This document shows positions 1 to 64,000 of a stretch of DNA of 64,000 nucleotides, in pieces. A program made the translations under genes and the position numbers. The stretch's first letter is position 1. Each line of letters begins with the position of its first letter. This DNA is from Spirosoma telluris. GTDB taxonomy: Bacteria > Bacteroidota > Bacteroidia > Cytophagales > Spirosomataceae. The stretch covers positions 3,488,501-3,552,500 of the forward strand of contig QLII01000001.1 of the NCBI GenBank assembly GCA_003259005.1, read 5' to 3'. Below the pieces are notes generated by a model. That model did no database searches. It saw only the letters and a program-made list of their open reading frames with translations, and was not told where the DNA came from.

Positions 1-2
1 TC

Positions 3-140
3 CTACGGGCAGGCCGTAACGTAGCCGAAACGACTTATCTGGTTGGATTCAAATCACCGTCGCATTTCACCATCGTTTTCAAAGAATTCTATCAGAAAAC
101 ACCAACAGAATTTATAACCACCAATGGAAAAAACACCTAA
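3..140 (+). CDS. AraC/hybrid-sensor type regulator, C-terminal fragment
   Basis: This open frame enters from the left edge and ends at TAA 138-140. The visible 45 residues contain the second helix-turn-helix of an AraC-type DNA-binding domain: a V-A-E-T recognition-helix start, then VGFKSPSHFTIVFKEFY and a Q-K-T-P-T-E-F tail that matches the usual F-K-x-x-x-G-x-x-P-x-E-Y ending. Such domains end both plain AraC regulators and Bacteroidota hybrid two-component systems. The N-terminus lies outside the window, so the two cannot be told apart. Confidence 0.8.
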   Translation, partial: LRAGRNVAETTYLVGFKSPSHFTIVFKEFYQKTPTEFITTNGKNT

Positions 141-612
141 ACGGCATTTTTCGGGGCTCTGATCAACATAATGTCCCCAATACGATAGAATGTGACCCAA
201 ATCAGAAAGTCAATCTGCGCGTAACAGGCGAAATTTGATGATTCAAACCAACCTATCCACATATTAACTAATTCTATCCACACCATTTTTTATAGTAAGC
301 TGGATCTCCAACTGAGCATGTTTTCCCGAATCGAAAACATTTTTCTGGTTGGGGACTTTTTTTGCCCACGATTTTAGAGTGGAAACCAACCTGCACGAAG
401 GTGTTCGGGAGGTATCCACTCTTTTGCATTTAACAGCAAGTAGAACTACCCGTACCGTTCACTCAGTCACATTTGGTTTGCGACCACTCATCCTGCCCGC
501 GAACCGCTCCAGTAACTTGTTATACATAGTACCAGCTATTGCCCATACATTTGATTCATCAATCGGGAACAACCCCGCTAAACAGTAGACAACAACATAA
601 AACATAAACGAC
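141..612. other. 472-bp intergenic region, no gene seen
   Basis: This AT-rich gap separates the AraC-type fragment from the small secreted protein at 613. Two open frames cross it, but both look random: one starts with TTG, the other runs antisense into the next gene, and neither encodes a recognisable domain. It presumably holds the promoter of the 613 gene. I found no convincing TAnnTTTG box or strong hairpin. Confidence 0.5.
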
Positions 613-1011
613 ATGAAAACCCTTATCAAATCATTCGCATTAGCTCTTTCGCTGGGTGTTATTACCTCTGCCGCTTCATTCGCCAACACCAACCCCGGTA
701 CCCGGCCTGCCAAGGCGGTAAGCTACAAAACGGGCATCTACTCAACCCCCTATGGTCAACTGAACATCGCCCTGGATAAAGAAACCGGTGGGGCAGTTGA
801 TGTTCGGCTTAAAGCAGCTAGTGGCAAAGTGCTTTATACCCAGCACCTAGGTAAAAATGAACGCAACTTCCGGGTACGCCTGAACCTGAATGAACTGGCA
901 GATGGAATTTACCAGGTGGAAGTGAGCAACGGGCTTGAAACAACCACTCAGAACGTAACCATTTCAACCCAGCAGCCTCAAAGCCCTGGCCGAGTTATTT
1001 CGATTAACTAA
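613..1011 (+). CDS. small secreted protein with C-terminal beta-sandwich
   Basis: The protein has 132 residues. It starts with a clear Sec signal peptide (M-K-T-L-I-K, then a hydrophobic stretch to about residue 24, with a probable cut after A-S-F-A). The mature part has alternating hydrophobic strands ending in L-A-D-G-I-Y-Q-V-E-V-S-N-G and then T-Q-N-V-T-I. That pattern resembles the secretion-tail or DUF3244-like beta-sandwich domains common in Bacteroidota extracellular proteins. No catalytic motif is visible. It is monocistronic and is followed at once by a strong terminator at 1033-1067. The function is unknown; a secreted structural or adhesive role is only a guess. Confidence 0.8.
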   Translation: MKTLIKSFALALSLGVITSAASFANTNPGTRPAKAVSYKTGIYSTPYGQLNIALDKETGGAVDVRLKAASGKVLYTQHLGKNERNFRVRLNLNELADGIYQVEVSNGLETTTQNVTISTQQPQSPGRVISIN

Positions 1012-1032
1012 GTTCCATCACTCATCATCCTT

Positions 1033-1067
1033 AAAAAACGCCCCTGGTTAGACCAGGGGCGTTTTTT
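1033..1067 (+). terminator. Rho-independent terminator after the secreted protein
   Basis: A perfect inverted repeat has arms 1033-1048 and 1052-1067 around a 3-nt loop. The GC-rich core is ACGCCCCTGGT with its complement, flanked by six A on the left and six T on the right. It could therefore work on either strand. Confidence 0.95.
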
Positions 1068-1205
1068 CGTTCTAACGTCTAAGTGCCGTATGCATTTTAT
1101 TGAGTTAATTTATTTGTTCTATATTCAAGAAATTTTTGACCTTCATCGTGAAAACAATACTCAATGAAATCCGCTTGACTAAGGAAGTATCTTCGAATCC
1201 CGCTC

Positions 1206-2867
1206 ATGCTTAGTAATCAACCCGTATCATCTACCACCGCCTGGTCTAGCGCTGCCACCGACACCGACTTCTGGACAATGCTGGCCCACACATTGTTACC
1301 CTCTTACGTGAATACCTGCCGTTGGTTTGCTGGTAAGGCTCGCCAGCAAACGGGCTTTTCGGTACAAACGATTCATTCGCTGGACTTGCCCGACGGCGAT
1401 CTTGCTTTTCTATTAATTCTGGAGGCCAGTTATGCCGACGGGGTTCCAGAAAATTACCTCCTGCCCGTCTCCTTTCTGACTAAACCAGATGCCGCGGTAC
1501 GAGCAGACATACCCGAAAAAGGCCGCATTGGTGAACTGACGCTCGATGGTCAGAGAGGCTTATTGATTGATGCCATTTACGACGAACGGTTTCGAGAGGT
1601 ATTATTCACGGCGATTTATCAGAATCAAACCATAGCTCAACCCAACGGGCAACTGAATTTTCATCGGGGCAAAGGACTGGAAGAAGGCGATGACAAATTA
1701 TCCTCACAAGTACTGCCGGTCGATTCAAGCAACTCGGCCATGACGTTCGGCGACAAATACTTTCTGAAGCTTTACCGAAAACTCTTCGAGGAAACCAACC
1801 CCGAAGTAGATATGGTCGCGTTTCTGACCGACGAGAGCAACTTCACCCACATTCCAGCCTTTGGTGGTAGTATTATCTGGAAACAACCCAATCGTGCTGA
1901 TGTAACGCTGGGTATGATACAGCGCATGGTGCCAAACGACAAGGATTCCTGGATGCAGACCGGCGACTATCTGAATGATTTTCTGTACGGAGTGCCTCAG
2001 CGCATGTTTGCTATTCGGGAGGATGTGTTCGATAAAGTCGAATTGCTGGGTAAGCGAACCGGCGAAATGCACTGCGCCCTCTACAAGCCGAGTCGGGATG
2101 GCATACCCACCGATACAGCTTTTGCTCCAGAGCCTTTCACCGATGAGTATCGTACATTTTTGATTAAGCGTTTCGAGGATTTACTCGAACGGCGCTATGC
2201 GTTATTGATTGACAATTACACCAAGCTCGATCCGCTGGCACAGCGTTTGGCCTGGGTGTTTATGGAAGCCAAAGAAATGATCGAAACGTTTATTGCCGAC
2301 TTCCGAACCCGCCCGCTCGACTCGCTCCGAATTCGGATTCACGGCGATTATCACCTTGGGCAAGTGCTGGCCACCAGCAGCGATTTTGTAATTATTGACT
2401 TCGAAGGCGAGCCAGAAAGTACCATCAGCGAACGCAAAATTAAGCACTCTCCGCTCAAAGATGTGGCGGGCATGATTCGGTCCTATCATTATGCAGTGTC
2501 GGCCAAACTCTTCAACTCGACAGAAACCGACAACATAGACCCTGACCATTTGCAACGCGTATCGGATCGCTGGTTTTACCTGATTCGTGACACGTTTCTG
2601 GATGCCTATCTGGATGTTTTTGGCGCTCCGCATCCGTTGTTCAAAAACAACAGTGAAATCAATTTCTTACTGCTAATCTATCTGCTCGAAAAGGCGGTCT
2701 ATGAATTGGGATACGAAATCAGCTACCGACCGGCTTGGGTAAAAATTCCGCTTAAAGGCATTATTGACGTGGTCCGGGAAATCGAAAAAATTCGCCTGAG
2801 CGACGGCCACTCCGTGCATGATGTACCCATGCTCCAAACGGGTTTGTTGCAAACGAAAGGTGTATAA
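1206..2867 (+). CDS. mak: maltokinase (Mak/Pep2 family)
   Basis: This 553-residue protein should phosphorylate maltose to maltose-1-phosphate with ATP, the donor step of the GlgE alpha-glucan pathway. The N-terminal cap carries the R-W-F-A-G-K motif at about residues 39-44. The phosphotransferase core has HGDYHLGQVL at about 379-388, the kinase catalytic loop, and DFEGEP at about 398-403, the metal-binding loop. In many Bacteroidota this domain is fused behind trehalose synthase. Here it starts at its own ATG (1206) and no treS lies just upstream. GlgB follows at 3753 with two small unrelated genes between. No GlgE is seen in the window, so the pathway is only partly encoded here. Confidence 0.9.
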   Translation: MLSNQPVSSTTAWSSAATDTDFWTMLAHTLLPSYVNTCRWFAGKARQQTGFSVQTIHSLDLPDGDLAFLLILEASYADGVPENYLLPVSFLTKPDAAVRADIPEKGRIGELTLDGQRGLLIDAIYDERFREVLFTAIYQNQTIAQPNGQLNFHRGKGLEEGDDKLSSQVLPVDSSNSAMTFGDKYFLKLYRKLFEETNPEVDMVAFLTDESNFTHIPAFGGSIIWKQPNRADVTLGMIQRMVPNDKDSWMQTGDYLNDFLYGVPQRMFAIREDVFDKVELLGKRTGEMHCALYKPSRDGIPTDTAFAPEPFTDEYRTFLIKRFEDLLERRYALLIDNYTKLDPLAQRLAWVFMEAKEMIETFIADFRTRPLDSLRIRIHGDYHLGQVLATSSDFVIIDFEGEPESTISERKIKHSPLKDVAGMIRSYHYAVSAKLFNSTETDNIDPDHLQRVSDRWFYLIRDTFLDAYLDVFGAPHPLFKNNSEINFLLLIYLLEKAVYELGYEISYRPAWVKIPLKGIIDVVREIEKIRLSDGHSVHDVPMLQTGLLQTKGV

Positions 2868-2968
2868 CACTCAATCGATTAGGCCGTTCCACTAAACTCT
2901 CAATCCTTTAAATAATCATTGGCTTAGGCTCGAAAAGTCAGCAGGAACATCATTTTATAAAAAAACGT

Positions 2969-2976
2969 TACATTTG
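2969..2976 (+). promoter_or_regulatory. Bacteroidota-type -7 box for the 2996 gene
   Basis: TACATTTG fits the TAnnTTTG consensus and lies 19 nt before the ATG at 2996. It suggests the two small genes are transcribed separately from maltokinase. The -33 element is not clear. Confidence 0.5.
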
Positions 2977-2995
2977 GCAGATAGACTGAAAAGCC

Positions 2996-3196
2996 ATGAA
3001 CACAGAAACGCTTACTCCTGACGAACAGGCCCGCGCACACTATCGGCTGGAATTCGCCCGCGCCTGGATGGCCCGGAAGCGACAGGAACAACAGGAAATG
3101 ATTGAGGAAGCGAAAACTGACCCAAAAATTATCGCAGCTTTTGCTGAATTAGACCGTAGAGCCACCGAACGTGGAACAAGGATTATCGAGTTATGA
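2996..3196 (+). CDS. small helical protein of unknown function
   Basis: This 66-residue, highly charged protein is predicted to be almost entirely helical, with a stretch of R, K, E and Q residues (A-R-K-R-Q-E-Q-Q-E) in its middle. It has no signal peptide or membrane segment and I do not recognise a family. It overlaps the next gene by 26 bp, which points to translational coupling. A consensus-like -7 box lies 19 nt upstream of its start. Small partner proteins coupled to a larger unknown gene are sometimes antitoxin-like, but nothing in the sequence proves that. Confidence 0.7.
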   Translation: MNTETLTPDEQARAHYRLEFARAWMARKRQEQQEMIEEAKTDPKIIAAFAELDRRATERGTRIIEL

Positions 3197-3671
3197 TTAC
3201 CTATTTGTAGGTGGGCCAAACTACATCTACACCCTTAAAACTCGCTTTGGGGCAGCGTATGAAATAAAATTCAAGCCTAGTGGTTATCTGGTCGATAATC
3301 CAGAATTTGAGGCTCTCGTTTTTGAAATGGTCATAGTACTGACCAACAATCCATACGAACCCAGGCTACCGCCCGTCGATGCACTTATGTCCGCCACGAT
3401 TCGATCCATCGTGGCGGATTTCTTTAAAACGCATGAGCGGGTAGTCATTTATATCTGCGACGACTCTGATTCTAAAGCTGATTCACGCCGGAAATTATTC
3501 GATCGATGGTTCGGGCGATACAAAAAAGAAATTTTCGTCAAGCTTAACGTACCACTTGGTATCGACGAAGCTGGTATCGCTTATTCGGTTGAACTCATAT
3601 CCCGGTTTGATAATCCGTATTTCATGCCTATTTACGAGTCTTTCAAACGAACGATCTCCGGCGAAAAATAA
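3171..3671 (+). CDS. conserved Bacteroidota protein, possibly DUF6169-like
   Basis: The protein has 166 residues and starts with GTG at 3171, since no in-frame ATG precedes the first conserved residues. The N-terminus alternates aromatic and polar residues (Y-D-Y-L-F, then Y-I-Y-T-L-K-T-R-F-G, then Y-E-I-K-F-K-P-S-G-Y-L), like a small beta-sheet domain. The middle contains I-C-D-D-S-D-S-K-A-D-S-R-R-K-L-F-D-R-W-F. I recall this layout from the uncharacterised DUF6169 family, but that is from memory. It is coupled to the 2996 gene. An 11-bp perfect hairpin followed by a short T-rich stretch sits inside the gene at 3390-3418. Function is unknown. Confidence 0.75.
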   Translation: MEQGLSSYDYLFVGGPNYIYTLKTRFGAAYEIKFKPSGYLVDNPEFEALVFEMVIVLTNNPYEPRLPPVDALMSATIRSIVADFFKTHERVVIYICDDSDSKADSRRKLFDRWFGRYKKEIFVKLNVPLGIDEAGIAYSVELISRFDNPYFMPIYESFKRTISGEK

Positions 3672-3699
3672 TAGCTCTTTGAGCGTCCCGCTTTTTTTC

Positions 3700-3707
3700 T
3701 AACTTTC
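3700..3707 (+). promoter_or_regulatory. possible -7 box upstream of glgB
   Basis: TAACTTTC differs from TAnnTTTG only at the last base. It lies about 46 nt before the glgB ATG. A T-tract precedes it. The same octamer occurs before the Uma2 gene at 40983. Confidence 0.35.
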
Positions 3708-3752
3708 CGACTCCTATTCCGTTCTACAATGAGCGCACTACCCTTTTAACCT

Positions 3753-5766
3753 ATGGCAAAACGCAAAACGACTACGCCCCCGGCTCAACCCGACTCGTCG
3801 ATACAGCCCATCTCTTCCGAACCCGTACTTACCGAATCAGCTCCTGTTGAAACACCAATACATACGGATGGCCCTTATTCCCGCTTTACCGACTTCGATA
3901 TTCATCTGTTTCGGGCCGGAAAACACCAGCGGCTTTATGAAAAATTCGGGTCGCATGTTGTTGAACACAATGGCGTCATCGGCACCTATTTTGCTGTGTG
4001 GGCTCCTTCGGCCCGATATGTAGCTGTTATTGGCAACTTCAATGGCTGGGACAAAGGCAGTCATTCCTTAAATGTCCGTTGGGATTCATCGGGCATCTGG
4101 GAAGGGTTCATTCCGCACATTGGCCGGGGTGAAACCTATAAGTATTTTATCGTTCATGAAAGTGGGCGGGAACTGGAAAAAGGTGATCCGTATGCACACT
4201 GGTGGGAAGTTCCCCTAAAACGGCCTCCGTTGTGTGGGATACCTATTATGAGTGGAAAGATCAGGATTGGATGGCCAGCCGCCATGCTAAAAATGCCCTC
4301 AACGCGCCAATCTCAGTTTATGAAATGCATCTATCCTCCTGGCGACGTGACCCTAGCAATCCTGAACGGGAGCTGACTTATGGCGAAATTGCCGACGCGC
4401 TGGTGCCTTATCTACAGGATATGGGTTTTACGCACGTTGAGTTCATGCCGGTTATGCAGTACCCTTACGCCCCTTCATGGGGCTATCAGATTACGGGCTA
4501 CTATGCGCCGAGCAGCCGTTTCGGTACACCACAGGAGTTTATGCAACTCGTTGATCGACTGCACCAGGCAGGCATTGGTGTATTGCTGGATTGGGTTCCC
4601 TCCCACTTCCCGGCGATGCCCACGGCTTGTATGAATTCGATGGATCGCATCTGTACGAACATCCTGACATGCGGAAAGGCTATCATCCCGACTGGAAAAG
4701 CTATGTTTTCAATTATGGCCGTCCTGAAGTACGCTCGTTTCTGTTAAGTAACGCCATTTTCTGGCTTGACCGTTGCCATGCCGATGGGTTGCGTGTCGAT
4801 GCCGTTGCGTCGATGCTCTATCTGGATTACTCGCGTAACGCGGGCGAATGGGAGCCCAACGTATTTGGTGGTCGCGAAAATCTGGACACGATCTCGCTCT
4901 TCAAAGAAATCAACGAAGCTATTTATAAAGAATTTCCGGACACCCAGACCATTGCCGAAGAATCAACTGCTTTTCCGGGCGTTTCAAGACCGGTTTATAC
5001 GGGTGGGTTAGGCTTTGGCATGAAGTGGATGATGGGCTGGATGAATGATACCCTCCGCTATTTCGAACGCGATCCGGCTTTCCGCAAATACCATCAGGAG
5101 GAATTGACCTTCAGTACGATTTATGCCTTCACGGAAAACTTCATGCTTCCTCTCTCGCACGATGAAGTTGTATATGGCAAGCAATCGCTGGTGGGTAAAA
5201 TGCCCGGTGATGAATGGCAACGGTTTGCCAATCTGAGGCTGTTGTTCACTTACATGTTTACACACTCCGGGACAAAGCTGTTGTTTATGGGCGGAGAGTT
5301 TGGTCAAACATCAGAATGGAAATTTGATGATAGTCTCGATTGGCACCTATTGGATTACGGTCCGCATAAAGGGATGGCGGCCTGCGTAAAAGCATTAAAT
5401 AAACTCTACAAATCCGAACCGGGTCTATATGAGCGAAATTTCAGCCCCGATGGCTTTGAATGGATTGATACCACCGACCGGGAGAACACGGTCGTAACCT
5501 ATTGCCGAAAGGGTAATAATCCAGACGATACATTACTTGTTGTGCTGAATATGACCCCTATTCCGCGTTCTAATTACCGGATCGGTGTTCCATCTGCAGG
5601 TTCCTATCAGGAGGTGTTTAACAGTGATGCCACCGAGTTTTACGGCAGTGGGTTCACCAATACGGCCCTGATTGCCAGCGACGAAGAAATGTGGCACGGG
5701 CGACCTCAATCAATTCAGGTGAATGTGCCACCGCTGGGTGCCGTTGTTTTTAAAGTAGTGAAGTAG
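3753..5766 (+). CDS. glgB: 1,4-alpha-glucan branching enzyme (frameshifted)
   Basis: GlgB transfers alpha-1,4 glucan segments to make alpha-1,6 branches in glycogen. The N-terminal CBM48 domain (about residues 70-150, with F-A-V-W-A-P-S-A and G-N-F-N-G-W-D) precedes a GH13 barrel with Y-E-M-H, the nucleophile Asp in D-G-L-R-V-D-A-V (about 350), the acid Glu in I-A-E-E-S-T (about 402) and L-S-H-D-E-V (about 469). The frame breaks twice, at the C-run 4212-4215 and near 4611. Adding one base at each gives a continuous protein of about 671 residues, normal for the family. It works downstream of maltokinase in alpha-glucan synthesis. An unusually proline-rich 30-residue N-terminal tail precedes the CBM48. 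Confidence 0.93.
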
Positions 5767-5775
5767 GTTTATTGA

Positions 5776-5851
5776 GTGAATGATAGAATGAGTGATTGAG
5801 TGAATACCGTCCGGTAGCATTATTCACTCAATCACTCATTCTATCATTCAC
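5776..5851. terminator. long perfect inverted repeat between convergent genes
   Basis: Arms 5776-5806 and 5821-5851 are 31-bp perfect complements, and the 14-nt spacer holds a further small hairpin (TACCG/CGGTA). It lies between the ends of glgB (+) and the alpha-E gene (-), so a bidirectional terminator is the simplest reading. The arms are built of GAGTGA/GAATGA-like words rather than a GC core plus T-tract. Confidence 0.75.
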
Positions 5852-5853
5852 AA

Positions 5854-6816
5854 TTAAACCTCAATCGGCTTCAAGTCGAAATAGGTTTGAAAAACGGCGA
5901 CTGCGGCTTCATTGGTGCGCGTCTGAAAATTATCGAGATACTGATGCAGGCCCATTTTGAAAATATCGGCCGTTTCAGTAAACTCAATCTCGGTGCGCAG
6001 TTTAGAAAGTGCCCGTTCGGCTGAGTTGCCAAAGCCCCCTGTAATGTTGTTGCCCGAAATTTCGTAAAGCGATAATTCGGCCTGCCGAATACAGTGCGCC
6101 ACGGCACGCGGAAACATCTTATCCAGAATCAGGAATTCAACAATACTGGCTGGAGTCAGTGAACGATACTGCTGGCGGTGCATATTATACGCACTTACTG
6201 ACTTCAACACGGCCGACCAGATCATCAGGTCGATGGTTGATCCAACCAATTCTACTTCGGGAAGTAGCGTGAAGTATTTTACATCCAGAAAGCGGGATGT
6301 CTTATCTGCCCGCTCCAGAAAGCGCCCCAGCCGACCAAAATGCCAGGCTTCGTTGCGGGTGATGGTCGCATCGATAATACCGTAAAAAAGCTGGATGCTG
6401 TTTCGAATTTCCGTAAAAAAATGTTGGGTCTGAATCTCACCCCACTGCTGTTGAGGAGATGTATCGCGCACCATCAGATAAAACTGATTCAGGTGCTCCC
6501 ACATCTCTTTAGAAATTACTTCCCGAATGGTCCGGGCATTTTCACGGGCATAGCTCAGACAGCTCACAATCGAGTTCGGATTGCGCTTATCGAAGGTCAT
6601 AAACTGAATGACATTCTCACGTGTGGGCTTCTTGTAATAGTCTTTAAACAGGTCATTATCAGCCGTTGCGATCAGCAATGGTTCCCACTGTTGATCGACG
6701 TTCGGTGGCAGATCGAGGGCCAGATTAAAATTCACACTCATGAAACGAGCATAGTTTTCAGCCCGTTCGATGTAACGATGCATCCAGTAAACAGAATTGG
6801 CAACGCGACTCAGCAT
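5854..6816 (-). CDS. alpha-E domain protein (DUF403)
   Basis: This is an all-helical alpha-E protein of about 320 residues. It begins M-L-S-R-V-A-N-S-V-Y-W-M-H-R-Y-I-E-R-A-E-N, the family signature, so I place the start at ATG 6816. An upstream in-frame ATG at 6882 would add 22 residues that are not conserved. Typical conserved blocks are present: R-E-N-A-R-T-I-R-E, W-E-H-L-N, and the A-R-T-S-R-F-like A-D-K-T-S-R-F-L-D. These proteins usually sit beside a circularly permuted ATP-grasp protein and a transglutaminase-like protease, a cluster thought to make or modify a peptide. Neither partner is in this window. The biochemical role is unproven. Confidence 0.88.
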   Translation of the reverse strand: MLSRVANSVYWMHRYIERAENYARFMSVNFNLALDLPPNVDQQWEPLLIATADNDLFKDYYKKPTRENVIQFMTFDKRNPNSIVSCLSYARENARTIREVISKEMWEHLNQFYLMVRDTSPQQQWGEIQTQHFFTEIRNSIQLFYGIIDATITRNEAWHFGRLGRFLERADKTSRFLDVKYFTLLPEVELVGSTIDLMIWSAVLKSVSAYNMHRQQYRSLTPASIVEFLILDKMFPRAVAHCIRQAELSLYEISGNNITGGFGNSAERALSKLRTEIEFTETADIFKMGLHQYLDNFQTRTNEAAVAVFQTYFDLKPIEV

Positions 6817-7066
6817 AACGTATAAAGTTGGGATAAAACGGTGGATGACCAACAAAAATAGGGATTTATGCTGGTTCAACAAGACAATTAAACCTATTAC
6901 AACTTATCAACAAAATAATCATCGCCAACAAGGCAACTTTCCATTATTCGCAAAGCTGACTTAAAATTCATAAAAAGTAGATTCGAAGGTACAACATGAG
7001 GTTAGAATAAACACCTTTGCCCCTTATAGACAGTAGTATATCTTTACTCCAAAGTTACGCAACCAT

Positions 7067-7876
7067 ATGACCTGCAAATTGTATTCACTAGTTACCCTCG
7101 GTCTGCTCCTGAGCACGGCCACTTTTGCTATGCCTAAACCGAATCCAACCAAACCAGGTCAGGCCGGATCTATTCAGGCGGCACCGAGTACTAAATTTTA
7201 CGAGGTCCGGATTTATCACCCAACACCAGGTAAATATGCCGAAATTGTAGATCGTTTCCGGCAGTACACGACAAAGATTTTCGAGAAACATGGTATGGAA
7301 AATATCGGCTACTGGACACCCACCGATACAACCAACAAAGAGCTGATTTACATTCTGGCCTATCCCAGTCGGGAAGCCCGCGATGCCTCCTGGAAAGCGT
7401 TTGGCAGTGACCCCGAGTGGAAAGCGGTTGTGGCCAAAACCGAGGCCAATGGCAAACTGGTTGACCATGTCGATCAGATTTTTATGACCGAATCGGATAT
7501 TTCGCCCAAGCTTAAGTTAAGCCAGAAATCGCCCGCCCGTACCTTTGAGTTGCGCACCTACACCTGCACCCCTGGCCATTTGCCAAATCTTCTCACGCGT
7601 TTTCGCGATCATACCATCAAGCTTTTCAGTAAACATGGCATGACGAATGTTGCCTACTGGGTCACTCAGGAAAAAGATCCAGCTACACAGCCCAAATTAG
7701 TGTATATTCTGGCACACCCCAGCGAAGCCGAAGGGAAAGCGCATTTCGAAGAATTCCGTAAAGACCCAAAATGGATTGCCGTTAAAGAGGCATCGGAGAA
7801 AGAGGCTGGCGGGTCGCTAACGACCAAAGTCGAGTCAGTGTACATGACCCCGACCGATTACTCGCCGATTAAATAA
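7067..7876 (+). CDS. secreted tandem NIPSNAP-domain protein
   Basis: The protein has 269 residues and a Sec signal peptide ending near A-T-F-A (about residue 21). Two ferredoxin-like NIPSNAP domains follow: the first starts F-Y-E-V-R-I-Y-H-P-T-P-G-K, the second F-E-L-R-T-Y-T-C-T-P-G-H. Each contains the matching K-H-G-M-x-N-x-x-Y-W segment and an L-x-Y-I-L-A-x-P-S strand. The repeats probably arose by internal duplication. The family is found across bacteria and mitochondria without a settled enzyme activity. Secreted forms are common in Cytophagales next to oxidoreductases. The next gene, a secreted Gfo/Idh oxidoreductase, starts 54 bp downstream on the same strand, so co-transcription is likely. 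Confidence 0.9.
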   Translation: MTCKLYSLVTLGLLLSTATFAMPKPNPTKPGQAGSIQAAPSTKFYEVRIYHPTPGKYAEIVDRFRQYTTKIFEKHGMENIGYWTPTDTTNKELIYILAYPSREARDASWKAFGSDPEWKAVVAKTEANGKLVDHVDQIFMTESDISPKLKLSQKSPARTFELRTYTCTPGHLPNLLTRFRDHTIKLFSKHGMTNVAYWVTQEKDPATQPKLVYILAHPSEAEGKAHFEEFRKDPKWIAVKEASEKEAGGSLTTKVESVYMTPTDYSPIK

Positions 7877-7930
7877 TTTCGGCAAACATACCCTTTCATC
7901 AATCGGTTTCTGACGTAAACAAACAACGTT

Positions 7931-9321
7931 ATGAAACCGATTGATCATTTTATGAGTACCTTTTTTGAGAATCCGGCGCGGTCTACATTATCGCGTCAGG
8001 ATTTCCTTCAGTTAACAGGTCGTGGTTTGGCCGTTGGTGCTTTAGGGAGCACTCTTGCATCGTGCGAGAAGAAACCAGAGGCCACCAATACGACTTCCTC
8101 AATTGCCAGCACCCCAGCGGCCCGGTTCCCAAACTCCCCGCTACCTCCCCGCCCGCTACAGTTCCAGCCGACTCAAGTAAGCCGATTGAACTGGAACAAA
8201 TCAAAGCCAAAACCGAGCAACAGGAAGGCCCCACACCTACGCCAATGCCTGAGGATAAACGTATTGGTTATGCGCTGGTTGGCCTCGGACACCTAACGCT
8301 CAACCAAATTCTACCCGCTTTTGGAGCTTGCACCAAATCGAAAGTGGTAGCCCTGGTAAGTGGTAGTCCCGAAAAAATGCAGAAAGTAGCAACTCAGTAT
8401 GGTATCAAAAAAGAGAGTTGTTACAGCTATGCTGACTACGATAAACTGCGCGACAACCAGGACGTTCAGGCTATTTATATTGTGCTTCCCAATGGCATGC
8501 ATGCCGAATACACCATTCGGGGAGCGCAGGCGGGTAAACACATTCTCTGTGAGAAACCGATGGCCAACTCAGTAGCCGAATGTCAGGCCATGATTGATGC
8601 CTGCAAGAAAGCGGACCGCAAGCTCATGATTGCGTACCGGATTCAATATGAGCCGCACAATAAGATGGTTCGCGAGATGGTTCAGAAAGAGCAGTTTGGC
8701 AAAGTCAAAAGTATTATTGCCAACAACGGCCAAAACTCCGATAACCCCAAACACTGGCGATTCAACAAAGCATTAGCTGGCGGTGGCTCACTCCCCGACG
8801 TGGGCTTATATTGCCTGAATACGATCCGGTTTGTGCTGGCCGAAGAACCCACTGAAGTGATGGGCTATGTACACAGTACGCCCAATGACCCGCGTTTCAA
8901 GGAAGTTGAAGAACAGGTAAACTGGCTTATGAAATTTCCGAGTGGTGTGCAGGCCAGTTGTGCTACCAGCTATGGGCATCACGATGATAAGAGTTACCGG
9001 GTGTTAGCCGATACAGGCTGGATTAAAATGGACCCGGCGTTCCCGTATACGGGACTAAAACTCGAAACGAGTCAGGCACAAGGCACAGAAAATCAAATCA
9101 TTCAACATAACATTGCTGATAAAGACCACTTTGCTACCGAAATGGATCACTTTTCGGAATGCTTATTAGCGAACAAAGTACCCTTCACACCCGGTGAAGA
9201 AGGGCTTCAGGACCAGAAAATAATGGAAGCTATTTATCAATCGGCTCGGGATGGGAAACCCGTTAAATTGGAGTCCGTAACAAAGAAAGATGCCTTCCGG
9301 GGAGAGGAGCCGGCAGCCTGA
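7931..9321 (+). CDS. secreted Gfo/Idh/MocA-family oxidoreductase (frameshifted)
   Basis: The N-terminus holds S-R-Q-D-F-L-Q-L-T-G-R-G followed by a hydrophobic stretch and T-L-A-S-C: a Tat-like export signal with only one arginine in the RR position, plus a possible lipobox. A Pro/Thr-rich linker follows. The Rossmann domain begins I-G-Y-A-L-V-G-L-G-H, and E-K-P-M-A-N-S carries the catalytic-lysine E-K-P motif of the family. The second half is the usual alpha/beta GFO_IDH C-terminal domain. The frame breaks at the C-run 8112-8115 in the linker; one added C joins the parts into about 463 residues. The substrate is probably a sugar or polyol and is unknown. Confidence 0.88.
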
Positions 9322-9394
9322 ACTGAAATTCTGTGATTGAACTGATTTAGCTGATCTTGACTTTTAAAATCAGTTCAATCACAAAATTCCAGTT
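9321..9394. terminator. inverted repeat between convergent genes
   Basis: Arms at about 9321-9348 and 9367-9394 match over about 28 bp with two or three differences (core GTGATTGAACTGATTT with its complement). It lies between the stops of the oxidoreductase (+) and the OmpA-family gene (-), so a two-way terminator is likely. Confidence 0.6.
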
Positions 9395-10578
9395 TAGATA
9401 ACCACAAATTCCACCCGTCTATTCTTCTTTCGACTTTCTTCGCTGTTATTCGGTGCGATAGAGTCGATAGGGCCACGGCCAACGGCTCTCAGGCGATTTT
9501 TGGCGACACCTTTCGAAACGAGATAGTCGATAACCGCCTGGCACCGGTCGCGGGAGAGTTTTACGTTCAGGTCAAAATCTCCCTGATTATCGGTATGGCC
9601 CCGGATTTCGATTTGTAAGGTCGGGTTTTCCAGTAGCAGACTAGCCAATTGATCGAGTTCTGCATAGGATTCCGGGCGAAGTACGGGGCTGCTCTGATCA
9701 AAATAGAGGTTATTCAGGCGGACAGGCTTCCCTTTTTCAAGAGCCCCGAACGGTTTGGCTGCTACTGCCGATACGGATACCGCAGTTGTGGCAACTGGCG
9801 CAGTTACAACTGGTTTAGTAACGGGTTTTACTGCCGGAGCTACAGGGTCTGGAGCGGCCTGGGGTTTCTTTTCGGCAGGTGGCGGTTTAGCGGCTAAAAT
9901 GAACCGTGCTTCGTTCTGTACACTGTCCAGTCTGATTGACTTTACGAAATCGGCATACCCTTTAGCCGAACTACTTAACACATAGACTCCTTTGCTGGGC
10001 AGCACTACTTTAGACTGACCAGTCGTTGAATCCGATGTAAGCGTCATGGAGGTAGCTCCTGTAGCCTTCCCACTAATCGTAAACCGAACGCCGGGTATAA
10101 TTTTATCGGTCTGCCGATCAACTGCCCAAACGGTCAGACTAATCGTAATTGGGGCTAGTATAGCGTCAAATTCATAGCGATTACCTTGTGGTGATAGCTC
10201 AATGATTCTCTTACCATTGGTAGATGTATAGCCGTCTGCCTGAACCTCAATTGACAACTCATCAGACACGGTAAACGTACCTTCGAGTCTGCCGTTTACC
10301 AAAGCAAAACGCTCGGTTTTACCCGTAACCCGCGATTTAATAATAGCAAAAGCGGCTGCCAATGGCTTACTAATGTCGCCAGCAAAAGCCCTGATTATTA
10401 AAATACTGGGTTTCGGTTTCTGATCGGAATAGACCCTGGGAGCCTGTTTTATAATCGGGCTGATCGGGCGCTGTTGCCCAAAAGCACCACTATAAACCAA
10501 AAACAGACAATAGAGGCTGTATCGAATTACCGCCAGCTTTTGCCACGAAACAGATCGACTAATCGGATAATCAGTCAT
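9394..10578 (-). CDS. OmpA-family outer-membrane/peptidoglycan-binding protein
   Basis: The protein has 394 residues. A hydrophobic N-terminal segment ends near A-F-G-Q and probably acts as a signal peptide. Two beta-rich, carboxypeptidase-regulatory-like repeats span about 55-230 (I-S-L-T-V-W-A-V-D-R and V-L-S-S-S-A-K-G-Y-A-D-F). A Pro/Ala/Val-rich spacer of about 50 residues follows, then an OmpA C-terminal domain (about 280-394) with N-L-Y-F-D-Q-S-S, I-E-I-R-G-H-T-D-N and S-R-D-R-C-Q-A-V. The OmpA domain binds peptidoglycan diaminopimelate, so the protein should tether the envelope. There is no N-terminal eight-strand barrel as in true OmpA. Confidence 0.9.
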   Translation of the reverse strand: MTDYPISRSVSWQKLAVIRYSLYCLFLVYSGAFGQQRPISPIIKQAPRVYSDQKPKPSILIIRAFAGDISKPLAAAFAIIKSRVTGKTERFALVNGRLEGTFTVSDELSIEVQADGYTSTNGKRIIELSPQGNRYEFDAILAPITISLTVWAVDRQTDKIIPGVRFTISGKATGATSMTLTSDSTTGQSKVVLPSKGVYVLSSSAKGYADFVKSIRLDSVQNEARFILAAKPPPAEKKPQAAPDPVAPAVKPVTKPVVTAPVATTAVSVSAVAAKPFGALEKGKPVRLNNLYFDQSSPVLRPESYAELDQLASLLLENPTLQIEIRGHTDNQGDFDLNVKLSRDRCQAVIDYLVSKGVAKNRLRAVGRGPIDSIAPNNSEESRKKNRRVEFVVI

Positions 10579-10641
10579 TGGGTAAAGGATTATGACACCG
10601 TGGGTTGGCCCCCATCCACTTACCTAACGGATAAACGCCCA

Positions 10642-11250
10642 TTAATGATGAGCTGTAGTTGATACGGGCGGATTAATCATAATGTGCGCCCGGTGCGTAC
10701 CTGGGTCCATAATCCAGGGCATTCCAGGGGCTTCGGGTTTTAGCGGCAGACCCGTACTTTCGGCTGTAGCATAGGGTATATAGACCACATAACGTAGGTA
10801 GCCATCCTTAACTTCGCCGGTCGCGGCATCAAATTCTCCATCCTTGGCCGTGTAGGAGAACAAAGTCGATGGGTGCGTGGGCATTAGTAGCTTTTTATCC
10901 TTGACCTCCTGTTCGCGCATAGCCAGAATCTCAGCGGGTTTCTTACCCTCCTTTTTCAGGATTCGGCCCCGCTCCATAAATGGGTCGAGGTCTCGGTGAT
11001 AGCAGGATACACTCAGCCCTTTCTGAGCAGGATCATCGGTCAGGCAAACGAGTTCATTTGTACCCTTCCGTAGCACAACAAACTCATTTTTAGGCGAATA
11101 CCCATACACAGTCGCCCCATCGCGCTTATCGGCCGGGGCAGCCAGGACTGCCAATTTAATCTGTGCATCAGGAGCCGGTATAGTTGGCGTTTGTGCCAAT
11201 GCTGTTGCCAGTATTCCGTGTAGAGTAACGAAAGAAATAAGGGTTTTCAT
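10642..11250 (-). CDS. secreted conserved hypothetical protein
   Basis: The protein has 202 residues and a signal peptide cut near A-L-A-Q (about residue 20). The mature part has short strands (A-T-V-Y-G-Y, E-F-V-V-L-R-K-G-T-N-E-L-V-C-L-T-D) and ends in a histidine-containing tail (H-R-A-H-I-M-I-N-P, then T-T-A-H-H). Two cysteines, in L-V-C-L and V-S-C-Y-H, could form a disulfide. I do not recognise the family with confidence. It is monocistronic, 63 bp upstream of the OmpA-family gene on the same strand. The many His and Asp residues would allow metal binding, but that is only a possibility. Confidence 0.8.
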   Translation of the reverse strand: MKTLISFVTLHGILATALAQTPTIPAPDAQIKLAVLAAPADKRDGATVYGYSPKNEFVVLRKGTNELVCLTDDPAQKGLSVSCYHRDLDPFMERGRILKKEGKKPAEILAMREQEVKDKKLLMPTHPSTLFSYTAKDGEFDAATGEVKDGYLRYVVYIPYATAESTGLPLKPEAPGMPWIMDPGTHRAHIMINPPVSTTAHH

Positions 11251-11301
11251 GGGTAAAGATATTTAGGATTGATAAGAAGAGGCTAAGCAGCTATAGGCTA
11301 A

Positions 11302-11556
11302 TTAGTAATGAAATCGGCACTGGACAATATGTAATCTATCCGCTTCAACTCTATAGACAAGACGATGTTCGTCGGTGATTCGTCGCGACCAAAAGCCCGA
11401 CAGATTTTCTTTCAATGGTTCCGGCTTACCCTTGCCCTCGAAAGGGGTATGCATGCATTCTTTAATGAGTTCATTGATCCGGCGAAGTATGCTTTTTTCT
11501 GTTTGCTGCCAATAAATGTAATCCTCCCAGGCATTCTTATCCCACGACAAATTCAT
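11302..11556 (-). CDS. yoeB: YoeB-family toxin (ribosome-dependent mRNA endonuclease)
   Basis: This 84-residue protein matches YoeB in length and active site. Glu46, Arg65, His83 and Tyr84 all fall at the positions known from E. coli YoeB, including the terminal R-F-H-Y. YoeB binds the ribosomal A site and cleaves mRNA there. The start ATG (11556) is 2 nt after the antitoxin stop, the usual order of antitoxin first in one operon. Because the active site is complete, the toxin is probably functional. Confidence 0.95.
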   Translation of the reverse strand: MNLSWDKNAWEDYIYWQQTEKSILRRINELIKECMHTPFEGKGKPEPLKENLSGFWSRRITDEHRLVYRVEADRLHIVQCRFHY

Positions 11557-11558
11557 CG

Positions 11559-11813
11559 TTAGTCTTCAATCAGGTTGTGGGTTTCATACTCGTCCCGATC
11601 GGCTCGTTCAATTGCACTGATTAAGCGGTTGCGATTCTTTTCCGAACTCAGTAAGTGAAGCGTTTCTTTCAGCGAGTTATACTCTCTTAGTGATATTAGT
11701 ACGACGTTTTTATTTTCACTACGATTAATAATGACTGTATCGCCGTCATCGCTAACCTGATCGAGTTTGGCTTTCATCGAGCGCCGAAACTCCGTATAAT
11801 TGACAACTTGCAT
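11559..11813 (-). CDS. yefM: YefM-family antitoxin
   Basis: The protein has 84 residues. The N-terminal Phd/YefM DNA-binding fold begins with Y-T-E-F-R-R-S-M-K-A-K-L-D-Q-V and includes D-T-V-I-I-N-R and V-V-L-I-S-L-R-E-Y-N-S-L. The acidic C-terminus (D-R-D-E-Y-E-T-H-N-L-I-E-D) should wrap the toxin active site. The family represses its own promoter, which would lie upstream of 11813; alternating TACGTA-like words at 11826-11846 could be the operator. It is immediately followed by the YoeB toxin. Confidence 0.93.
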   Translation of the reverse strand: MQVVNYTEFRRSMKAKLDQVSDDGDTVIINRSENKNVVLISLREYNSLKETLHLLSSEKNRNRLISAIERADRDEYETHNLIED

Positions 11814-11873
11814 ATATAGTTCTATTTACGTACAATTTTACGTACTTATTTCAGTATTTGCAACCCTAATTTC

Positions 11874-13722
11874 TTATTGATAAACCCGCGCCTGCAACCC
11901 AAATAATTCTGCGTAGCGACCATCTTTCTCCAGTAACTCGTAATGACTACCGATTTCAAGCAAGGTACCGTTTTCCAGCACCAGAATTCGGTCGGCCATA
12001 CGGACCGTGCTGAACCGGTGCGAAATAATGACCGACGATTTACCCTCCGTTAGCTTACCGAAACGCTGGAAAACTTCGTATTCGGCACGGGCGTCAAGGG
12101 CGGCCGTCGGTTCATCGAGAATGATTAATTGGGCATCCCGCATGTAAGCCCGTCCCAGCGCGACTTTCTGCCACTCACCCCCGGAAAGTTCGACGCCTTT
12201 TCCGAATGAACGACCCAACTGCTGGTCATACCCACCGGCCAGTTTAGCAATGACGGTGTCGGCCAGACTTCGTTGTGCCGAAGTTTCGATGCGTGGCTGG
12301 TTGGTTCGTTCATCAATATCCCCCACCGCAATGTTCACCCCTGCCGACATTTTAAAGCGGGTGTAATCCTGAAAAATGACACCGATGTTACGTCGGAGTT
12401 CCATCAGATCATACTCGCGCAGATCATAACCATCGAGCAAAATTCGTCCTTCAGCAGGATCATACAGGCGGGCGAGTAGTTTAACAAGCGTGGTTTTCCC
12501 AGCGCCATTTTCACCGACAAGAGCGAGTTTTTCACCCGCCTGAAGCGTAAAGGAGAGATTGCGTAAGGCCCAGCGTTCGGAGTTGGTGTATTTGAAACCA
12601 ACATTCTCGAATACGAAACCTTCCCGTATTGGATTTGGGAAAGCACGTACTGTTTTGGGCGAATGAATCAGCGGCTTGATAGCGAAATAATCGAACAAAT
12701 CCTGCAAATAGATCGCTTCCTGAGTCAGGCTACTGAACTGAAGCAAAATACCCTCTAAAGAACCCCGTACCTGCCGAAACGATCCGGCAAGGAACGTTAG
12801 ATCGCCAAGTGTTATCTGACCATTAACAGCCCGTAGTACAATCCAGACGTAAGCGCCATAATAACCCGCCGTTCCCAATGCCGTGAGCAAGGTTCCCCAA
12901 CCAGCCCGACTAATGGCCAGTGCCCGATTTTTCAGGTAATATCCCCAGGATAATTCCTTAAATCGATCGATCAGAAACCCGGATAAACCAAAGATTTTCA
13001 CCTCTTTAGCCGTTTCGTCACTGGCCCAATGTAACGCAGGTAATCAAGTTCGCGTCGTTCGGGTGTCCAGGAGCGTGAGAGTGAGTAACTACGTTGGTTG
13101 AAATAGTTGTCGCCAATAAACGAAGGCGTAACCGCAACCAGAATCAGTAATAACAGCCACGGATTATAAACTGCCAGCCCAGCCGCCAGAAAGCCTACCG
13201 AGATCAGTTCCTGCACCTGCCCAAAGACGCCCGAAAGCAGAACTGTTCGGCCCGTTGTCTGGCGCCGGGCGCGTTCGAGTTTATCGTAGAAGGTAGCGTC
13301 TTCAAACTGTTCCAGATCGAGCGTGGCTGCGTGTTCCATCAGCCGGATGGATGTCTGGTTGGCGAACAGATCGCCCAGCAAACTATCCATGAGCGCTACG
13401 GCCCGGCCCAATGCCGTGGAGAGAATCGCCAGCCCAAACTCGGCTCCCACCAGCCACCAGATGTAGTGCGAATCATCGGCTGCGGTCTGTTTGGAAAGCG
13501 CAACCACCTGATCAATAATCAGTTTACCGACGTAGAGTGTAGCCGCCGGAATAGCAGCCCGAACAAGCCGTAGAGCCGCATTACCAAGAAATAAACCGGC
13601 GACACTTCCCAGACTAATTTAAAAAATGCGGGCAGGTTACCCAGAGCCGCGAAGCGTTCGCGCCAGCTTACTTCGTCCTTAGTATCAGCGGGTTTAGTAT
13701 TTGGAATTTCAGACTTTGCCAT
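11874..13722 (-). CDS. ABC exporter, fused permease-ATPase (frameshifted)
   Basis: After correction this is one protein of about 616 residues with an N-terminal six-helix type I exporter membrane domain and a C-terminal ATPase. The ATPase has Walker A G-E-N-G-A-G-K-T-T, signature L-S-G-G-E-W-Q-K, Walker B L-I-I-L-D-E-P-T-A-A-L-D and the H-loop in I-I-S-H-R-F. The frame breaks near 13584 and at 13024-13026 (plus-strand coordinates); one base added at each restores continuity through the A-S-D-E-T-A-K-E-V-K-I-F cytoplasmic segment. It resembles lipid, peptide or drug exporters of the MsbA/LmrA type. No accessory gene indicates the substrate. Confidence 0.9.
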
Positions 13723-13789
13723 ATCTAAAAAGACAAGGCTGGCCGGGGATTAGTTCATCTGGACCCACGAATGGCACAAGTCCAAATCA

Positions 13790-14920
13790 TCAGCTTTCAG
13801 TAAGCCAGTTCATATAATTTTCGGGCGATACGACGGCCATTTCCGTACCGACATAAGCCTCCTGAAACGAAGTAGGGAACTTGGCTTTTGCCTTTGGATT
13901 CCACTTAAACTCAAACGCCTTTAGTTGACCACCCGCTTCTTCCAGCCAATCTATTTCCTGTTGTTGTGTTGTGCGCCAGAAATAATAGGCAGGTTGTTTG
14001 CCTATATATAGGTTTGCTTTGACCCGCTCGGCAATGATGAAATTTTCCCACAACGCCCCCACATCGGCCCGAAGTGATAGCGGATTAAAATTTTTGATAA
14101 TCGCATTACGAATGCCGTTATCATAGAAAAACACCTTTTTGCTCTTTTTTAACTCATTCCGCAGATTGCGGCTAAGGGCACCCACCTGAAAAACAACAAA
14201 TACTTGCTCAAGTAAACCAATGTAACGTTCTACAGTTGCCGGGTCGGTGCCCACTGTCTGGCTCAGTTCATAAAACGACACTTCACTACCTACCTGCAAG
14301 GCCAACGCTATCAGTAATTTCTGCAAAACAGTCGGTTTTCGAATGTCTTGTAAACGCAATATATCTTTATAGAGATAGCTATCGGCCAATTCTGCCAGTA
14401 GCCGGTCAGCCTCTGCTGAGTTCAGAACCACCTCTGGATAGAAACCATAAATAAGCCGTTGCTCAAGTAACCGTTGCTCCTCCCGTTGTGAAGTTTCGGT
14501 AACCAATTCTTTTGTGGAAAAAGGCAGAAGTCGGTACTCGAATTTACGCCCGGTTAGGGGTTCGTTGATGCCTCCAGCCAGCTCTAACGCCGACGATCCC
14601 GTTACAATTGTCTGAACGTCGGGTAGCTGATCAGCTAGCAGTTTTAGCGTTAGGCCAATACCTGATACTCGTTGTGCTTCATCGATAAAAAGTAATTGAT
14701 TCGCGCCGACCAATGCCCGCAATTGGGTACTGCTTACGTTTTCCAGATCGGCCCGGTCGTCGGGCTCATCACAGTTGAGCCAGAGCGTAGGTCGTTGCGT
14801 TTGTCGAGCCAATTCGCGTAGTAGGGTAGTCTTCCCAACTTGGCGAGGGCCAGTCACAATGATTACTTTATTTCGAAATAAATCCTTTTGAATTGCCTCT
14901 ATTATCTGGCGCCTAATCAC
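13790..14920 (-). CDS. AAA ATPase with DUF4143 domain
   Basis: The protein has 376 residues. Walker A (G-P-R-Q-V-G-K-T-T, residues 24-32) and Walker B (L-L-F-I-D-E-A-Q, near 95-102) lie in an AAA_14-type domain. The C-terminal half is the DUF4143 domain, with a winged-helix segment and a nuclease-like tail ending in a Q-Q-E-I-D-W-L and K-A-F-E-F-K-W strand pair that recalls a degenerate PD-(D/E)XK fold. The start codon is GTG at 14920. Members are widespread, mobile and poorly characterised; some are annotated as archaeal-type ATPases. No membrane segment is seen. It is monocistronic. Confidence 0.88.
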   Translation of the reverse strand: MIRRQIIEAIQKDLFRNKVIIVTGPRQVGKTTLLRELARQTQRPTLWLNCDEPDDRADLENVSSTQLRALVGANQLLFIDEAQRVSGIGLTLKLLADQLPDVQTIVTGSSALELAGGINEPLTGRKFEYRLLPFSTKELVTETSQREEQRLLEQRLIYGFYPEVVLNSAEADRLLAELADSYLYKDILRLQDIRKPTVLQKLLIALALQVGSEVSFYELSQTVGTDPATVERYIGLLEQVFVVFQVGALSRNLRNELKKSKKVFFYDNGIRNAIIKNFNPLSLRADVGALWENFIIAERVKANLYIGKQPAYYFWRTTQQQEIDWLEEAGGQLKAFEFKWNPKAKAKFPTSFQEAYVGTEMAVVSPENYMNWLTES

Positions 14921-14983
14921 AATTTTTAACTATTTTTTTAGAGTATACTCGTAAAAATAAGGTAAAAATTGTGATTAACTATA

Positions 14984-15949
14984 TTAAAGACTCAACTCTG
15001 CCACTAACTTTTTAAAAGCCGCATAAGCCGGTTTAGGAGAATAATCATCGCGAAGAAGGCCAAATTGATAGAAAATATCTGGATTAGTTGAGTTGGTGTC
15101 GCGTAAATTGAAATAAGTGTAGCCACGAATATTGAAGGTTTCCCGGTGTTCATAAACAGCTCGCATAATAGCTTCCAGCATCTGGGATTGCCGTTCGTAG
15201 GGACGCGTGGGACTGGTAGGCCAGCCGTTTTCGCCAATGAATATAGGAACGCTAAAGGGTATAGCCGCCTGTGCCATATTTACATACCGAAACTGATGGA
15301 GTACGCCCCGTACGCCATCACTCAACACGACGTTAGGTGGCAACGGGACAAACACATCCGGGAAAAAATCGAGCGCTACATAATCGAGTGCAGCCACAAA
15401 TGCTGAACCACCCAGCCGCCCAATTTCCGGCCAGAAATCGTCGTTCGAATCAAAGATAATCGTTGTACTAAACCCGACTCGAATCGATAAGCCCAGTCGA
15501 CGGATTTCCTCCTTCGCGGCCAGGACACCTGCTATCAGGGCTGGGCGCACATCGGGTGAAATAGCGTCTCCACCTGCTTCCTTTGAATTGGGTTCTTCAG
15601 TAATCTGCAACGAAATTAAGTCTGAGCCATACTGCTGCACCGTTTCCTGTATGTACCGTATCCAATTCTCCAATGGATCATCAATGGCCCGGTAACAAAG
15701 AACAAAGTCAAGTTTTCGGGTGTCGGAGACATATTGCCGAGCATTTTCGGGTGTTGGCCAGACCGATTGGCCCTTACCAATGTATTGCACATAAGCCCGG
15801 ACGACAAATGACTTTCCCTGGGGTTGTAAATCGTCTAAAGCCTCGCAAATTCGCGCAGCAATATCAGGCGAACCAATTGCCAGGCCACCCTCACTAGCCG
15901 GTATACCAACCGCGCTACCAGGATAAATACCAAACGTAAATGATTGCAT
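14984..15949 (-). CDS. clan GH-A-like glycoside hydrolase of unknown family
   Basis: The protein has 321 residues and no signal peptide. The pattern fits a TIM-barrel glycosidase: L-Q-I-T-E-E-P-N at about 120-127 supplies a candidate acid/base Glu at the end of a beta strand, and F-I-G-E-N-G-W-P-T at about 240-248 supplies a candidate nucleophile Glu, like the E-x-G-W-P motif of GH17 and related GH-A families. The segment Y-V-A-L-D-F-F-P-D sits on a strand between them. The exact family and substrate cannot be fixed. It is divergent from an AraC regulator at 16087, a common arrangement for a regulated enzyme. Confidence 0.7.
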   Translation of the reverse strand: MQSFTFGIYPGSAVGIPASEGGLAIGSPDIAARICEALDDLQPQGKSFVVRAYVQYIGKGQSVWPTPENARQYVSDTRKLDFVLCYRAIDDPLENWIRYIQETVQQYGSDLISLQITEEPNSKEAGGDAISPDVRPALIAGVLAAKEEIRRLGLSIRVGFSTTIIFDSNDDFWPEIGRLGGSAFVAALDYVALDFFPDVFVPLPPNVVLSDGVRGVLHQFRYVNMAQAAIPFSVPIFIGENGWPTSPTRPYERQSQMLEAIMRAVYEHRETFNIRGYTYFNLRDTNSTNPDIFYQFGLLRDDYSPKPAYAAFKKLVAELSL

Positions 15950-16086
15950 ATCATATCGGTTTATTGGGTGGCGAAGGTAGTCGTTCGCGCTTATGACGTC
16001 CCCACGCGAAACGGATTATAGAGCCCGTGAAACGGATTTAATGGCGTGTTTTGGGGCAACACAACTTTTCGGCGTAGCTTCGTTTT

Positions 16087-17070
16087 ATGGAAATCATTTC
16101 AACCAATTATGGCAGTTACTTTGATGTCTATCAACGCAGTTATCCGCCTGAATTCCATAGCTGTGCGGGCTATACCGAAACGCACGTCCAACTAGCTGAT
16201 GAGGTTTCGCAGGGCGTATTAAGTGAGATTTGTTTTCAGGGTGTTCGCCTTCATTACGGCCAATTTCAGACCTTAAAATCCGATACCATCCGAACAACGG
16301 AAGATTTCCCTTCGGTTGAAATGGTTTTTCAGCTCCAGGGACGCACCTCCGAGAAATCGTCTGTGCTCAATGGTTTTTCGGCACAACAGCACAATCTGAG
16401 TTATCGCCCCTATTGTGATAGTTTAAGCCAGTTCGAAGCGGGTTATCATCACTACGTAGGTATCCAATGTACGGAGACCTTCTTCTCCCGATTGGCAGAC
16501 GACGATTCTCCAGCCATGGGTCGCCTGTTAAATGGGCTGGTTCGAAAAGAAGCGTCAGCACTTTCCGAACACAATCTGACGATCACTCACGCACTCCAGG
16601 CGCAACTAATCAGGTTAACGCAACGAAGAGAGTCACAACCTCTAAAACGCCTGTATCTGGAAGCAACCGTACTGGATGTACTACGCCAGCAACTAGAGCA
16701 GGCTGACCACAATCTGGCGAAACAAAAAACGACATTCCCCCCTCGCGATCGTGATAAAATTCTCGCGGTTAAAGCCATTCTGGATTCCGATCCGCTCGCA
16801 ACCTATTCGCTGCTATCATTATCCCGGTTGGTTGGTCTGAATGACTATAAACTAAAAAAAGGGTTTCGTGATCTGCTAGGCACTACTGTATTTGGCTACC
16901 TGAATGACCTTAGAATGGAGTACGCTCGCCAGCTACTGCTGAATACCGACCAGACTATTGGCGAAATAGCGACTAAACTTGGTTATAGCGAAACGCATCA
17001 CTTCTCTGCTGCTTTCAAACGAAAATTCGGTTATTTACCCAGTCAACCAGGCAGTAGGGCTAACCAGTAG
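16087..17070 (+). CDS. AraC-family transcriptional regulator
   Basis: The protein has 327 residues. The N-terminal region (about 1-200) is a likely cupin-type sensing domain. The C-terminal 100 residues form a double helix-turn-helix: Y-S-L-L-S-L-S-R-L-V-G-L-N-D-Y-K-L-K-K-G-F, then I-G-E-I-A-T-K-L-G-Y-S-E-T-H-H-F-S-A-A-F-K-R-K-F-G (quoted in parts of the family pattern), ending Y-L-P-S-Q. It resembles the exporter- and siderophore-type AraC group of Bacteroidota. It may control the divergent GH-A-like gene, which shares the 137-bp upstream region; that link is inferred from position only. Confidence 0.9.
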   Translation: MEIISTNYGSYFDVYQRSYPPEFHSCAGYTETHVQLADEVSQGVLSEICFQGVRLHYGQFQTLKSDTIRTTEDFPSVEMVFQLQGRTSEKSSVLNGFSAQQHNLSYRPYCDSLSQFEAGYHHYVGIQCTETFFSRLADDDSPAMGRLLNGLVRKEASALSEHNLTITHALQAQLIRLTQRRESQPLKRLYLEATVLDVLRQQLEQADHNLAKQKTTFPPRDRDKILAVKAILDSDPLATYSLLSLSRLVGLNDYKLKKGFRDLLGTTVFGYLNDLRMEYARQLLLNTDQTIGEIATKLGYSETHHFSAAFKRKFGYLPSQPGSRANQ

Positions 17071-17155
17071 GCCAAAGATCAGAATAAGCGAATTTTGGCC
17101 ACTTTTCACTCAATTTAGGTTCATTTTATCTATCACCATGTACCCTTGACGATCT

Positions 17156-18559
17156 ATGAAAGCTACCTCAATCCGGACAAGTTTGTGCCTATCGCTACTT
17201 CTATTTCTGAGCCTGACCGCCCGAAGCGCACCTCTTCGAATCGAAGAACCAACCGGCATCACATTTTTTAAGGGCTCCTGGAAAGATGTACTCGCCGAAG
17301 CCAAACGACAGAACAAACCCGTCTTTGTAGACATCTATACGACCTGGTGTGGCCCCTGCAAACGAATGGCCAGGGAAGCCTTTCCAGATGCCAGTGTGGG
17401 CAAAAAATTTAACACGAGCTTCGTTAGTTATCAGATCGATGCAGAAAAGGGAGAGGGTATAGTCCTTGCCAAAAAATATGCGGTGTCCGCTTTCCCTACG
17501 TCCTTATATGTAGCCGCCAATGGCGACCTGATTTACCGATCGGTGGGATATGGTGGTATCAAGGAAATGCTGACGGAAGCCGATAGAGCTGTCGAAGCGG
17601 CTAAAGATCCAAACTCGCTGCCAGCGATGGAAAAACAGTATGCAGCTGGCAAACGCGACCCTGCATTTCTTGAGCTTTACTTATTGAAGCGCGCCAACGT
17701 CGAAATGCCCAACAATGAAGCACTGAGCATTTATCTGAAAAATAAACCAAAAGCAGACTGGTCATCGGATAAAATGATAGCGCTGATCGCCGGCAATGCC
17801 ACTACCTATGACGCTACTATCCAGGAGATTCTACTAAAAAAACTCGTTAATATAAAAGAAGCAACGGGCGACGAGGCCATGGTGTTTCGAAATAAGCTAA
17901 GCGAGGGTGTTTTTAGGTTAAATCAGGACCGATTCAAGCAGGCGATAGCCAGTAAAAACGAGCAAATGCTGGCCGAAGTCATTAACACCAATGAAATCTA
18001 TACAAACGCAGCGCGTGGGGTAAACCTAAGGCCAGAACAAGCCGATGAGATGGCCAATCATTACCGGATGGGGTTTTACCTGCAAAGCGGTAACAAGGGT
18101 AAATATGCTTCACTGGTTGTAGCTCAGGCAACCAGGCTCATGAAAGTGAGGACTACTGACATCGACAGTTTAAACAAAGTTGCCTACCAGCATTTTGAAG
18201 AAGAATCGCAGTCATTACCAGACTCGATCAAGCGAAGTGACTATTTTAAAAATCAGCTGGCAGCCGCGAAACAAACCGAACCCCGACAGACAGCCATGAA
18301 ACTCAATAGTTTGGCCTGGGACTGTTACGAAAACATCTCGGAAGCGAAAACGCTTGATCAGGCACTCACCTGGTCGGCCAGATCACTTGAGTATGATCGA
18401 AGCGCTATGCATCTGGACACGTACGCCCATTTGCTCAGTAAATTAGGGCGCAAAGCTGAAGCCATTAAACTTCAGCAGGAAGCCATTAATAAAGAAAAAG
18501 CAGTTGGAGGAGACCCGACAAGCTATGAGAAAGAGTTAGCTGTCATGAAGCGTAAATAA
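17156..18559 (+). CDS. secreted thioredoxin-fold protein, long paralogue
   Basis: The protein has 467 residues and a Sec signal peptide (to about residue 25). A thioredoxin domain follows with the redox pair C65-G-P-C68 in Y-T-T-W-C-G-P-C-K-R and a cis-proline strand at S-A-F-P-T-S-L-Y. The remaining 300 residues are helical and TPR-like. It should act as a periplasmic thiol oxidoreductase. A shorter paralogue follows 73 bp downstream in the same direction, so this is a tandem duplication. The two genes share a 71-bp identical tract at 17246-17316 and 18723-18793, although flanking sequence has diverged. Confidence 0.9.
   Translation: MKATSIRTSLCLSLLLFLSLTARSAPLRIEEPTGITFFKGSWKDVLAEAKRQNKPVFVDIYTTWCGPCKRMAREAFPDASVGKKFNTSFVSYQIDAEKGEGIVLAKKYAVSAFPTSLYVAANGDLIYRSVGYGGIKEMLTEADRAVEAAKDPNSLPAMEKQYAAGKRDPAFLELYLLKRANVEMPNNEALSIYLKNKPKADWSSDKMIALIAGNATTYDATIQEILLKKLVNIKEATGDEAMVFRNKLSEGVFRLNQDRFKQAIASKNEQMLAEVINTNEIYTNAARGVNLRPEQADEMANHYRMGFYLQSGNKGKYASLVVAQATRLMKVRTTDIDSLNKVAYQHFEEESQSLPDSIKRSDYFKNQLAAAKQTEPRQTAMKLNSLAWDCYENISEAKTLDQALTWSARSLEYDRSAMHLDTYAHLLSKLGRKAEAIKLQQEAINKEKAVGGDPTSYEKELAVMKRK
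17246..17316 (+). repeat. 71-bp direct repeat, copy 1 (in thioredoxin gene)
   Basis: This tract is identical base for base to 18723-18793 in the neighbouring paralogue, including all synonymous positions. The sequence just before it differs, and the sequence just after it (same amino acids) differs at several third positions. Confidence 0.95.
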
Positions 18560-18632
18560 GCATTCAGCTAACCGTTTCGTTATCTTTCCAGAAAATCACG
18601 ATCATTTACTAACGTTTGACTTGCTTTCTTTC

Positions 18633-19583
18633 ATGCATCCCGTCGGTTCGCGGCTACTCCTATTCGTGGTTGTATTCACGGCAGTCCACCTAACTGCCCT
18701 GGGTACCACGCTTCTACCTGATGAACCAACCGGCATCACATTTTTTAAGGGCTCCTGGAAAGATGTACTCGCCGAAGCCAAACGACAGAACAAGCCTGTG
18801 TTCGTGGATATCTATACAAGCTGGTGTCCTCCCTGCAAACGAATGGCCAAAGAAGCCTTTCCTAACCCGAAAGTTGGCACCAAATTCAATGTCCATTTTA
18901 TCAATTATCAACTTGATGCCGAACAGGGAGAAGGCGTGCAGGTGGCAAAACAATATGCGGTAGCCAGTTATCCTACAGCCCTCTATATGGCTCCCAATGG
19001 TACCTTAGTGCACCGGGCAGTGGGGTATAGTGGCATTAATGGCATGATTGATCAGGCCGATCATATGCTGGCGTTACCTCTCCTACGAACGACAATCGCC
19101 AAAGGTGATCGGGACTACGTCAGCGGAAAGCGCGACCCTACCTTCCTCAAAAAGTACTTATTGACACGTCAGGCACTCAACCGTCCTGCCAGCGATGTAC
19201 TCGATGACTATCTTGATGCACTACCCGAATCAGAACGACTAGCTCCTGAAACAATGGCGTTTGTAGCTAGTGCCATTCAATCATCAACAACCAGGGCGTT
19301 TGAGTATCTGATCAAAAACCGCCCTGACTCCCTATCGGCTGACCTGGCTCAACAAACTCTGGCAACAACGGTATCAAGTGCGCTAAACCACGTACTCGAC
19401 CTTGACTTTAAACTGGTCATCGCCACATCTGATGAGGTGTTATTGGAAACGGTTATTGCCAACAGTGAACGCAATATCGCTTCGGCTAAGCCCTTACTCA
19501 TTCGGGAAGAGGCACAGAAACAGGAGGCAGCTAACCGCTACCGCCTGGTCTTTCTTCAACAAACCCAGCATCTCCTCAAATAA
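18633..19583 (+). CDS. secreted thioredoxin-fold protein, short paralogue
   Basis: The protein has about 316 residues. I use ATG 18633; a TTG four codons upstream is less likely. It has a signal peptide to about residue 26 and a thioredoxin domain with C65-P-P-C68 instead of the C-G-P-C of its tandem paralogue. The cis-proline strand is A-S-Y-P-T-A-L-Y. The different dipeptide between the cysteines should change the redox potential, so the two may act on different substrates. The C-terminal helical part is about 150 residues shorter than in the paralogue and ends soon after Y-R-L-V-F-L-Q-Q, possibly a natural truncation. Confidence 0.88.
   Translation: MHPVGSRLLLFVVVFTAVHLTALGTTLLPDEPTGITFFKGSWKDVLAEAKRQNKPVFVDIYTSWCPPCKRMAKEAFPNPKVGTKFNVHFINYQLDAEQGEGVQVAKQYAVASYPTALYMAPNGTLVHRAVGYSGINGMIDQADHMLALPLLRTTIAKGDRDYVSGKRDPTFLKKYLLTRQALNRPASDVLDDYLDALPESERLAPETMAFVASAIQSSTTRAFEYLIKNRPDSLSADLAQQTLATTVSSALNHVLDLDFKLVIATSDEVLLETVIANSERNIASAKPLLIREEAQKQEAANRYRLVFLQQTQHLLK
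18723..18793 (+). repeat. 71-bp direct repeat, copy 2 (in thioredoxin paralogue)
   Basis: Identical partner of 17246-17316. It covers the codons from E-P-T-G-I to R-Q-N-K at the start of the thioredoxin domain. Confidence 0.95.
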
Positions 19584-19621
19584 CGGGTAATCACTTATCT
19601 CTCTTTAACTACCTCTAACAC

Positions 19622-20179
19622 ATGCATACCAGTCGATTTACCAAATTCTTCGAGCATTTTGCTTCCAAAGCCACTCAGGCTACTGGCTCGTCAAGCGCTT
19701 TTCTGTTAGCGCTGTTAACCATTATTATCTGGCTCATTACCGGCCCCATTTTTGGTTACTCCGATACCTGGCAGTTGATTATCAATACCAGCACCACCAT
19801 TATCACGTTCCTGATGGTGTTTTTGATTCAGAAATCGCAGAACAAAGATTCACTGGCCATGCAGATTAAACTCAACGAACTGATTGCAGTAAACCGAAAA
19901 GCCAGCAACCGCCTGCTCAATGTGGAAGATCTGACCGAGCAGGAACTCCATGCCTTACACAGGTTCTTTGGCGAACTAGCCACAAAGGCAAAAACCGAAG
20001 CAAGCCTGTCGGAGTCGCACTCAGTTGAAGAAGCGGAAGATATTCACAACGAGAAGTTAGAAGTTCTTCATGAACGGCAGGCAGCACGTCGGTCTGAAAA
20101 ACAAGCTGCCAAACCACAGAAAGAAGCCGATAAAAAGGCATCAGATAAAACGCCCCCATCTAAAAAAAAGCCTTTATAG
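19622..20179 (+). CDS. low-affinity iron permease family protein
   Basis: The protein has 185 residues. Two membrane helices, about 22-42 and 50-70, flank G-P-I-F-G-Y-S-D-T-W-Q, the conserved motif of the Iron_permease (PF04120-type) family, followed by I-Q-K-S-Q-N-K-D. The C-terminal 80 residues are charged and probably coiled, ending in a Lys-rich tail. The family name comes from yeast Fet4; many bacterial members have no demonstrated iron transport, so the activity is uncertain. It follows the thioredoxin genes by 38 bp and could be read through from them. Confidence 0.85.
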   Translation: MHTSRFTKFFEHFASKATQATGSSSAFLLALLTIIIWLITGPIFGYSDTWQLIINTSTTIITFLMVFLIQKSQNKDSLAMQIKLNELIAVNRKASNRLLNVEDLTEQELHALHRFFGELATKAKTEASLSESHSVEEAEDIHNEKLEVLHERQAARRSEKQAAKPQKEADKKASDKTPPSKKKPL

Positions 20180-20299
20180 AGAAATGGCACGTTGTTATTG
20201 AGAGTAGAGATAGGGCTTGTGTGGATAACCTTGTGCATAATCCTGTTTACATGTCGCCCGTCAGTTCACTGATAGGATTCAGCTAATTCCCTAACCCTG

Positions 20300-20662
20300 T
20301 CAGTGTATGTATATGCTCGGAATAAAATTCTTGTATTCGTTCTTTAGATTGAAAGGAGGCTTCTCATTGGCTATAACATGGGACTCGATCTGTTTGGCTG
20401 TTTGGCCATCACACCGGTAGTAGACGAATGTAAAATAGTCCGGATTACCAAACTGCGCCAGAATAGAGTTACCTGACCCTCTGACGTGTTTACCAAGGCG
20501 TCCAGCAATTGTATCGCCAGTGGCAACACCAATATAGACGACTTGACCTGCTGGGCTAAGAATTTGATATAGGCCAGTATCCTTAGGTGCATTTGCGCTG
20601 ATGACGCTTGCCGAGAATTGATAAGGACCTTCCCAGGTTCGTCCGTATTTATCCGTATACAT
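20300..20662 (-). CDS. GIY-YIG domain protein
   Basis: The protein has 120 residues and is essentially one GIY-YIG domain. The signature is G30-L-Y in D-T-G-L-Y-Q-I-L and Y43-I-G in V-V-Y-I-G-V-A. The catalytic Arg is near 55 (A-G-R-L-G-K-H) and the metal-binding Glu is in I-E-S-H-V-I. N105 in P-P-F-N-L-K-N matches the conserved late Asn. Stand-alone versions of this size are common in bacteria; their roles range from repair to unknown. There is no DNA-binding extension and no methyltransferase partner, so it is not obviously a restriction enzyme. Confidence 0.85.
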   Translation of the reverse strand: MYTDKYGRTWEGPYQFSASVISANAPKDTGLYQILSPAGQVVYIGVATGDTIAGRLGKHVRGSGNSILAQFGNPDYFTFVYYRCDGQTAKQIESHVIANEKPPFNLKNEYKNFIPSIYIH

Positions 20663-20894
20663 AAGGTACAGAATTTAAGTTGATTGCGAATATTCAACAT
20701 TTTAAAATTAGTCAAAAGAAAGCCCAGGCCGATTTTACTTTCCGGTCGTTTTTGTCCATTTCATTGGTCCACAGTATGGTGCAACTTGAATCAGAAAGTA
20801 CGTTTATTCGAAAGTATGCACAAACAGTCCTGATTTAAACAGGTTTATTACCTTCAAAGAATTGCCTGTTTTTGCTTTCAGTTCGTTTCAACGT

Positions 20895-22922
20895 ATGAAT
20901 CAGCTTCCTGATGCCCAGCCTACTAGTCTTTTCAGCGATGAAGAAGCGTTATTACGACGCTCTTATGACCAGTTACAAACAGCCCTCAGTATAGGCCTCA
21001 TTGCAACCTGGTTCTGGGATATTGGAAACGACAAGGTATATGGCGACGTTAACCTGCTTCGATTATTTGGTCTATCGGAAGAACAGGAACACACCGGCCT
21101 GCCACTCAGCACATTCACCAATGCTATTCATCCCGATGATCGACTTCGGGTTACGCAATTGATTGACGAAGCGATTCGGTCAGGTTCTATTTACGAAGCG
21201 GAATATCGTATCACAGGCAAAGGATCAGAAAGCCGATGGGTGTTAGCTCGTGGTCGGTTAAGTTACAATGAACACCATCAGCCACTTACTTTTTCGGGTG
21301 TACTGATCGACGTAACCGGACGCAAACAGGCCGAAATGCGGGAGCAGGTTGCCGAAGCCAGTTTGCGGCTTTCTATCGAATCGGCCCGGATTGGTACCTG
21401 GGATTTTTATCCGCTTACGGGCGAGTTAATCTGGTCTGATCGTTGCAAAGAACTATTTGGACTACCTCCTTCAGCCGCAATCGACTACACCGTTTTTTTG
21501 GCCGGTCTCCACCCCGATGATCGCGAGCCAATTGATCGGGCGATACAGGCCGTTCTACAACCTGACAGCAGCGAATTTTTCACATGTGAATATCGAACCA
21601 TAAGTTTCAGCGACGGGCAACTCCGCTGGATTCGCTCCAACGGGCAAACCTTTAAGAATAAACAGGGTGTTGTTCAGCGATTTATAGGAACGGTAGTCGA
21701 TATAACGTCCGACAAGGAGAATGAAGTCTTGCTCCAACAGCGTGTAGAACAACAAACGCAGGATCTGGAGCGGCAGGCACATCAACTCCGTACTACACTG
21801 GATGCATCGCTTAATAGTATTATTGCCATGACGGCCATTCGGGATGAAAGCGGGACTATTGTCGATTTCATGATGGATACCGCCAACGCTGCCGTTATCC
21901 GAAGTAATTTCATGACACCCAACCAGATTATTGGGCGAACTTTGTTGACGGTATTTCCGGGAAATAAGGAAAATGGCTTTTTTGATCTGTATATAACCGT
22001 TGTTGAAACCGGACAGGCTGGGCAAAGCACTCAATACTACCGTGATGACTTCGGCCTTGAGGGTTGGTTTGAAGTATCGGCAGTGAAGCAGGATAGCGAT
22101 AGCGTGGTGGTAACCTTCAACAACATTACCGAGCGAAAAAAAGCCGAACTGGCAGCTCAACAACAGGCTATTGAACTTAAAAAAGCCAATGAAGAGCTTA
22201 AGCGCTCCAACGAAAGCTTACAACAGTTTGCGCATATAGCCTCGCATGATCTACAGGAGCCCCTCCGACGGATTCAGGCGTTCAGCGACTTATTGAAAGG
22301 ACAGTTTGCGGATAATCTTTCTGATGGCGAACGAGACATGCTCAGCCGAATTCAGCGGTCGGCGAAGCGAATGCAAATGCTGGTGAAAGACCTGCTTATC
22401 TATTCCAAGCTGAGTACCCAGCGCGAGCCATTCACAACCGTTTCGCTCAACGAGGTCGTTGACGATGTCATCAGCGACCTAGAGGTAAGTATCAGCGAAA
22501 AAAACGCGACGATCCAGATGGACACCCTACCGAAGGTATCGGGGAGTTCATCCAGATTACGGCAGCTTTTCCAGAATCTACTTGCCAATTCATTAAAATT
22601 CAGCGCTCAGGACGTAGCTCCCGTCATTCAAATTCGAGCACGAATGGTGCAACATGATGAGTTGCCTGCCCATTTACAGGACGTGCAGCCTTATCCATTC
22701 TGGCTCATTACCGTAGCCGATAATGGAATTGGTTTTGATGAACGCTACAAAGACCGGATTTTCACGCCTTTCCAACGGCTGCATGATAAAACTGTGTATG
22801 GTGGCACCGGAATTGGCCTGGCAATTTGCCAGCGAGTAACCGAAAGTCATGGCGGAGCAATCGATGTGAGTAGTCAACCAGGGCAGGGGTCTACCTTCAA
22901 AATATTTCTCCCTGTTCTTTAA
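20895..22922 (+). CDS. multi-PAS sensor histidine kinase
   Basis: The protein has 675 residues. I start at ATG 20895; a TTG at 20862 in frame is less likely. Three PAS domains (about 30-150, 155-285, 300-420) are followed by a short coiled coil, a HisKA domain with phospho-acceptor His in A-S-H-D-L-Q-E-P-L-R, and an HATPase with N-L-L-A-N-S-L-K-F-S, D-N-G-I-G-F and G-T-G-I-G-L-A. It has no membrane helix, so it senses a cytoplasmic signal. The H-box matches that of phytochrome-type kinases. It faces the bacteriophytochrome operon tail-to-tail, with its stop 8 bp from that of the heme oxygenase gene, and could share the single-domain receiver. Confidence 0.92.
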   Translation: MNQLPDAQPTSLFSDEEALLRRSYDQLQTALSIGLIATWFWDIGNDKVYGDVNLLRLFGLSEEQEHTGLPLSTFTNAIHPDDRLRVTQLIDEAIRSGSIYEAEYRITGKGSESRWVLARGRLSYNEHHQPLTFSGVLIDVTGRKQAEMREQVAEASLRLSIESARIGTWDFYPLTGELIWSDRCKELFGLPPSAAIDYTVFLAGLHPDDREPIDRAIQAVLQPDSSEFFTCEYRTISFSDGQLRWIRSNGQTFKNKQGVVQRFIGTVVDITSDKENEVLLQQRVEQQTQDLERQAHQLRTTLDASLNSIIAMTAIRDESGTIVDFMMDTANAAVIRSNFMTPNQIIGRTLLTVFPGNKENGFFDLYITVVETGQAGQSTQYYRDDFGLEGWFEVSAVKQDSDSVVVTFNNITERKKAELAAQQQAIELKKANEELKRSNESLQQFAHIASHDLQEPLRRIQAFSDLLKGQFADNLSDGERDMLSRIQRSAKRMQMLVKDLLIYSKLSTQREPFTTVSLNEVVDDVISDLEVSISEKNATIQMDTLPKVSGSSSRLRQLFQNLLANSLKFSAQDVAPVIQIRARMVQHDELPAHLQDVQPYPFWLITVADNGIGFDERYKDRIFTPFQRLHDKTVYGGTGIGLAICQRVTESHGGAIDVSSQPGQGSTFKIFLPVL

Positions 22923-22930
22923 GGAGCAGC

Positions 22931-23509
22931 TTAAAAAACGGGCAACTGACTACGGTGAAAAATAGTCTGATAATCCAGAAACGCCTGGGCTGCTGCGGCA
23001 ACGACTTCATCGGAATATGCTTCGCCCTGGCGAGTTAAGAAAACACCGAAATTCTTCCAGTTACTACCCAAAGCAGCTCCGTAGCCCTGGTAAAAACGAG
23101 CCTGTTCAAGCAATGGCTGAATGGCCGAATTTTTCTGCAACATCCGCCAGATAACCATTCCGCCCAGCATTGACCCCTCACCCACATAGGCAGCCCCCAG
23201 CAACGCCACCGGCGACCAGTCGGCAAATAACCCCGGTATAGGTTGCGGTATTGATTCATTCAGATAGGCTAAATCGTTCAGCAACCAGGTTGTTTTTTTT
23301 CGAGAATCGGGGTCATAATCCTTAAAAAAATCGGGATGATGATCAATAGCCGCTTCGAGTGCCTGATGATACGTAAAATGAGTGCGGAGCAAATGGGTGT
23401 ATTCTTCCACAGAAAGGTGTCCATTTCGCAACGATTCTGTATAAAACAGCTGCTCCGTTTGTTCGTGCAACGATCGGGTCTCGTTCCGCAAACGTTCCAG
23501 TAAAGTCAT
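22931..23509 (-). CDS. bphO: heme oxygenase, biliverdin-producing (BphO type)
   Basis: The protein has 192 residues, normal for bacterial BphO. It has the proximal heme ligand His15 in S-L-H-E-Q-T-E, and G-E-G-S-M-L-G-G near 115-122, the flexible distal-helix glycine motif. It opens heme to biliverdin IXa with oxygen, giving the chromophore used by bacteriophytochromes. It is the last gene of a minus-strand operon: phytochrome kinase, then receiver, then this gene, spaced by 3 and 32 bp. The clustering strongly supports a role in supplying chromophore rather than iron scavenging. Confidence 0.9.
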   Translation of the reverse strand: MTLLERLRNETRSLHEQTEQLFYTESLRNGHLSVEEYTHLLRTHFTYHQALEAAIDHHPDFFKDYDPDSRKKTTWLLNDLAYLNESIPQPIPGLFADWSPVALLGAAYVGEGSMLGGMVIWRMLQKNSAIQPLLEQARFYQGYGAALGSNWKNFGVFLTRQGEAYSDEVVAAAAQAFLDYQTIFHRSQLPVF

Positions 23510-23541
23510 GCATTAAGTTGTTGAATAGTGGTTGGCACAGA

Positions 23542-23973
23542 TTACCGATGGTCCATTCGGGTGTTATTCTCTAACCAGAAATCACACAGTTTACTGATTA
23601 ATGAACCCGTTGCCTGGTAGCTACCGGGCTTGACCACGTAGGCATTAACACCGGCTTCGTAAGCCGACTTAATATCGTGAGGGCTATCGGATGTGCTAAA
23701 AGCAACAATGGGTAAAAAGCGGGTTCGATCGATCGAGCGGGCCTGTTGAACCACCTCAACACCGCTTATCCCGTTCAGATTTAAATCCAGCAAAACCAGT
23801 TTAGGCAACGAATGAGGCTGGTTTTTATAACGCCCCTGGCCCGTTAAATAGTCAACAGCATCGGCACCACTTTCGAGAACAGTGTAGGTAATGGGCCGAT
23901 TCATCTTCCGTATCAAACGGCCGAATATATCCGCATCGTTCGGATTATCTTCAACATATAGGACATCTACCAT
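23542..23973 (-). CDS. single-domain response regulator (Rcp1-like)
   Basis: The protein has 143 residues and is a bare receiver domain. The acidic pair E-D-N follows the first strand, the phospho-acceptor Asp is in L-V-L-L-D-L-N-L-N-G, and the conserved Lys is in Y-V-V-K-P-G-S. The A-F-S-T-S strand supplies the switch Ser/Thr. The length and the insert between helix 4 and strand 5 fit Rcp1-type partners of phytochromes. Its ATG (23973) is 3 bp past the kinase stop, so it is co-transcribed with the photoreceptor. There is no output domain, so it probably signals by protein contact. Confidence 0.92.
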   Translation of the reverse strand: MVDVLYVEDNPNDADIFGRLIRKMNRPITYTVLESGADAVDYLTGQGRYKNQPHSLPKLVLLDLNLNGISGVEVVQQARSIDRTRFLPIVAFSTSDSPHDIKSAYEAGVNAYVVKPGSYQATGSLISKLCDFWLENNTRMDHR

Positions 23974-23976
23974 GAG

Positions 23977-26214
23977 TTAAGCAGGTGTGGTCAAAGGAAA
24001 TGAAACGGAAAATGTTGTACCCCGATCTGGTTCGCTATGAAACCAGATTTTACCCTGATGCCGGTTAATGATCCGTTTCACAATGGCCAAACCAACCCCA
24101 GACCCTTCAAACTGACGGGCATTTTCCAACCGCTTAAATAAATCAAACATCTTGCCAGCTTGTTTCATATCGAAGCCAATCCCATTATCTTCAACCGAAT
24201 AAATGATCTCGTCTTCTGTTTGTCGTCCATTCACCCGTATAACGGCATTAGGGTTAATCGGGTATATTTAGCCGCGTTACCCATCAGGTTGGTAAAGAGT
24301 TGGAGTGTCATTGTCGGATCGGCAGATAAGGGTGGTGTATTCCCAATCTCAATTTGCAAGGAACGCTCTTTGGCTGTTACTAAAATCTCCTCCCGAATAC
24401 CCTCCAGCAATGGTTTCATATCGACCAATTCTGTACTCAGATCAGTACGGCCCATCCGCGAATAATACAGAATATGCCGAATCAGACTCCGCATTCGCTC
24501 TGTTGAGTCAATAATTTTCTGAAACAATGCCTGCGCATCGGGATTAAAACTCTCCCCATATTCTTCCAGCAAAATTTCCGAGTAACACCGAATCGACGAT
24601 AAGGGTGTCCGCAAATCATGCGACACTGTATAGCTGAAGGCATCTAATTCTTCGTAGGCTATCTGCAACCGCTGGTTTAGCAACCGGATTTCGTTCGCCT
24701 GCTTCGTTACTACCTGCAAAATATCTTCCCGTAATTTCACCACCGCTCCTATTTCGGCTTCACTCCAGGAAAGCGATGTATTACGTACTTGCTCAGTCCA
24801 GGCAGCAAAACTCGTTCGGGGTTAATCCGATGTTGGCCATCTGCGCTAATGGTTACTGGCTTATCAGGATTACCCGCCCACGTAACCTCCTGAATCTGTT
24901 CAGGCTTGAACCAGAACACGTATTCCTTAAGCTCACTGGACAACTCAATCGCCAATAAACCCGCTCCTATCTTACGAAAGGATTCAGCTGGTGGATACAA
25001 ATTGGGAAGTTGATTGGTTTCCAGAAATGTTTCTGTGTGGGTTGTTGGCACCCATTCGGCCAATGCCCGAATCTCAGCTTCGTCGGGAGCCTGGCCCAGT
25101 CGGTAAACTTTATCATTAAACAGTAAAGCTGCCCCAGTTGCCTCCGTTACATCGAGTACCGTAACGGCCGATTTGATAAGTGCCCGTACCACATCATCAG
25201 TAAGAATCAACTGTTCGTGCAATCGCTGCCCATTCTGCGTGTATTGCAGCAGATTGGTTTTGTCTTCTTCATCCTTCCGAAACTCCAGGGCAGCCGACAG
25301 GAGCTGGCTGACAAATTTAGCCGCCTGCCGGGCCGGATAATCGACAAAGTGTGGCGTTGTATTGTGGCACGAAATCAATCCCCACAACTCACCCCGATAC
25401 AGCAACGAAATACTCATGGATGCCTGTACACCCATATTTTTCAGATACTCAATATGAACTGGGGAAACCGCTCGCAGCACCGAGTGGGTTAGATCAAGCG
25501 GGCGATCACTGGGCCAATCGGAAGTTGACAGAATGCGGGCGGGTATACTGGTGGCATCCGCAATCAACCGCACCAGATTGATTTTATACAACTCCCGCGC
25601 CTGTCGGGGAATATCCGAAGCCGGATAGTGTAAGCCCAGATATGGTTCCAGATGGTCATCTTTTTCCTCAGCCACAACTTGTCCGTGCCAATCAGCTCCG
25701 AATCGGTAGACCATGACCCGATCAAACCCAATAATAGCTTTTACACGCCGGGCGGTATTTTGCAGCAAATCGGCGAGGGTACGGCTAGACTGAACTTCGG
25801 TTAACGCCTGCGCAAGCAGTTGCTGGTTGATGAGGAGGTTTTGCTCGTTGCCAATGGGTTCCCATTCGAGCAGGATGAGTCCCTGATACTGGTGAATAAT
25901 CAGGTTCCAGGTTTTCCCATTCAGGGTTACCCGGCTTGGGTTCATGGTATCCAGGAATCGTTCCGGCTCCCTACGTTCAGGAGTTCAATCAATGTGGTTA
26001 CGGGCAAGTCCGTATCTGCTACCAGCGCTTTGATAGACTGCCCCAGCAATTCCGGAGGAGGTATACCAACCAGTTCAGCTATATTGGCACTTACATGAAC
26101 AATGGTATACGTATCAGGCTGAATAGCAACTAAATAACCATATGACTGGATATGGCCAAGAATATGAATGGGTTCGCGTTCGCAGTTTGTCAGGTCAACA
26201 GGTAATGAATTCAT
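23977..26214 (-). CDS. bphP: bacteriophytochrome histidine kinase (frameshifted)
   Basis: The corrected protein has about 746 residues in the order PAS-GAF-PHY-HisKA-HATPase. Cys11 in T-N-C-E-R-E-P-I-H-I is the biliverdin attachment site. The GAF domain has H-Y-P-A-S-D-I-P. The PHY tongue motif S-F-A-A-W appears only after restoring a base near 24811. The kinase has Y-T-V-S-H-D-L-R-T-P-L and D-N-G-I-G-F. Three lost bases break it: about 25968-25971, about 24811, and 24251-24253. Receiver and heme oxygenase genes follow in the same operon. It should be a red/far-red light sensor kinase. All catalytic and chromophore residues are present, so it is probably functional. Confidence 0.93.
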
Positions 26215-26441
26215 TGAGTAAGTTCATGGGATAAACGAACGACATAACTTATTGGTCAAAGGATGCCGCTAAGCCAGAAGTCGCAGTCACAAAGTGCAAT
26301 ATAAGCACCCGTCTACTAGAGCTAGCATAAATCTATTTAACTACACAAGATAGTGTATGTTCAGATAAAATTGGCGGAACCAGTAAATGCGGACTACCAA
26401 ATGCATTTAGTTAAACCCACTATCGCAAACTCTTATTCTTT

Positions 26442-27343
26442 ATGCCAAATCAGATTTTAGTGATTGGTAGCTCAAATACCGACATGGTCGTTAAGACCCA
26501 GAAATTACCCGCACCAGGCGAAACTGTGTTAGGTGGCACATTTTTCATGAATCCCGGTGGTAAAGGAGCTAATCAGGCGGTTGCAGCCGCCCGGCTTAGT
26601 GGGCAGGTGACGGTTGTCGCTAAAGTCGGAAATGATATTTTTGGCCAGCAGGCCATCGCTGGTTTTAAGCAGGAAGGGATCAACACAACCTATATACAGA
26701 CCGATGGAGAGCACCCGTCGGGCGTTGCCCTGATCAATGTCGATGCCTCCGGCGAAAACTGCATCACGGTTGCTCCCGGCTCGAATGCCTATCTGCAAGC
26801 CAGCGAAACCGACGACGCGCTGCAAACAATAAGCGCCGACGCATTCGTACTTCTTCAACTCGAAATTCCGCTGGCCACGGTTGAGCATGTCGTGAAACAA
26901 GCCGCCAGACAGGGCTTACGCGTTATTCTCAATCCAGCTCCCGCCCAGCCGCTTCCAGCTGACCTCTTTCAACATCTGTTTTTGATTACACCGAATGAAA
27001 CCGAGGCCGAATTGTTCACGGGAATCCGGGTAACCGACTTACCTACGGCCAGGCAGGCGGCCCAAAAGCTGCACGAGATGGGCGTTACCAATGTCGTCAT
27101 TACACTTGGGTCAAAAGGTGCTTACCTCTCTACCGGAACGCAGGAACAACTCATTCCCACGCCCCCGTCAAGGCTGTAGACACGACAGCTGCCGGTGATT
27201 GTTTCAATGGTGCGCTAACCGTAGGTCTGGCCGAAGGGCAGGCGCTTCCTGATGCCATCGCGTTTGCCTGCAAAGCGGCCTCGATTTCGGTCACACGCAT
27301 GGGCGCTCAGGCGTCGATGCCGAAACGGGAAGAAGTCGATTAA
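26442..27343 (+). CDS. rbsK: ribokinase (frameshifted)
   Basis: This PfkB-family kinase phosphorylates ribose to ribose-5-phosphate. The start is N-Q-I-L-V-I-G-S-S-N-T-D-M-V, followed by P-G-E-T and the G-G-K-G-A-N-Q-A substrate motif near 40-47. The catalytic D-T-T-A-A-G-D-C-F-N-G lies after a frameshift at the C-run 27162-27166; one added C gives about 300 residues, the usual length. It sits 202 bp upstream of a secreted ADP-ribosylglycohydrolase on the same strand, a pairing that suggests salvage of ribose released from ADP-ribosyl or nucleoside compounds. Confidence 0.93.
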
Positions 27344-27412
27344 CCAGTGCTTTGTCGAACTAGTGCTTTTCCAATTCAGCCTCTATAAGCACTGATAATC
27401 AGCACCATATAA

Positions 27413-27480
27413 ACAAAAGAATCTAGTAGAATCAAAAGAATCTATTTTGGTCAGGCACTAGATTTTATTGATTCGTTGGA
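27413..27480. repeat. degenerate member of a GATTCTAT-type repeat
   Basis: This gap between ribokinase and the glycohydrolase has repeated AGAATCTA, TAGAATCAAAAGAATCTATTTTGG-like words (given in parts) and, beyond a short spacer, the complementary TTTATTGATTCGTTGGATTC. Pairing is imperfect. The same words occur at 30296-30400 and 49081-49161. Confidence 0.5.
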
Positions 27481-27545
27481 TTCTATTGACTTAAATGAGC
27501 ATCAACAATATAATCTAATCCCCTTCTCGCCTAAACCAGTTTACT

Positions 27546-29110
27546 ATGAAAATTTTCTCCTTATCCATCCTATCACTTGCTCTCCTACTGTCGGCCGCAG
27601 TGCCCCCCACAAACCCGTTAAATCTGGAGCGCCAGCCTCGGTAACCCTATCGAAAACGGCGATTCAGGACAAAATAAAAGGCGGCTGGGCGGGCCAGGTT
27701 ATTGGCTGTACATTCGGTGGACCAACCGAGTTTCGGTTTACAGGTACTATGATCAATGCCTACCAGCCAATTCCCTGGTATGACGGCTATATCAAGAAAA
27801 CCATGACCGATATTCCAGGCCTGTACGATGACCTCTACATGGACCTGACTTTCGTAGACATTTTCGAGAAAAAAGGGCTTGATGCACCCATTTCCGAACA
27901 TGCCAATGCCTATGCCAATGCTGAATATATGCTCTGGCATGCCAATCAGGCTGGTCGCTACAACCTTCTAAATGGGATGAAAGCGCCAGAATCGGGGCAT
28001 TGGCTCAACAATCCGCACGCCGATGATATTGACTTTCAGATCGAAGCCGATTTCTCGGGCCTGATGGCTCCTGGCATGCCCAACACGGCGGTGAAGATTG
28101 GCGACCCAATCGGGCACATTATGAACTATGGCGATGGCTGGTATGGGGGTGCTTATGTAGGAGCCATGTACTCGCTGGCGTTTGTGTCTAACGATGTGAA
28201 CTACATCGTTAAAGAGGCTTTAAAAACCATTCCAACGCAGAGTACCTTCTACCAATGCATTGCCGATGTCATTAAGTGGCACGATCAGTTTCCGAACGAT
28301 TGGAAGCGCACCTGGTTTGAAATTGAGCGTAAATGGTCTGACGAAGTGGGTTGCCCCGACGGCGTGTTTCACTCCTTTAACATCGATGCCAAAATAAACT
28401 CGGCCTATATTGTTCTGGGCCTTCTTTACGGCGGGGGAGATTTTACTAAAACGATGGAAATCAGTACCCGTGCTGGCCAGGATTCCGACTGTAACCCGGC
28501 TTCGGCGGGGGGTATTCTGGGTACGATGTTAGGTTATGGCCACATTCCAGCTTATTGGAAACAGGGGCTAAAAGAAGCAGAAGACATCGACTTCAAATAC
28601 ACGACCATGTCGCTGAACGATGTGTATGCCCTGAGTATGAAACACGCCCTACAGGTTGTAGAGCGTAATGGTGGGAAAATCAACGGTGAGCAGGTTACCA
28701 TTGCCCTGCAAACACCCAAAGCCGTGCGCCTGGAACAAGCCTTTACAGGTCACTATCCCGTACTGGCGCGTGGCATCAACAAAGAGATCGACGGCGAATA
28801 CAGTTTCGATTTTGAGGGTATAGGGTTTGTACTCAAGGGAGAAGCCAAACCCAAAACCCGCAGTTCCTGGGATTACAAAAGCGATTTTGCGTTTAATGCC
28901 GAATTATACATCGACGACAAGAAAATCGAAAAAGCTAAATTACCCGTCGATTTTACCCACCGCCGGCATGAGTTATTCTGGCGCTATCAGCTTCCCAAAG
29001 GGAAACATACCGTGCGTATAAAGGTACTGAATGCCGACTCAAATCATATAGTGCGCATGGGCGAGTTGATTGTCTATAGCGATCAGCCTGTTCCATCAAA
29101 GCTTCGCTAG
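27546..29110 (+). CDS. secreted ADP-ribosylglycohydrolase family protein (frameshifted)
   Basis: The proper start is ATG 27546, which gives a Sec signal peptide (M-K-I-F-S-L-S-I-L-S-L-A-L-L-L-S-A-A). The frame is lost at the C-run 27603-27608; one added C joins it to the main body, about 521 residues in total. The DraG/ARH fold is shown by K-G-G-W-A-G-Q-V-I-G near its start, the paired acidic D-D-L-Y-M-D-L-T metal site, and S-T-R-A-G-Q-D-S-D-C-N-P late in the protein. A C-terminal beta domain of about 120 residues follows. Enzymes of this fold remove ADP-ribose or cleave nucleosides. The export signal and the neighbouring ribokinase suggest processing of an outside ribosyl compound. Confidence 0.88.
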
Positions 29111-29131
29111 TAAATAGCAATTATCTAGCTT

Positions 29132-30314
29132 ATGTCTCTTCGCTGGTTACCCTTCCTGCTTCTGCTGGCCCTGTCAGCCTCAGCCCAAAAGCCAGTTCCA
29201 CCTGCGCTTCATCCCGATCCATTGGGTGCGTTAAAAGTCTATCAGGAAAATCTGGCGCAACTTCGGCAACAGCACCCGAATCATCGGGAATTGCCCAACC
29301 TGAAGTTTTTCCTGTTTGGCATGGGCGACCGCCTAAAGCTTATTTACCGACGTGGGCGATTACTGAACGCACTAACGGGCAATATTGAGGAGCAATGGCG
29401 TGTAAAAGAGGAAATTATCGTCCCGTCGGAATACCTGGTACAATTGACACTGACCGATGAGCAAGTCATTCAGATTCATGAAGATGAAACAGGCGTCTGG
29501 TTGCTACAATCCGGCAAGCGCCCCAAATTGATTCCCGGCACCCGAAGCCGGGTAAACTTACCTCGCTTCGACAACAATCCCTACGGGCCAGTACTCCGGG
29601 TACTGCACCAGGAAGTGTTGATTAATGTGATCAATGGTCGGCCCGTCCCGAATTTCCTGGTCTACTTTAAACCCAGGTATCGCGATGCGGCATTAATGGG
29701 GATGGTTCTGCAGGAAACCAAGAATCTACCCCTGATTCACGACTGGATCATGGCCATTCGTGACCCCTTCGATCGCAACAAAAATGCTGAAGCTGATAAT
29801 CTGGGGCAGGCTTTATTCCTTGTTTCGCTGGTATCCGACAAAACGCACCCGGTTGTGCAGATGGTGTTGGACTCTGTCAGCCAATTCCAGAAGGGCACTT
29901 CTATAATCGGCCAAACGGACCATGCAGAACACCCGGTTTTTCAAACCAAGTGGCTAAAATATGGGCTAAAATCGCTCGGCTTGCCAGATGTCTACACGAT
30001 TCCCAAACAGTACGACAGTTATTCGTCCCTCTTCTGGCTGGATTATAAAAATGAACACGTGGCAGGCAAAAAGATCGATGAGAGTACAAGCATGAACTAC
30101 CCCTATTTAGTTTGGGCAGAAGATCATTTCTATGCAGAGAAACGAGGTCTCGTTAGCAATCTTGACTACCCTTGAGTTGGGAGCAACAGGCCAGCGATGC
30201 GCATTACCCTGGCCTGACCGTGCTGGATAAAGAGTTCGTGAAACAAAAATTGGCTTTCCCCATGCGTGGCACGCAGCAGAGATGTTTCTGTTACTTTGGC
30301 AAAATAGATTCTAG
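29132..30314 (+). CDS. secreted protein of unknown function (frameshifted 3' end)
   Basis: A signal peptide ends near A-S-A-Q (about residue 18). The first 347 residues read without a break. One lost C at 30169-30171 and another at 30258-30261 hide the true C-terminus: restoring them gives L-S-W-E-Q-Q-A-S-D-A and then F-P-H-A-W-H-A-A-E-M-F-L-L-L-W-Q, ending at TAG 30312-30314, about 394 residues. It contains M-N-Y-P-Y-L-V-W-A-E-D-H-F-Y, rich in aromatic and acidic residues. I do not recognise a family. It starts 21 bp after the glycohydrolase and is probably in its operon, so it may share the same substrate. Confidence 0.78.
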
Positions 30315-30400
30315 TGGGTCGCAGGGGCAATGGATTCTATAGTTTCTTTGGATTCGACCGACTATTAGCATCAATAGAACCCAAAGAAACTATAGAATCT
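30296..30400. repeat. inverted repeat of the GATTCTAT type between convergent genes
   Basis: Perfect 19-bp arms 30333-30351 and 30381-30399 (GATTCTATAGTTTCTTTGG with its complement) sit between the ends of the 29132 gene (+) and the outer-membrane gene (-). Upstream, TTTGGCAAAATAGATTCTAG at about 30295-30314 matches the start of the element at 49081. It probably terminates both transcripts. Confidence 0.7.
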
Positions 30401-30414
30401 AAAATGCGTAGTTA

Positions 30415-31016
30415 TCAACGCGAGCCTGCAATTGTAAGGCCTGCTTTTATCGTTAAGTACGAATTATCAGCCGTCATCGTCAGGCCGGAGGTAGAATTCT
30501 TGACACTCGTATCGCCAACCAGATTATAGGCCGCTTCTACATGCAAAATCTTATACTTAATACCTACTCTGCCTAGACCACCAATGTTGGTTGTGACTGG
30601 TAATGGATAGGAAATTGACGAATAGATAGGGGTGCTTTTGTCTACATAATAAAAACCTACGCCCACGCCGATATAGGGTCTGAAAGCAAAACCCGTATTG
30701 ATCACATAGTTCGCGGTTAAGGCAGCCGACATGATCGATTTCGCTTGTGTCGGAAATGAAAGATTCTTATCGAGGTATTCGGTACGCTGAACGAATGCCT
30801 GTTCGAGCCGCAAGCCCAAGTCCAGATTTTTTATAAACTTATCAAGCTCATATTGAGGCTCAAGGCTGTACACAAATCCGGCTTTCGCAAAATCGTTTTT
30901 AGTCGACCGATAGGTTGGTGACCCGTACCCCCGGCAATCGTAACTTTAAATGGTTTGTTTTGGGCAAATCCGGCAAAGGAAATTTGTAAGAGGAAAAGAA
31001 GGAATACCTTACGCAT
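30415..31016 (-). CDS. small outer-membrane beta-barrel protein (frameshifted)
   Basis: I start at ATG 31016 (M-R-K-V-F-L-L-F-L-L-Q), giving a signal peptide ending near G-F-A-Q. One lost base near 30927 splits the gene; restoring it gives G-G-Y-G-S-P-T-Y-R-S-T-K and a protein of about 200 residues. The rest alternates hydrophobic and polar residues in eight or so strands, including P-Y-I-G-V-G-V-G-F-Y-Y and V-G-I-K-Y-K-I-L-H-V-E-A-A-Y-N-L, typical of OmpW or OmpX-like small barrels. It is monocistronic, convergent with the 29132 gene. Cargo or partner is unknown. Confidence 0.82.
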
Positions 31017-31201
31017 GAGATATAATGGTTTGTTTTTGACGATTGATTGAGGCCACAGTAAACATACCGCAATCATCGTCTATAGTCTTTACACCTAAAC
31101 TCCTGTTTACGTTGCAACAGGACGATCTAAAAAACCGGGGGCTAAATTTGGGTGCAATATCAGCCCATTTTTACTTGCTTCAGCGAGACCCGCTGAATTT
31201 C

Positions 31202-32668
31202 TTATTGATCCAGGAAAATAATACCATCCCGGGTGATCCAGGCATGCGTCGTGGACTCGTATTTATCGATTTGATCCCCACCACCCTGCCAACGTGGGTC
31301 ATGCTCCTCCTGCATCCACTTATCCAAACGCTGACGCAACTCTTTTTTGGGTTGGGCAAAGGCGGCATCGTTCGCCCGGTTATGAAGATTATACGGATCA
31401 TCTTTCAGCACAAAGAATTCTTCGGCGGGCCGTTTCGCAAAGCCAAGAGCAAAGAGAGGTTTCACTACGGCATCATTCCGATGATCCATCATGTAAATTT
31501 TGGTCGGTCCGCCGTCTACATCGCCAAAGATGGAAGGTGTATTCGGAATCGTTTCATCACCTGCGGGCATACGGTCGGGTCGGAAGTTGCGGATGTAGAG
31601 ATAGTCTTTCGTTCGAATGGCCCGCATCGGATAACCCGCGCCGTAGTCAAATTCGGGTCGGCACAGGCAATGGCGCTCACGCTCCAGAAAAACCTCGGCC
31701 CGGTGAACTGTCTTCTGACCATTCAGAACGGGTAGCAGGCTAATACCATCTAAAACCGGACGCTGTTTAACCCCTCCCCAATCCAGAAAAGTAGGCATCA
31801 GATCAATCAGATTGACAAACGACTCGTTGCGTTTAGGCTGATTGGCTTGCTTGGAAAAACGGCTGATCAGCAATGGAACGCGTGTACCATAATCATACAG
31901 GTTCGCTTTTGCGTGCGGAAAAGGCATACCATTGTCCGAAGCCACCACAATGATCGTATTCTCCAGTTGGCCTGAACTTTCCAGTTTCTTCAGCAAATCA
32001 CCAATTTCCCGGTCGAATCGCTCTACTTCCGACAGATAATCGGCCACGTCACCTCTAATTTCTGGCACATCGGGCAGGAATTTAGGCAGGTGGATTTTTT
32101 GTGGATCAATACCCGATTTTTTTCCAGTACCTAAATCGAAAGGACGGTGGGGATCGTTGGTGCCAAACCAGAAAAAGAAAGGCTTCCCTTTTGGCAATTG
32201 ATCAATAAACGGCTCGAACCCTAACTTGGCGGAGTCGCCTGCCGGATTCTGCGTATAGCCCATTTTTCGGAAATCGCCCGGTGCCCAGCCTTTACGATCA
32301 AAAGCCACCGAATAGCCTTCTTTCCTGAGTAACTGGACATAGGTTGGAATGCTATGATCGAGTCGTCCACACAGGTTCACGCCTTCGCCCAGATTATGTG
32401 GATAGCGCCCTGTTAGCATAGCCGCCCGTGAGGGTGTGCAGGATGGCGACGCACAATACGCATTTGTAAAAACGGTGCCATGCTGCGCCAACTTGTCGAG
32501 GTTAGGTGTCTTAATCGTATGGTCGCCGTAGATACTGGCATATGGATAACTCCAGTCGTCGGCCAGGATGAACAGAATATTGGGTCGTATTGCCGTTTCT
32601 TCTTTGAAGGAAAAAAGACTAAAGGCAAGCAGTAAAAGCAAACCTGTCAGGAGATAAACAACTTTCAT
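31202..32668 (-). CDS. secreted sulfatase (formylglycine type)
   Basis: The protein has 488 residues and a hydrophobic signal segment (about 4-20). The core begins R-P-N-I-L-F-I-L-A-D-D-W, with metal-binding Asp37 and Asp38. The catalytic C77-T-P-S-R81 matches C-x-P-S-R, the site converted to formylglycine by FGE. Later blocks are N-D-P-H-R-P-F-D and A-S-D-N-G-M-P-F, which finish the metal site. It should hydrolyse sulfate esters in the periplasm or outside, possibly of a polysaccharide. No SusC/SusD pair is nearby, so no substrate can be assigned. It reads through without a frameshift. Confidence 0.93.
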   Translation of the reverse strand: MKVVYLLTGLLLLLAFSLFSFKEETAIRPNILFILADDWSYPYASIYGDHTIKTPNLDKLAQHGTVFTNAYCASPSCTPSRAAMLTGRYPHNLGEGVNLCGRLDHSIPTYVQLLRKEGYSVAFDRKGWAPGDFRKMGYTQNPAGDSAKLGFEPFIDQLPKGKPFFFWFGTNDPHRPFDLGTGKKSGIDPQKIHLPKFLPDVPEIRGDVADYLSEVERFDREIGDLLKKLESSGQLENTIIVVASDNGMPFPHAKANLYDYGTRVPLLISRFSKQANQPKRNESFVNLIDLMPTFLDWGGVKQRPVLDGISLLPVLNGQKTVHRAEVFLERERHCLCRPEFDYGAGYPMRAIRTKDYLYIRNFRPDRMPAGDETIPNTPSIFGDVDGGPTKIYMMDHRNDAVVKPLFALGFAKRPAEEFFVLKDDPYNLHNRANDAAFAQPKKELRQRLDKWMQEEHDPRWQGGGDQIDKYESTTHAWITRDGIIFLDQ

Positions 32669-32820
32669 AGCCAGACGATAGTGTCCTTAAAAGTAGTAGA
32701 AAAGAACCTATCGCAGGACAAAAAGATGAATATCGTCTTCGTTTTTAGGCAATTTTAATCAGTTATTAGGCTAGCTAAAGCAAGGTGAGCACCCTTTTAT
32801 TTCCTTCATGAACGAATCTG

Positions 32821-34682
32821 TTATTTCTCTAACTCAAAGGCTAGCAGTACGTTTCCAGGGAGTTCTCCAAACAAGCCATAGCCTGAGTTAACAAACAGCA
32901 TCCCGTCGGCAACGACTGGCGCTGAACCATCAATTGAGCCGCCTTTTCCCTCAATGCCATTCACAGTCTGATAGGCTTTCGCAGTATCATAGTCCCACAG
33001 AATTTTACCATCTGTGGTTGAATAAGCCCGGATATGGCCATCCAATGCTCCCGCAAATACCACCCCGGAATAACCGTTGGCGCGGCCGAATTCGCTTCAA
33101 TGCAGCCTTTTTTACCTTCGCAGGGGGGAGCAGCCGCTTTCCAGACAACCTTTCCGGTGGCAACCTCCAGCGCAAATAAGCCCGGCGCAGGTTTGACCAA
33201 CGAATCAACCTTAGGGTCTATGCCGTATTTATTATCGGCATTGGACGCATACACATACTTGCCATCCGTTGCCATACCCCAGTGAATACCCCCAGAGCTC
33301 CCCCCTGCCAATTCGGGTTTGCCAGATGACTTTCCCAGTCTCAGGTGATAGGCCATAGACAATACCAGCCTTCTGGCCAACGACCAGTATGTCTTTACCG
33401 GAGGCTTGTTTCACCAGAATGGGAGCCATCCCGAAATCAAAATCGGGGCCTACTTTTTCGGGACAGTTTGGATTGCCAGGGCAGGCCAGATTCCAGGTAT
33501 CGTCTTTCGTTGACTGAAACGACCAGGCCAGCTTTCCCGTTTTCAGGTTCAGTGCCTGAATAGCATCGCTGGTTGTTGTAGCGGGCGATGTATAATTTTC
33601 GCCCGTTCCGAAGTAAAGTAATCCGCGTTTAGCATCGACTGTGGGACTGCACCAGACAATAGCCCCGATGGGCCGTAAAACGGCTGCCCGTTTTTCTTTT
33701 TACCGGCCACCTTTGCTTCCTCCGTAATGACCCGATGCCGCCATACTTCGTTGCCCGAACGGGCGTCTAACGCCACAATCTCGCCAGACGATGAGCAGCA
33801 GGGATAGGTAGGGTCCAGAACTGACACGACTTCGGTAGAAGTCAGGGGAACGTAGACCATATTATCGTAAACAGCTACGGAGCCTGTGTTGCCCGACTGA
33901 GGGTGTTTCCCGGCTTTACTCTCCCAGATCAGCTTCCCGGTTCTCACATCGAGCGCATAGGTATTGGTATTGTTATCCGTAAAATAGGCATGTATCGCAT
34001 TTCCATTCTGAACAGTTGAAATAGCGCCCCGCACAGCAGCCTTTGCCTGAAAACGCCAGCCTATTTTTCCTGTTTTTTTGTGGATACTATACACTTCACC
34101 AAAGTGAGTCCCCATAATCAGCCAATCACCCACAAGAGCGGGCTTACTTCTAACCTGATTAACATCGGGAAAGGCAAACGCCCATTTGAGTTTAAGATTC
34201 CCGACAGTTGCGGGTGAAATACCGGCCTGCTGTCCCGACCGATAGCCTGTTCCTTCCAGGTTACCGCCCCAACCGGAATGATGTACCAGTTGGCTCTTGC
34301 CCTCAGGGAGCGAAAATGGCGTATAAGCTTCCTGGGGTATAGTCGTCTCTTTCAGGGCCTTGCTGGCGATCCATTGTGCTACTGCTTTCCGCTGATCAGT
34401 GGTTAAGTCTTTGGCTTGATCGCGCATTTTCCCCGTTTCCAGCGCGGCTAAAATGGCACGGGGAGGCATCTGAGCCAGCACAAAATAGCCAGGTGCTCCT
34501 ACTCCAGCTTCGGCTTTATGGCAATTATTACAAGTAGCCATGTATACTTTCTGGCCCTCGGTTGCTACGGTAAAGTCTAGTCTTTGAGCAAAGCTAGCCG
34601 TAGACTGTAATAATGAAACAGTCGCTAGTATCCATAAACAGGTATACCGTGCTGATTGAACGAGTCGATTAGCAGTATTCAT
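32821..34682 (-). CDS. cytochrome c-PQQ quinoprotein dehydrogenase, polyvinyl-alcohol-dehydrogenase-like (frameshifted)
   Basis: After correction this is about 620 residues: signal peptide, a small cytochrome c domain with C51-N-N-C-H55, then an eight-bladed PQQ propeller. Blade motifs include A-L-D-V-R-T-G-K-L-I-W and A-L-E-V-A-T-G-K-V-V-W. The vicinal cysteines in T-Y-P-C-C-S-S-S fit the PQQ-contact disulfide of quinoprotein alcohol dehydrogenases. Four bases are lost: one at 33663-33666, two in or near the run 33300-33305, and one at 33063-33066. The G-G-I-H-W-G and cytochrome-first layout resemble polyvinyl-alcohol dehydrogenase. It should oxidise an alcohol in the periplasm and pass electrons to its own heme; the substrate is unknown. 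Confidence 0.85.
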
Positions 34683-34866
34683 CCGTTGTAACTGGTCTAT
34701 AATCAGTGCATTGATGGCACTAAAGGTAGATTGCTCATAGCCGCAGCACTTTAGTTTTTTGACAAACCACTACTCTTCTAGGATGAAGTCTGGCTTGAAG
34801 GGTATGAATTGCTTTTCGGTAGCTAGCCATGAAAAGCTATCTGAGGTCTAAAAAACCACCGGGTCT

Positions 34867-35859
34867 CTACTTGGCTGAAATAATCAGCATCAAGCCCAGT
34901 ACGTAGCACAGCCCCATGAGCATCAGATAGCGGTTTGACAGAGCGGGTGCTCCCCGGAATTCGTGCCAGATAAAGACACCCCATAAGACGGCAATGATAG
35001 TGGCTCCCTGCCCCAGTCCATAGCTAATAGCATAACCAGCCGCGCCCGATGCCAGTAAACTGGATGCCATACCCATACACCAAACCATACCGCCAAGCAT
35101 GCCAATCCGGTGATTACGTCGGCTCACGTCGCTGTAGAAGATGTCTCCGTCGGCAGGTTTACTGGCAAACCGACGCAATATGGGTAGGAACAAAGGGGTA
35201 CTCGCAACAACGCCAACTGCAAATAAAACTAAAGCCGTGTACGGTGTAAGCAGACCTGACTCAGGATTAGTAAAGTCCATAGTCATGGATTTGGCCACGA
35301 AGTAAAAAAAGAAGCTCATCAGAAATCCACCCACCAACGAAGCCATCAGGCCTTGCGTACTGACTGAGCCATCCTTAGCTCCCTTAGCCCGATAGGCCAT
35401 AGCACTGAAGACAACCGCCAGAAATATAGAGAAAACCCCACCCGATAATAATTTAACATCACCCACTGGCGATAGAATGTAATTGACAACAACGCCTAAA
35501 ATCAGGGCCAGCCCAATGCCAACGGGCATTGCTACCGATAATCCAGCCAGTTCAATGCCAACCACAATGAGGATATTAGCGACATTAAATACAAAACCAC
35601 CAATCAGCGCATAAAGCAAACTCTGCGTATTTCCCTGTTTAACATCAGTCAGAAACGACCGTCCGGCATCACCTAAGCTTCCTAATGTAAAGGCAAGCAA
35701 CAGGCTGAGCAATAAAATTCCGTAGGTATAATCGCGGTAAAAAATGGTCGTGGGTACCGATTGGGTTGCCAGTTTCTGGGTATTGGCCCACGATCCCCAG
35801 CAGAGCATTGTCAGAAAGCAGACGACGACTGCTACAGGATAGTACGTAATGATAAACAT
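34867..35859 (-). CDS. GRP/RhaT-like sugar or nucleobase permease
   Basis: The protein has 330 residues and about ten membrane helices. The opening C-W-G-S-W-A-N-T-Q-K-L is typical of the glucose/ribose permease (GRP) and ureide permease branch of the drug/metabolite superfamily, and the C-terminal half repeats the five-helix fold. RhaT-type rhamnose-proton symporters are a related possibility. Relatives are often found with ribokinases or nucleoside-cleaving enzymes. Ribokinase and the ADP-ribosylglycohydrolase are 6-8 kb away here, so a link is only suggestive. It is divergent from the small transporter at 35991. Confidence 0.82.
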   Translation of the reverse strand: MFIITYYPVAVVVCFLTMLCWGSWANTQKLATQSVPTTIFYRDYTYGILLLSLLLAFTLGSLGDAGRSFLTDVKQGNTQSLLYALIGGFVFNVANILIVVGIELAGLSVAMPVGIGLALILGVVVNYILSPVGDVKLLSGGVFSIFLAVVFSAMAYRAKGAKDGSVSTQGLMASLVGGFLMSFFFYFVAKSMTMDFTNPESGLLTPYTALVLFAVGVVASTPLFLPILRRFASKPADGDIFYSDVSRRNHRIGMLGGMVWCMGMASSLLASGAAGYAISYGLGQGATIIAVLWGVFIWHEFRGAPALSNRYLMLMGLCYVLGLMLIISAK

Positions 35860-35977
35860 ATAAGGCTGAAGTGTTTAGGCAAGGATTATTGCAAGCTACA
35901 AAATGTACACATTATGGCAAAATGCTAACTCATTCGAAAATATAAGCGCAGGAATAATGTTCCGGTTTTCAGTTACC

Positions 35978-35985
35978 TACCTTTG
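35978..35985 (+). promoter_or_regulatory. -7 box very close to the 35991 start
   Basis: TACCTTTG fits TAnnTTTG and ends 5 nt before the ATG at 35991, so transcription would begin at or near the start codon (leaderless mRNA). Confidence 0.45.
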
Positions 35986-35990
35986 TCCTC

Positions 35991-36433
35991 ATGAATTACA
36001 TCTATTTGTTATTTGCCTTTATAGTCGGCCTGGCTATTACAGTTCAGGCAGGCGTTAATGCTAATTTACGCCAGGCAATGGCGAACCCAATTCTGGCCGC
36101 TATCATTTCGTTCGGTTCCGGGTTTGTGGCGCTGGTGTTGATGTTTTTGGCGACAGGTGGGTCAACTCCTTCGTTCGAAACCATCAAACAAATAAGCTGG
36201 TGGAAATGGACGGGGGCGTTATGGGCGCTATCTATATGATTACTGTTATCGTTAGCGTTCAAAAAATAGGAACCGCCAACATGGTAAGCCTGAGTGTTGC
36301 AGGGCAGTTACTGGCAGCTCTTATCCTGGATCACTACGGATTACTGGGTTTTTCCATTCACCCAGCCAACAACTGGCGGCTACTGGGTGTTGGGCTAATT
36401 ATAGCAGGGGTACTGCTGGTGGTGAAAAATTAA
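35991..36433 (+). CDS. DUF606/YdcZ-type DMT transporter (frameshifted)
   Basis: The corrected protein has about 147 residues and five membrane helices, the half-size DUF606 (YdcZ) type. The first helix holds A-I-T-V-Q-A-G-V-N-A-N-L-R, a family signature, and S-F-G-S-G-F-V-A-L follows. The frame is lost at the G-run 36212-36216; one added G restores W-W-K-W-T-G-G-V-M-G-A. Such five-helix units work as dimers. Substrate is unknown. It is divergent from the GRP-type permease and may share regulatory sequence with it. Confidence 0.85.
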
Positions 36434-36511
36434 TGGATAATGAACAATGTTTAATCAACCTTATTTGCTTTGACTGATCGCTCGCCTTGCATACATTATA
36501 CATTACTCATT

Positions 36512-37122
36512 ATGCCAATAAATTATCGCTTCTACCCATCTCTCCTCAACGTATTCTCGCGTTACGTAAACGGGGGAAACCTTTCTGCGCAGGAACTGAT
36601 CGACTCGATCAACCGGGTTCCTACGCCAACTACAGCTGCGCAGGAACGGGGTATTTCGTTTGAAGAAGCGATTGTAAAAGGCACTCATGAAGATCGCTTT
36701 GATGCAGAGATTGTCAAAAAAGTCCGTAAACTTCTCCCCCGTCCCATTGTTGATACGCAAGTCTATTGCCAGTTGGAAATTGACGATGTACTCTTCTATG
36801 GGTATGTCGATTTGATTGGCAAATTCAAGGCAGTAGACCTGAAAACCACCGCTTCCTATCAACCGGGGCGCTATGTGCACAACCACCAGAATCTATACCT
36901 GCACGCGCTCAAACGCAAAGGCATTAAGCTGATGGAGTATGTGATTACCGATTTTGCCGATGTCTACGTAGAGAGTTACGCCTTAACTCACCCTATTGAC
37001 AAACAGTTGGAAGAAATTCGCTTGTTCAAAGCGTTCCTGGATAAACACCGGCCACTGATCACGGATAAAAAAATATTTGTTGCCCCGGCGAGGATGCCGA
37101 TACAGGTCGGAGACGGTTCTAA
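36512..37122 (+). CDS. PD-(D/E)XK nuclease-like protein (frameshifted)
   Basis: The protein has about 203 residues, from ATG 36512 (M-P-I-N-Y-R-F-Y-P-S-L-L-N). V-D-L-I-G-K-F-K-A-V-D-L-K-T-T supplies the D...D-x-K catalytic pattern of the PD-(D/E)XK fold, and N-L-Y-L-H-A-L-K-R is the downstream Q/Y-x-x-x-Y helix seen in RecB-like and phage exonuclease members. An added C at 37083-37086 gives the natural end P-G-E-D-A-D-T-G-R-R-R-F, TAA 37120-37122. Without that base the frame runs on into the MFS gene, which looks like a false fusion. No helicase or recombinase partner is next to it. Confidence 0.75.
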
Positions 37123-37190
37123 CTTGCTGGCTCTGGCCGCTGCATCAATACCAACCTCTGGGAAACTTAGTTTCGTCGTACCTTGCGGCT

Positions 37191-38470
37191 ATGATTCAGC
37201 AAACGTTACACCTCTATCAACGGGCTTATCGAGGCCTGTCACCATCGGTCTGGCTGCTGGCGGGGTGATGCTCATTAACCGGTGTGGCACCATGGTGTTG
37301 CCGTTTATGACGCTTTATCTCACGCAACATTTACATTTTTCGGTTACTAAGGCAGGCGTCGTAATGGCTGTTTATGGCGCTGGTGCTTTTGTTGGTACGT
37401 TTCTGGGTGGGCGTCTAACCGACCGATTTGGTTTCTATTATATTCAGTTTGTAAGCCTGTCGTTTGGTGGCTTGGCCTTATTGCTTCTTCAGTTCGTTGT
37501 CAATTTTTACGCTCTCTGCGGAAGCGTATTTGTCTTTACGTTATTTGGTGATTCGTTCCGACCTGCCAATCAGGCTGCCATTGCCCATTATTCTGATACC
37601 GAAACCCGCACTCGTGCCTTCTCACTTAACCGTCTGGCCATCAACCTAGGCTGGGCTGTTGGTGGAGGGGTAGGCGGCTGGCTGGCCAGTATCAATTATA
37701 GCTTCCTTTTCTGGGCTGACGGGCTGACTTGTTTAGTCGCCAGTCTGGTGCTCTGGTTGTATTTACCCGCCCCTAACGTTACCGGGAATAAACTGTCCAC
37801 AGCCTCCATGTCATCGCCCCAGGACAGTGCGACCTCTGGCCAGTTGTCAACCAACAGCCCGTACCGAGACACGCTGTTCCTTGGTTTTGTTGTCTGCGCA
37901 GCCCTCTATTTTATGGTGTTTATGCAGTTGTTCTCGATTGTACCCCTGTTTTTGAAAGAAATTCGGCACATGAGTGAACGCCTGATCGGGTCGCTCATGG
38001 CCCTCAACGGACTCATCATCGTTGTGGTCGAAATGGCCTTGGTGTATAGTCTTGAACAGCAGAAACGACCCAAAATACCCCTGATTGTAACGGGCGTCAT
38101 ATTGACATCCGTATCCTATCTGGCATTGACCATTCCTGGCGACGGGCTACTTTCGGGTTTACAAATTGCCCTACTCTTTATTCTTTTGGGAACGCTTAGT
38201 GAAATGCTGGCCATGCCGTTTCTCCAGTCATTCACAGTTGAACGATCGAATCCAGCAACTCGTGGGCAGTATCTGGCGTTATATTCAATGAGTGGTGCAT
38301 TCGCGCAAACGACGGCTCCAGCCTTCGGGTCGGTCATGGTCGCGAATTTCGGATTCTCCGTACACTGGCTGGCATTGGCTGGTATTAGTCTGGTATCGGC
38401 CAGTGGTTTCTGGTGGCTGGGGAAGCGATTGGCCTATGAAACCAATTCGAGTCTTTCCCCAGGAGAGTAA
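37191..38470 (+). CDS. MFS transporter (frameshifted near 5' end)
   Basis: The true start is probably ATG 37191 (M-I-Q-Q-T-L-H-L-Y-Q). The frame is lost at the G-run 37262-37265; restoring one G gives L-L-A-G-V-M-L-I-N-R-C-G-T-M. The protein has about 426 residues and twelve membrane helices. The loop 2-3 motif G-G-R-L-T-D-R-F-G is the major facilitator signature, and a hydrophilic loop of about 40 residues sits in the middle. It resembles drug-efflux-type MFS proteins (MdtH/YceL-like). The upstream PD-(D/E)XK gene ends 68 bp before it, so the two may be co-transcribed. Confidence 0.87.
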
Positions 38471-38513
38471 TTCGATAATTATCTTTAGGGAACCCTTACT
38501 GGAAGGAATTTGC

Positions 38514-38521
38514 TATATTTG
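38514..38521 (+). promoter_or_regulatory. -7 box for the unknown gene pair
   Basis: TATATTTG matches TAnnTTTG and lies 22 nt before the ATG at 38544. It suggests the pair has its own promoter rather than read-through from the MFS gene. Confidence 0.5.
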
Positions 38522-38543
38522 AATAGCATTGTTTTAAAAACGC

Positions 38544-39077
38544 ATGAGATCATCATATAGCCGAAAATCAGTTGTATCTCGGCAAGCATTTAAACTAGCG
38601 ACTCAGCGCTCACCTAGATTTTCCAGTGCAGTAGAGTCTGGTCAATCACGAACTCTCCTAGTAGATACAGAAGTATCCCGATTTAATCAAGGGCGTTTAA
38701 GAAGTTCTCTAAAAAATAGAAGTCAATTACTTCCTGTTTTATACCATAACCAACTCGTTCGTTTTAATCCTGATAATAAGTACCTTACCGGCCCTGAACA
38801 ACTTTGGCTAATCGAATCGGTAATCGGTACACAGACTTTGGCCAAAGCACTGTCAATAGGGAAACCAATTGATAATCGACTCATTGAAAATCTTTTCAAA
38901 AAGGCTCCTTTTGCATTTTATCTCAGTGCCGATAAAGCGTATTTAGTAAGCTCAGATGATGAATTGACACAACTGGACTTTGGCCCGCTTACAGAAATCA
39001 GTGCGTTGACCGCCCTACAGCAATTTGGGGTAACGGCCTTAGAAAGAGTCAAAGAAAAAACAGCAGTTCGACTCTAA
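38544..39077 (+). CDS. unrecognised protein, first of a coupled pair
   Basis: The protein has 177 residues. The first 60 are basic and low in structure (S-R-K-S-V-V-S-R-Q-A, R-F-N-Q-G-R-L-R-S-S-L-K-N-R); the rest looks globular, with P-V-L-Y-H-N-Q-L-V-R-F-N and L-W-L-I-E-S-V-I-G-T-Q. There is no signal peptide or membrane helix, and I recognise no family. The stop TAA overlaps the ATG of the next gene by one base. The frame change equals one lost base, and an A-run at 39055-39060 precedes it, so with the error pattern seen here the two could be one protein of about 337 residues. The DNA looks more AT-rich than its neighbours. Confidence 0.65.
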   Translation: MRSSYSRKSVVSRQAFKLATQRSPRFSSAVESGQSRTLLVDTEVSRFNQGRLRSSLKNRSQLLPVLYHNQLVRFNPDNKYLTGPEQLWLIESVIGTQTLAKALSIGKPIDNRLIENLFKKAPFAFYLSADKAYLVSSDDELTQLDFGPLTEISALTALQQFGVTALERVKEKTAVRL

Positions 39078-39556
39078 TGCCGTCTGATAGTAATGCTATT
39101 TTAGAACGACTTGGCCCAGCTGTATTACCCTTTGAGCGTTCAAATTTTAATCGTGAAGTGCTGCCCGGCGAAGATGTAATTTTTCTCGACTATATAATCA
39201 GTTTGGAGTCGGGACAAGTTCCAGCCAATTGCCTTCGTTGCGATTCATCCGATCCCTCTTTGCTACCCTCCGACCTGAAATACCTTTGGGTTATTGATCA
39301 GAATGGGTTAAGAATTATCCATGAAATGACACCTAACTCTCTAGCCGCACGAGGTTGCGTTTGCCATACAAACATCACAGGCAATCGAAAAGCCTTTCAG
39401 GGTGGTGAATTATGGTTCGGAAAAGACGACACTATTTATGTCAATAATCAATCTGGCCGTTTCAAGGCTATAACGATTGCTCAACAACAAGCTGTTTTAG
39501 AATACTTTCGTCGACTTGGCTTTTCAGTTATCCAATTGCCCAACCGGCCTAGCTAA
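39077..39556 (+). CDS. unrecognised Cys-containing protein, second of a coupled pair
   Basis: The protein has 159 residues. It carries C-L-R-C-D near residue 54 and R-G-C-V-C-H near 93, which could bind a metal. The last 50 residues run G-G-E-L-W-F-G-K, I-Y-V-N-N-Q-S-G-R-F, a helix, then R-L-G-F-S-V-I. From memory that shape recalls C-terminal domains of some polymorphic toxins, but I cannot verify it. The start may be the ATG at 39077 or the frame may be fused to the gene before. It precedes argH by 10 bp, but with no functional link. Confidence 0.65.
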   Translation: MPSDSNAILERLGPAVLPFERSNFNREVLPGEDVIFLDYIISLESGQVPANCLRCDSSDPSLLPSDLKYLWVIDQNGLRIIHEMTPNSLAARGCVCHTNITGNRKAFQGGELWFGKDDTIYVNNQSGRFKAITIAQQQAVLEYFRRLGFSVIQLPNRPS

Positions 39557-39566
39557 AACAGACAGT

Positions 39567-40941
39567 ATGATTCACTCATTAACTCCGCTTCGGCGGTCCG
39601 ATTTCGCTTTGAAACTCTGGCAAAAAGAAGGCGTTACAACCGCCGACCAAATCGAACGCTTCACCGTCGGGCGCGACCGTGAAATGGATCTCTACCTCGC
39701 CCCTTTCGACGTATTGGGCAACCTCGCTCATGCGCAGATGCTCGAAACAATCAACCTCCTCACGAAGGAGGAATTAAGGCTGCTGACCGATGAGTTAAAG
39801 AAAATATACCAGCAAATTGAAGACGGGCAGTTTGTTATTGAAGACGGGGTTGAAGATGTCCACTCGCAGGTGGAGTTGATGCTCACCCGATCACTGGGCG
39901 ATGTAGGCAAGAAAATCCATTCAGGCCGGTCACGCAACGATCAGGTGCTGGTTGATATGAAGCTCTTCACCAGGGATCGACTCTGGCAGGTAGCCCAACG
40001 TGTTCAGCGCGTGTTCGAACGCCTGATAAGCCGATCCGAGCAACACAAAGACGATTTGCTGCCAGGGTATACGCACCTTCAAATTGCCATGCCTTCCTCG
40101 TTCGGACTATGGTTTGGTGCCTATGCCGAAGCCCTTGCCGACGATATGCTGACGCTTCAAACGGCCTACCGACTGGCTAACCGAAACCCACTGGGTTCGG
40201 GAGCGGGTTATGGTTCGTCGTTTCCGCTTAACCGCACGCTTACCACTGAACTGCTGGGCTTCGAGGGTATGCACGTCAACGTAGTGTATGCGCAGATGAG
40301 CCGGGGAAAACCGAGCAAACGGCCCTGACTGCACTGGCTGCTGTTGCCGCTACGCTCTCGCGGATGGCAATGGACATTTGCCTCTATAATAGCCAGAATT
40401 TCGGTTTCCTGACGCTTCCCGACGCATTGACGACGGGTTCCAGCATTATGCCGCACAAGAAAAACCGGACGTTGCCGAGCTTCTACGCGCCAAAACCAAC
40501 CGAATGAAAGCCCTGCCAATGGAGGTAACGCTCGTCATGAGCAACCTCCCTTCCGGCTATCACCGCGACATGCAGTTGCTGAAAGAAATTCTGATGCCTG
40601 CTTTCGACGAAATTCTGGATTGTCTGGACATCACCGATTTCATGCTTGAACACATTCAGGTCAAGCCTAACCTGCTGGACGACCCTAAATATGACTTGCT
40701 GTTCAGCGTTGAGCGTGTCAATGAACTGGTGTTACAGGGTGTGCCCTTCCGTGAAGCCTACCGAATCATTGGGAAAGAAATTGCGGAACATACCTATAGT
40801 CCCTCCCGCGACCTGCATCATACGCATGAAGGCAGCATTGGCAACCTCGGCAATGACTTGATTAGTCAATCCATGGAGCAGGCCCTGGCAGGTTTCGGAG
40901 CCGCGAAAGCCCAAACGGCTATTGAGGGGTTATTGGGCTGA
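39567..40941 (+). CDS. argH: argininosuccinate lyase (frameshifted)
   Basis: ArgH splits argininosuccinate into arginine and fumarate, the last step of arginine synthesis. ATG 39567 gives a natural start before L-W-Q-K-E-G. Conserved blocks are [10 protein letters not shown], the S-G-R-S-R-N-D-Q-V motif, Y-T-H-L-Q-I-A-M-P and, after correction, the superfamily signature [11 protein letters not shown] near 291-301. Two lost bases (A-run 40307-40310 and C-run 40465-40466) break it. The restored length is about 458 residues, normal for the family. No other arg genes are in the window. Confidence 0.93.
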
Positions 40942-40955
40942 ACAAGTTAATTGTG

Positions 40956-40963
40956 TAACTTTC
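40956..40963 (+). promoter_or_regulatory. possible promoter of the first Uma2 gene
   Basis: TAACTTTC (one base off TAnnTTTG) ends 19 nt before the ATG at 40983. A TTG at 40933-40935 lies 20 bp upstream and could be the -33 element. Confidence 0.4.
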
Positions 40964-40982
40964 CTAAAAACACAGAACGCCT

Positions 40983-41612
40983 ATGATTACGACAATCGAA
41001 ACCGTTCAGCCGCCCCGCGTGGATTCGCCCGTAGCGGATTCATCATCCATTCCCGAGTCGCTTATTTATGAGACGCTTAATGGTCGTCCATTGTACTACA
41101 GGGGGTATCGCGATGTGATAGCGGGCACTCTTAAATCTGAAGACCTTATGGGAAGTAGTGATTTACAAAGTATTCTAGTATCACTTATTAATACGCACAT
41201 CACTATTAATCGCGACAAGAAACAGTACATTACGGCTACAAATGAATCGGGTTTGCATTTAGGTGTAGGCGATAACTTATCGGCAGACATTGCCCTGTTT
41301 GAAAAAGCGAAGTTGTCTAAACTTAAAGGCAAGTATTTCGATATAGCGCCCAAAATTGTGATTGAAGTCGATATAAAAATTGACCTCAATGCCATTGGAA
41401 GCGACGTAGCCTATATCTCCGAAAAAACACAGGAATTATTCAGTTTTGGCGTTGAGCGTGTGCTCTGGGTATTATCCAGTATTCGGAAAGTCATTATCCT
41501 TCATCCAAATCAGGATTGGATAACGACCGATTGGAGCAACGATATAACGGTCATGGAAGGCTGTGTGCTCAATATCAAAAACTTACTGGACGAGGAAGAA
41601 ATTTCGTATTGA
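40983..41612 (+). CDS. Uma2 family protein (DUF820 nuclease fold)
   Basis: The protein has 209 residues. The Uma2 (DUF820) fold is a restriction-nuclease relative, shown here by the S-A-D-I-A-L-F strand followed by P-K-I-V-I-E-V-D-I-K (the E-x-K-like pair, here E-V-D-I-K) and the Y-I-S-E-K-T-Q-E-L-F-S-F-G-V helix. The family is greatly expanded in cyanobacteria and Cytophagales and has no settled role. It reads intact. A second Uma2 gene of a different subtype is at 58841. Confidence 0.85.
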   Translation: MITTIETVQPPRVDSPVADSSSIPESLIYETLNGRPLYYRGYRDVIAGTLKSEDLMGSSDLQSILVSLINTHITINRDKKQYITATNESGLHLGVGDNLSADIALFEKAKLSKLKGKYFDIAPKIVIEVDIKIDLNAIGSDVAYISEKTQELFSFGVERVLWVLSSIRKVIILHPNQDWITTDWSNDITVMEGCVLNIKNLLDEEEISY

Positions 41613-41628
41613 TTGGGGCTTGGGGGAA

Positions 41629-41658
41629 TAAGTGGAATGGGTGCACCCATTCCACTTA
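41629..41658. terminator. 30-bp perfect palindrome between convergent genes
   Basis: Positions 41629-41658 are self-complementary with no spacer (centre TGCA). It lies 17 bp after the Uma2 stop and 14 bp before the stop of the convergent propeller gene. A two-way terminator is likely, although no T-tract follows. Confidence 0.6.
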
Positions 41659-41671
41659 CTACACAAATCAC

Positions 41672-42538
41672 CTACTCAACCCGATACGCCACCAGACTAT
41701 TCTTATAAAACGTCGGCACAATCAATAGTTTTTTCTTCGCCACGTAGTCCATATCCGCCGAATTGATTTTGGCCTCCCGCGTGTCTATCAACTGCTCTTT
41801 GGTGCCATCGGCATTGACATGAAAAATCTGCCCGTTCCAGTCCGAGACGAAATAGTTGCCTTTCCCTTCTGGAACGATACCATCTGTATTACCCATACCG
41901 TCAGCTAGTTTTGATATGGTTTTGGTAGCCAAGTCTACCGATTGCAAAGCACCTATTTTGGTGCTTCCAATCATGAGTTTATCCTTACCCACGGCCAGTA
42001 GACCATTGGGCTTATTGATTTCTCCACCCTCCATGAATACTTCCCATTTATCCTCTTTCAGACGGTAAATTTTGTCATTTCGATTGTCAGAAACGTAGAC
42101 CGTTCCATCTTTTGCCACCGTTACGTCATTCAGAAAACCATCTTTACCAACGGCGTCCCAGGTTTTCTCAGCCTGACCGTTTTCGGTATTAATGCAGACC
42201 AAACGGTACACATCCGTCACGTAAAGTTTATTTTTATACAAGCCCATACCCTTGGGTGCATTTAAGCCGGACGTCCAGCGCAGGTTTTCGATTTTACCAT
42301 CTAAGGATACTGTCGAGATAAAGCCGCTACCATCGAGCGCATCCGCTTTTCCATCAATATTGGCCACATATAGGGTGCTATGGCCATCATACAATACCGA
42401 CTCAGGCGTACGGAGTGTTGTATCCGTCTCCCAGACTTTCACCAATTTCATCGGCTTCGGGCGAGCGGGTGGAGGTGTCAGCGCCAAGAGACCTATACCG
42501 GCAGTTACGGCAAGGGTTAAAAACGTAAATTGTCTCAT
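41672..42538 (-). CDS. secreted SMP-30/gluconolactonase-like beta-propeller protein
   Basis: The protein has 288 residues and a signal peptide (about 1-20). The mature part is a six-bladed propeller: E-S-V-L-Y-D-G, N-A-P-K-G-M-G-L, D-G-F-L-N-D-V-T-V, N-K-P-N-G-L-L and N-T-D-G-I-V-P-E are repeated blade starts typical of SMP-30/gluconolactonase/LRE proteins, with Asn/Asp residues suited to a calcium site. Many Bacteroidota members are annotated as gluconolaconase-type ATP/GTP-binding proteins without proof. The substrate is unknown. It has no frameshift. Confidence 0.85.
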   Translation of the reverse strand: MRQFTFLTLAVTAGIGLLALTPPPARPKPMKLVKVWETDTTLRTPESVLYDGHSTLYVANIDGKADALDGSGFISTVSLDGKIENLRWTSGLNAPKGMGLYKNKLYVTDVYRLVCINTENGQAEKTWDAVGKDGFLNDVTVAKDGTVYVSDNRNDKIYRLKEDKWEVFMEGGEINKPNGLLAVGKDKLMIGSTKIGALQSVDLATKTISKLADGMGNTDGIVPEGKGNYFVSDWNGQIFHVNADGTKEQLIDTREAKINSADMDYVAKKKLLIVPTFYKNSLVAYRVE

Positions 42539-42724
42539 GTTCTATTGATTATCAATTAATTGAAAAAAAATTAGTTGTAACATGCCGGGGTGATTGTTGA
42601 TTGCTGGCGCATCTGTAAAAGGCATGATATGATTTTTCTAATTGTCTACTAATTTTCTATTCTAACTAGGAAACAATCGACAAACAAGGGTGTTTAAAAT
42701 CCTGCACGCTAAAAAAATCAGGTT

Positions 42725-42934
42725 ATGGAAAACTACCAATCCCTCGCTTCGCAGGTGCAAACACCAGTCGGGCAACTCAAGGACAGCATCCGCGATATGA
42801 TCCGGCTGCAACGTGACTATCAACTTTCTGACGAATTGTTCTGGGAGGTGTTTAATGCTCGCGTTCTGCTCAACGAACAGATTGATGTCAATGCCTTCCT
42901 CAGTGATCTTAACGCGCCATTCGCTCTAGCTTAA
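42725..42934 (+). CDS. small hypothetical protein
   Basis: The protein has 69 residues, is mostly helical and acidic, and has no signal peptide. It contains Q-L-K-D-S-I-R-D-M-I-R-L-Q-R-D-Y. I do not recognise a family. Codon use looks like that of neighbours, and a long inverted repeat follows it directly, which supports a real transcript end. It may be a regulatory or structural small protein; nothing more can be said. Confidence 0.55.
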   Translation: MENYQSLASQVQTPVGQLKDSIRDMIRLQRDYQLSDELFWEVFNARVLLNEQIDVNAFLSDLNAPFALA

Positions 42935-42952
42935 TGAACAGGATCACGCTAC

Positions 42953-43056
42953 CATTTGTCATTAAGTAGTCAGGTATAGTCATTGGTTGTAAAAACTCGC
43001 GTAGCGTATTTCAGGAATTTACAATCAATGACTACACTTGACTACTAATGACAATG
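42953..43056. terminator. long imperfect inverted repeat between convergent genes
   Basis: Arms 42953-42993 and 43018-43056 pair over about 39 bp (TGTCATT, AGTAGTCA, TAGTCATTG and TTGTAAA blocks) with a few mismatches and two one-base bulges. The bulges are in T and A runs. It sits between the small gene (+) and the MFS gene (-). Confidence 0.65.
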
Positions 43057-43059
43057 ATT

Positions 43060-44310
43060 TCAACTCAACCTCACAGTAAACAATTCTTTCGACTTAGCGT
43101 AAACATACGCCACCACAAACAGAGTAACTACACCACCCAGAGCCACAGAGGGCACCGTGCCCAGTAACCGGGCCAACAGCCCCGATTCAAATGCACCAAT
43201 CTCGTTCGACGAACTAACAAAGATGCCATTGACAGCGGCTACGCGACCGCGCATGTGATCGGGTGGAAAAATTTGAAGAATCGTTTGCCGGATAATTACG
43301 CTCACACTATCAAATGCCCCGGTTAATCCGAGCATGATGAGCGACAGATAAAAATTTGTCGATAGGGCAAAGACGATCGTTGCCACCCCGAAACCAGCGA
43401 CAGCCAGTAGCATATTGCGCCAGGCGTTGTGCGTTGGTGGATGTTTTGTCATGTAAGCCATTGTTAAGAGTGCGCCTACAGACGGAGCCGCCCGCAGAAA
43501 CCCTAACCCTTCGGCTCCTACCCGCAAAATATCTTCGGCATAGACCGGCAAAATAGCAACTACGCCACCAAACAGCACCGAAAACAAATCGAGTGAAATG
43601 GCGTAGAGTACAATTTGAGTTTTGAAGACAAAGCGGAAACCTTCTTTCAGACTTTCCCGTAGTCCAAGAACCGGCTCATTACTTACGGGTACAGGCTTGC
43701 GGTCAATTAGGGAAATAAGCAGGTAACAAACTGCCAGCAACCCGATAACCACAATCAGCGAATTATCGAATCCAACCCAGCTATACAGAAAACCAGCTAG
43801 CCCCGGCCCTACAATGGCTCCTGCCTGCCAAAACGAACTGCTCCAGGTGGCCGAGTTGGCATAGAGTTCGCGGGGAACCAAAAACGGCTTCAACGACGAA
43901 CTGGCTGGCGAATAAAATCCTTTGGCAGTGCCAATGAGCATCAAAACGCCATAGATCGTTGCCAAACGGACTGTTTGCGACAACCCCGACACGATTGACG
44001 GCTGGAAAACTAAATACAGAATAACCGAGCCCAGCAGGATAACCAGCAAACTCCACTGCAAAATGCTTTTCTTATCACGCCGATCGGCCAGGTGCCCCCC
44101 GAACAGAGATAAAGCGATAAACGGAATGGCTTCTGCCAGCCCCACTAAACCCAGCATGAGTGGATCATGGGTGATTTTATACAGTTCGTAGCCCAGCGTA
44201 ACCTCCTGAATCAGCAATGTTGCTGTAATTAGGAAGCTGTTCATAACGAAATAGCGAAATTCAGGAATCCGGAGGGAAGCAAAAGTATCGTTGGAGGTCT
44301 GTTGAACCAT
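43060..44310 (-). CDS. MFS transporter, enterobactin-exporter-like
   Basis: The protein has about 416 residues from ATG 44310; an in-frame GTG at 44316 is less likely. Twelve membrane helices are seen. G-G-H-L-A-D-R-R-D-K-K is the MFS loop 2-3 motif, and the order of helices fits the EntS/DHA3 subgroup (V-Q-Q-T-S-N-D-T-F-A-S-L-R-I-P-E-F-R start). The substrate is unknown; drug or siderophore export is typical of relatives. It is intact. It is divergent from trpF, only 58 bp away. Confidence 0.9.
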   Translation of the reverse strand: MVQQTSNDTFASLRIPEFRYFVMNSFLITATLLIQEVTLGYELYKITHDPLMLGLVGLAEAIPFIALSLFGGHLADRRDKKSILQWSLLVILLGSVILYLVFQPSIVSGLSQTVRLATIYGVLMLIGTAKGFYSPASSSLKPFLVPRELYANSATWSSSFWQAGAIVGPGLAGFLYSWVGFDNSLIVVIGLLAVCYLLISLIDRKPVPVSNEPVLGLRESLKEGFRFVFKTQIVLYAISLDLFSVLFGGVVAILPVYAEDILRVGAEGLGFLRAAPSVGALLTMAYMTKHPPTHNAWRNMLLAVAGFGVATIVFALSTNFYLSLIMLGLTGAFDSVSVIIRQTILQIFPPDHMRGRVAAVNGIFVSSSNEIGAFESGLLARLLGTVPSVALGGVVTLFVVAYVYAKSKELFTVRLS

Positions 44311-44368
44311 AATCACACAAACCGTATGTTTACGGCTTTATCGTTTCTAGTATAAGCAACCGAAAACA

Positions 44369-45030
44369 ATGGAATCTCCGTTCCGAACCAGGGTAAAAAT
44401 TTGTTGTATTAGTAGCCTCTCCGAAGCAAGGCTGGCTATTCAGTTGGGTGCCGATGCACTTGGTCTGGTAGGCCAAATGCCCAGCGGACCTGGTGTAGTG
44501 CAAGATGATTTAGCCGCCCAGATTGTCAACGCTACCCCTCCGCCCATAGCCACATTTATGCTAACCAGTGAAACCACGCTTGACGCTATCATCGCCCATC
44601 AACAGCGTGTAGGAGCCAATACGATTCAACTTGTGGATGCGGTGGCCCCGAAATCTACGCCCAATTACAGAACGCATTGCCTGCAATAAACGTGGTGCAG
44701 GTTATTCATGTCATTGACGAGCGGAATCTCGATGAGGCCCTTCAGGCGGTTCAGAATGGCGTCGATGCCTTGTTGCTGGATTCTGGCAATCCAACTCTGG
44801 CCGTAAAAGAATTAGGGGGTACGGGTCGGGTACATAACTGGCAGGTGAGTCGGCAGATTGTAGAGCAATCACGGGTTCCTATATTTCTAGCGGGTGGTCT
44901 AACCCCCGAAAACGTGCGCCAGGCCATCGACACCGTACGGCCCTTTGGCCTCGATATTTGCAGCGGAGTCCGAACGGGCGGCCATCTGGATGCCCAAAAG
45001 CTGGAAGCGTTCATGCGGGCGATTAACTAA
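44369..45030 (+). CDS. trpF: phosphoribosylanthranilate isomerase family protein (frameshifted)
   Basis: TrpF isomerises phosphoribosylanthranilate in tryptophan synthesis. K-I-C-C-I-S has the catalytic-base Cys of the usual K-I-C-G-I motif (here Cys-Cys). A lost C at 44646-44649 splits the gene; restoring it gives A-P-E-I-Y-A-Q-L-Q and then L-L-L-D-S-G-N with the acid Asp, G-G-T-G-R-V-H-N-W and F-L-A-G-G-L-T-P-E-N-V. The length is about 220 residues, normal. The absence of other trp genes, and the Cys replacing Gly, leave a small chance that it is a paralogue with a different substrate. Confidence 0.85.
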
Positions 45031-45031
45031 G

Positions 45032-45103
45032 AAAGCAGGGAGCGGGGAGCATGGTCATGGAAAGCATTGCAATCCGTGCACCTTGCTCCCGGCGCCCTGC
45101 TTT
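45032..45103 (+). terminator. inverted repeat after trpF
   Basis: Arms 45032-45055 and 45080-45103 pair with few mismatches (AAAGCAGGG...GGGAGCA with its complement). It begins just after the trpF stop and is followed by T-rich then A-rich sequence. Confidence 0.6.
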
Positions 45104-45114
45104 ATACCAAAAAA

Positions 45115-45144
45115 CAAAAAAGCCCGCACTGATTAGTACGGACT
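45115..45144 (-). terminator. terminator of the Hsp20 gene
   Basis: On the minus strand AGTCCGTAC-loop-GTGCGGGCT forms a stem with two G-U pairs, followed by a run of six T. It ends 22 bp after the Hsp20 stop. Confidence 0.75.
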
Positions 45145-45166
45145 TTCTGATCCTGCCGGATTGCCA

Positions 45167-45589
45167 TTAAGCAACGGCAATCTCCTTCACCAACTTCTCT
45201 TCTTTTACCTCAATTTTTGGCAATTCAACCGTCAAGATACCGTCGGTATAAGCGGCTTTGATAGCATCAGCATTTACGGTTTTGGGTAAACGGAAGCTCC
45301 GCTCAAATGATGTAAAGCCAAACTCCTGAACGTTAAACTTCTCAGTCGTTTCTTCACTTTTCACTTCCGATTGATAAGCAATCGTCAGTTTGTTGTTTTC
45401 TACGTTGATTTTCAAATCCTCTTTTTTCAGACCAGGAGCGGCCAGGTCAAGGACAAACGCAGTTTCAGTTTCTTTCACATTCACAGCCGGTACATTCGGA
45501 GTCGAATTATGATACCGGTTGATTACTGGACGGCTATAGAATGGGTTGAAGAAAGTAGGGAAGTTGTTATATCGAACTAAGGTTGCCAT
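45167..45589 (-). CDS. Hsp20/alpha-crystallin small heat-shock protein
   Basis: The protein has 140 residues from ATG 45589 (M-A-T-L-V-R-Y-N-N-F-P-T-F-F); a longer frame adds 14 unlikely residues. The N-terminal arm is followed by an alpha-crystallin domain (about 38-135) with N-V-K-E-T-E-T-A-F-V-L-D-L-A-A-P-G and the A-Y-T-D-G-I-L-T-V-E-L-P-K strand. The usual I-x-I/V tail is K-E-I-A-V. It is an ATP-independent chaperone that holds unfolded proteins under heat or other stress. Confidence 0.94.
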   Translation of the reverse strand: MATLVRYNNFPTFFNPFYSRPVINRYHNSTPNVPAVNVKETETAFVLDLAAPGLKKEDLKINVENNKLTIAYQSEVKSEETTEKFNVQEFGFTSFERSFRLPKTVNADAIKAAYTDGILTVELPKIEVKEEKLVKEIAVA

Positions 45590-45923
45590 TTGCTTATTTG
45601 GTTTATTAGGTTGTTTTACAATCGAACACATACACCCTAAATCAACTACCGTACCAACGCTATTTCATTAAATTATCACTGCCATTTTGTCTTAAAAAGA
45701 AATAAATGGGTAACAATAAATGACATTATGACTGATTTATACTGAATTTACAGTATATAAATGCATAATTGACAGTTTTTGTTAGGTAGTCTCTGATTTT
45801 GGATTTGAACAGCAGACTCGACGCCCCGCTTAATCATCATTCCAGCTTGGCTTAACGGCAACAAAAGCCTAATTTTATCCCCCTCAATACAATACTTGCT
45901 CACCAAAACTTCTGGACTTTTTT
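45590..45923. other. 334-bp divergent intergenic region
   Basis: This AT-rich gap separates Hsp20 (-) and the TPR gene (+) and must hold both promoters. I see no further gene and no strong hairpin. A long stretch of A/T (45660-45770) includes TATAAATGCATAA-like sequence. I could not assign a heat-shock element such as a CIRCE repeat. Confidence 0.5.
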
Positions 45924-47261
45924 ATGAAGCGACTTATTCTGCCGCTGGTTACTCTTTTTTTGTGCGCCAGACTGACGAATCCTGCCAGCGCCCAACAAAC
46001 CGCCGTTGACTTTTTTGAAAGTGGCATAGCCAAAAGCAAAGCAAACGATTTTACGGGTGCCCTACAGGCATTCAGCATGGCCATTACCATGAATCCCGAT
46101 AACTCGGCAAGTTATTACAACCGAGGACTTGCCAAAGCCAATCTGAAAGACCATCGGGGCGCGATTCTGGACTATGACCGTGCTATTGAACTCAACGGGA
46201 AAGATGCCCTGGCCTATCTGAGTCGTGGCGTTAGCAAGAGCAAGCAGGACGACCATCGGGGGCATTACTGGATTTCAGCCGGTCCATCGAACTAAACCCG
46301 ACGATCCACAGGCTTACTACAACCGGGGCGTCAGCCGGAGTCGCATAGATCAGTATCGGGGAGCCCTGACCGATTTCACCAAAGCCCTTGAACTCGACCC
46401 AACCAATGCCCAGACCTACTACGTACGGGGGGTTACGAAACAAAAACTGGAAGATTTTGCCGGTAGCTTACCAGATTTCACCAAAGTGATTGACCTTACG
46501 CCCAAACGTCCCCAGGCGTATGCCGGGCGAGGTATGTCGAAGGTTGAGTTAAACGATTTTACGGGTGCCGTTACTGACCTTAATAAAGCGATTGAACTTA
46601 GCCCAGAAGATGGAGAATCCTATTTTTATCGAGGATATGCCAAAAGCAAGTTAGAAGACTACAAAGGTTCTCTCCCCGATTATGATAAGGCCATCGCGCT
46701 TAAAGGCGACAACTACCGGGCTTATTATGGACGGGGATTCTGCCGCAGCAAACTTGGCGATCAAAAAGGCGCGGTTCAGGATCTTAACCAGGCCATTGAA
46801 ATGAATAATGTCAATGTCGACTCGAAGGTTGTTTATAGTGGCCGTATCAATCGCGCAACCCTCGATAAGTTGCGTGATGTTGTTCAGGAACGCAATAAAA
46901 TTAATGAGTTAGGCAGTGAACGCGCCGAAGCCTATTTCAGCAGGGGCGTCAGTAAAAACAAGCAGGGCGATCAAAAAGCTGCTATTATCGATCTTAATAA
47001 AGCTATTGAACTCAGCCCAACCTATGCCGAAGCCTATTTCAGCCGGGCCTGATTAAGTCGGCACAAGGCGATCAGAAAGCCGCTATCATGGACTGCAACA
47101 GTGCCATTAAACTAAATCCACGCTATGCCGAAGTATACTACATCCGGGGCATTATCAAGCATAGCCTCGGCGACGAAAACAGTGGCTGTCTAGATCTCTC
47201 CAAAGCGGGCGAACTGGGGTATAACCCGGCCTATAAAGTAATAAGCGATTATTGTAACTAG
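45924..47261 (+). CDS. secreted tetratricopeptide-repeat protein (frameshifted)
   Basis: After correction the protein has about 446 residues: a signal peptide (A-S-A-Q, about residue 21) and then about ten 34-residue TPR units, most with the local pattern Y-Y-x-R-G-x-x-K-x-x-x-x-D-x-x-G-A-x-x-D-x-x-K-A-I-E-L. A non-TPR insert near 285-320 (N-V-N-V-D-S-K-V-V-Y-S-G-R-I-N-R) breaks the run. Three bases are lost: 46258-46262, 46297-46299 and 47045-47047. TPR scaffolds bind partner proteins; the partner is unknown. It ends with a terminator at 47278-47319. Confidence 0.9.
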
Positions 47262-47277
47262 CTCATTATTAGACACC

Positions 47278-47319
47278 AAAAGGGCTGACGCAGGATCATT
47301 GATGCGTAAGCCCTTTTTT
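47278..47319 (+). terminator. Rho-independent terminator of the TPR gene
   Basis: The stem AGGGCT-GACGCA pairs with TGCG(T)A-AGCCCT around a loop near 47293-47302. Six T follow (47314-47319) and AAAA precedes. Confidence 0.85.
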
Positions 47320-47384
47320 ATAGCGTTGATTCATTTTCTGACGCAAACCGCGTATTTCTGTATCAATCTTTTGATTCAGTTCGT

Positions 47385-47615
47385 TTATTTTTTGATGACC
47401 TCTTCAAACTTTCGATTAACTTCCTGACGAAATTCAGCCTGCTCATCAGCTAAACGGCTGGTTTTGATAGTCAGATTGGCTAAGCTTTCTGCCGTAGTAT
47501 CCATATTCTGATCAAGGCGCTTAAATACCGTTAACATTTGAGCTTGCCCCTCAAGTTTTTGAGACAGTTCAATCATCTGTAACGTCAAACGGTCAATCCT
47601 TTGTTCAGTTATCAT
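47385..47615 (-). CDS. small coiled-coil protein of unknown function
   Basis: The protein has 76 residues and is predicted to be one long helix, with heptad-like spacing of L, I, M and V (L-T-L-Q-M-I-E-L-S-Q-K-L, then T-I-K-T-S-R-L-A). It has no signal peptide or transmembrane segment. Similar short coiled-coil proteins are often found beside DUF820 or helicase genes, but none is adjacent here. No function can be assigned. Confidence 0.6.
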   Translation of the reverse strand: MITEQRIDRLTLQMIELSQKLEGQAQMLTVFKRLDQNMDTTAESLANLTIKTSRLADEQAEFRQEVNRKFEEVIKK

Positions 47616-47727
47616 AAAGCGGCAATGTTATTTATTAGCCAACATAATCACTTAGGCTACTAATAATGTGCTATTTAATTCAACTTGCGTGATAGTCGCG
47701 TAGCGACAGTAACACAACCTGCACTAC

Positions 47728-48497
47728 CTACTCAAACCGCAGGTGCTTCACGGAATCGCCCGATGATTCAAGTTCGAGCAAAGCGTCGATGCCAATATCC
47801 AGATGAACATTGACAAACTGCCCCGTCACTTTTTTGTCGCTCTCTTCGGTTTTGACACCTTCGGGTACTAACGGGTTATCAGATACGAGCAAAAGGGCAC
47901 CGTGCGGAATGGAATTAACAAAACCTACGGTGAAAATCGTAGCCGTTTCCATGTCGATGGCCATTGTTCGAAGTTCGCGTAGATAGTCTTTAAATACTTC
48001 GTCGTGTTCCCAGATACGTCGATTGGTTGTATAGACTGTACCGGTCCAATAGTCCAGTTCGTATTTTTTGATCGTTGATGAAACGGCACGCTGTAATCGG
48101 AAAGACGGTAGCGCCGGAATTTCGGGGCGCATGTAGTCATTACTGGTGCCTTCGCCCCGGATGGCAGCAATCGGTAGTACCAGATCGCCAATCTGTGTTT
48201 TTTTCAACCCTCCACATTTACCCAAAAACAAAACTGCCTTCGGTGCAACCGCAGAGAGTAGATCCATAACAGTAGCCGCCATAGCACTGCCCATTCCGAA
48301 ATTGATGATGGTAATGTTATTGGCCGTAGCCGTTTGCATAGCTCGTCCGAGACCAAAATCTCTACGTCGAACTTTTTGGCAAAGAGCTCAACATAGTTGA
48401 TAAAATTGGTCAGCAAAATGTATTCGCCAAATTGCTCAATGGGTGTACCCGTATAGCGTGGCAACCAATTCTGAACGATTTCTTCTTTTGTCTTCAT
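47728..48497 (-). CDS. amn: AMP nucleosidase, short form (frameshifted)
   Basis: Amn cleaves AMP to adenine and ribose-5-phosphate. The family's Bacteroidota form starts M-K-T-K-E-E-I-V-Q-N-W-L-P-R-Y-T-G. A lost base at 48353-48354 splits it; adding one G on the minus strand gives I-L-G-L-G-R-A-M-Q-T-A-T and about 256 residues. I-I-N-F-G-M-G-S, L-F-L-G-K-C-G-G-L and A-I-D-M-E-T-A-T-I-F (the phosphorylase-type catalytic site with M-E and D residues) are all present. It is divergent from the HsdR-N-like gene with an inverted repeat between. Confidence 0.92.
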
Positions 48498-48500
48498 TTT

Positions 48501-48589
48501 TAAAGAGCGAGAGAGTGAATGAGTGAAAGAGCGAACAGTTGACGCGAGTTTTTTCCATTCTTTCGCTCATTCACTCTTTCGCTCTTTAT
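48501..48589. repeat. inverted repeat between divergent genes
   Basis: Arms of about 31-33 bp (48501-48533 and 48557-48589) pair with three or so mismatches and are built of AAAGAGCGA, GAGTGAATGAG and GTGAAAGAGCG words. It fills the whole gap between amn (-) and the 48599 gene (+), both of which start there. It resembles the perfect repeat at 5776-5851. A terminator role is not expected here. Confidence 0.7.
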
Positions 48590-48594
48590 CTTTG
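48587..48594 (+). promoter_or_regulatory. -7 box next to the 48599 start
   Basis: TATCTTTG matches TAnnTTTG exactly and ends 4 nt before the ATG at 48599, at the outer edge of the inverted repeat. The mRNA would be leaderless or almost so. Confidence 0.5.
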
Positions 48595-48598
48595 AGGT

Positions 48599-49042
48599 AT
48601 GGCTCCGCTGAACCTCCCTCCTTTTGACTACAAAACTAAACAAGTCGAAGGAAAACTATATATTTTTGACTTATTGCGCCGGAAGTACGTTCGTCTGTCG
48701 CCCGAAGAGTGGGTTCGGCAGCACATTGTGAACTTGCTACTAACCCATTATGCCTACCCAAAAGCCCTTATCCGATCGGAAGGGGGGCTAACCCTAAACC
48801 AAACCCAGAAACGAACGGATGTCGTTGTATTTGACCGACAAGGCCAACCCTTTTTAGTGGTCGAGTGTAAAGCCTCACACATCACCTTAACACAAACCGT
48901 TTTCGACCAGATTGCCCGTTACAACCACGTCCACCGTGCGCCTTATGTAGTGATTTCCAATGGCCTAACGCATTATTGCTGCTGCGTAAATCACGATACG
49001 GCCGAAGTGCAGTTCATGGACGATTTTCCAGCATTTGTTTAG
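48599..49042 (+). CDS. HsdR N-terminal-domain-like protein (HSDR_N type)
   Basis: The protein has 147 residues and consists only of a nuclease-like domain. It has the R-T-D-V-V-V-F-D-R-Q-G-Q-P-F-L-V-V-E-C-K-A pattern (D...E-x-K) of type I restriction HsdR N-terminal domains. The start also fits the family: L-N-L-P-P-F-D-Y-K and R-K-Y-V-R-L-S-P-E-E-W-V-R-Q-H. Stand-alone copies are common in Bacteroidota next to helicase or PriA-type genes. No helicase, methylase or specificity subunit lies nearby, so restriction is unlikely. Confidence 0.85.
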   Translation: MAPLNLPPFDYKTKQVEGKLYIFDLLRRKYVRLSPEEWVRQHIVNLLLTHYAYPKALIRSEGGLTLNQTQKRTDVVVFDRQGQPFLVVECKASHITLTQTVFDQIARYNHVHRAPYVVISNGLTHYCCCVNHDTAEVQFMDDFPAFV

Positions 49043-49080
49043 GCAAATGCTGAACCGAACTATAGCAGCAAACTTAGTGT

Positions 49081-49161
49081 TTTGGCAAAATTGATTCTTG
49101 TGGATTCTATTGATTCTCAGGATAATAGAATCCACAAGAATCAATAGAATCTATTTTACCA
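49081..49161. repeat. inverted repeat of the GATTCTAT type between convergent genes
   Basis: Perfect 21-bp arms 49091-49111 and 49124-49144, with outer TTTGGCAAAAT and ATTTTACCAAA nearly complementary. It sits between the HsdR-N-like gene (+) and YceI (-). Words match the elements at 27413 and 30296. Confidence 0.75.
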
Positions 49162-49212
49162 AAGTACAATAAACCTGTTCCTTTGAAGCGCCTTAGGGTA
49201 CTCCCTATACAC

Positions 49213-49245
49213 AAAAAATCCCCGATACCAGCAGGCATCGGGGAT
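49213..49245 (-). terminator. terminator of the YceI gene
   Basis: Stem ATCCCCGAT/ATCGGGGAT (49218-49226 and 49237-49245) is followed on the minus strand by six T (the A-run 49213-49218). Confidence 0.9.
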
Positions 49246-49264
49246 CAATAGGGATACTTTTCGC

Positions 49265-49834
49265 TTAGTTCGCTTTCACTAACTCACCCGAAGCACGGAT
49301 AGCAATTTCATCACTAACGACAGCAGCAGGAGCCGAACCCAGCGTAAAATCACCACGCTTCACTTCACCAGTTACGATGAAACCAGCTAAGGTTTTCTTG
49401 TTCTGTGGGTTTGTAACCGGTCCTTTAAGAACGGCATCGAGTGTTACGGGTTTCGTTACACCGTGCATGGTCAGGTCGCCCGTCACTTTGTATTTGTTAC
49501 CCGATACTTTAGTAACCGACTTGCTTTTAAAAGCCAGGGTTGGATACTTGGTAGCATCGAAGAAATCAGGGCTTTTCAAGTGCGTATCACGACGCTCCTG
49601 GTTGGTGTTGATGCTACTCACATCGGCAGTTAATTCGATTTGAGCATCTGTGAAATCATCTTTCGCCGATGTCATTTTCACGTCGAAATTCGTGAACTTC
49701 CCATCCACTTCCGACAACATCATGTGCGTTACGGTGAAGTTTAAGTTCGAGTGAGCTTTGTCTAACGTCCAGTTTTGAGCGAAAGCGCCAACTGATGAGA
49801 ATAATAATGCAGCAAATAAGGTTGCCTTTTTCAT
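49265..49834 (-). CDS. secreted YceI-family protein
   Basis: The protein has 189 residues and a signal peptide ending A-F-A-Q (residue 20). The lipocalin-like YceI fold is shown by W-T-L-D-K-A-H-S-N-L-N-F-T-V-T-H-M, then S-S-I-N-T-N-Q-E-R-R-D-T-H-L-K-S and G-D-L-T-M-H-G-V-T-K-P-V. Family members bind isoprenoid or other lipophilic compounds in the periplasm. A MarR regulator (start 50325) lies 36 bp upstream on the same strand, an arrangement often seen with YceI genes, so MarR probably controls it. Confidence 0.93.
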   Translation of the reverse strand: MKKATLFAALLFSSVGAFAQNWTLDKAHSNLNFTVTHMMLSEVDGKFTNFDVKMTSAKDDFTDAQIELTADVSSINTNQERRDTHLKSPDFFDATKYPTLAFKSKSVTKVSGNKYKVTGDLTMHGVTKPVTLDAVLKGPVTNPQNKKTLAGFIVTGEVKRGDFTLGSAPAAVVSDEIAIRASGELVKAN

Positions 49835-49869
49835 TGGTTGTATGTAAACAGTTAATTGAATGTAAGGTA

Positions 49870-50325
49870 TTAAGACCGGATCCTGTCGAGCAACTGGCTA
49901 AGGTAGATAGCCTCCTCTTCGGTCAGTTTGCTTCGTTGTATTTCAGACCACTCCGTCTGGTATACATCTAATTGATCCAGCAACTCCAGCCCTTTTTCCG
50001 TAATAACAACGTCAACCGCACGTCGGTCGCTGGGGCATTCGGTACGGAGTACAAGCTTCTTGGCCAGTAGCTTATCAACCAGTCGCGATGCATTCGACAT
50101 TTTATCGAGCATCCGCTCCGTGATATCACTCACTTTTACCGGCTCAGGATATTGACCACGTAAAATCCGCAGCACATTGTATTGCTGTAATGTTAAACCA
50201 AATGGCTTTAACATCTGCATCTGGCTGGCCGCCATCCAGTTGCTGGTAAATATCAGATTCACCATCACCCGGTGGTAGGGCGTTTTGAATGGTGTGCTCT
50301 GCTTTATATCAGTTTCAATGGACAT
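49870..50325 (-). CDS. MarR-family transcriptional regulator
   Basis: The protein has 151 residues from ATG 50325 (M-S-I-E-T-D). A longer frame adds only M-S-Y-L-C-G. The winged helix spans about 55-125, with L-T-L-Q-Q-Y-N-V-L-R-I-L-R-G, the recognition helix M-S-N-A-S-R-L-V-D-K-L and the wing D-R-R-A-V-D-V-V-I-T-E-K-G. It lies upstream of YceI in one likely operon. The effector is unknown; YceI-linked MarR proteins often respond to lipids, quinones or oxidants. Confidence 0.92.
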   Translation of the reverse strand: MSIETDIKQSTPFKTPYHRVMVNLIFTSNWMAASQMQMLKPFGLTLQQYNVLRILRGQYPEPVKVSDITERMLDKMSNASRLVDKLLAKKLVLRTECPSDRRAVDVVITEKGLELLDQLDVYQTEWSEIQRSKLTEEEAIYLSQLLDRIRS

Positions 50326-50382
50326 GCCACAAAGATAAGACAAATGTATTTAATGTAGCAACATTTAATTGAACTATTTTTT

Positions 50383-52392
50383 TTAGCGGTAAGGAATAAT
50401 CTGAGGTGCAGACAAATCAAAGTCTCGAAACCGTAGGGTCGGCACTCCCTCAAACGCTGTCCGAAATGGTATGGTGTTGCCAGGAATATTTGGGTAATAG
50501 GTCAATCGAATCTGAAAACTGGTAAAGGTCAGGTTCTCGTTCCGTAGCCGAAATCCAATACCATAACCCTGATAAAGTGGGCCAGTCAGCAAAGGTCGAT
50601 CGGGGAAATTAATGAGCCCCAGGTTAACGAACGTAACAAAGGCAACCCGGAAACCGATCAGGCTGAGTCTGGAGAAGAGTACGTTTTCATAGTTGATAAA
50701 CCACCGGTTTGTTCCCCGAAGCGCATCACTGTTAATGCCTAATCCATCGGTATTGACGCCACTCCCCGTACTGCTTAAGGAAATGTATTCATTGTCGAAT
50801 CGATTAATACCAACGGTGTAGCGTGTATTGAAAAAATGGCGCATATTCCCCCACCTGGTCTTCATAAGTGGACTAAAGTAATTTGATTCGAAGGAGAAAA
50901 TAGCCTGCTCAACCTTCTGATTCCGCACATAGCCGCCAAGGTTAACCAGGCCGTAGAGATAACCAAGATGACGGACATACTTACCCTGCGAGAAATTCAT
51001 GCCTGCATACAGTCGCTGGCCAAACTCAGCATTATCGAACCCGACTGTAGCTGCCACGGATTCTCCAATGGGAACGTCTTCCGTACGACCAAATCCATAA
51101 ATAAGTACATCGCGGGTGTATTTACGACGCGAAAAGCCTACACTGAATAAGGTGGTGCGGCTATCCTGATAAATCTGATTCGTATCGGCAGTAACGGAGG
51201 GGCGTTTGAAATACTCATAGTTTGTATTTCGCAAGGCCACTATCAGCCGTGACCGGCCTTTTTCTTCTGTATCGCGCTGTTTGTAAAACAATCGGAACGA
51301 CCGACCTATCCAAACGTCGGAATAATTATAGCTAACAGGTACGAGCAAAACACTGTCGTTACGCGTAATGAGCCGGTTATTAACCTGTGTATGGTTCAGT
51401 TCAATAGAGCCTGCATATTTGGTATCTGGCGTCAGAAAAGGTCGATATAGTTTAACGGCTATCTGTTTCAGATCGCGTAGGTAGAGCATATCGGCCTCGG
51501 CAGTCAGAAAGGTTTTTCCGATAAAAGGCACTTTGTAGCGAGCCTGGTATTCCGCTTTCTGGCGCGGATCATTTCCTGAATAGGCAAACTGAGCAAAAAG
51601 CTGGTGACCCAATCCACGAAAATTAAGCTGATCGAAACCAACGCTGAAGTTCGTAAAGCCACCAAATCCGCCATTAGGCAACAATGACCAGACATCCTGC
51701 GTAATTACGTACACATCCACAAACTGCTTACTTCCGGGCCGGGGTACTACCAGTATCCGGGCATCGTGAAAAATTGAGGTTGTACGTAATAGGCGCTCGT
51801 TGTCTCGTAACACCGTTGGATTAAGGGCATCACCTTGCTGGAAAAGCAGGTACGAATTGCGAATAACATGCTCACGTGTATTGGTATGTATGTTACTACC
51901 AACCCGCTCAAGCCAGTTATTCGGTTTTCGGAGCGTGTCATAAACCGTTTGGCCAAATACACCCAATCGGCGAATATAAATATCACCAATGATCCGCCCC
52001 TCAAATATCTTGAACGGATTGACTTCGATCTGGCTCACTTCCCCTGTTTGGATACGGCTGTTATAAACATCCCGAAACACAGCATCGTAGAGTTGGCGGG
52101 TAAGTCGATGCTTGTACATCGACCTTTTTAAGCGGCTATAAAATACACTGTCACGATGCATTAAAATGCTGTCGGTCTGAGCAGTCAGGTGAATAGCAGT
52201 CAGCGAATCGGTTGGGCCAGCAGGAATACCAATATGGCGAAGCGTATCTACTTTAATGTTGTCATCTGCTTTTTTTAAACGGCTCGAATCAACCTGTGCG
52301 GTAGCCGGCAGCCAGCATCCGAAAAAAAATAGCAACCACATCAGAAACTGGTGTAAGGCTGGTTTACTTTCGTTCGGATAGACTAGGTGCAT
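50383..52392 (-). CDS. BamA/TamA-like outer-membrane barrel protein
   Basis: The protein has about 669 residues. I start at ATG 52392 (M-H-L-V-Y-P-N-E-S-K-P); a TTG six codons upstream is in frame but less likely. A signal peptide ends A-T-A-Q. The N-terminal half has POTRA-like segments (G-R-I-I-G-D-I-Y-I-R-R-L-G-V-F-G and F-V-D-V-Y-V-I-T-Q-D-V-W). The rest alternates as a beta barrel ending in L-R-F-R-D-F-D-L-S-A-P-Q. It resembles surface-antigen (D15) family members without the exact BamA VRGF motif visible. It may insert outer-membrane proteins or translocate a substrate. Confidence 0.82.
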   Translation of the reverse strand: MHLVYPNESKPALHQFLMWLLFFFGCWLPATAQVDSSRLKKADDNIKVDTLRHIGIPAGPTDSLTAIHLTAQTDSILMHRDSVFYSRLKRSMYKHRLTRQLYDAVFRDVYNSRIQTGEVSQIEVNPFKIFEGRIIGDIYIRRLGVFGQTVYDTLRKPNNWLERVGSNIHTNTREHVIRNSYLLFQQGDALNPTVLRDNERLLRTTSIFHDARILVVPRPGSKQFVDVYVITQDVWSLLPNGGFGGFTNFSVGFDQLNFRGLGHQLFAQFAYSGNDPRQKAEYQARYKVPFIGKTFLTAEADMLYLRDLKQIAVKLYRPFLTPDTKYAGSIELNHTQVNNRLITRNDSVLLVPVSYNYSDVWIGRSFRLFYKQRDTEEKGRSRLIVALRNTNYEYFKRPSVTADTNQIYQDSRTTLFSVGFSRRKYTRDVLIYGFGRTEDVPIGESVAATVGFDNAEFGQRLYAGMNFSQGKYVRHLGYLYGLVNLGGYVRNQKVEQAIFSFESNYFSPLMKTRWGNMRHFFNTRYTVGINRFDNEYISLSSTGSGVNTDGLGINSDALRGTNRWFINYENVLFSRLSLIGFRVAFVTFVNLGLINFPDRPLLTGPLYQGYGIGFRLRNENLTFTSFQIRLTYYPNIPGNTIPFRTAFEGVPTLRFRDFDLSAPQIIPYR

Positions 52393-52547
52393 TGGAGACG
52401 TAAACGGCAATTAGAGTTGTAGTTGACTAAATGGTTTAAGTGAGCAGAAGTTAATCTGTTTATACGCTGATAGGTAACGTTTTTTGGATAATACTTTAAT
52501 TATAAACCAATTAAAACAGTAAAATAACAAGCCCAAATACCAACTCC

Positions 52548-53067
52548 TTAGCTGACTAATTGTTTTTGGAGCCAAAAGTCCCGCTGGCGTTCGGCTCCGA
52601 ATTGGAAATAATGAAAGCCAAATCGCTCGAAACCCATTTTTTCATAAAAGGCGATGGCCCGGACATTATGCTCCCCACCCCTAACCAAACAGAGGTATAG
52701 CCTTTATTGCGCGTCCAGTCGAGGCAATACTCGATGAGCCTACGCCCCTGTCCCTGACCAATTTGGTTTTGTAAAAGGTAGATACGCTGAATTTCAATGG
52801 CATTCCGGTCCTTCATTCGGCGCGGGGAGCATAACGACGCAGTTTAGCATAGCCAACCGGCTGTCCATCAGCAGATTCAAGTATAAAAAAAGTAGATCGC
52901 CGGTCGGCCAGTTCCGTTTCCAGAATTGGGACGCTAATAGCCGACTGAATATAGTCCTCAACGAGTTCGGCAGGGTTGTGCGGTGGGCCAAAGGCCTCAC
53001 GCATCGTTGTGGCAGCAAGCTCAGTAAGCGCGCTTACATCAGCGGTAGTTGCGAGTCGAATGGTCAT
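52548..53067 (-). CDS. GNAT-family N-acetyltransferase (frameshifted)
   Basis: The corrected protein has about 173 residues from ATG 53067 (M-T-I-R-L-A-T-T-A-D). Two bases are lost, at 52824-52827 and 52673-52676. Restored, it reads the GNAT order: A-T-T-M-R-E-A-F, then L-Q-N-Q-I-G-Q-G-Q-G-R-R-L-I (acetyl-CoA P-loop Q-x-x-G-x-G/A), then H-N-V-R-A-I-A-F-Y-E-K-M-G-F. The true stop is TAA at 52548-52550. The substrate is unknown. It is divergent from maf by 79 bp. Confidence 0.88.
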
Positions 53068-53118
53068 AGTCAAGAATAAGCAATCAACCAATGTACGCAA
53101 AAACCCTCATTTTTGAAT

Positions 53119-53126
53119 TAATTTTG
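53119..53126 (+). promoter_or_regulatory. -7 box for maf
   Basis: TAATTTTG fits TAnnTTTG and ends 20 nt before the maf ATG. Confidence 0.5.
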
Positions 53127-53146
53127 CACTTCGCCTTATCAAGTAC

Positions 53147-53737
53147 ATGCTTACATTACGCTATCCACTCGTGCTGGCATCAGGTTCTCCCCGACGTAAA
53201 CAACTGATGACCGATGCTGGTTTTTTATTCACGATAGAAACCCGGCCTACCGATGAACTATTCTCCGATACGATGCCAGTGAATGACGTTGCCGAATACC
53301 TCGCCCGTCAGAAAGCCGAGCAGTTTCTGCCTGATTTTGGCAACCGGATTATCCTCTGCGCCGATACCGTCGTGATTTTAGGCGATCAAATCCTGAATAA
53401 ACCACAGGATGAAGCGGATGCCAGGCGAATGCTTCGGGCCCTGTCGGGGTGCATCCATCGCGTTCGGACGGGCGTTGCGATTCTTTCACCCGGTCCTGAC
53501 GGCGAGCCACAACTTCACTCTTTCACCGACGAAACAAGCGTTCAATTTGCCTCATTGACAGATGATGAAATTGCTTATTACATCAAGGAATGTAAGCCTT
53601 TTGACAAAGCCGGGTCCTATGGAGCGCAGGATTTTATTGGGCTGGTTGGGATTGAGCGGCTGGAGGGTTCGTTTTATACCGTTATGGGCTTACCTACACA
53701 TCGGGTTTACCGAGCCCTGAAACTATTTAGTTGTTAA
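53147..53737 (+). CDS. maf: Maf-family nucleotide pyrophosphatase
   Basis: The protein has 196 residues. The signature A11-S-G-S-P-R-R17 and the C-A-D-T-V-V motif near 71-76 mark the active site, with later P-F-D-K-A-G-S-Y-G-A-Q-D-F. Maf proteins hydrolyse dTTP, UTP or modified nucleotides and help prevent incorporation of abnormal bases. The gene is intact. GH13 amylase follows 15 bp downstream and is probably co-transcribed, although the two functions are unrelated. Confidence 0.95.
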   Translation: MLTLRYPLVLASGSPRRKQLMTDAGFLFTIETRPTDELFSDTMPVNDVAEYLARQKAEQFLPDFGNRIILCADTVVILGDQILNKPQDEADARRMLRALSGCIHRVRTGVAILSPGPDGEPQLHSFTDETSVQFASLTDDEIAYYIKECKPFDKAGSYGAQDFIGLVGIERLEGSFYTVMGLPTHRVYRALKLFSC

Positions 53738-53752
53738 GTTAGTCTGTACTGA

Positions 53753-55308
53753 ATGACCACTGCAAGCTCTGCCCAATCTAATATACGTCCATTTCATACC
53801 AAGGCCGATTCAATACCCGTCGGGCATACCGGCGTTCATTACGAGATATTTGTTCGCTCCTTTGCCGACTCCAACGGCGACGGTATTGGCGACCTCAACG
53901 GCATCACCAATAAACTCGACTACCTACATGATCTTGGCGTTTCGGCTATCTGGCTCATGCCCATAAGTCCTTCGCCGAGTTATCATAAATATGATGTGAC
54001 GGACTATCACGACATCGATCCCGAATACGGCACGATGGCCGATTTCAAACGATTGCTAGCCGAAGCTCATCAGCGGGGCATTGCCGTCATAATTGATCTG
54101 GTGCTGCACCATACCAGTATTCAGCATAACTGGTTCCGGGAAGCGTCCAAAGGGCCAGAAAATCCCTATTGGAATTACTATAAATGGCTGACACCTGCCG
54201 AGATCAAACGACGGAAACTAGCCACCCGTGATATTACTGCCGATTCGGGTGAGAAAAACCCCTGGCACTCCGTCCGGAACGCCACCTTTCCTGAACAATA
54301 CTACGGCATGTTCTGGAGCGGCATGCCTGATCTGAATTTTGACTATCAGCCTGTTCGGGATGAGTTTTTTAAGATAGCCCGGTACTGGCTTAACGAGGTA
54401 GGTGTCGATGGATTTCGGCTCGATGCGGCCCGTCACCTCTATCGTGAAGCCGAAGAACCCAAAAATCATGAATTCTGGCAGGAATTCGGCAAGGTCGTTG
54501 AAGCGGCCAAACCGGGTGCCTACACGGTGGGTGAAGTCTGGACCCGCCCCGAACGAATTGCGCCTATTTCCGGGGGTTGAAAGCCAACTTCAATTTTGAC
54601 CTTCAGCTGGCCATTGCCGAAATAGTTGGACAGGAAAACGACACCGAAGATTTAGTTGAATTCCTGATCTACGTCCATCATACATTTGGCAATGTCAACC
54701 CCAACTTCATTGATGCGCTGCTTCTGTCCAACCATGATCAGAACCGGATTGGCAGTTTGCTAAAGGGAAATCTTGACCGGTTGAAAGTAGCAGCGAACCT
54801 ATTACTTACCCTACCGGGCCTACCCTACCTCTACTATGGCGAGGAAATTGGTATGCTTGGCATGAAACCTGACGAATACATCCGCGAACCGTTTTTGTGG
54901 GATGTTCGTGCGAAGGATACTCAGCGCACCCGATGGCGTCGGGGAAAGTACAGCACCAGCCAAACCGTTCGGCCACTGGCTCAGCAGCAGGGCGATCCAG
55001 ATTCACTGTTCAATCATTATAAACGCCTGATTCACTACCGAAATAGCCACCCAATTCTGAATAATAACCTTAGTAAGCTCTTACCATCCGGTATTCGGCA
55101 GAAAGGCATTGTTGCGTTTATTCGGCAGGACGCCAGCGGTGGCCCCTGCGTTCTACTGGTTCATAACCTGACAAACAAACCTATTGAGGTCATATTTTCA
55201 CCCGGCGAGGAATGGTGTCGGTGCATCGTATTTGAAACAATACCAGGTGGCTCGTTCACCGGCGATCGGGTTGTAGTGCCGGGTTATGGCTGTGTGGTTG
55301 TTGAGTAA
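53753..55308 (+). CDS. GH13 alpha-amylase-type glycosidase (frameshifted)
   Basis: The corrected protein has about 518 residues and no signal peptide. The barrel opens V-H-Y-E-I-F-V-R-S-F-A-D-S-N-G-D-G-I-G-D, then D-L-V-L-H-H-T-S (region I), G-F-R-L-D-A-A-R with the nucleophile Asp, V-G-E-V-W with the acid Glu, and L-S-N-H-D-Q-N-R. A lost base at 54563-54564 splits it; adding one gives A-P-Y-F-R-G-L-K-A. It is an intracellular maltodextrin-acting enzyme of oligo-1,6-glucosidase or alpha-amylase type. The intact set of GH13 catalytic residues supports activity. Confidence 0.9.
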
Positions 55309-55336
55309 TCCGATTTATCAGATAGCTTTATGCTGG

Positions 55337-55362
55337 TACCGGCCTATAAAAACTGGCCGGTA
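55337..55362 (+). terminator. terminator after the GH13 gene
   Basis: TACCGGCC and GGCCGGTA pair across a 10-nt loop, followed by CTTCTGTTTTT. It ends 12 bp before the peptidase ATG. Confidence 0.7.
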
Positions 55363-55374
55363 CTTCTGTTTTTC

Positions 55375-56305
55375 ATGAATATCTATTTCGTTTTCTTACT
55401 GATCTTACTTACAAACGTCACCTTTGGTCAGGAACCGTCGGCCACGCGAATTACGAAGCACATCCATAAACTCGCTTCCGATAACATGAAGGGCCGAGGA
55501 ACGGGAAGCCCGGAGAATGCCAAAGCCGCCCGCTATATCGAGAAATACTTTAAAAAACAGGGACTGAGCCCGTTAGGTACGATGGTTATTATCAATCATT
55601 TACAGCCAAAGTCCGGCGAGTCGTTGTTCCGGATAGCCTACGAAAAGCAGCTAATGTCATTGGATTTCTGGATAATGGCGCGCCTTATACGATTGTCATC
55701 GGTGCTCACTACGATCATCTGGGGCTAGGTCGCCAGGGAAGTTCACGGGATTCGTTACCTCAGGGAAAGATTCACAACGGTGCTGACGACAATGCATCGG
55801 GGGTAGCCGGACTTCTGGAAATGGCTCATTATTTCACTAAAAATGGCGTAAAAGAGCCGTATAATTTTCTATTTATGGCCTTTGGTGCCGAAGAACTAGG
55901 CTTACAGGGTTCGCGCTATTTTTTGAATAATCCGACCTTGCCGCTCGAAAAAATGAATTTTATGGTGTGTATGGATATGATTGGGCGCTATAACCCGATC
56001 GGGGCGTAGGCATTGGCGGGTACGGCACCAGCGACACCTGGCCAACCGTATTTAAAGGAGCCGAAAGTTCCATCAAATTCTTTACTGACCGTGCAGGCAA
56101 TGGGGGCTCCGATAACGCAGCTTTCTACGCCAAACAGGTTCCGGTTCTGTTTTTTCATACTGGCGGTCATCCCGACTATCATAAGCCTACCGACGACCCG
56201 GACAAAATCGATGCTAAGTCCGAAGAAGCTATTCTTCGGCTGGAAATCAGGCTACTCGAAAACGCCTTACAACAACCAAAAATGACGTTTACACCCGTGA
56301 AATAA
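55375..56305 (+). CDS. secreted M28-family metallopeptidase (frameshifted)
   Basis: I use ATG 55375, which gives a signal peptide ending V-T-F-G-Q; an upstream ATG at 55330 lies before the terminator hairpin. Two bases are lost, at 55580-55581 and 55994-55996. Restored, about 310 residues: G-A-H-Y-D-H-L-G-L-G and N-G-A-D-D-N-A-S-G supply the first zinc ligands, F-G-A-E-E-L-G-L-Q-G-S the catalytic Glu pair, and T-G-G-H-P-D-Y-H the last His. These are the M28 (aminopeptidase Y/S) di-zinc residues. It should be an aminopeptidase outside the cytoplasm. Confidence 0.9.
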
Positions 56306-56323
56306 TACTCTCTTCTCAACACT

Positions 56324-57743
56324 ATGCGATACGTATTCTTAGTCTTAACGTTCATTTCCTTACAGACGCTGGCCCAGAAGCCTTCCCGCCCTAACATTAT
56401 CTTTATTTTGGCCGATGACCTTGGCTATGGGGATATAGGACTCAACGGCCAAAACCTCATTAAAACCCCAAACATTGACCGGCTGGCGGCTGAGGGCATG
56501 CAATTTCCTCAATTTTACGCGGGTACCTCTGTCTGTGCGCCTTCGCGGTCGTCATTGATGACCGGGCAGCATACAGGGCACACCTACATCCGGGGCAACA
56601 AAGAAGTCAAACCGAGGGGCAACAACCTATTGCCGATTCTGTCACGACCGTTGCCGAACTCCTCCAACGAGCGGGTTACGCGACTGCCGCTTTCGGTAAG
56701 TGGGGATTAGGTCCCGTAGGGTCAGAAGGGGACCCAAACAAGCAAGGCTTCGACCGGTTCTATGGCTACAATTGTCAGGCGCTGGCGCATCGCTATTACC
56801 CGGATCATCTCTGGGATAACAACCAGAAAGTTGTGCTGACCGGTAATGAAAACCTACGTCAGGCCAAAGAATATGCTCCTGATCTGATTCAAAAACAGGC
56901 GCTGGCCTTTCTGGACTCCCGCAAGAGTGGTCAGCCTTTTTTTCTATTTCTGCCCTATATTCTTCCTCATGCCGAACTGCTCGTTCCCGACGATAGTCTC
57001 TTCCGGCATTACAAAGGGAAGTTCGCCGAAAAACCCTATGCAGGTGCCAATTACGGTCCTGATGCGAAAACAGGAGGGTATACCTCCCAGGCTTATCCGA
57101 GAGCAACTTTTGCTGCGATGGTAGCCCGCCTTGATCTATACGTTGGTCAGGTAATCGCGAAATTGAAAGCTAAAGGATTGGATAAAAATACGCTGGTGAT
57201 TTTTACCAGTGATAATGGACCCCACATAGAAGGGGGTGCCGATCCAACCTTCTTCAACAGTAGTGGTGGCTTCCGTGGCGTCAAGCGCGATCTGTATGAA
57301 GGTGGTATTCGCGAGCCCTTTTTGGCCCGCTGGCCGGTGTCATTAAGCCCGGTAGCCGAAACGATTTCATTGGTGCTTTCTGGGATCTGCTACCCACCTT
57401 CACCGAACTAGCCGGTGCGCAAACACCAGCCCGCATTGATGGTGTTTCATTTGTAGCGTCGCTCACGGGCAAAGGAACGCAGAAAAAACACGACTATCTC
57501 TATTGGGAATTTCATGAAAACGGCGGAAGGCAAGCCATTCGTCAGGGCGACTGGAAAGCCATTCGATTACAGGTTGCGAATAACCCAACTGGCCCGGTTG
57601 AATTATACGATCTCTCGAAAGACCCTGCCGAAAGCAACAACGTAGCGGCTAAGAATCCTGAAAAAGCCGAACAGCTCGGGCGACTCATGAACGAATCACA
57701 TATAGAATCACCGTTGTTTCCATTTATACGATTGAGAGAATAA
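56324..57743 (+). CDS. secreted arylsulfatase-family sulfatase (frameshifted)
   Basis: The corrected protein has about 473 residues and a signal peptide (T-L-A-Q, residue 18). [15 protein letters not shown] gives the metal-binding Asp pair. C71-A-P-S-R75 is the formylglycine motif. Later T-S-D-N-G-P-H completes the metal site. Two bases are lost, at 56616-56619 and 57336-57337, and the stop is TAA 57741-57743. It is unlike the sulfatase at 31202 (arylsulfatase A branch with [12 protein letters not shown]). It follows the M28 peptidase by 18 bp and is probably co-transcribed. Confidence 0.92.
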
Positions 57744-57813
57744 AGTACGGTCTAGCTACTGTTAAAATCAATAAAGTCTACAAAAGGCAATGCTATCTTT
57801 CACTGACTAAACC

Positions 57814-57821
57814 TATCTTTG
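57814..57821 (+). promoter_or_regulatory. -7 box for pyrB
   Basis: TATCTTTG fits TAnnTTTG and ends 25 nt before the pyrB ATG. No PyrR-type attenuator hairpin was seen. Confidence 0.5.
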
Positions 57822-57846
57822 CCCAATTTATAGTTATACTGTTCTT

Positions 57847-58783
57847 ATGGCCCAATCGACCCGTCGAACCGCCCTCAGTGTCCGCCATTTGGTGGGTATA
57901 AAAGACCTGACCGAGTCTGACATTCAGCTTATTCTGGAAACGGCCAGTCAGTTTAAGGAAGTTATTAACCGGCCTATCAAAAAGTCCCCTCGTTACGCGA
58001 TGTAACGATTGCCAACGTTTTTTTTGAGAATTCGACCCGCACCCGGCTGTCGTTTGAACTAGCCGAAAAACGTTTATCGGCTGATGTTGTCAATTTTTCA
58101 GCCTCGGGTAGCTCAGTCAAAAAAGGCGAAACCCTGCTGGATACAGTCAACAATATTCTTGCCATGAAGGTCGATATGGTGGTAATGCGGCACAGTAGCC
58201 CCGGCGCTCCTCACTACCTTACCAAACACATCAAAGCCAACGTTGTCAACGCAGGTGACGGCACCCATGAACACCCAACACAGGCGTTGCTGGACTCCTT
58301 CTCCATCCGCGAAAAACTCGGCGATGTTGCTGGCAAGCGTATCGCCATTATCGGCGACATTACGCACTCGCGGGTGGCACTTTCCAACATTTTCTGTCTG
58401 CAAAAACAGGGTGCAGAGGTTATGGTTTGCGGTCCTAAAACGCTAATTCCTAAATACATTGAAGCGCTTGGCGTGAAGGTCGGACATGACGTGCGGGCGG
58501 CCCTGGCGTGGTGCGATGTAGCCAACGTACTCCGCATTCAGTTAGAGCGGCAGCAAATCAAGTACTTCCCCTCGCTGCGGGAATATTCGCTCTATTTCGG
58601 CATCTCGAAACAAATGCTCGACGAACTAGACCGGCCCATTGTGCTCATGCACCCGGCCCCATTAATCGTGGCGTTGAGTTAACGTCCGATGCCGCCGATT
58701 CGTCGCATTCCATTATATTGGACCAGGTCGAAAACGGCGTAGCGGTCCGGATGGCGGTGCTGTATTTGCTGGCGCAATTGTAG
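57847..58783 (+). CDS. pyrB: aspartate carbamoyltransferase, catalytic chain (frameshifted)
   Basis: PyrB condenses carbamoyl phosphate and aspartate in pyrimidine synthesis. [12 protein letters not shown] near 58-69 binds carbamoyl phosphate; [14 protein letters not shown] and G-D-I-T-H-S-R-V-A follow. Two bases are lost: the A-run 57979-57983 and near 58671. Restored length is about 312 residues with the proper H-P-A-P-I-N-R-G end. No pyrI or other pyr gene is adjacent. It starts at ATG 57847. Confidence 0.93.
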
Positions 58784-58812
58784 GAGTCTATACGAAGAAG
58801 GACTTTTCTCGT

Positions 58813-58820
58813 TATATTTG
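58813..58820 (+). promoter_or_regulatory. -7 box for the second Uma2 gene
   Basis: TATATTTG fits TAnnTTTG and ends 20 nt before the ATG at 58841. Confidence 0.5.
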
Positions 58821-58840
58821 ATAAAACCGATTTGCCGCCA

Positions 58841-59418
58841 ATGGAACAGGAACTTCGCACGATACACCCTCCCCGCCACCGGGAATTCGATGATGACTTT
58901 TTCTTCGCCCTGTGTCAGGCCAATGAAACAACGAAGTTGGAGCGCGATGCCAACGGAAATATTATTCTCATGCCCCCACCGGATCAGAAACAGGACGTTA
59001 TAATGCCGAATTCTCCATTGAAATAGGCATTTGGAATCGTCGTAAAAAACTCGGCTATATATTTGACTCCTCCACTGGATTCAAATTACCTAACTCAGCG
59101 GTTCGGTCTCCAGACATTTCCTGGGTTAGCCGCGAGCGATGGGACATTATTTCAGAAACGGATCGACAGGGCTTTGCACCACTTTGTCCGGATTTTATCG
59201 TTGAAATACGCTCGAAGAGTGATGATCTAAAAGAGTTGAAAGAGAAGATGGAAGAATATCGGGACAACGGTTGCCGATTGGGTTGGCTCATTGATCGAGC
59301 CGGAAAACAGGTATTCATCTATCGCGAAAATGGCTCGATTGAGATCAAAGGGGGAGCAACAGTTTCGTTATCTGGCGAAGATATTCTGCCAGAGCTGAGC
59401 ATTCAGATTGAGTTGTAA
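58841..59418 (+). CDS. Uma2 family protein (DUF820, frameshifted)
   Basis: The corrected protein has about 192 residues. One C lost at 58973-58977 splits it; restored, it reads I-L-M-P-P-T-G-S-E-T-G-R-Y-N-A-E, the family's typical start of the nuclease fold. S-P-D-I-S-W-V-S and P-D-F-I-V-E-I-R-S-K-S-D-D hold the D and E-x-K pattern, and K-E-K-M-E-E-Y-R-D-N-G is the following helix. The subtype differs from that at 40983. It is a stand-alone gene with a terminator after it. Role unknown. Confidence 0.88.
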
Positions 59419-59476
59419 AAATCGTTAACTCATACAGTAATTACACTATAGGTTATCGAGAGCCTTTATATCGCAA

Positions 59477-59517
59477 ACAAAGCCGGATTGCTATTCAAGG
59501 CAGTCCGGCTTTGTTTT
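59477..59517 (+). terminator. Rho-independent terminator of the second Uma2 gene
   Basis: ACAAAGCCGGATTGC and GCAGTCCGGCTTTGT pair around TATTCAAG, followed by TTT. One position in the stem is a mismatch. Confidence 0.85.
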
Positions 59518-59568
59518 ATGCCCATAAATTCGCTACTTCACAGCCTTTCATCTCTCCCAAACTAATTA

Positions 59569-61466
59569 ATGAAAAACCTTTCCTCCCTCGCAGGACGGCT
59601 GGTTGTCCTCGTCTTGTACTTTACTCACTATGCTCACGCCCAGGTCCAGGAAGATATACTCAAAAAACTACAGGAAATTGCCATTATCGAGCAGAAAGTC
59701 ATGATGCCTATGCGGGATGGCGTTCGGCTGGCGACGGATATTTACCGCCCTAAAACCGACAAACCCGTCCCGATTATTTTCTCTAAAACACCTTACAATT
59801 TCAACGCCTGGGGTGATGGCGAACTTCGGCAGAACTCATACCAGGGCGCACTTGATGCCGTAAAACGCGGGTATGCCTATGTCGTTCAGAATGAGCGCGG
59901 CAAATTCTTCTCCGAAGGGGATTGGGATATTCTCGGACCTCCAACGACTGATGGCTACGATGCGTTTTCGTGGATGGCCAAACAACCGTGGTCTAACGGA
60001 AAAATTGGAACACTAGGCTGCTCTTCTACGGCCGAATGGCAGATGGCGGTGGCCGCTTTAGACCACCCGGCGCACGCGGCTATGGTGCCCATGAGCTATG
60101 GCGCGGGCGTGGGGCGCGTGGCTCCTTTCATGGAACAGGGTAACTGGTACCGGGGCGGGGCGCAACAAATGCTCTTTACCACCTGGTTATATGGTACGCA
60201 GGTCGATGCTCTGGCCCGGCCGCTTTTTCCCAAAACAGCCAGTAGTGAAGACCTGACCCGCGTATCCCGATTCTATGACTTAGCCCCCGAAATGCCGAAA
60301 GTCGACTGGGCACAGGGATTGAAATATTTGCCCGTTCAGGACATCATCAAAAATGTGAATGGAGCAAAAGGAGTTTATGAGAAAATGATCGTTCGAAAAC
60401 CAAACGACCCGGAATGGTACAAAGGTGGTCTCTATCATGACAATATGCCCTTTGGCGTTCCTAGCTACTGGTTTGCGTCCTGGTACGACGTCTCGACCGG
60501 CCCGAACATCGCCTTGTTCAACCACGTTCGTAAAAACGCAACAGACCCACAAATTCGCGACAATCAGTTCCTGGTTATTGCCCCCACGCTGCACTGTGCC
60601 TATAAACGAGCCACCGCAAATACCGTTGTGGGCGAACGGAGTGTGGGCGATGCCCGTCTGGATTACGACGCCCTCACCTACGGCTGGTTTGATTACTGGC
60701 TCAAGGGAGAAAACAATGATGTTCTAAAAAACACACCTCGTGTAAGGTACTACACAATGGGATCTAATAAATGGCAAACTTCCGATACCTGGCCGCCCGC
60801 TACGTCCGAAATGACCACTTATTACCTGTCTAGCGGAGGCCATGCGAATAGCCTCTATGGCGATGGGAAGCTTACCCCAAAACCATCTGGTAAAGACGAA
60901 AAACCCGATTTGTTTGCCTATGATCCGGCCTATCCGGTGCCATCGTATGGCGGCAATGTTTGCTGCACAGGAACGGCCATACAAGGCGGGGCATTCGATC
61001 AGCACCAGATGGAAGCCCGGCAGGATATTCTGGTCTATACCACCGAACCTTTTGCCAATGGCGTGGAACTAACGGGGTCGATTGAATCCACACTGTATGT
61101 TTCATCCGACGCCAAAGACACTGATTTCACCGTTAAACTGATTGACGTTTATCCGGATGGGAAAGCCTATAATCTGGACGAAACAATCCTCCGGCCCGCT
61201 ACCGCGATGGCTTTGAGAAAGAAGTCTGGATGGATAAGGGAAAAGTGTATAAGCTGATCTTAAGTCCAATGTCTACCAGCAATTATTTTGCACCGGGACA
61301 TAGTATTCGGGTTGAAGTCTCAAGCAGTAACTTTCCCCGTTTTGATCGAAACATGAATACGGGAGGAGACAATTACAGCGAATCGAAAGGGATAGTCGCT
61401 CATAATCAGGTGTTTCATTCGACGCAGTATCCATCGCAAATCCGATTGCCCATTGTAAAGAAGTAG
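59569..61466 (+). CDS. secreted CocE/NonD (X-Pro dipeptidyl-peptidase-like) hydrolase (frameshifted)
   Basis: The corrected protein has about 632 residues and a signal peptide ending A-H-A-Q. The alpha/beta hydrolase nucleophile is in [29 protein letters not shown] is the family start motif. The last third is the beta-jelly-roll domain seen in the S15/CocE class. A lost G at 61193-61194 splits the end; restored it reads [14 protein letters not shown]. Relatives cut X-Pro peptides or acyl and beta-lactam substrates; the true one cannot be told. Confidence 0.9.
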
Positions 61467-61528
61467 GGCGAACAAATCCGCAAATCATACTGTTCTCTCA
61501 ACAACCCCGGTCAATAACTCATTGATTT

Positions 61529-62632
61529 ATGAAAGGCTTTCAATTTTCCGATTTCGTGCCGCCCGAACAGAAGGAAGGTAGCAACTTCGATAAACTGCTG
61601 AATATTTTCCAGCAGTTATTATTGCTGACATCCGGCGATGTAGAACAGGCCATGTCCTGGATGAGCCAGCTTGACCGGCAATACGGCCTGACCGATGATA
61701 AATATGGCATTGGTAATTTCTTCGACGACCTGAAGGAGAAAGGTTATCTGACCGAAGACAACCAGGAGGGTAAAATCGTGATGACGCCCAAAAGCGAACA
61801 AACGATTCGACGAAGTGCGCTGGAAGAGATTTTTGGCAAACTCAAACGGTCTAAGTCCGGCGGAAACCATAATACGCCCTATACCGGCACCGGCGATGAA
61901 CTCAGCAGCGACCTCCGCTCCTACCAGTTTGGCGATACGCTGGAGCAGATTTCGATGACTGAATCCATTAAAAACGCCCAGATTAACAGTGGTGTCGAAG
62001 AGTTTCGGTTAATGGAGCGTGATCTTGAAGTGACGGAGAAAGAGCAAAAAACACAAACGTCGACGGTGCTTATGATCGACATTAGTCACTCGATGATCCT
62101 GTACGGCGAAGATCGAATTACGCCCGCCAAGAAAGTTGCCCTTGCTTTGGTCGAACTGATTAAACTGAAATACCCCAAAGACACGCTCGATATTGTTGTG
62201 TTTGGGAATGATGCCTGGCAGATTCAGGCCAAAGAACTCCCTTATCTGGAAGTTGGCCCCTATCATACCAATACCGTTGCCGGGCTGGAACTGGCGATGG
62301 ATTTATTACGTCGGCGGAAAAATAAGAACAAGCAGATTTTCATGATCACGGATGGGAAACCAACCTGTTTGAAAGAAGGCATTAAATATTATAAAAACTC
62401 ATTCGGACTGGATAGGAAAGTTGTGAGTAAAACGCTGACGCTAGCCGCTCAGGCCCGTCGGCTGGAGATTCCGATTACAACCTTCATGATTGCCTCCGAC
62501 CCTTATCTAAAACAGTTTGTACAGGAGTTTACGAAGGTCAATAATGGCCGGGCCTACTACAGCGGATTACAAGGTCTGGGCAATATGATGTTCGAAGATT
62601 TTCAGCGCAACCGCCGGAAGAATATTAAGTGA
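61529..62632 (+). CDS. VWA-domain protein
   Basis: The protein has 367 residues. The first 170 are charged helices (P-P-E-Q-K-E-G-S-N-F-D-K-L). A von Willebrand factor A domain follows with the MIDAS motif D184-I-S186-H-S188 in L-M-I-D-I-S-H-S-M, a T-N-T-V loop with the MIDAS Thr, and F-M-I-T-D-G-K-P for the late Asp. It resembles the VWA partner of MoxR/magnesium-chelatase-type AAA ATPases, which would load or remodel a target. No such ATPase is within the window. The Mg-binding residues are intact. Confidence 0.88.
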   Translation: MKGFQFSDFVPPEQKEGSNFDKLLNIFQQLLLLTSGDVEQAMSWMSQLDRQYGLTDDKYGIGNFFDDLKEKGYLTEDNQEGKIVMTPKSEQTIRRSALEEIFGKLKRSKSGGNHNTPYTGTGDELSSDLRSYQFGDTLEQISMTESIKNAQINSGVEEFRLMERDLEVTEKEQKTQTSTVLMIDISHSMILYGEDRITPAKKVALALVELIKLKYPKDTLDIVVFGNDAWQIQAKELPYLEVGPYHTNTVAGLELAMDLLRRRKNKNKQIFMITDGKPTCLKEGIKYYKNSFGLDRKVVSKTLTLAAQARRLEIPITTFMIASDPYLKQFVQEFTKVNNGRAYYSGLQGLGNMMFEDFQRNRRKNIK

Positions 62633-62670
62633 GGTTTTGCTCCCATTTAGGCTTTCGAAAAATGGCGTGT

Positions 62671-62745
62671 TTTTGTCATCCCGACGCAGGAGGGATCTCT
62701 AGCATCAACCAATCATGAGATCCCTCCTGCGTCGGGATGACAAAA
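62671..62745. repeat. 29-bp perfect inverted repeat overlapping the next reading frame
   Basis: Arms 62671-62699 and 62717-62745 (TTTTGTCATCCCGACGCAGG and onward, with complement) sit between the VWA gene and the glycosylase gene, both plus strand. GTCATCCCGACGCAGGAGGG-like sequence resembles a dispersed intergenic repeat family I recall from Bacteroidota. Confidence 0.8.
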
Positions 62746-62760
62746 CCGCAGCACTACCTG

Positions 62761-63459
62761 ATGCCGACCTTCGCCGACAAAGCCATCGCTTACTACAATA
62801 CCCTGGTTGCCCCAGCGAATCTGCCACCTGATATTGGTGTACTGAATCCCTATCAACAGCCAGAAGTTGAGCACATTGTTGGCGAGTTTTACAGCCGATT
62901 TTTTAGTGATCCTAATCCACGCGTTTTTGTACTCGGCATCAATCCAGGCCGATTTGGGGCGGGTGTAACGGGAATATCCTTCACAACCCCTCAGAATCTG
63001 CGTCGATACTGTGGGATTGATAATGACCTGCGTGATACGCCCGAGTTATCGAGCCGATTTATTTATCAGGTTGTCGAAGCGTTTGGCGGAGCCAAAGAGT
63101 TTTACAGTCAATTCTTCCTGACATCTCTCTTTCCCTTAGCCCTAACGAAATCAGGCCGGGGCACTGGACCGATCAATTACAATTTCTACGACGACCGCAT
63201 AACCACCGAAGCCCTTTGGCCTGCTATAACTGAAACGGTTCGAACGCAAATCAACTTCGGCTATAACCGAAAGGTAGCCGTGTGTCTGGGACGTAAAAAC
63301 GAGACCTATTTACGTCGACTCAACGACCAGCAAAGCTTTTTCGACCGTATCGTTACACTTGATCACCCACGTTACATTCTGCAATACAAAACAAAGGATA
63401 TACCAATGTACCTGGAGCGTTATATCGCGACACTGCATGATTGCATAACCGATGTATAA
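62761..63459 (+). CDS. SMUG2-type uracil-DNA glycosylase family protein
   Basis: The protein has about 232 residues. An in-frame ATG at 62737 lies inside the inverted repeat, so I prefer ATG 62761 (M-P-T-F-A-D-K-A-I-A-Y-Y-N). V-F-V-L-G-I-N-P-G-R-F-G-A-G is the base-binding/active-site motif A of the family, with T-G-I-S-F-T-T-P next, and D-H-P-R-Y-I-L-Q-Y matches the late H-P-S-type motif. SMUG2 enzymes remove uracil or deaminated bases. It is a single gene, intact. Confidence 0.85.
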   Translation: MPTFADKAIAYYNTLVAPANLPPDIGVLNPYQQPEVEHIVGEFYSRFFSDPNPRVFVLGINPGRFGAGVTGISFTTPQNLRRYCGIDNDLRDTPELSSRFIYQVVEAFGGAKEFYSQFFLTSLFPLALTKSGRGTGPINYNFYDDRITTEALWPAITETVRTQINFGYNRKVAVCLGRKNETYLRRLNDQQSFFDRIVTLDHPRYILQYKTKDIPMYLERYIATLHDCITDV

Positions 63460-63519
63460 ACTTTTGAAAAAAAACGATGCTATTCAAAAGAATTTTGGAA
63501 AGTTTAAACAGCCTCTTTC

Positions 63520-64000
63520 TTACATCTTCGTTAATTCTAATGTAACGGTGTAGGTTTCATCCTTACCATCACCATCAAAGTCTTCCAGTTCTTTACCAGA
63601 CAACTTCAAGACATTGCCACTAATAACGGTATCGTAGACGGTTACATCGCTACCACTGGTAAGGGTCAGTTTACTCCCATCCAACTTCCAGGTCGAATTA
63701 TCTTCAACTGGATTCACATCGGTAGAGGCTGAGCATTTAGCGCCGGGGTTCCGGTAACTTTTCCACTCGCATTAAATATAATCGTTGTCCCTGTCAGGCA
63801 ATCAACGAAATCATTCCCAAGCCCATTCGGTAGGGATTTGAAATAGGCTAGAACATCGTTGCTTTTTTGTCCGGTTCCCAGGAAATCAACACCAGGATCA
63901 ATTTTATAACCTGAGATTTTCCAGCTTCCTTCAACCGATGACGTAGTTGGAGTTACGGTGTCATCACTACCTTTTTTACAACTACCGAACCACATTGGCA
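63520..64000 (-). CDS. lipocalin-like lipoprotein, partial at right edge (frameshifted)
   Basis: The stop is TAA at 63520-63522 and the frame runs off the window edge. G-S-C-K-K-G-S-D-D looks like the end of a lipoprotein signal, so the missing start lies just outside. V-E-G-S-W-K-I-S-G-Y is a typical lipocalin-like/DUF4923-type strand, repeated as S-T-W-K-L-D-G-S-K-L-T-L. One base is lost at 63743-63744; adding it gives P-G-A-K-C-S-A-S-T-D. An acidic D-F-D-G-D-G-K-D-E-T segment may bind calcium. The function is unknown. Confidence 0.75.

What the first reader, a model, noticed from the sequence alone, without database searches (positions are those of the whole stretch)
3753..63995. Thirty-nine single-base losses split 24 genes, always as deletions
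I found 39 places where a conserved protein changes frame. On both strands every change is in the direction of one missing base, and most fall in runs of C, G or A (for example 4212-4215, 27162-27166, 36212-36216, 46258-46262). The restored proteins have normal lengths and complete active sites, and essential genes (argH, pyrB) are hit as often as dispensable ones. Random genuine mutation would give both signs and would favour non-essential genes, so the likeliest cause is homopolymer undercalling in the assembly. Anyone annotating this genome automatically would miscall dozens of genes as pseudogenes or gene pairs.
Basis: seen in the sequence. Interest (0 to 1): 0.7.

Follow-up and report, generated by a model that had tools for sequence, protein, structure and literature searches.

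The report
Missed bases in a Spirosoma assembly
The many split genes in this stretch are almost certainly reading errors of the genome assembly, which drops one base from short runs of G or C, and not broken genes in the living bacterium.

Summary
Against three syntenic Spirosoma relatives the window has 37 frame changes in 23 genes (a 24th gene is weak): 36 are one missing base, one is a net loss of two, none is a gain. Comparisons among the relatives give 9 shifts in 242 kb. The pattern is genome-wide: a homology-free scan of 26 other stretches, possible plasmids included, finds 116 losses against 14 gains; congener loci give 6 against 3. Sites sit at G/C runs of 4 or more (54% against 5% expected) but not at A/T runs. 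Three results exclude ordinary biology. Translation genes without a listed second copy are split, with four losses in thrS. Two rRNA copies have no substitutions over 2,202 bases but three single-base gaps in G/C runs. Protein identity does not fall after a shift. The best explanation is undercalling of short G/C runs in an unpolished, probably long-read, consensus. This is a known kind of artefact. Raw reads were not available.

The parts
3753..5763 (+). glucan-branching-enzyme-like gene (name recalled from its motifs, not searched), frame changes near 4213 and 4608, each one missing base
   Evidence: three relatives intact
7931..9312 (+). dehydrogenase of the Gfo6/IolG type, change near 8118
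   Evidence: two relatives give -1, the third the equivalent +2
11877..13722 (-). MsbA-like ABC transporter, changes near 13023 and 13595
23986..26214 (-). bacteriophytochrome-like histidine kinase, changes near 24253, 24816, 25949
26442..27340 (+). ribokinase, change near 27163 at the run 27162-27166
27546..29107 (+). gene without NCBIfam match, change near 27610
   Evidence: G008 gives the equivalent +2
29132..30308 (+). gene without NCBIfam match, changes near 30174 and 30254
30418..31016 (-). gene without NCBIfam match, change near 30931
32824..34682 (-). PQQ-dehydrogenase-like gene, changes near 33061, 33306 (net two bases) and 33667
35973..36430 (+). gene without NCBIfam match, change near 36211 at the run 36212-36216
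36518..37113 (+). gene without NCBIfam match, change near 37083
37191..38458 (+). MFS transporter (all NCBIfam matches below their cut-offs), change near 37261
39609..40938 (+). argH, argininosuccinate lyase, changes near 40303 and 40464
44369..45024 (+). phosphoribosylanthranilate-isomerase-like gene (below cut-off), change near 44646
45924..47258 (+). TPR-repeat protein, changes near 46264, 46296, 47045
47305..47615 (-). weakly conserved gene (55% identity), change near 47395; not in the count of 37
47731..48570 (-). AMP nucleosidase, change near 48358
52551..53091 (-). gene matching a 181-aa ORF of G023 (acetyltransferase-like, recalled), changes near 52674 and 52826, seen with one relative
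53753..55305 (+). alpha-amylase-family enzyme, change near 54564
55375..56302 (+). aminopeptidase-like gene, changes near 55580 and 55999
56315..57740 (+). sulfatase-like gene, changes near 56616 and 57338
57847..58780 (+). pyrB, aspartate carbamoyltransferase, changes near 57986 and 58657; identity to S. arboris prints as 1.00
59569..61463 (+). CocE/NonD family hydrolase, change near 61196, seen with one relative
63523..63998 (-). conserved small gene, change near 63748, seen with one relative

Best explanation
The genes are whole in the organism, a Spirosoma species related to S. arboris. The deposited consensus dropped single bases while it was being called, mostly from runs of about 3 to 6 G or C, on chromosome and smaller contigs alike, so that open frames break without any mutation in the cell. 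Shown here: the one-sided losses, their genome-wide spread, the G/C-run context, the intact relatives, the broken translation genes, and the three gaps between otherwise identical rRNA copies. Inferred: that the cause is a long-read consensus without short-read polishing (9.09 Mb in 4 contigs fits). The platform is unknown. The total is likely several thousand lost bases, from roughly 0.5 to 0.8 per kb of coding sequence.
For: 36 of 37 window shifts are one missing base and none is a gain. 9 shifts in 241,779 bases in the six comparisons among relatives, against 34, 36 and 18 losses in the window with the three relatives; one of these clean relatives, G008, is S. foliorum PL0132 by its exact length, itself a Nanopore assembly polished with Medaka (PMC10482864, passages). 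Homology-free HMM: window 23 losses and 3 gains; 26 other stretches of this genome 116 and 14. G/C run of 4 or more within 4 nt at 54% of 48 sites against 5% of random coding positions; A/T runs not enriched. rRNA copies: 2,202 bases, 0 substitutions, 3 single-base gaps, all missing in the same copy, all in G/C runs of 4-5. thrS has four losses, valS one, proS one, IF-2 one plus a net -2, EF-G a net -2. Identity to S. arboris is 0.889 before the first shift and 0.918 after it, 0.882 in unshifted genes. This genome has completeness 94.65 and contamination 4.15, whereas 31 of 35 congeners have 99-100% and the other four are in 380 or more contigs. [quoted passage not shown]
Against: rpoB and rpoC are unbroken; at the window's rate, scaled for their fewer G/C runs, about 3 to 4 losses would be expected in 8.3 kb. 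The 17 housekeeping genes have 0.35 per kb, half the window's rate, and 10 of them show no shift. G/C runs of 4-6 are not scarcer in this genome than in congeners of like G+C, so no global depletion is visible. 7 of 37 sites have no G/C run longer than 2 within 6 nt. The five least conserved genes (4.6 kb) have no loss. One of 26 stretches shows no loss. No raw reads or second assembly of the strain were examined.
Confidence: 0.96

Rival explanations
1. Real pseudogenes: the strain has lost function in 22 of 50 genes compared here by true one-base deletions, for example through a mismatch-repair defect that shortens runs.
For: Run-shortening deletions are what slipped-strand mutation gives (established knowledge); rpoB and rpoC are spared; housekeeping genes have a lower rate than the window.
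Against: thrS, valS, proS, EF-G and IF-2 are split and no second copy was listed. The only two in-frame stops met in window alignments (53116 with S. arboris, 15991 with G023) lie upstream of conserved starts. No decay after the shift. A/T runs, equally open to slippage, are not enriched. Two rRNA copies differ by gaps only.
Confidence: 0.02
2. Programmed or widespread recoding: ribosomes or RNA polymerase slip at these runs and restore the frame, so that the shifts are real in DNA but silent in protein.
For: The downstream protein is conserved and the sites lie at runs.
Against: The relatives have the same genes in one frame, apart from 9 shifts in 242 kb. Runs are short G/C runs, not the long A/T runs known for transcriptional slippage (recalled). 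Non-coding rRNA shows the same kind of gaps.
Confidence: 0.005
3. Mixed: nearly all sites are undercalls, but one or a few are real recent frameshifts hidden among them.
For: Relatives show a background of 9 shifts in 242 kb, which would give about two in this window; 7 of 37 sites have no G/C run above 2 within 6 nt.
Against: The background shifts have both signs, mostly gains, whereas no gain is left in the window after six clusters at gene edges were dropped.
Confidence: 0.3

Closest known systems
Residual homopolymer deletions in PacBio consensus sequence (E. faecium ATCC 700221, PMC4888979; one passage read)
Gene-fragmenting indel errors of long-read assemblies (Kastor, PMC12007338; passages read)
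   Same: Deletions in short runs break genes; the share of annotated pseudogenes fell from 23.3 to 5.6% after correction
   Different: There A/T runs were hit about twice as often as G/C runs; here only G/C runs are enriched

Membership tests
Homopolymer undercall artefact of a consensus assembly | Losses far outnumber gains | tested here: met
   Window 36 single losses plus one net -2, 0 gains after dropping 6 clusters (2 losses, 4 gains) at gene edges or outside genes; elsewhere 116 to 14
Homopolymer undercall artefact of a consensus assembly | Losses lie in homopolymer runs | tested here: met
   G/C runs of 4+ at 54% of 48 sites against 5%; A/T runs not enriched; 7 of 37 window sites without a G/C run above 2
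Homopolymer undercall artefact of a consensus assembly | Independent of gene function and of coding | tested here: met
   Translation genes broken; gaps between rRNA copies; mild excess of one-base gaps missing in the window in non-coding alignments, 29/23, 36/24, 26/12, against 36/33 and 20/24 between relatives. But rpoB and rpoC intact and a lower rate in 17 housekeeping genes
Homopolymer undercall artefact of a consensus assembly | Spread over all replicons | tested here: met
   25 of 26 stretches have at least one loss; stretches of C2, C3 and C4 included
Homopolymer undercall artefact of a consensus assembly | Reads contradict the consensus | not testable with these tools
   No reads held
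Real pseudogenes | Spare essential single-copy genes | tested here: not met
   thrS, valS, proS, EF-G, IF-2 split
Real pseudogenes | Also carry nonsense changes and relaxed downstream sequence | tested here: not met
Programmed frameshift | Shift present in orthologues too | tested here: not met
   Relatives read these genes in one frame

The most novel reading that the evidence does not exclude
A few of the 37 sites, most plausibly among the 7 without a G/C run above 2 nearby, could be genuine frameshifts of this strain, masked by the far more numerous undercalls.
Probability: 0.3. Interest if true: 0.12.

Novelty: not a real feature. Interest (0 to 1): 0.12.

Why it matters
It is a practical warning. 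Any reading of this genome that counts pseudogenes, auxotrophies, gene pairs or 'missing' single-copy genes will be wrong in many places, probably thousands, and the completeness and contamination scores of this assembly probably carry the same mark. The homology-free test used here (excess of losses over gains, checked on duplicate rRNA copies) could flag such assemblies without reads.

Tried and rejected
A count of homopolymers in this genome against congeners was meant to show a shortage of G/C runs; it showed none and is uninformative. A motif explanation (for example a methylated site) was considered: CCGG and CCCGG are enriched near sites, but less than plain C4 and C5, so run length is the simpler cause; the two are not fully separated. 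Extending the S. arboris comparison along its contig to 414 kb of this genome used 267 ORFs, of which 62 passed the filters, 12 more genes and 14 more losses than in the window, so synteny seems to end near the window. Comparing 23S genes of relatives got no usable answer and was not repeated. Searches for the published record of this assembly gave nothing that I could tie to it (listings, one announcement read whole, PMC7498429, one genome of 8,662,329 bases; passages of PMC10482864, which is G008). Papers and 56 other than those named were seen as listings only.

The first essential-gene scripts were faulty: one search stopped on an error, and read loci from minus-strand matches the wrong way round. 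Only one search is used for those genes; I use only the rates by identity class. The 17 genes are a choice among the loci (further small-GTPase matches were not compared), and some are cut by the locus ends (leuS, IF-2). The metG shift lies upstream of its conserved start (residue 27; the profile match starts at residue 50) and is not counted as a break. One search also lists one stop each for ileS (residue 26) and rpoB (residue 5) at the very start of stop-to-stop frames. A looser setting of the HMM gave 28 losses and 4 gains in the window and 7 losses and 13 gains in the three 80-kb controls, 12 of these 20 in G008; I used the stricter one.
Full report
WHERE IT IS. The window is part of the 8.66-Mb contig C1 of a 9,085,640-base genome in 4 contigs. 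For one window protein, 13 of the 14 best loci in the named genome collection are Spirosoma and the other is a Spirosomataceae bin. The most similar of 35 congeners searched is G003, which is S. arboris HMF4905 by its contig length, with 72-86% DNA identity over long syntenic blocks. Spirosoma is an environmental genus (recalled).

CHECK OF THE OBSERVATION. I aligned the ORFs of at least 100 aa of three syntenic relatives to the window with a protein-to-DNA alignment that allows frame changes of one or two bases in either direction at nearly equal cost; genes with at least 60% identity and 70% coverage were counted. With S. arboris (50 genes, 50,142 aligned bases) 22 genes are hit: 34 losses of one base, one gain, one net loss of two. 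With G023 (46 genes, 45,786 bases) 25 genes are hit: 36 losses, two gains, one net loss of two. With G008 (27 genes, 30,342 bases) 14 genes are hit: 18 losses, one gain, one net loss of two, and two '+2' at places where the other two relatives give -1. The six comparisons among the relatives give 9 shifts in 241,779 bases: two losses, five gains, one net loss and one net gain of two. Merged, there are 43 clusters in the window. I dropped six, two losses and four gains: five at or upstream of conserved starts, one in an antisense/intergenic ORF seen with one relative. The 37 that remain lie in 23 genes; 36 are one missing base; the one at 33306 is a net loss of two that reads as two one-base gaps against G023 and G003. 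The four runs it cites are exactly there.

CONTEXT. Of 48 single losses found with S. arboris in 414 kb around and including the window (34 inside, 14 outside), 54% have a G or C run of at least 4 within 4 nt, against 5% of random coding positions; A/T runs of at least 4 are at 14% against about 12%. For 108 losses found without homology in 24 stretches elsewhere in the genome, the figures within 8 nt are 40% against 9% for G/C, and 17% against 18% for A/T. In the window itself 23 of 37 sites have a G/C run of 4 or more within 6 nt, 7 have one of 3, and 7 have none above 2.

GENOME-WIDE. A hidden Markov model trained on congeners, which needs no homology, finds 23 losses and 3 gains in the window, and 0-1 losses and 1-3 gains in each 80-kb control stretch of G003, G023 and G008. 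On 26 other stretches of this genome, 368 kb of it called coding, it finds 116 losses and 14 gains; 25 of 26 stretches have at least one loss, including stretches of the smaller contigs C2, C3 and C4. On loci L002-L015 (13 of these 14 were also used for training) it finds 6 losses and 3 gains in 217 kb. The genome's completeness and contamination, 94.65 and 4.15, stand out: 31 of 35 congeners are at 99-100% complete and the other four are in 380 or more contigs.

TESTS THAT SEPARATE ERROR FROM BIOLOGY. First, essential genes. Of 17 housekeeping genes compared with S. arboris (37,581 bases), 7 show shifts, 10 single losses and three net -2; one of the -2 (metG) lies upstream of the conserved start and is dropped. 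thrS has four losses, valS one, proS one, IF-2 one and a net -2, EF-G a net -2; cysN, not essential, has three. The family searches listed no second copy of thrS, valS, proS, IF-2 or EF-G in this genome (read from position and length). A cell without valyl- or threonyl-tRNA ligase does not live (established knowledge). Ten of the 17, rpoB and rpoC among them, show no shift. Second, an internal replicate: two rRNA copies share 2,202 aligned bases (3' part of 23S, spacer, 5S) with no substitution and three one-base gaps, all in 23S, all missing in the same copy and all in G/C runs of 4-5. Coding cannot matter there. Third, there is no decay: identity to S. arboris is 0.889 before the first shift and 0.918 after, 0.882 in genes without a shift. 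The two in-frame stops met in the window alignments (53116, 15991) lie upstream of conserved starts; the comparisons among relatives list 11 stops, most near the start of the aligned range but four in one short ORF. Fourth, direct DNA alignment: one-base gaps inside conserved coding are missing in the window 52, 52 and 30 times and in the relatives 13, 14 and 15 times (S. arboris, G023, G008); in the control pair G003/G023 the figures are 13 and 18, in G003/G008 8 and 8.

RESULTS THAT DO NOT FIT WELL. rpoB and rpoC carry no loss in 8.3 kb; scaled for their fewer G/C runs about 3-4 were expected, so the chance is a few per cent. The housekeeping genes have 0.35 shifts per kb against 0.72-0.85 in the window. 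The five least conserved window genes have none in 4.6 kb, the 0.92-0.95 identity class has 1.21 per kb and the most conserved class 0.59, so there is no trend that would mark sparing of conserved genes. G/C runs of 4-6 are not scarcer than in congeners of like G+C. I read these as uneven local quality rather than another cause (inference): pyrB, whose identity to S. arboris prints as 1.00, has two losses.

EXPLANATION. Undercalling of short G/C runs in a consensus, most likely an unpolished long-read assembly, accounts for nearly all of this. [quoted passage not shown] In that second case A/T runs were worse than G/C, so the platform here is left open. A long-read assembly need not look like this: G008 is S. 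foliorum PL0132 by its exact length of 8,853,064, a Nanopore assembly polished with Medaka (PMC10482864, passages), and it shows few shifts. From about 0.5-0.8 losses per kb of coding sequence the whole assembly should hold several thousand (inference).

VERDICT. It is not a biological feature.

Noticed in passing
window 55305-55423: Insertion point: S. arboris has four ORFs of 186, 479, 1069 and 413 aa here that have no match in the window, and G023 has about 7.6 kb of extra sequence at the same junction.
   Followed up: no
window 16000-24000: None of the 37 sites falls in this 8-kb bin, though the gene at 20862-22922 is conserved in G023 and G008; about 4-5 would be expected from an even spread.
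   Followed up: partly
window 11302-11813 and near 59002: Further loss candidates from the homology-free scan (11563 at the looser setting, 59002) where no aligned orthologue was available to judge.
   Followed up: partly
L091 4957-7784 and L092: The search lists two 23S loci in this assembly (S. foliorum has three, PMC10482864), and the two differ only by single-base gaps over the part that could be aligned.
   Followed up: partly
G000 contigs C2 (196,545), C3 (129,313), C4 (101,754): Smaller contigs, possibly plasmids, with low called coding density in several stretches (0.17-0.53 in L109, L107, L108, L106) as well as losses in six of seven stretches.
   Followed up: no
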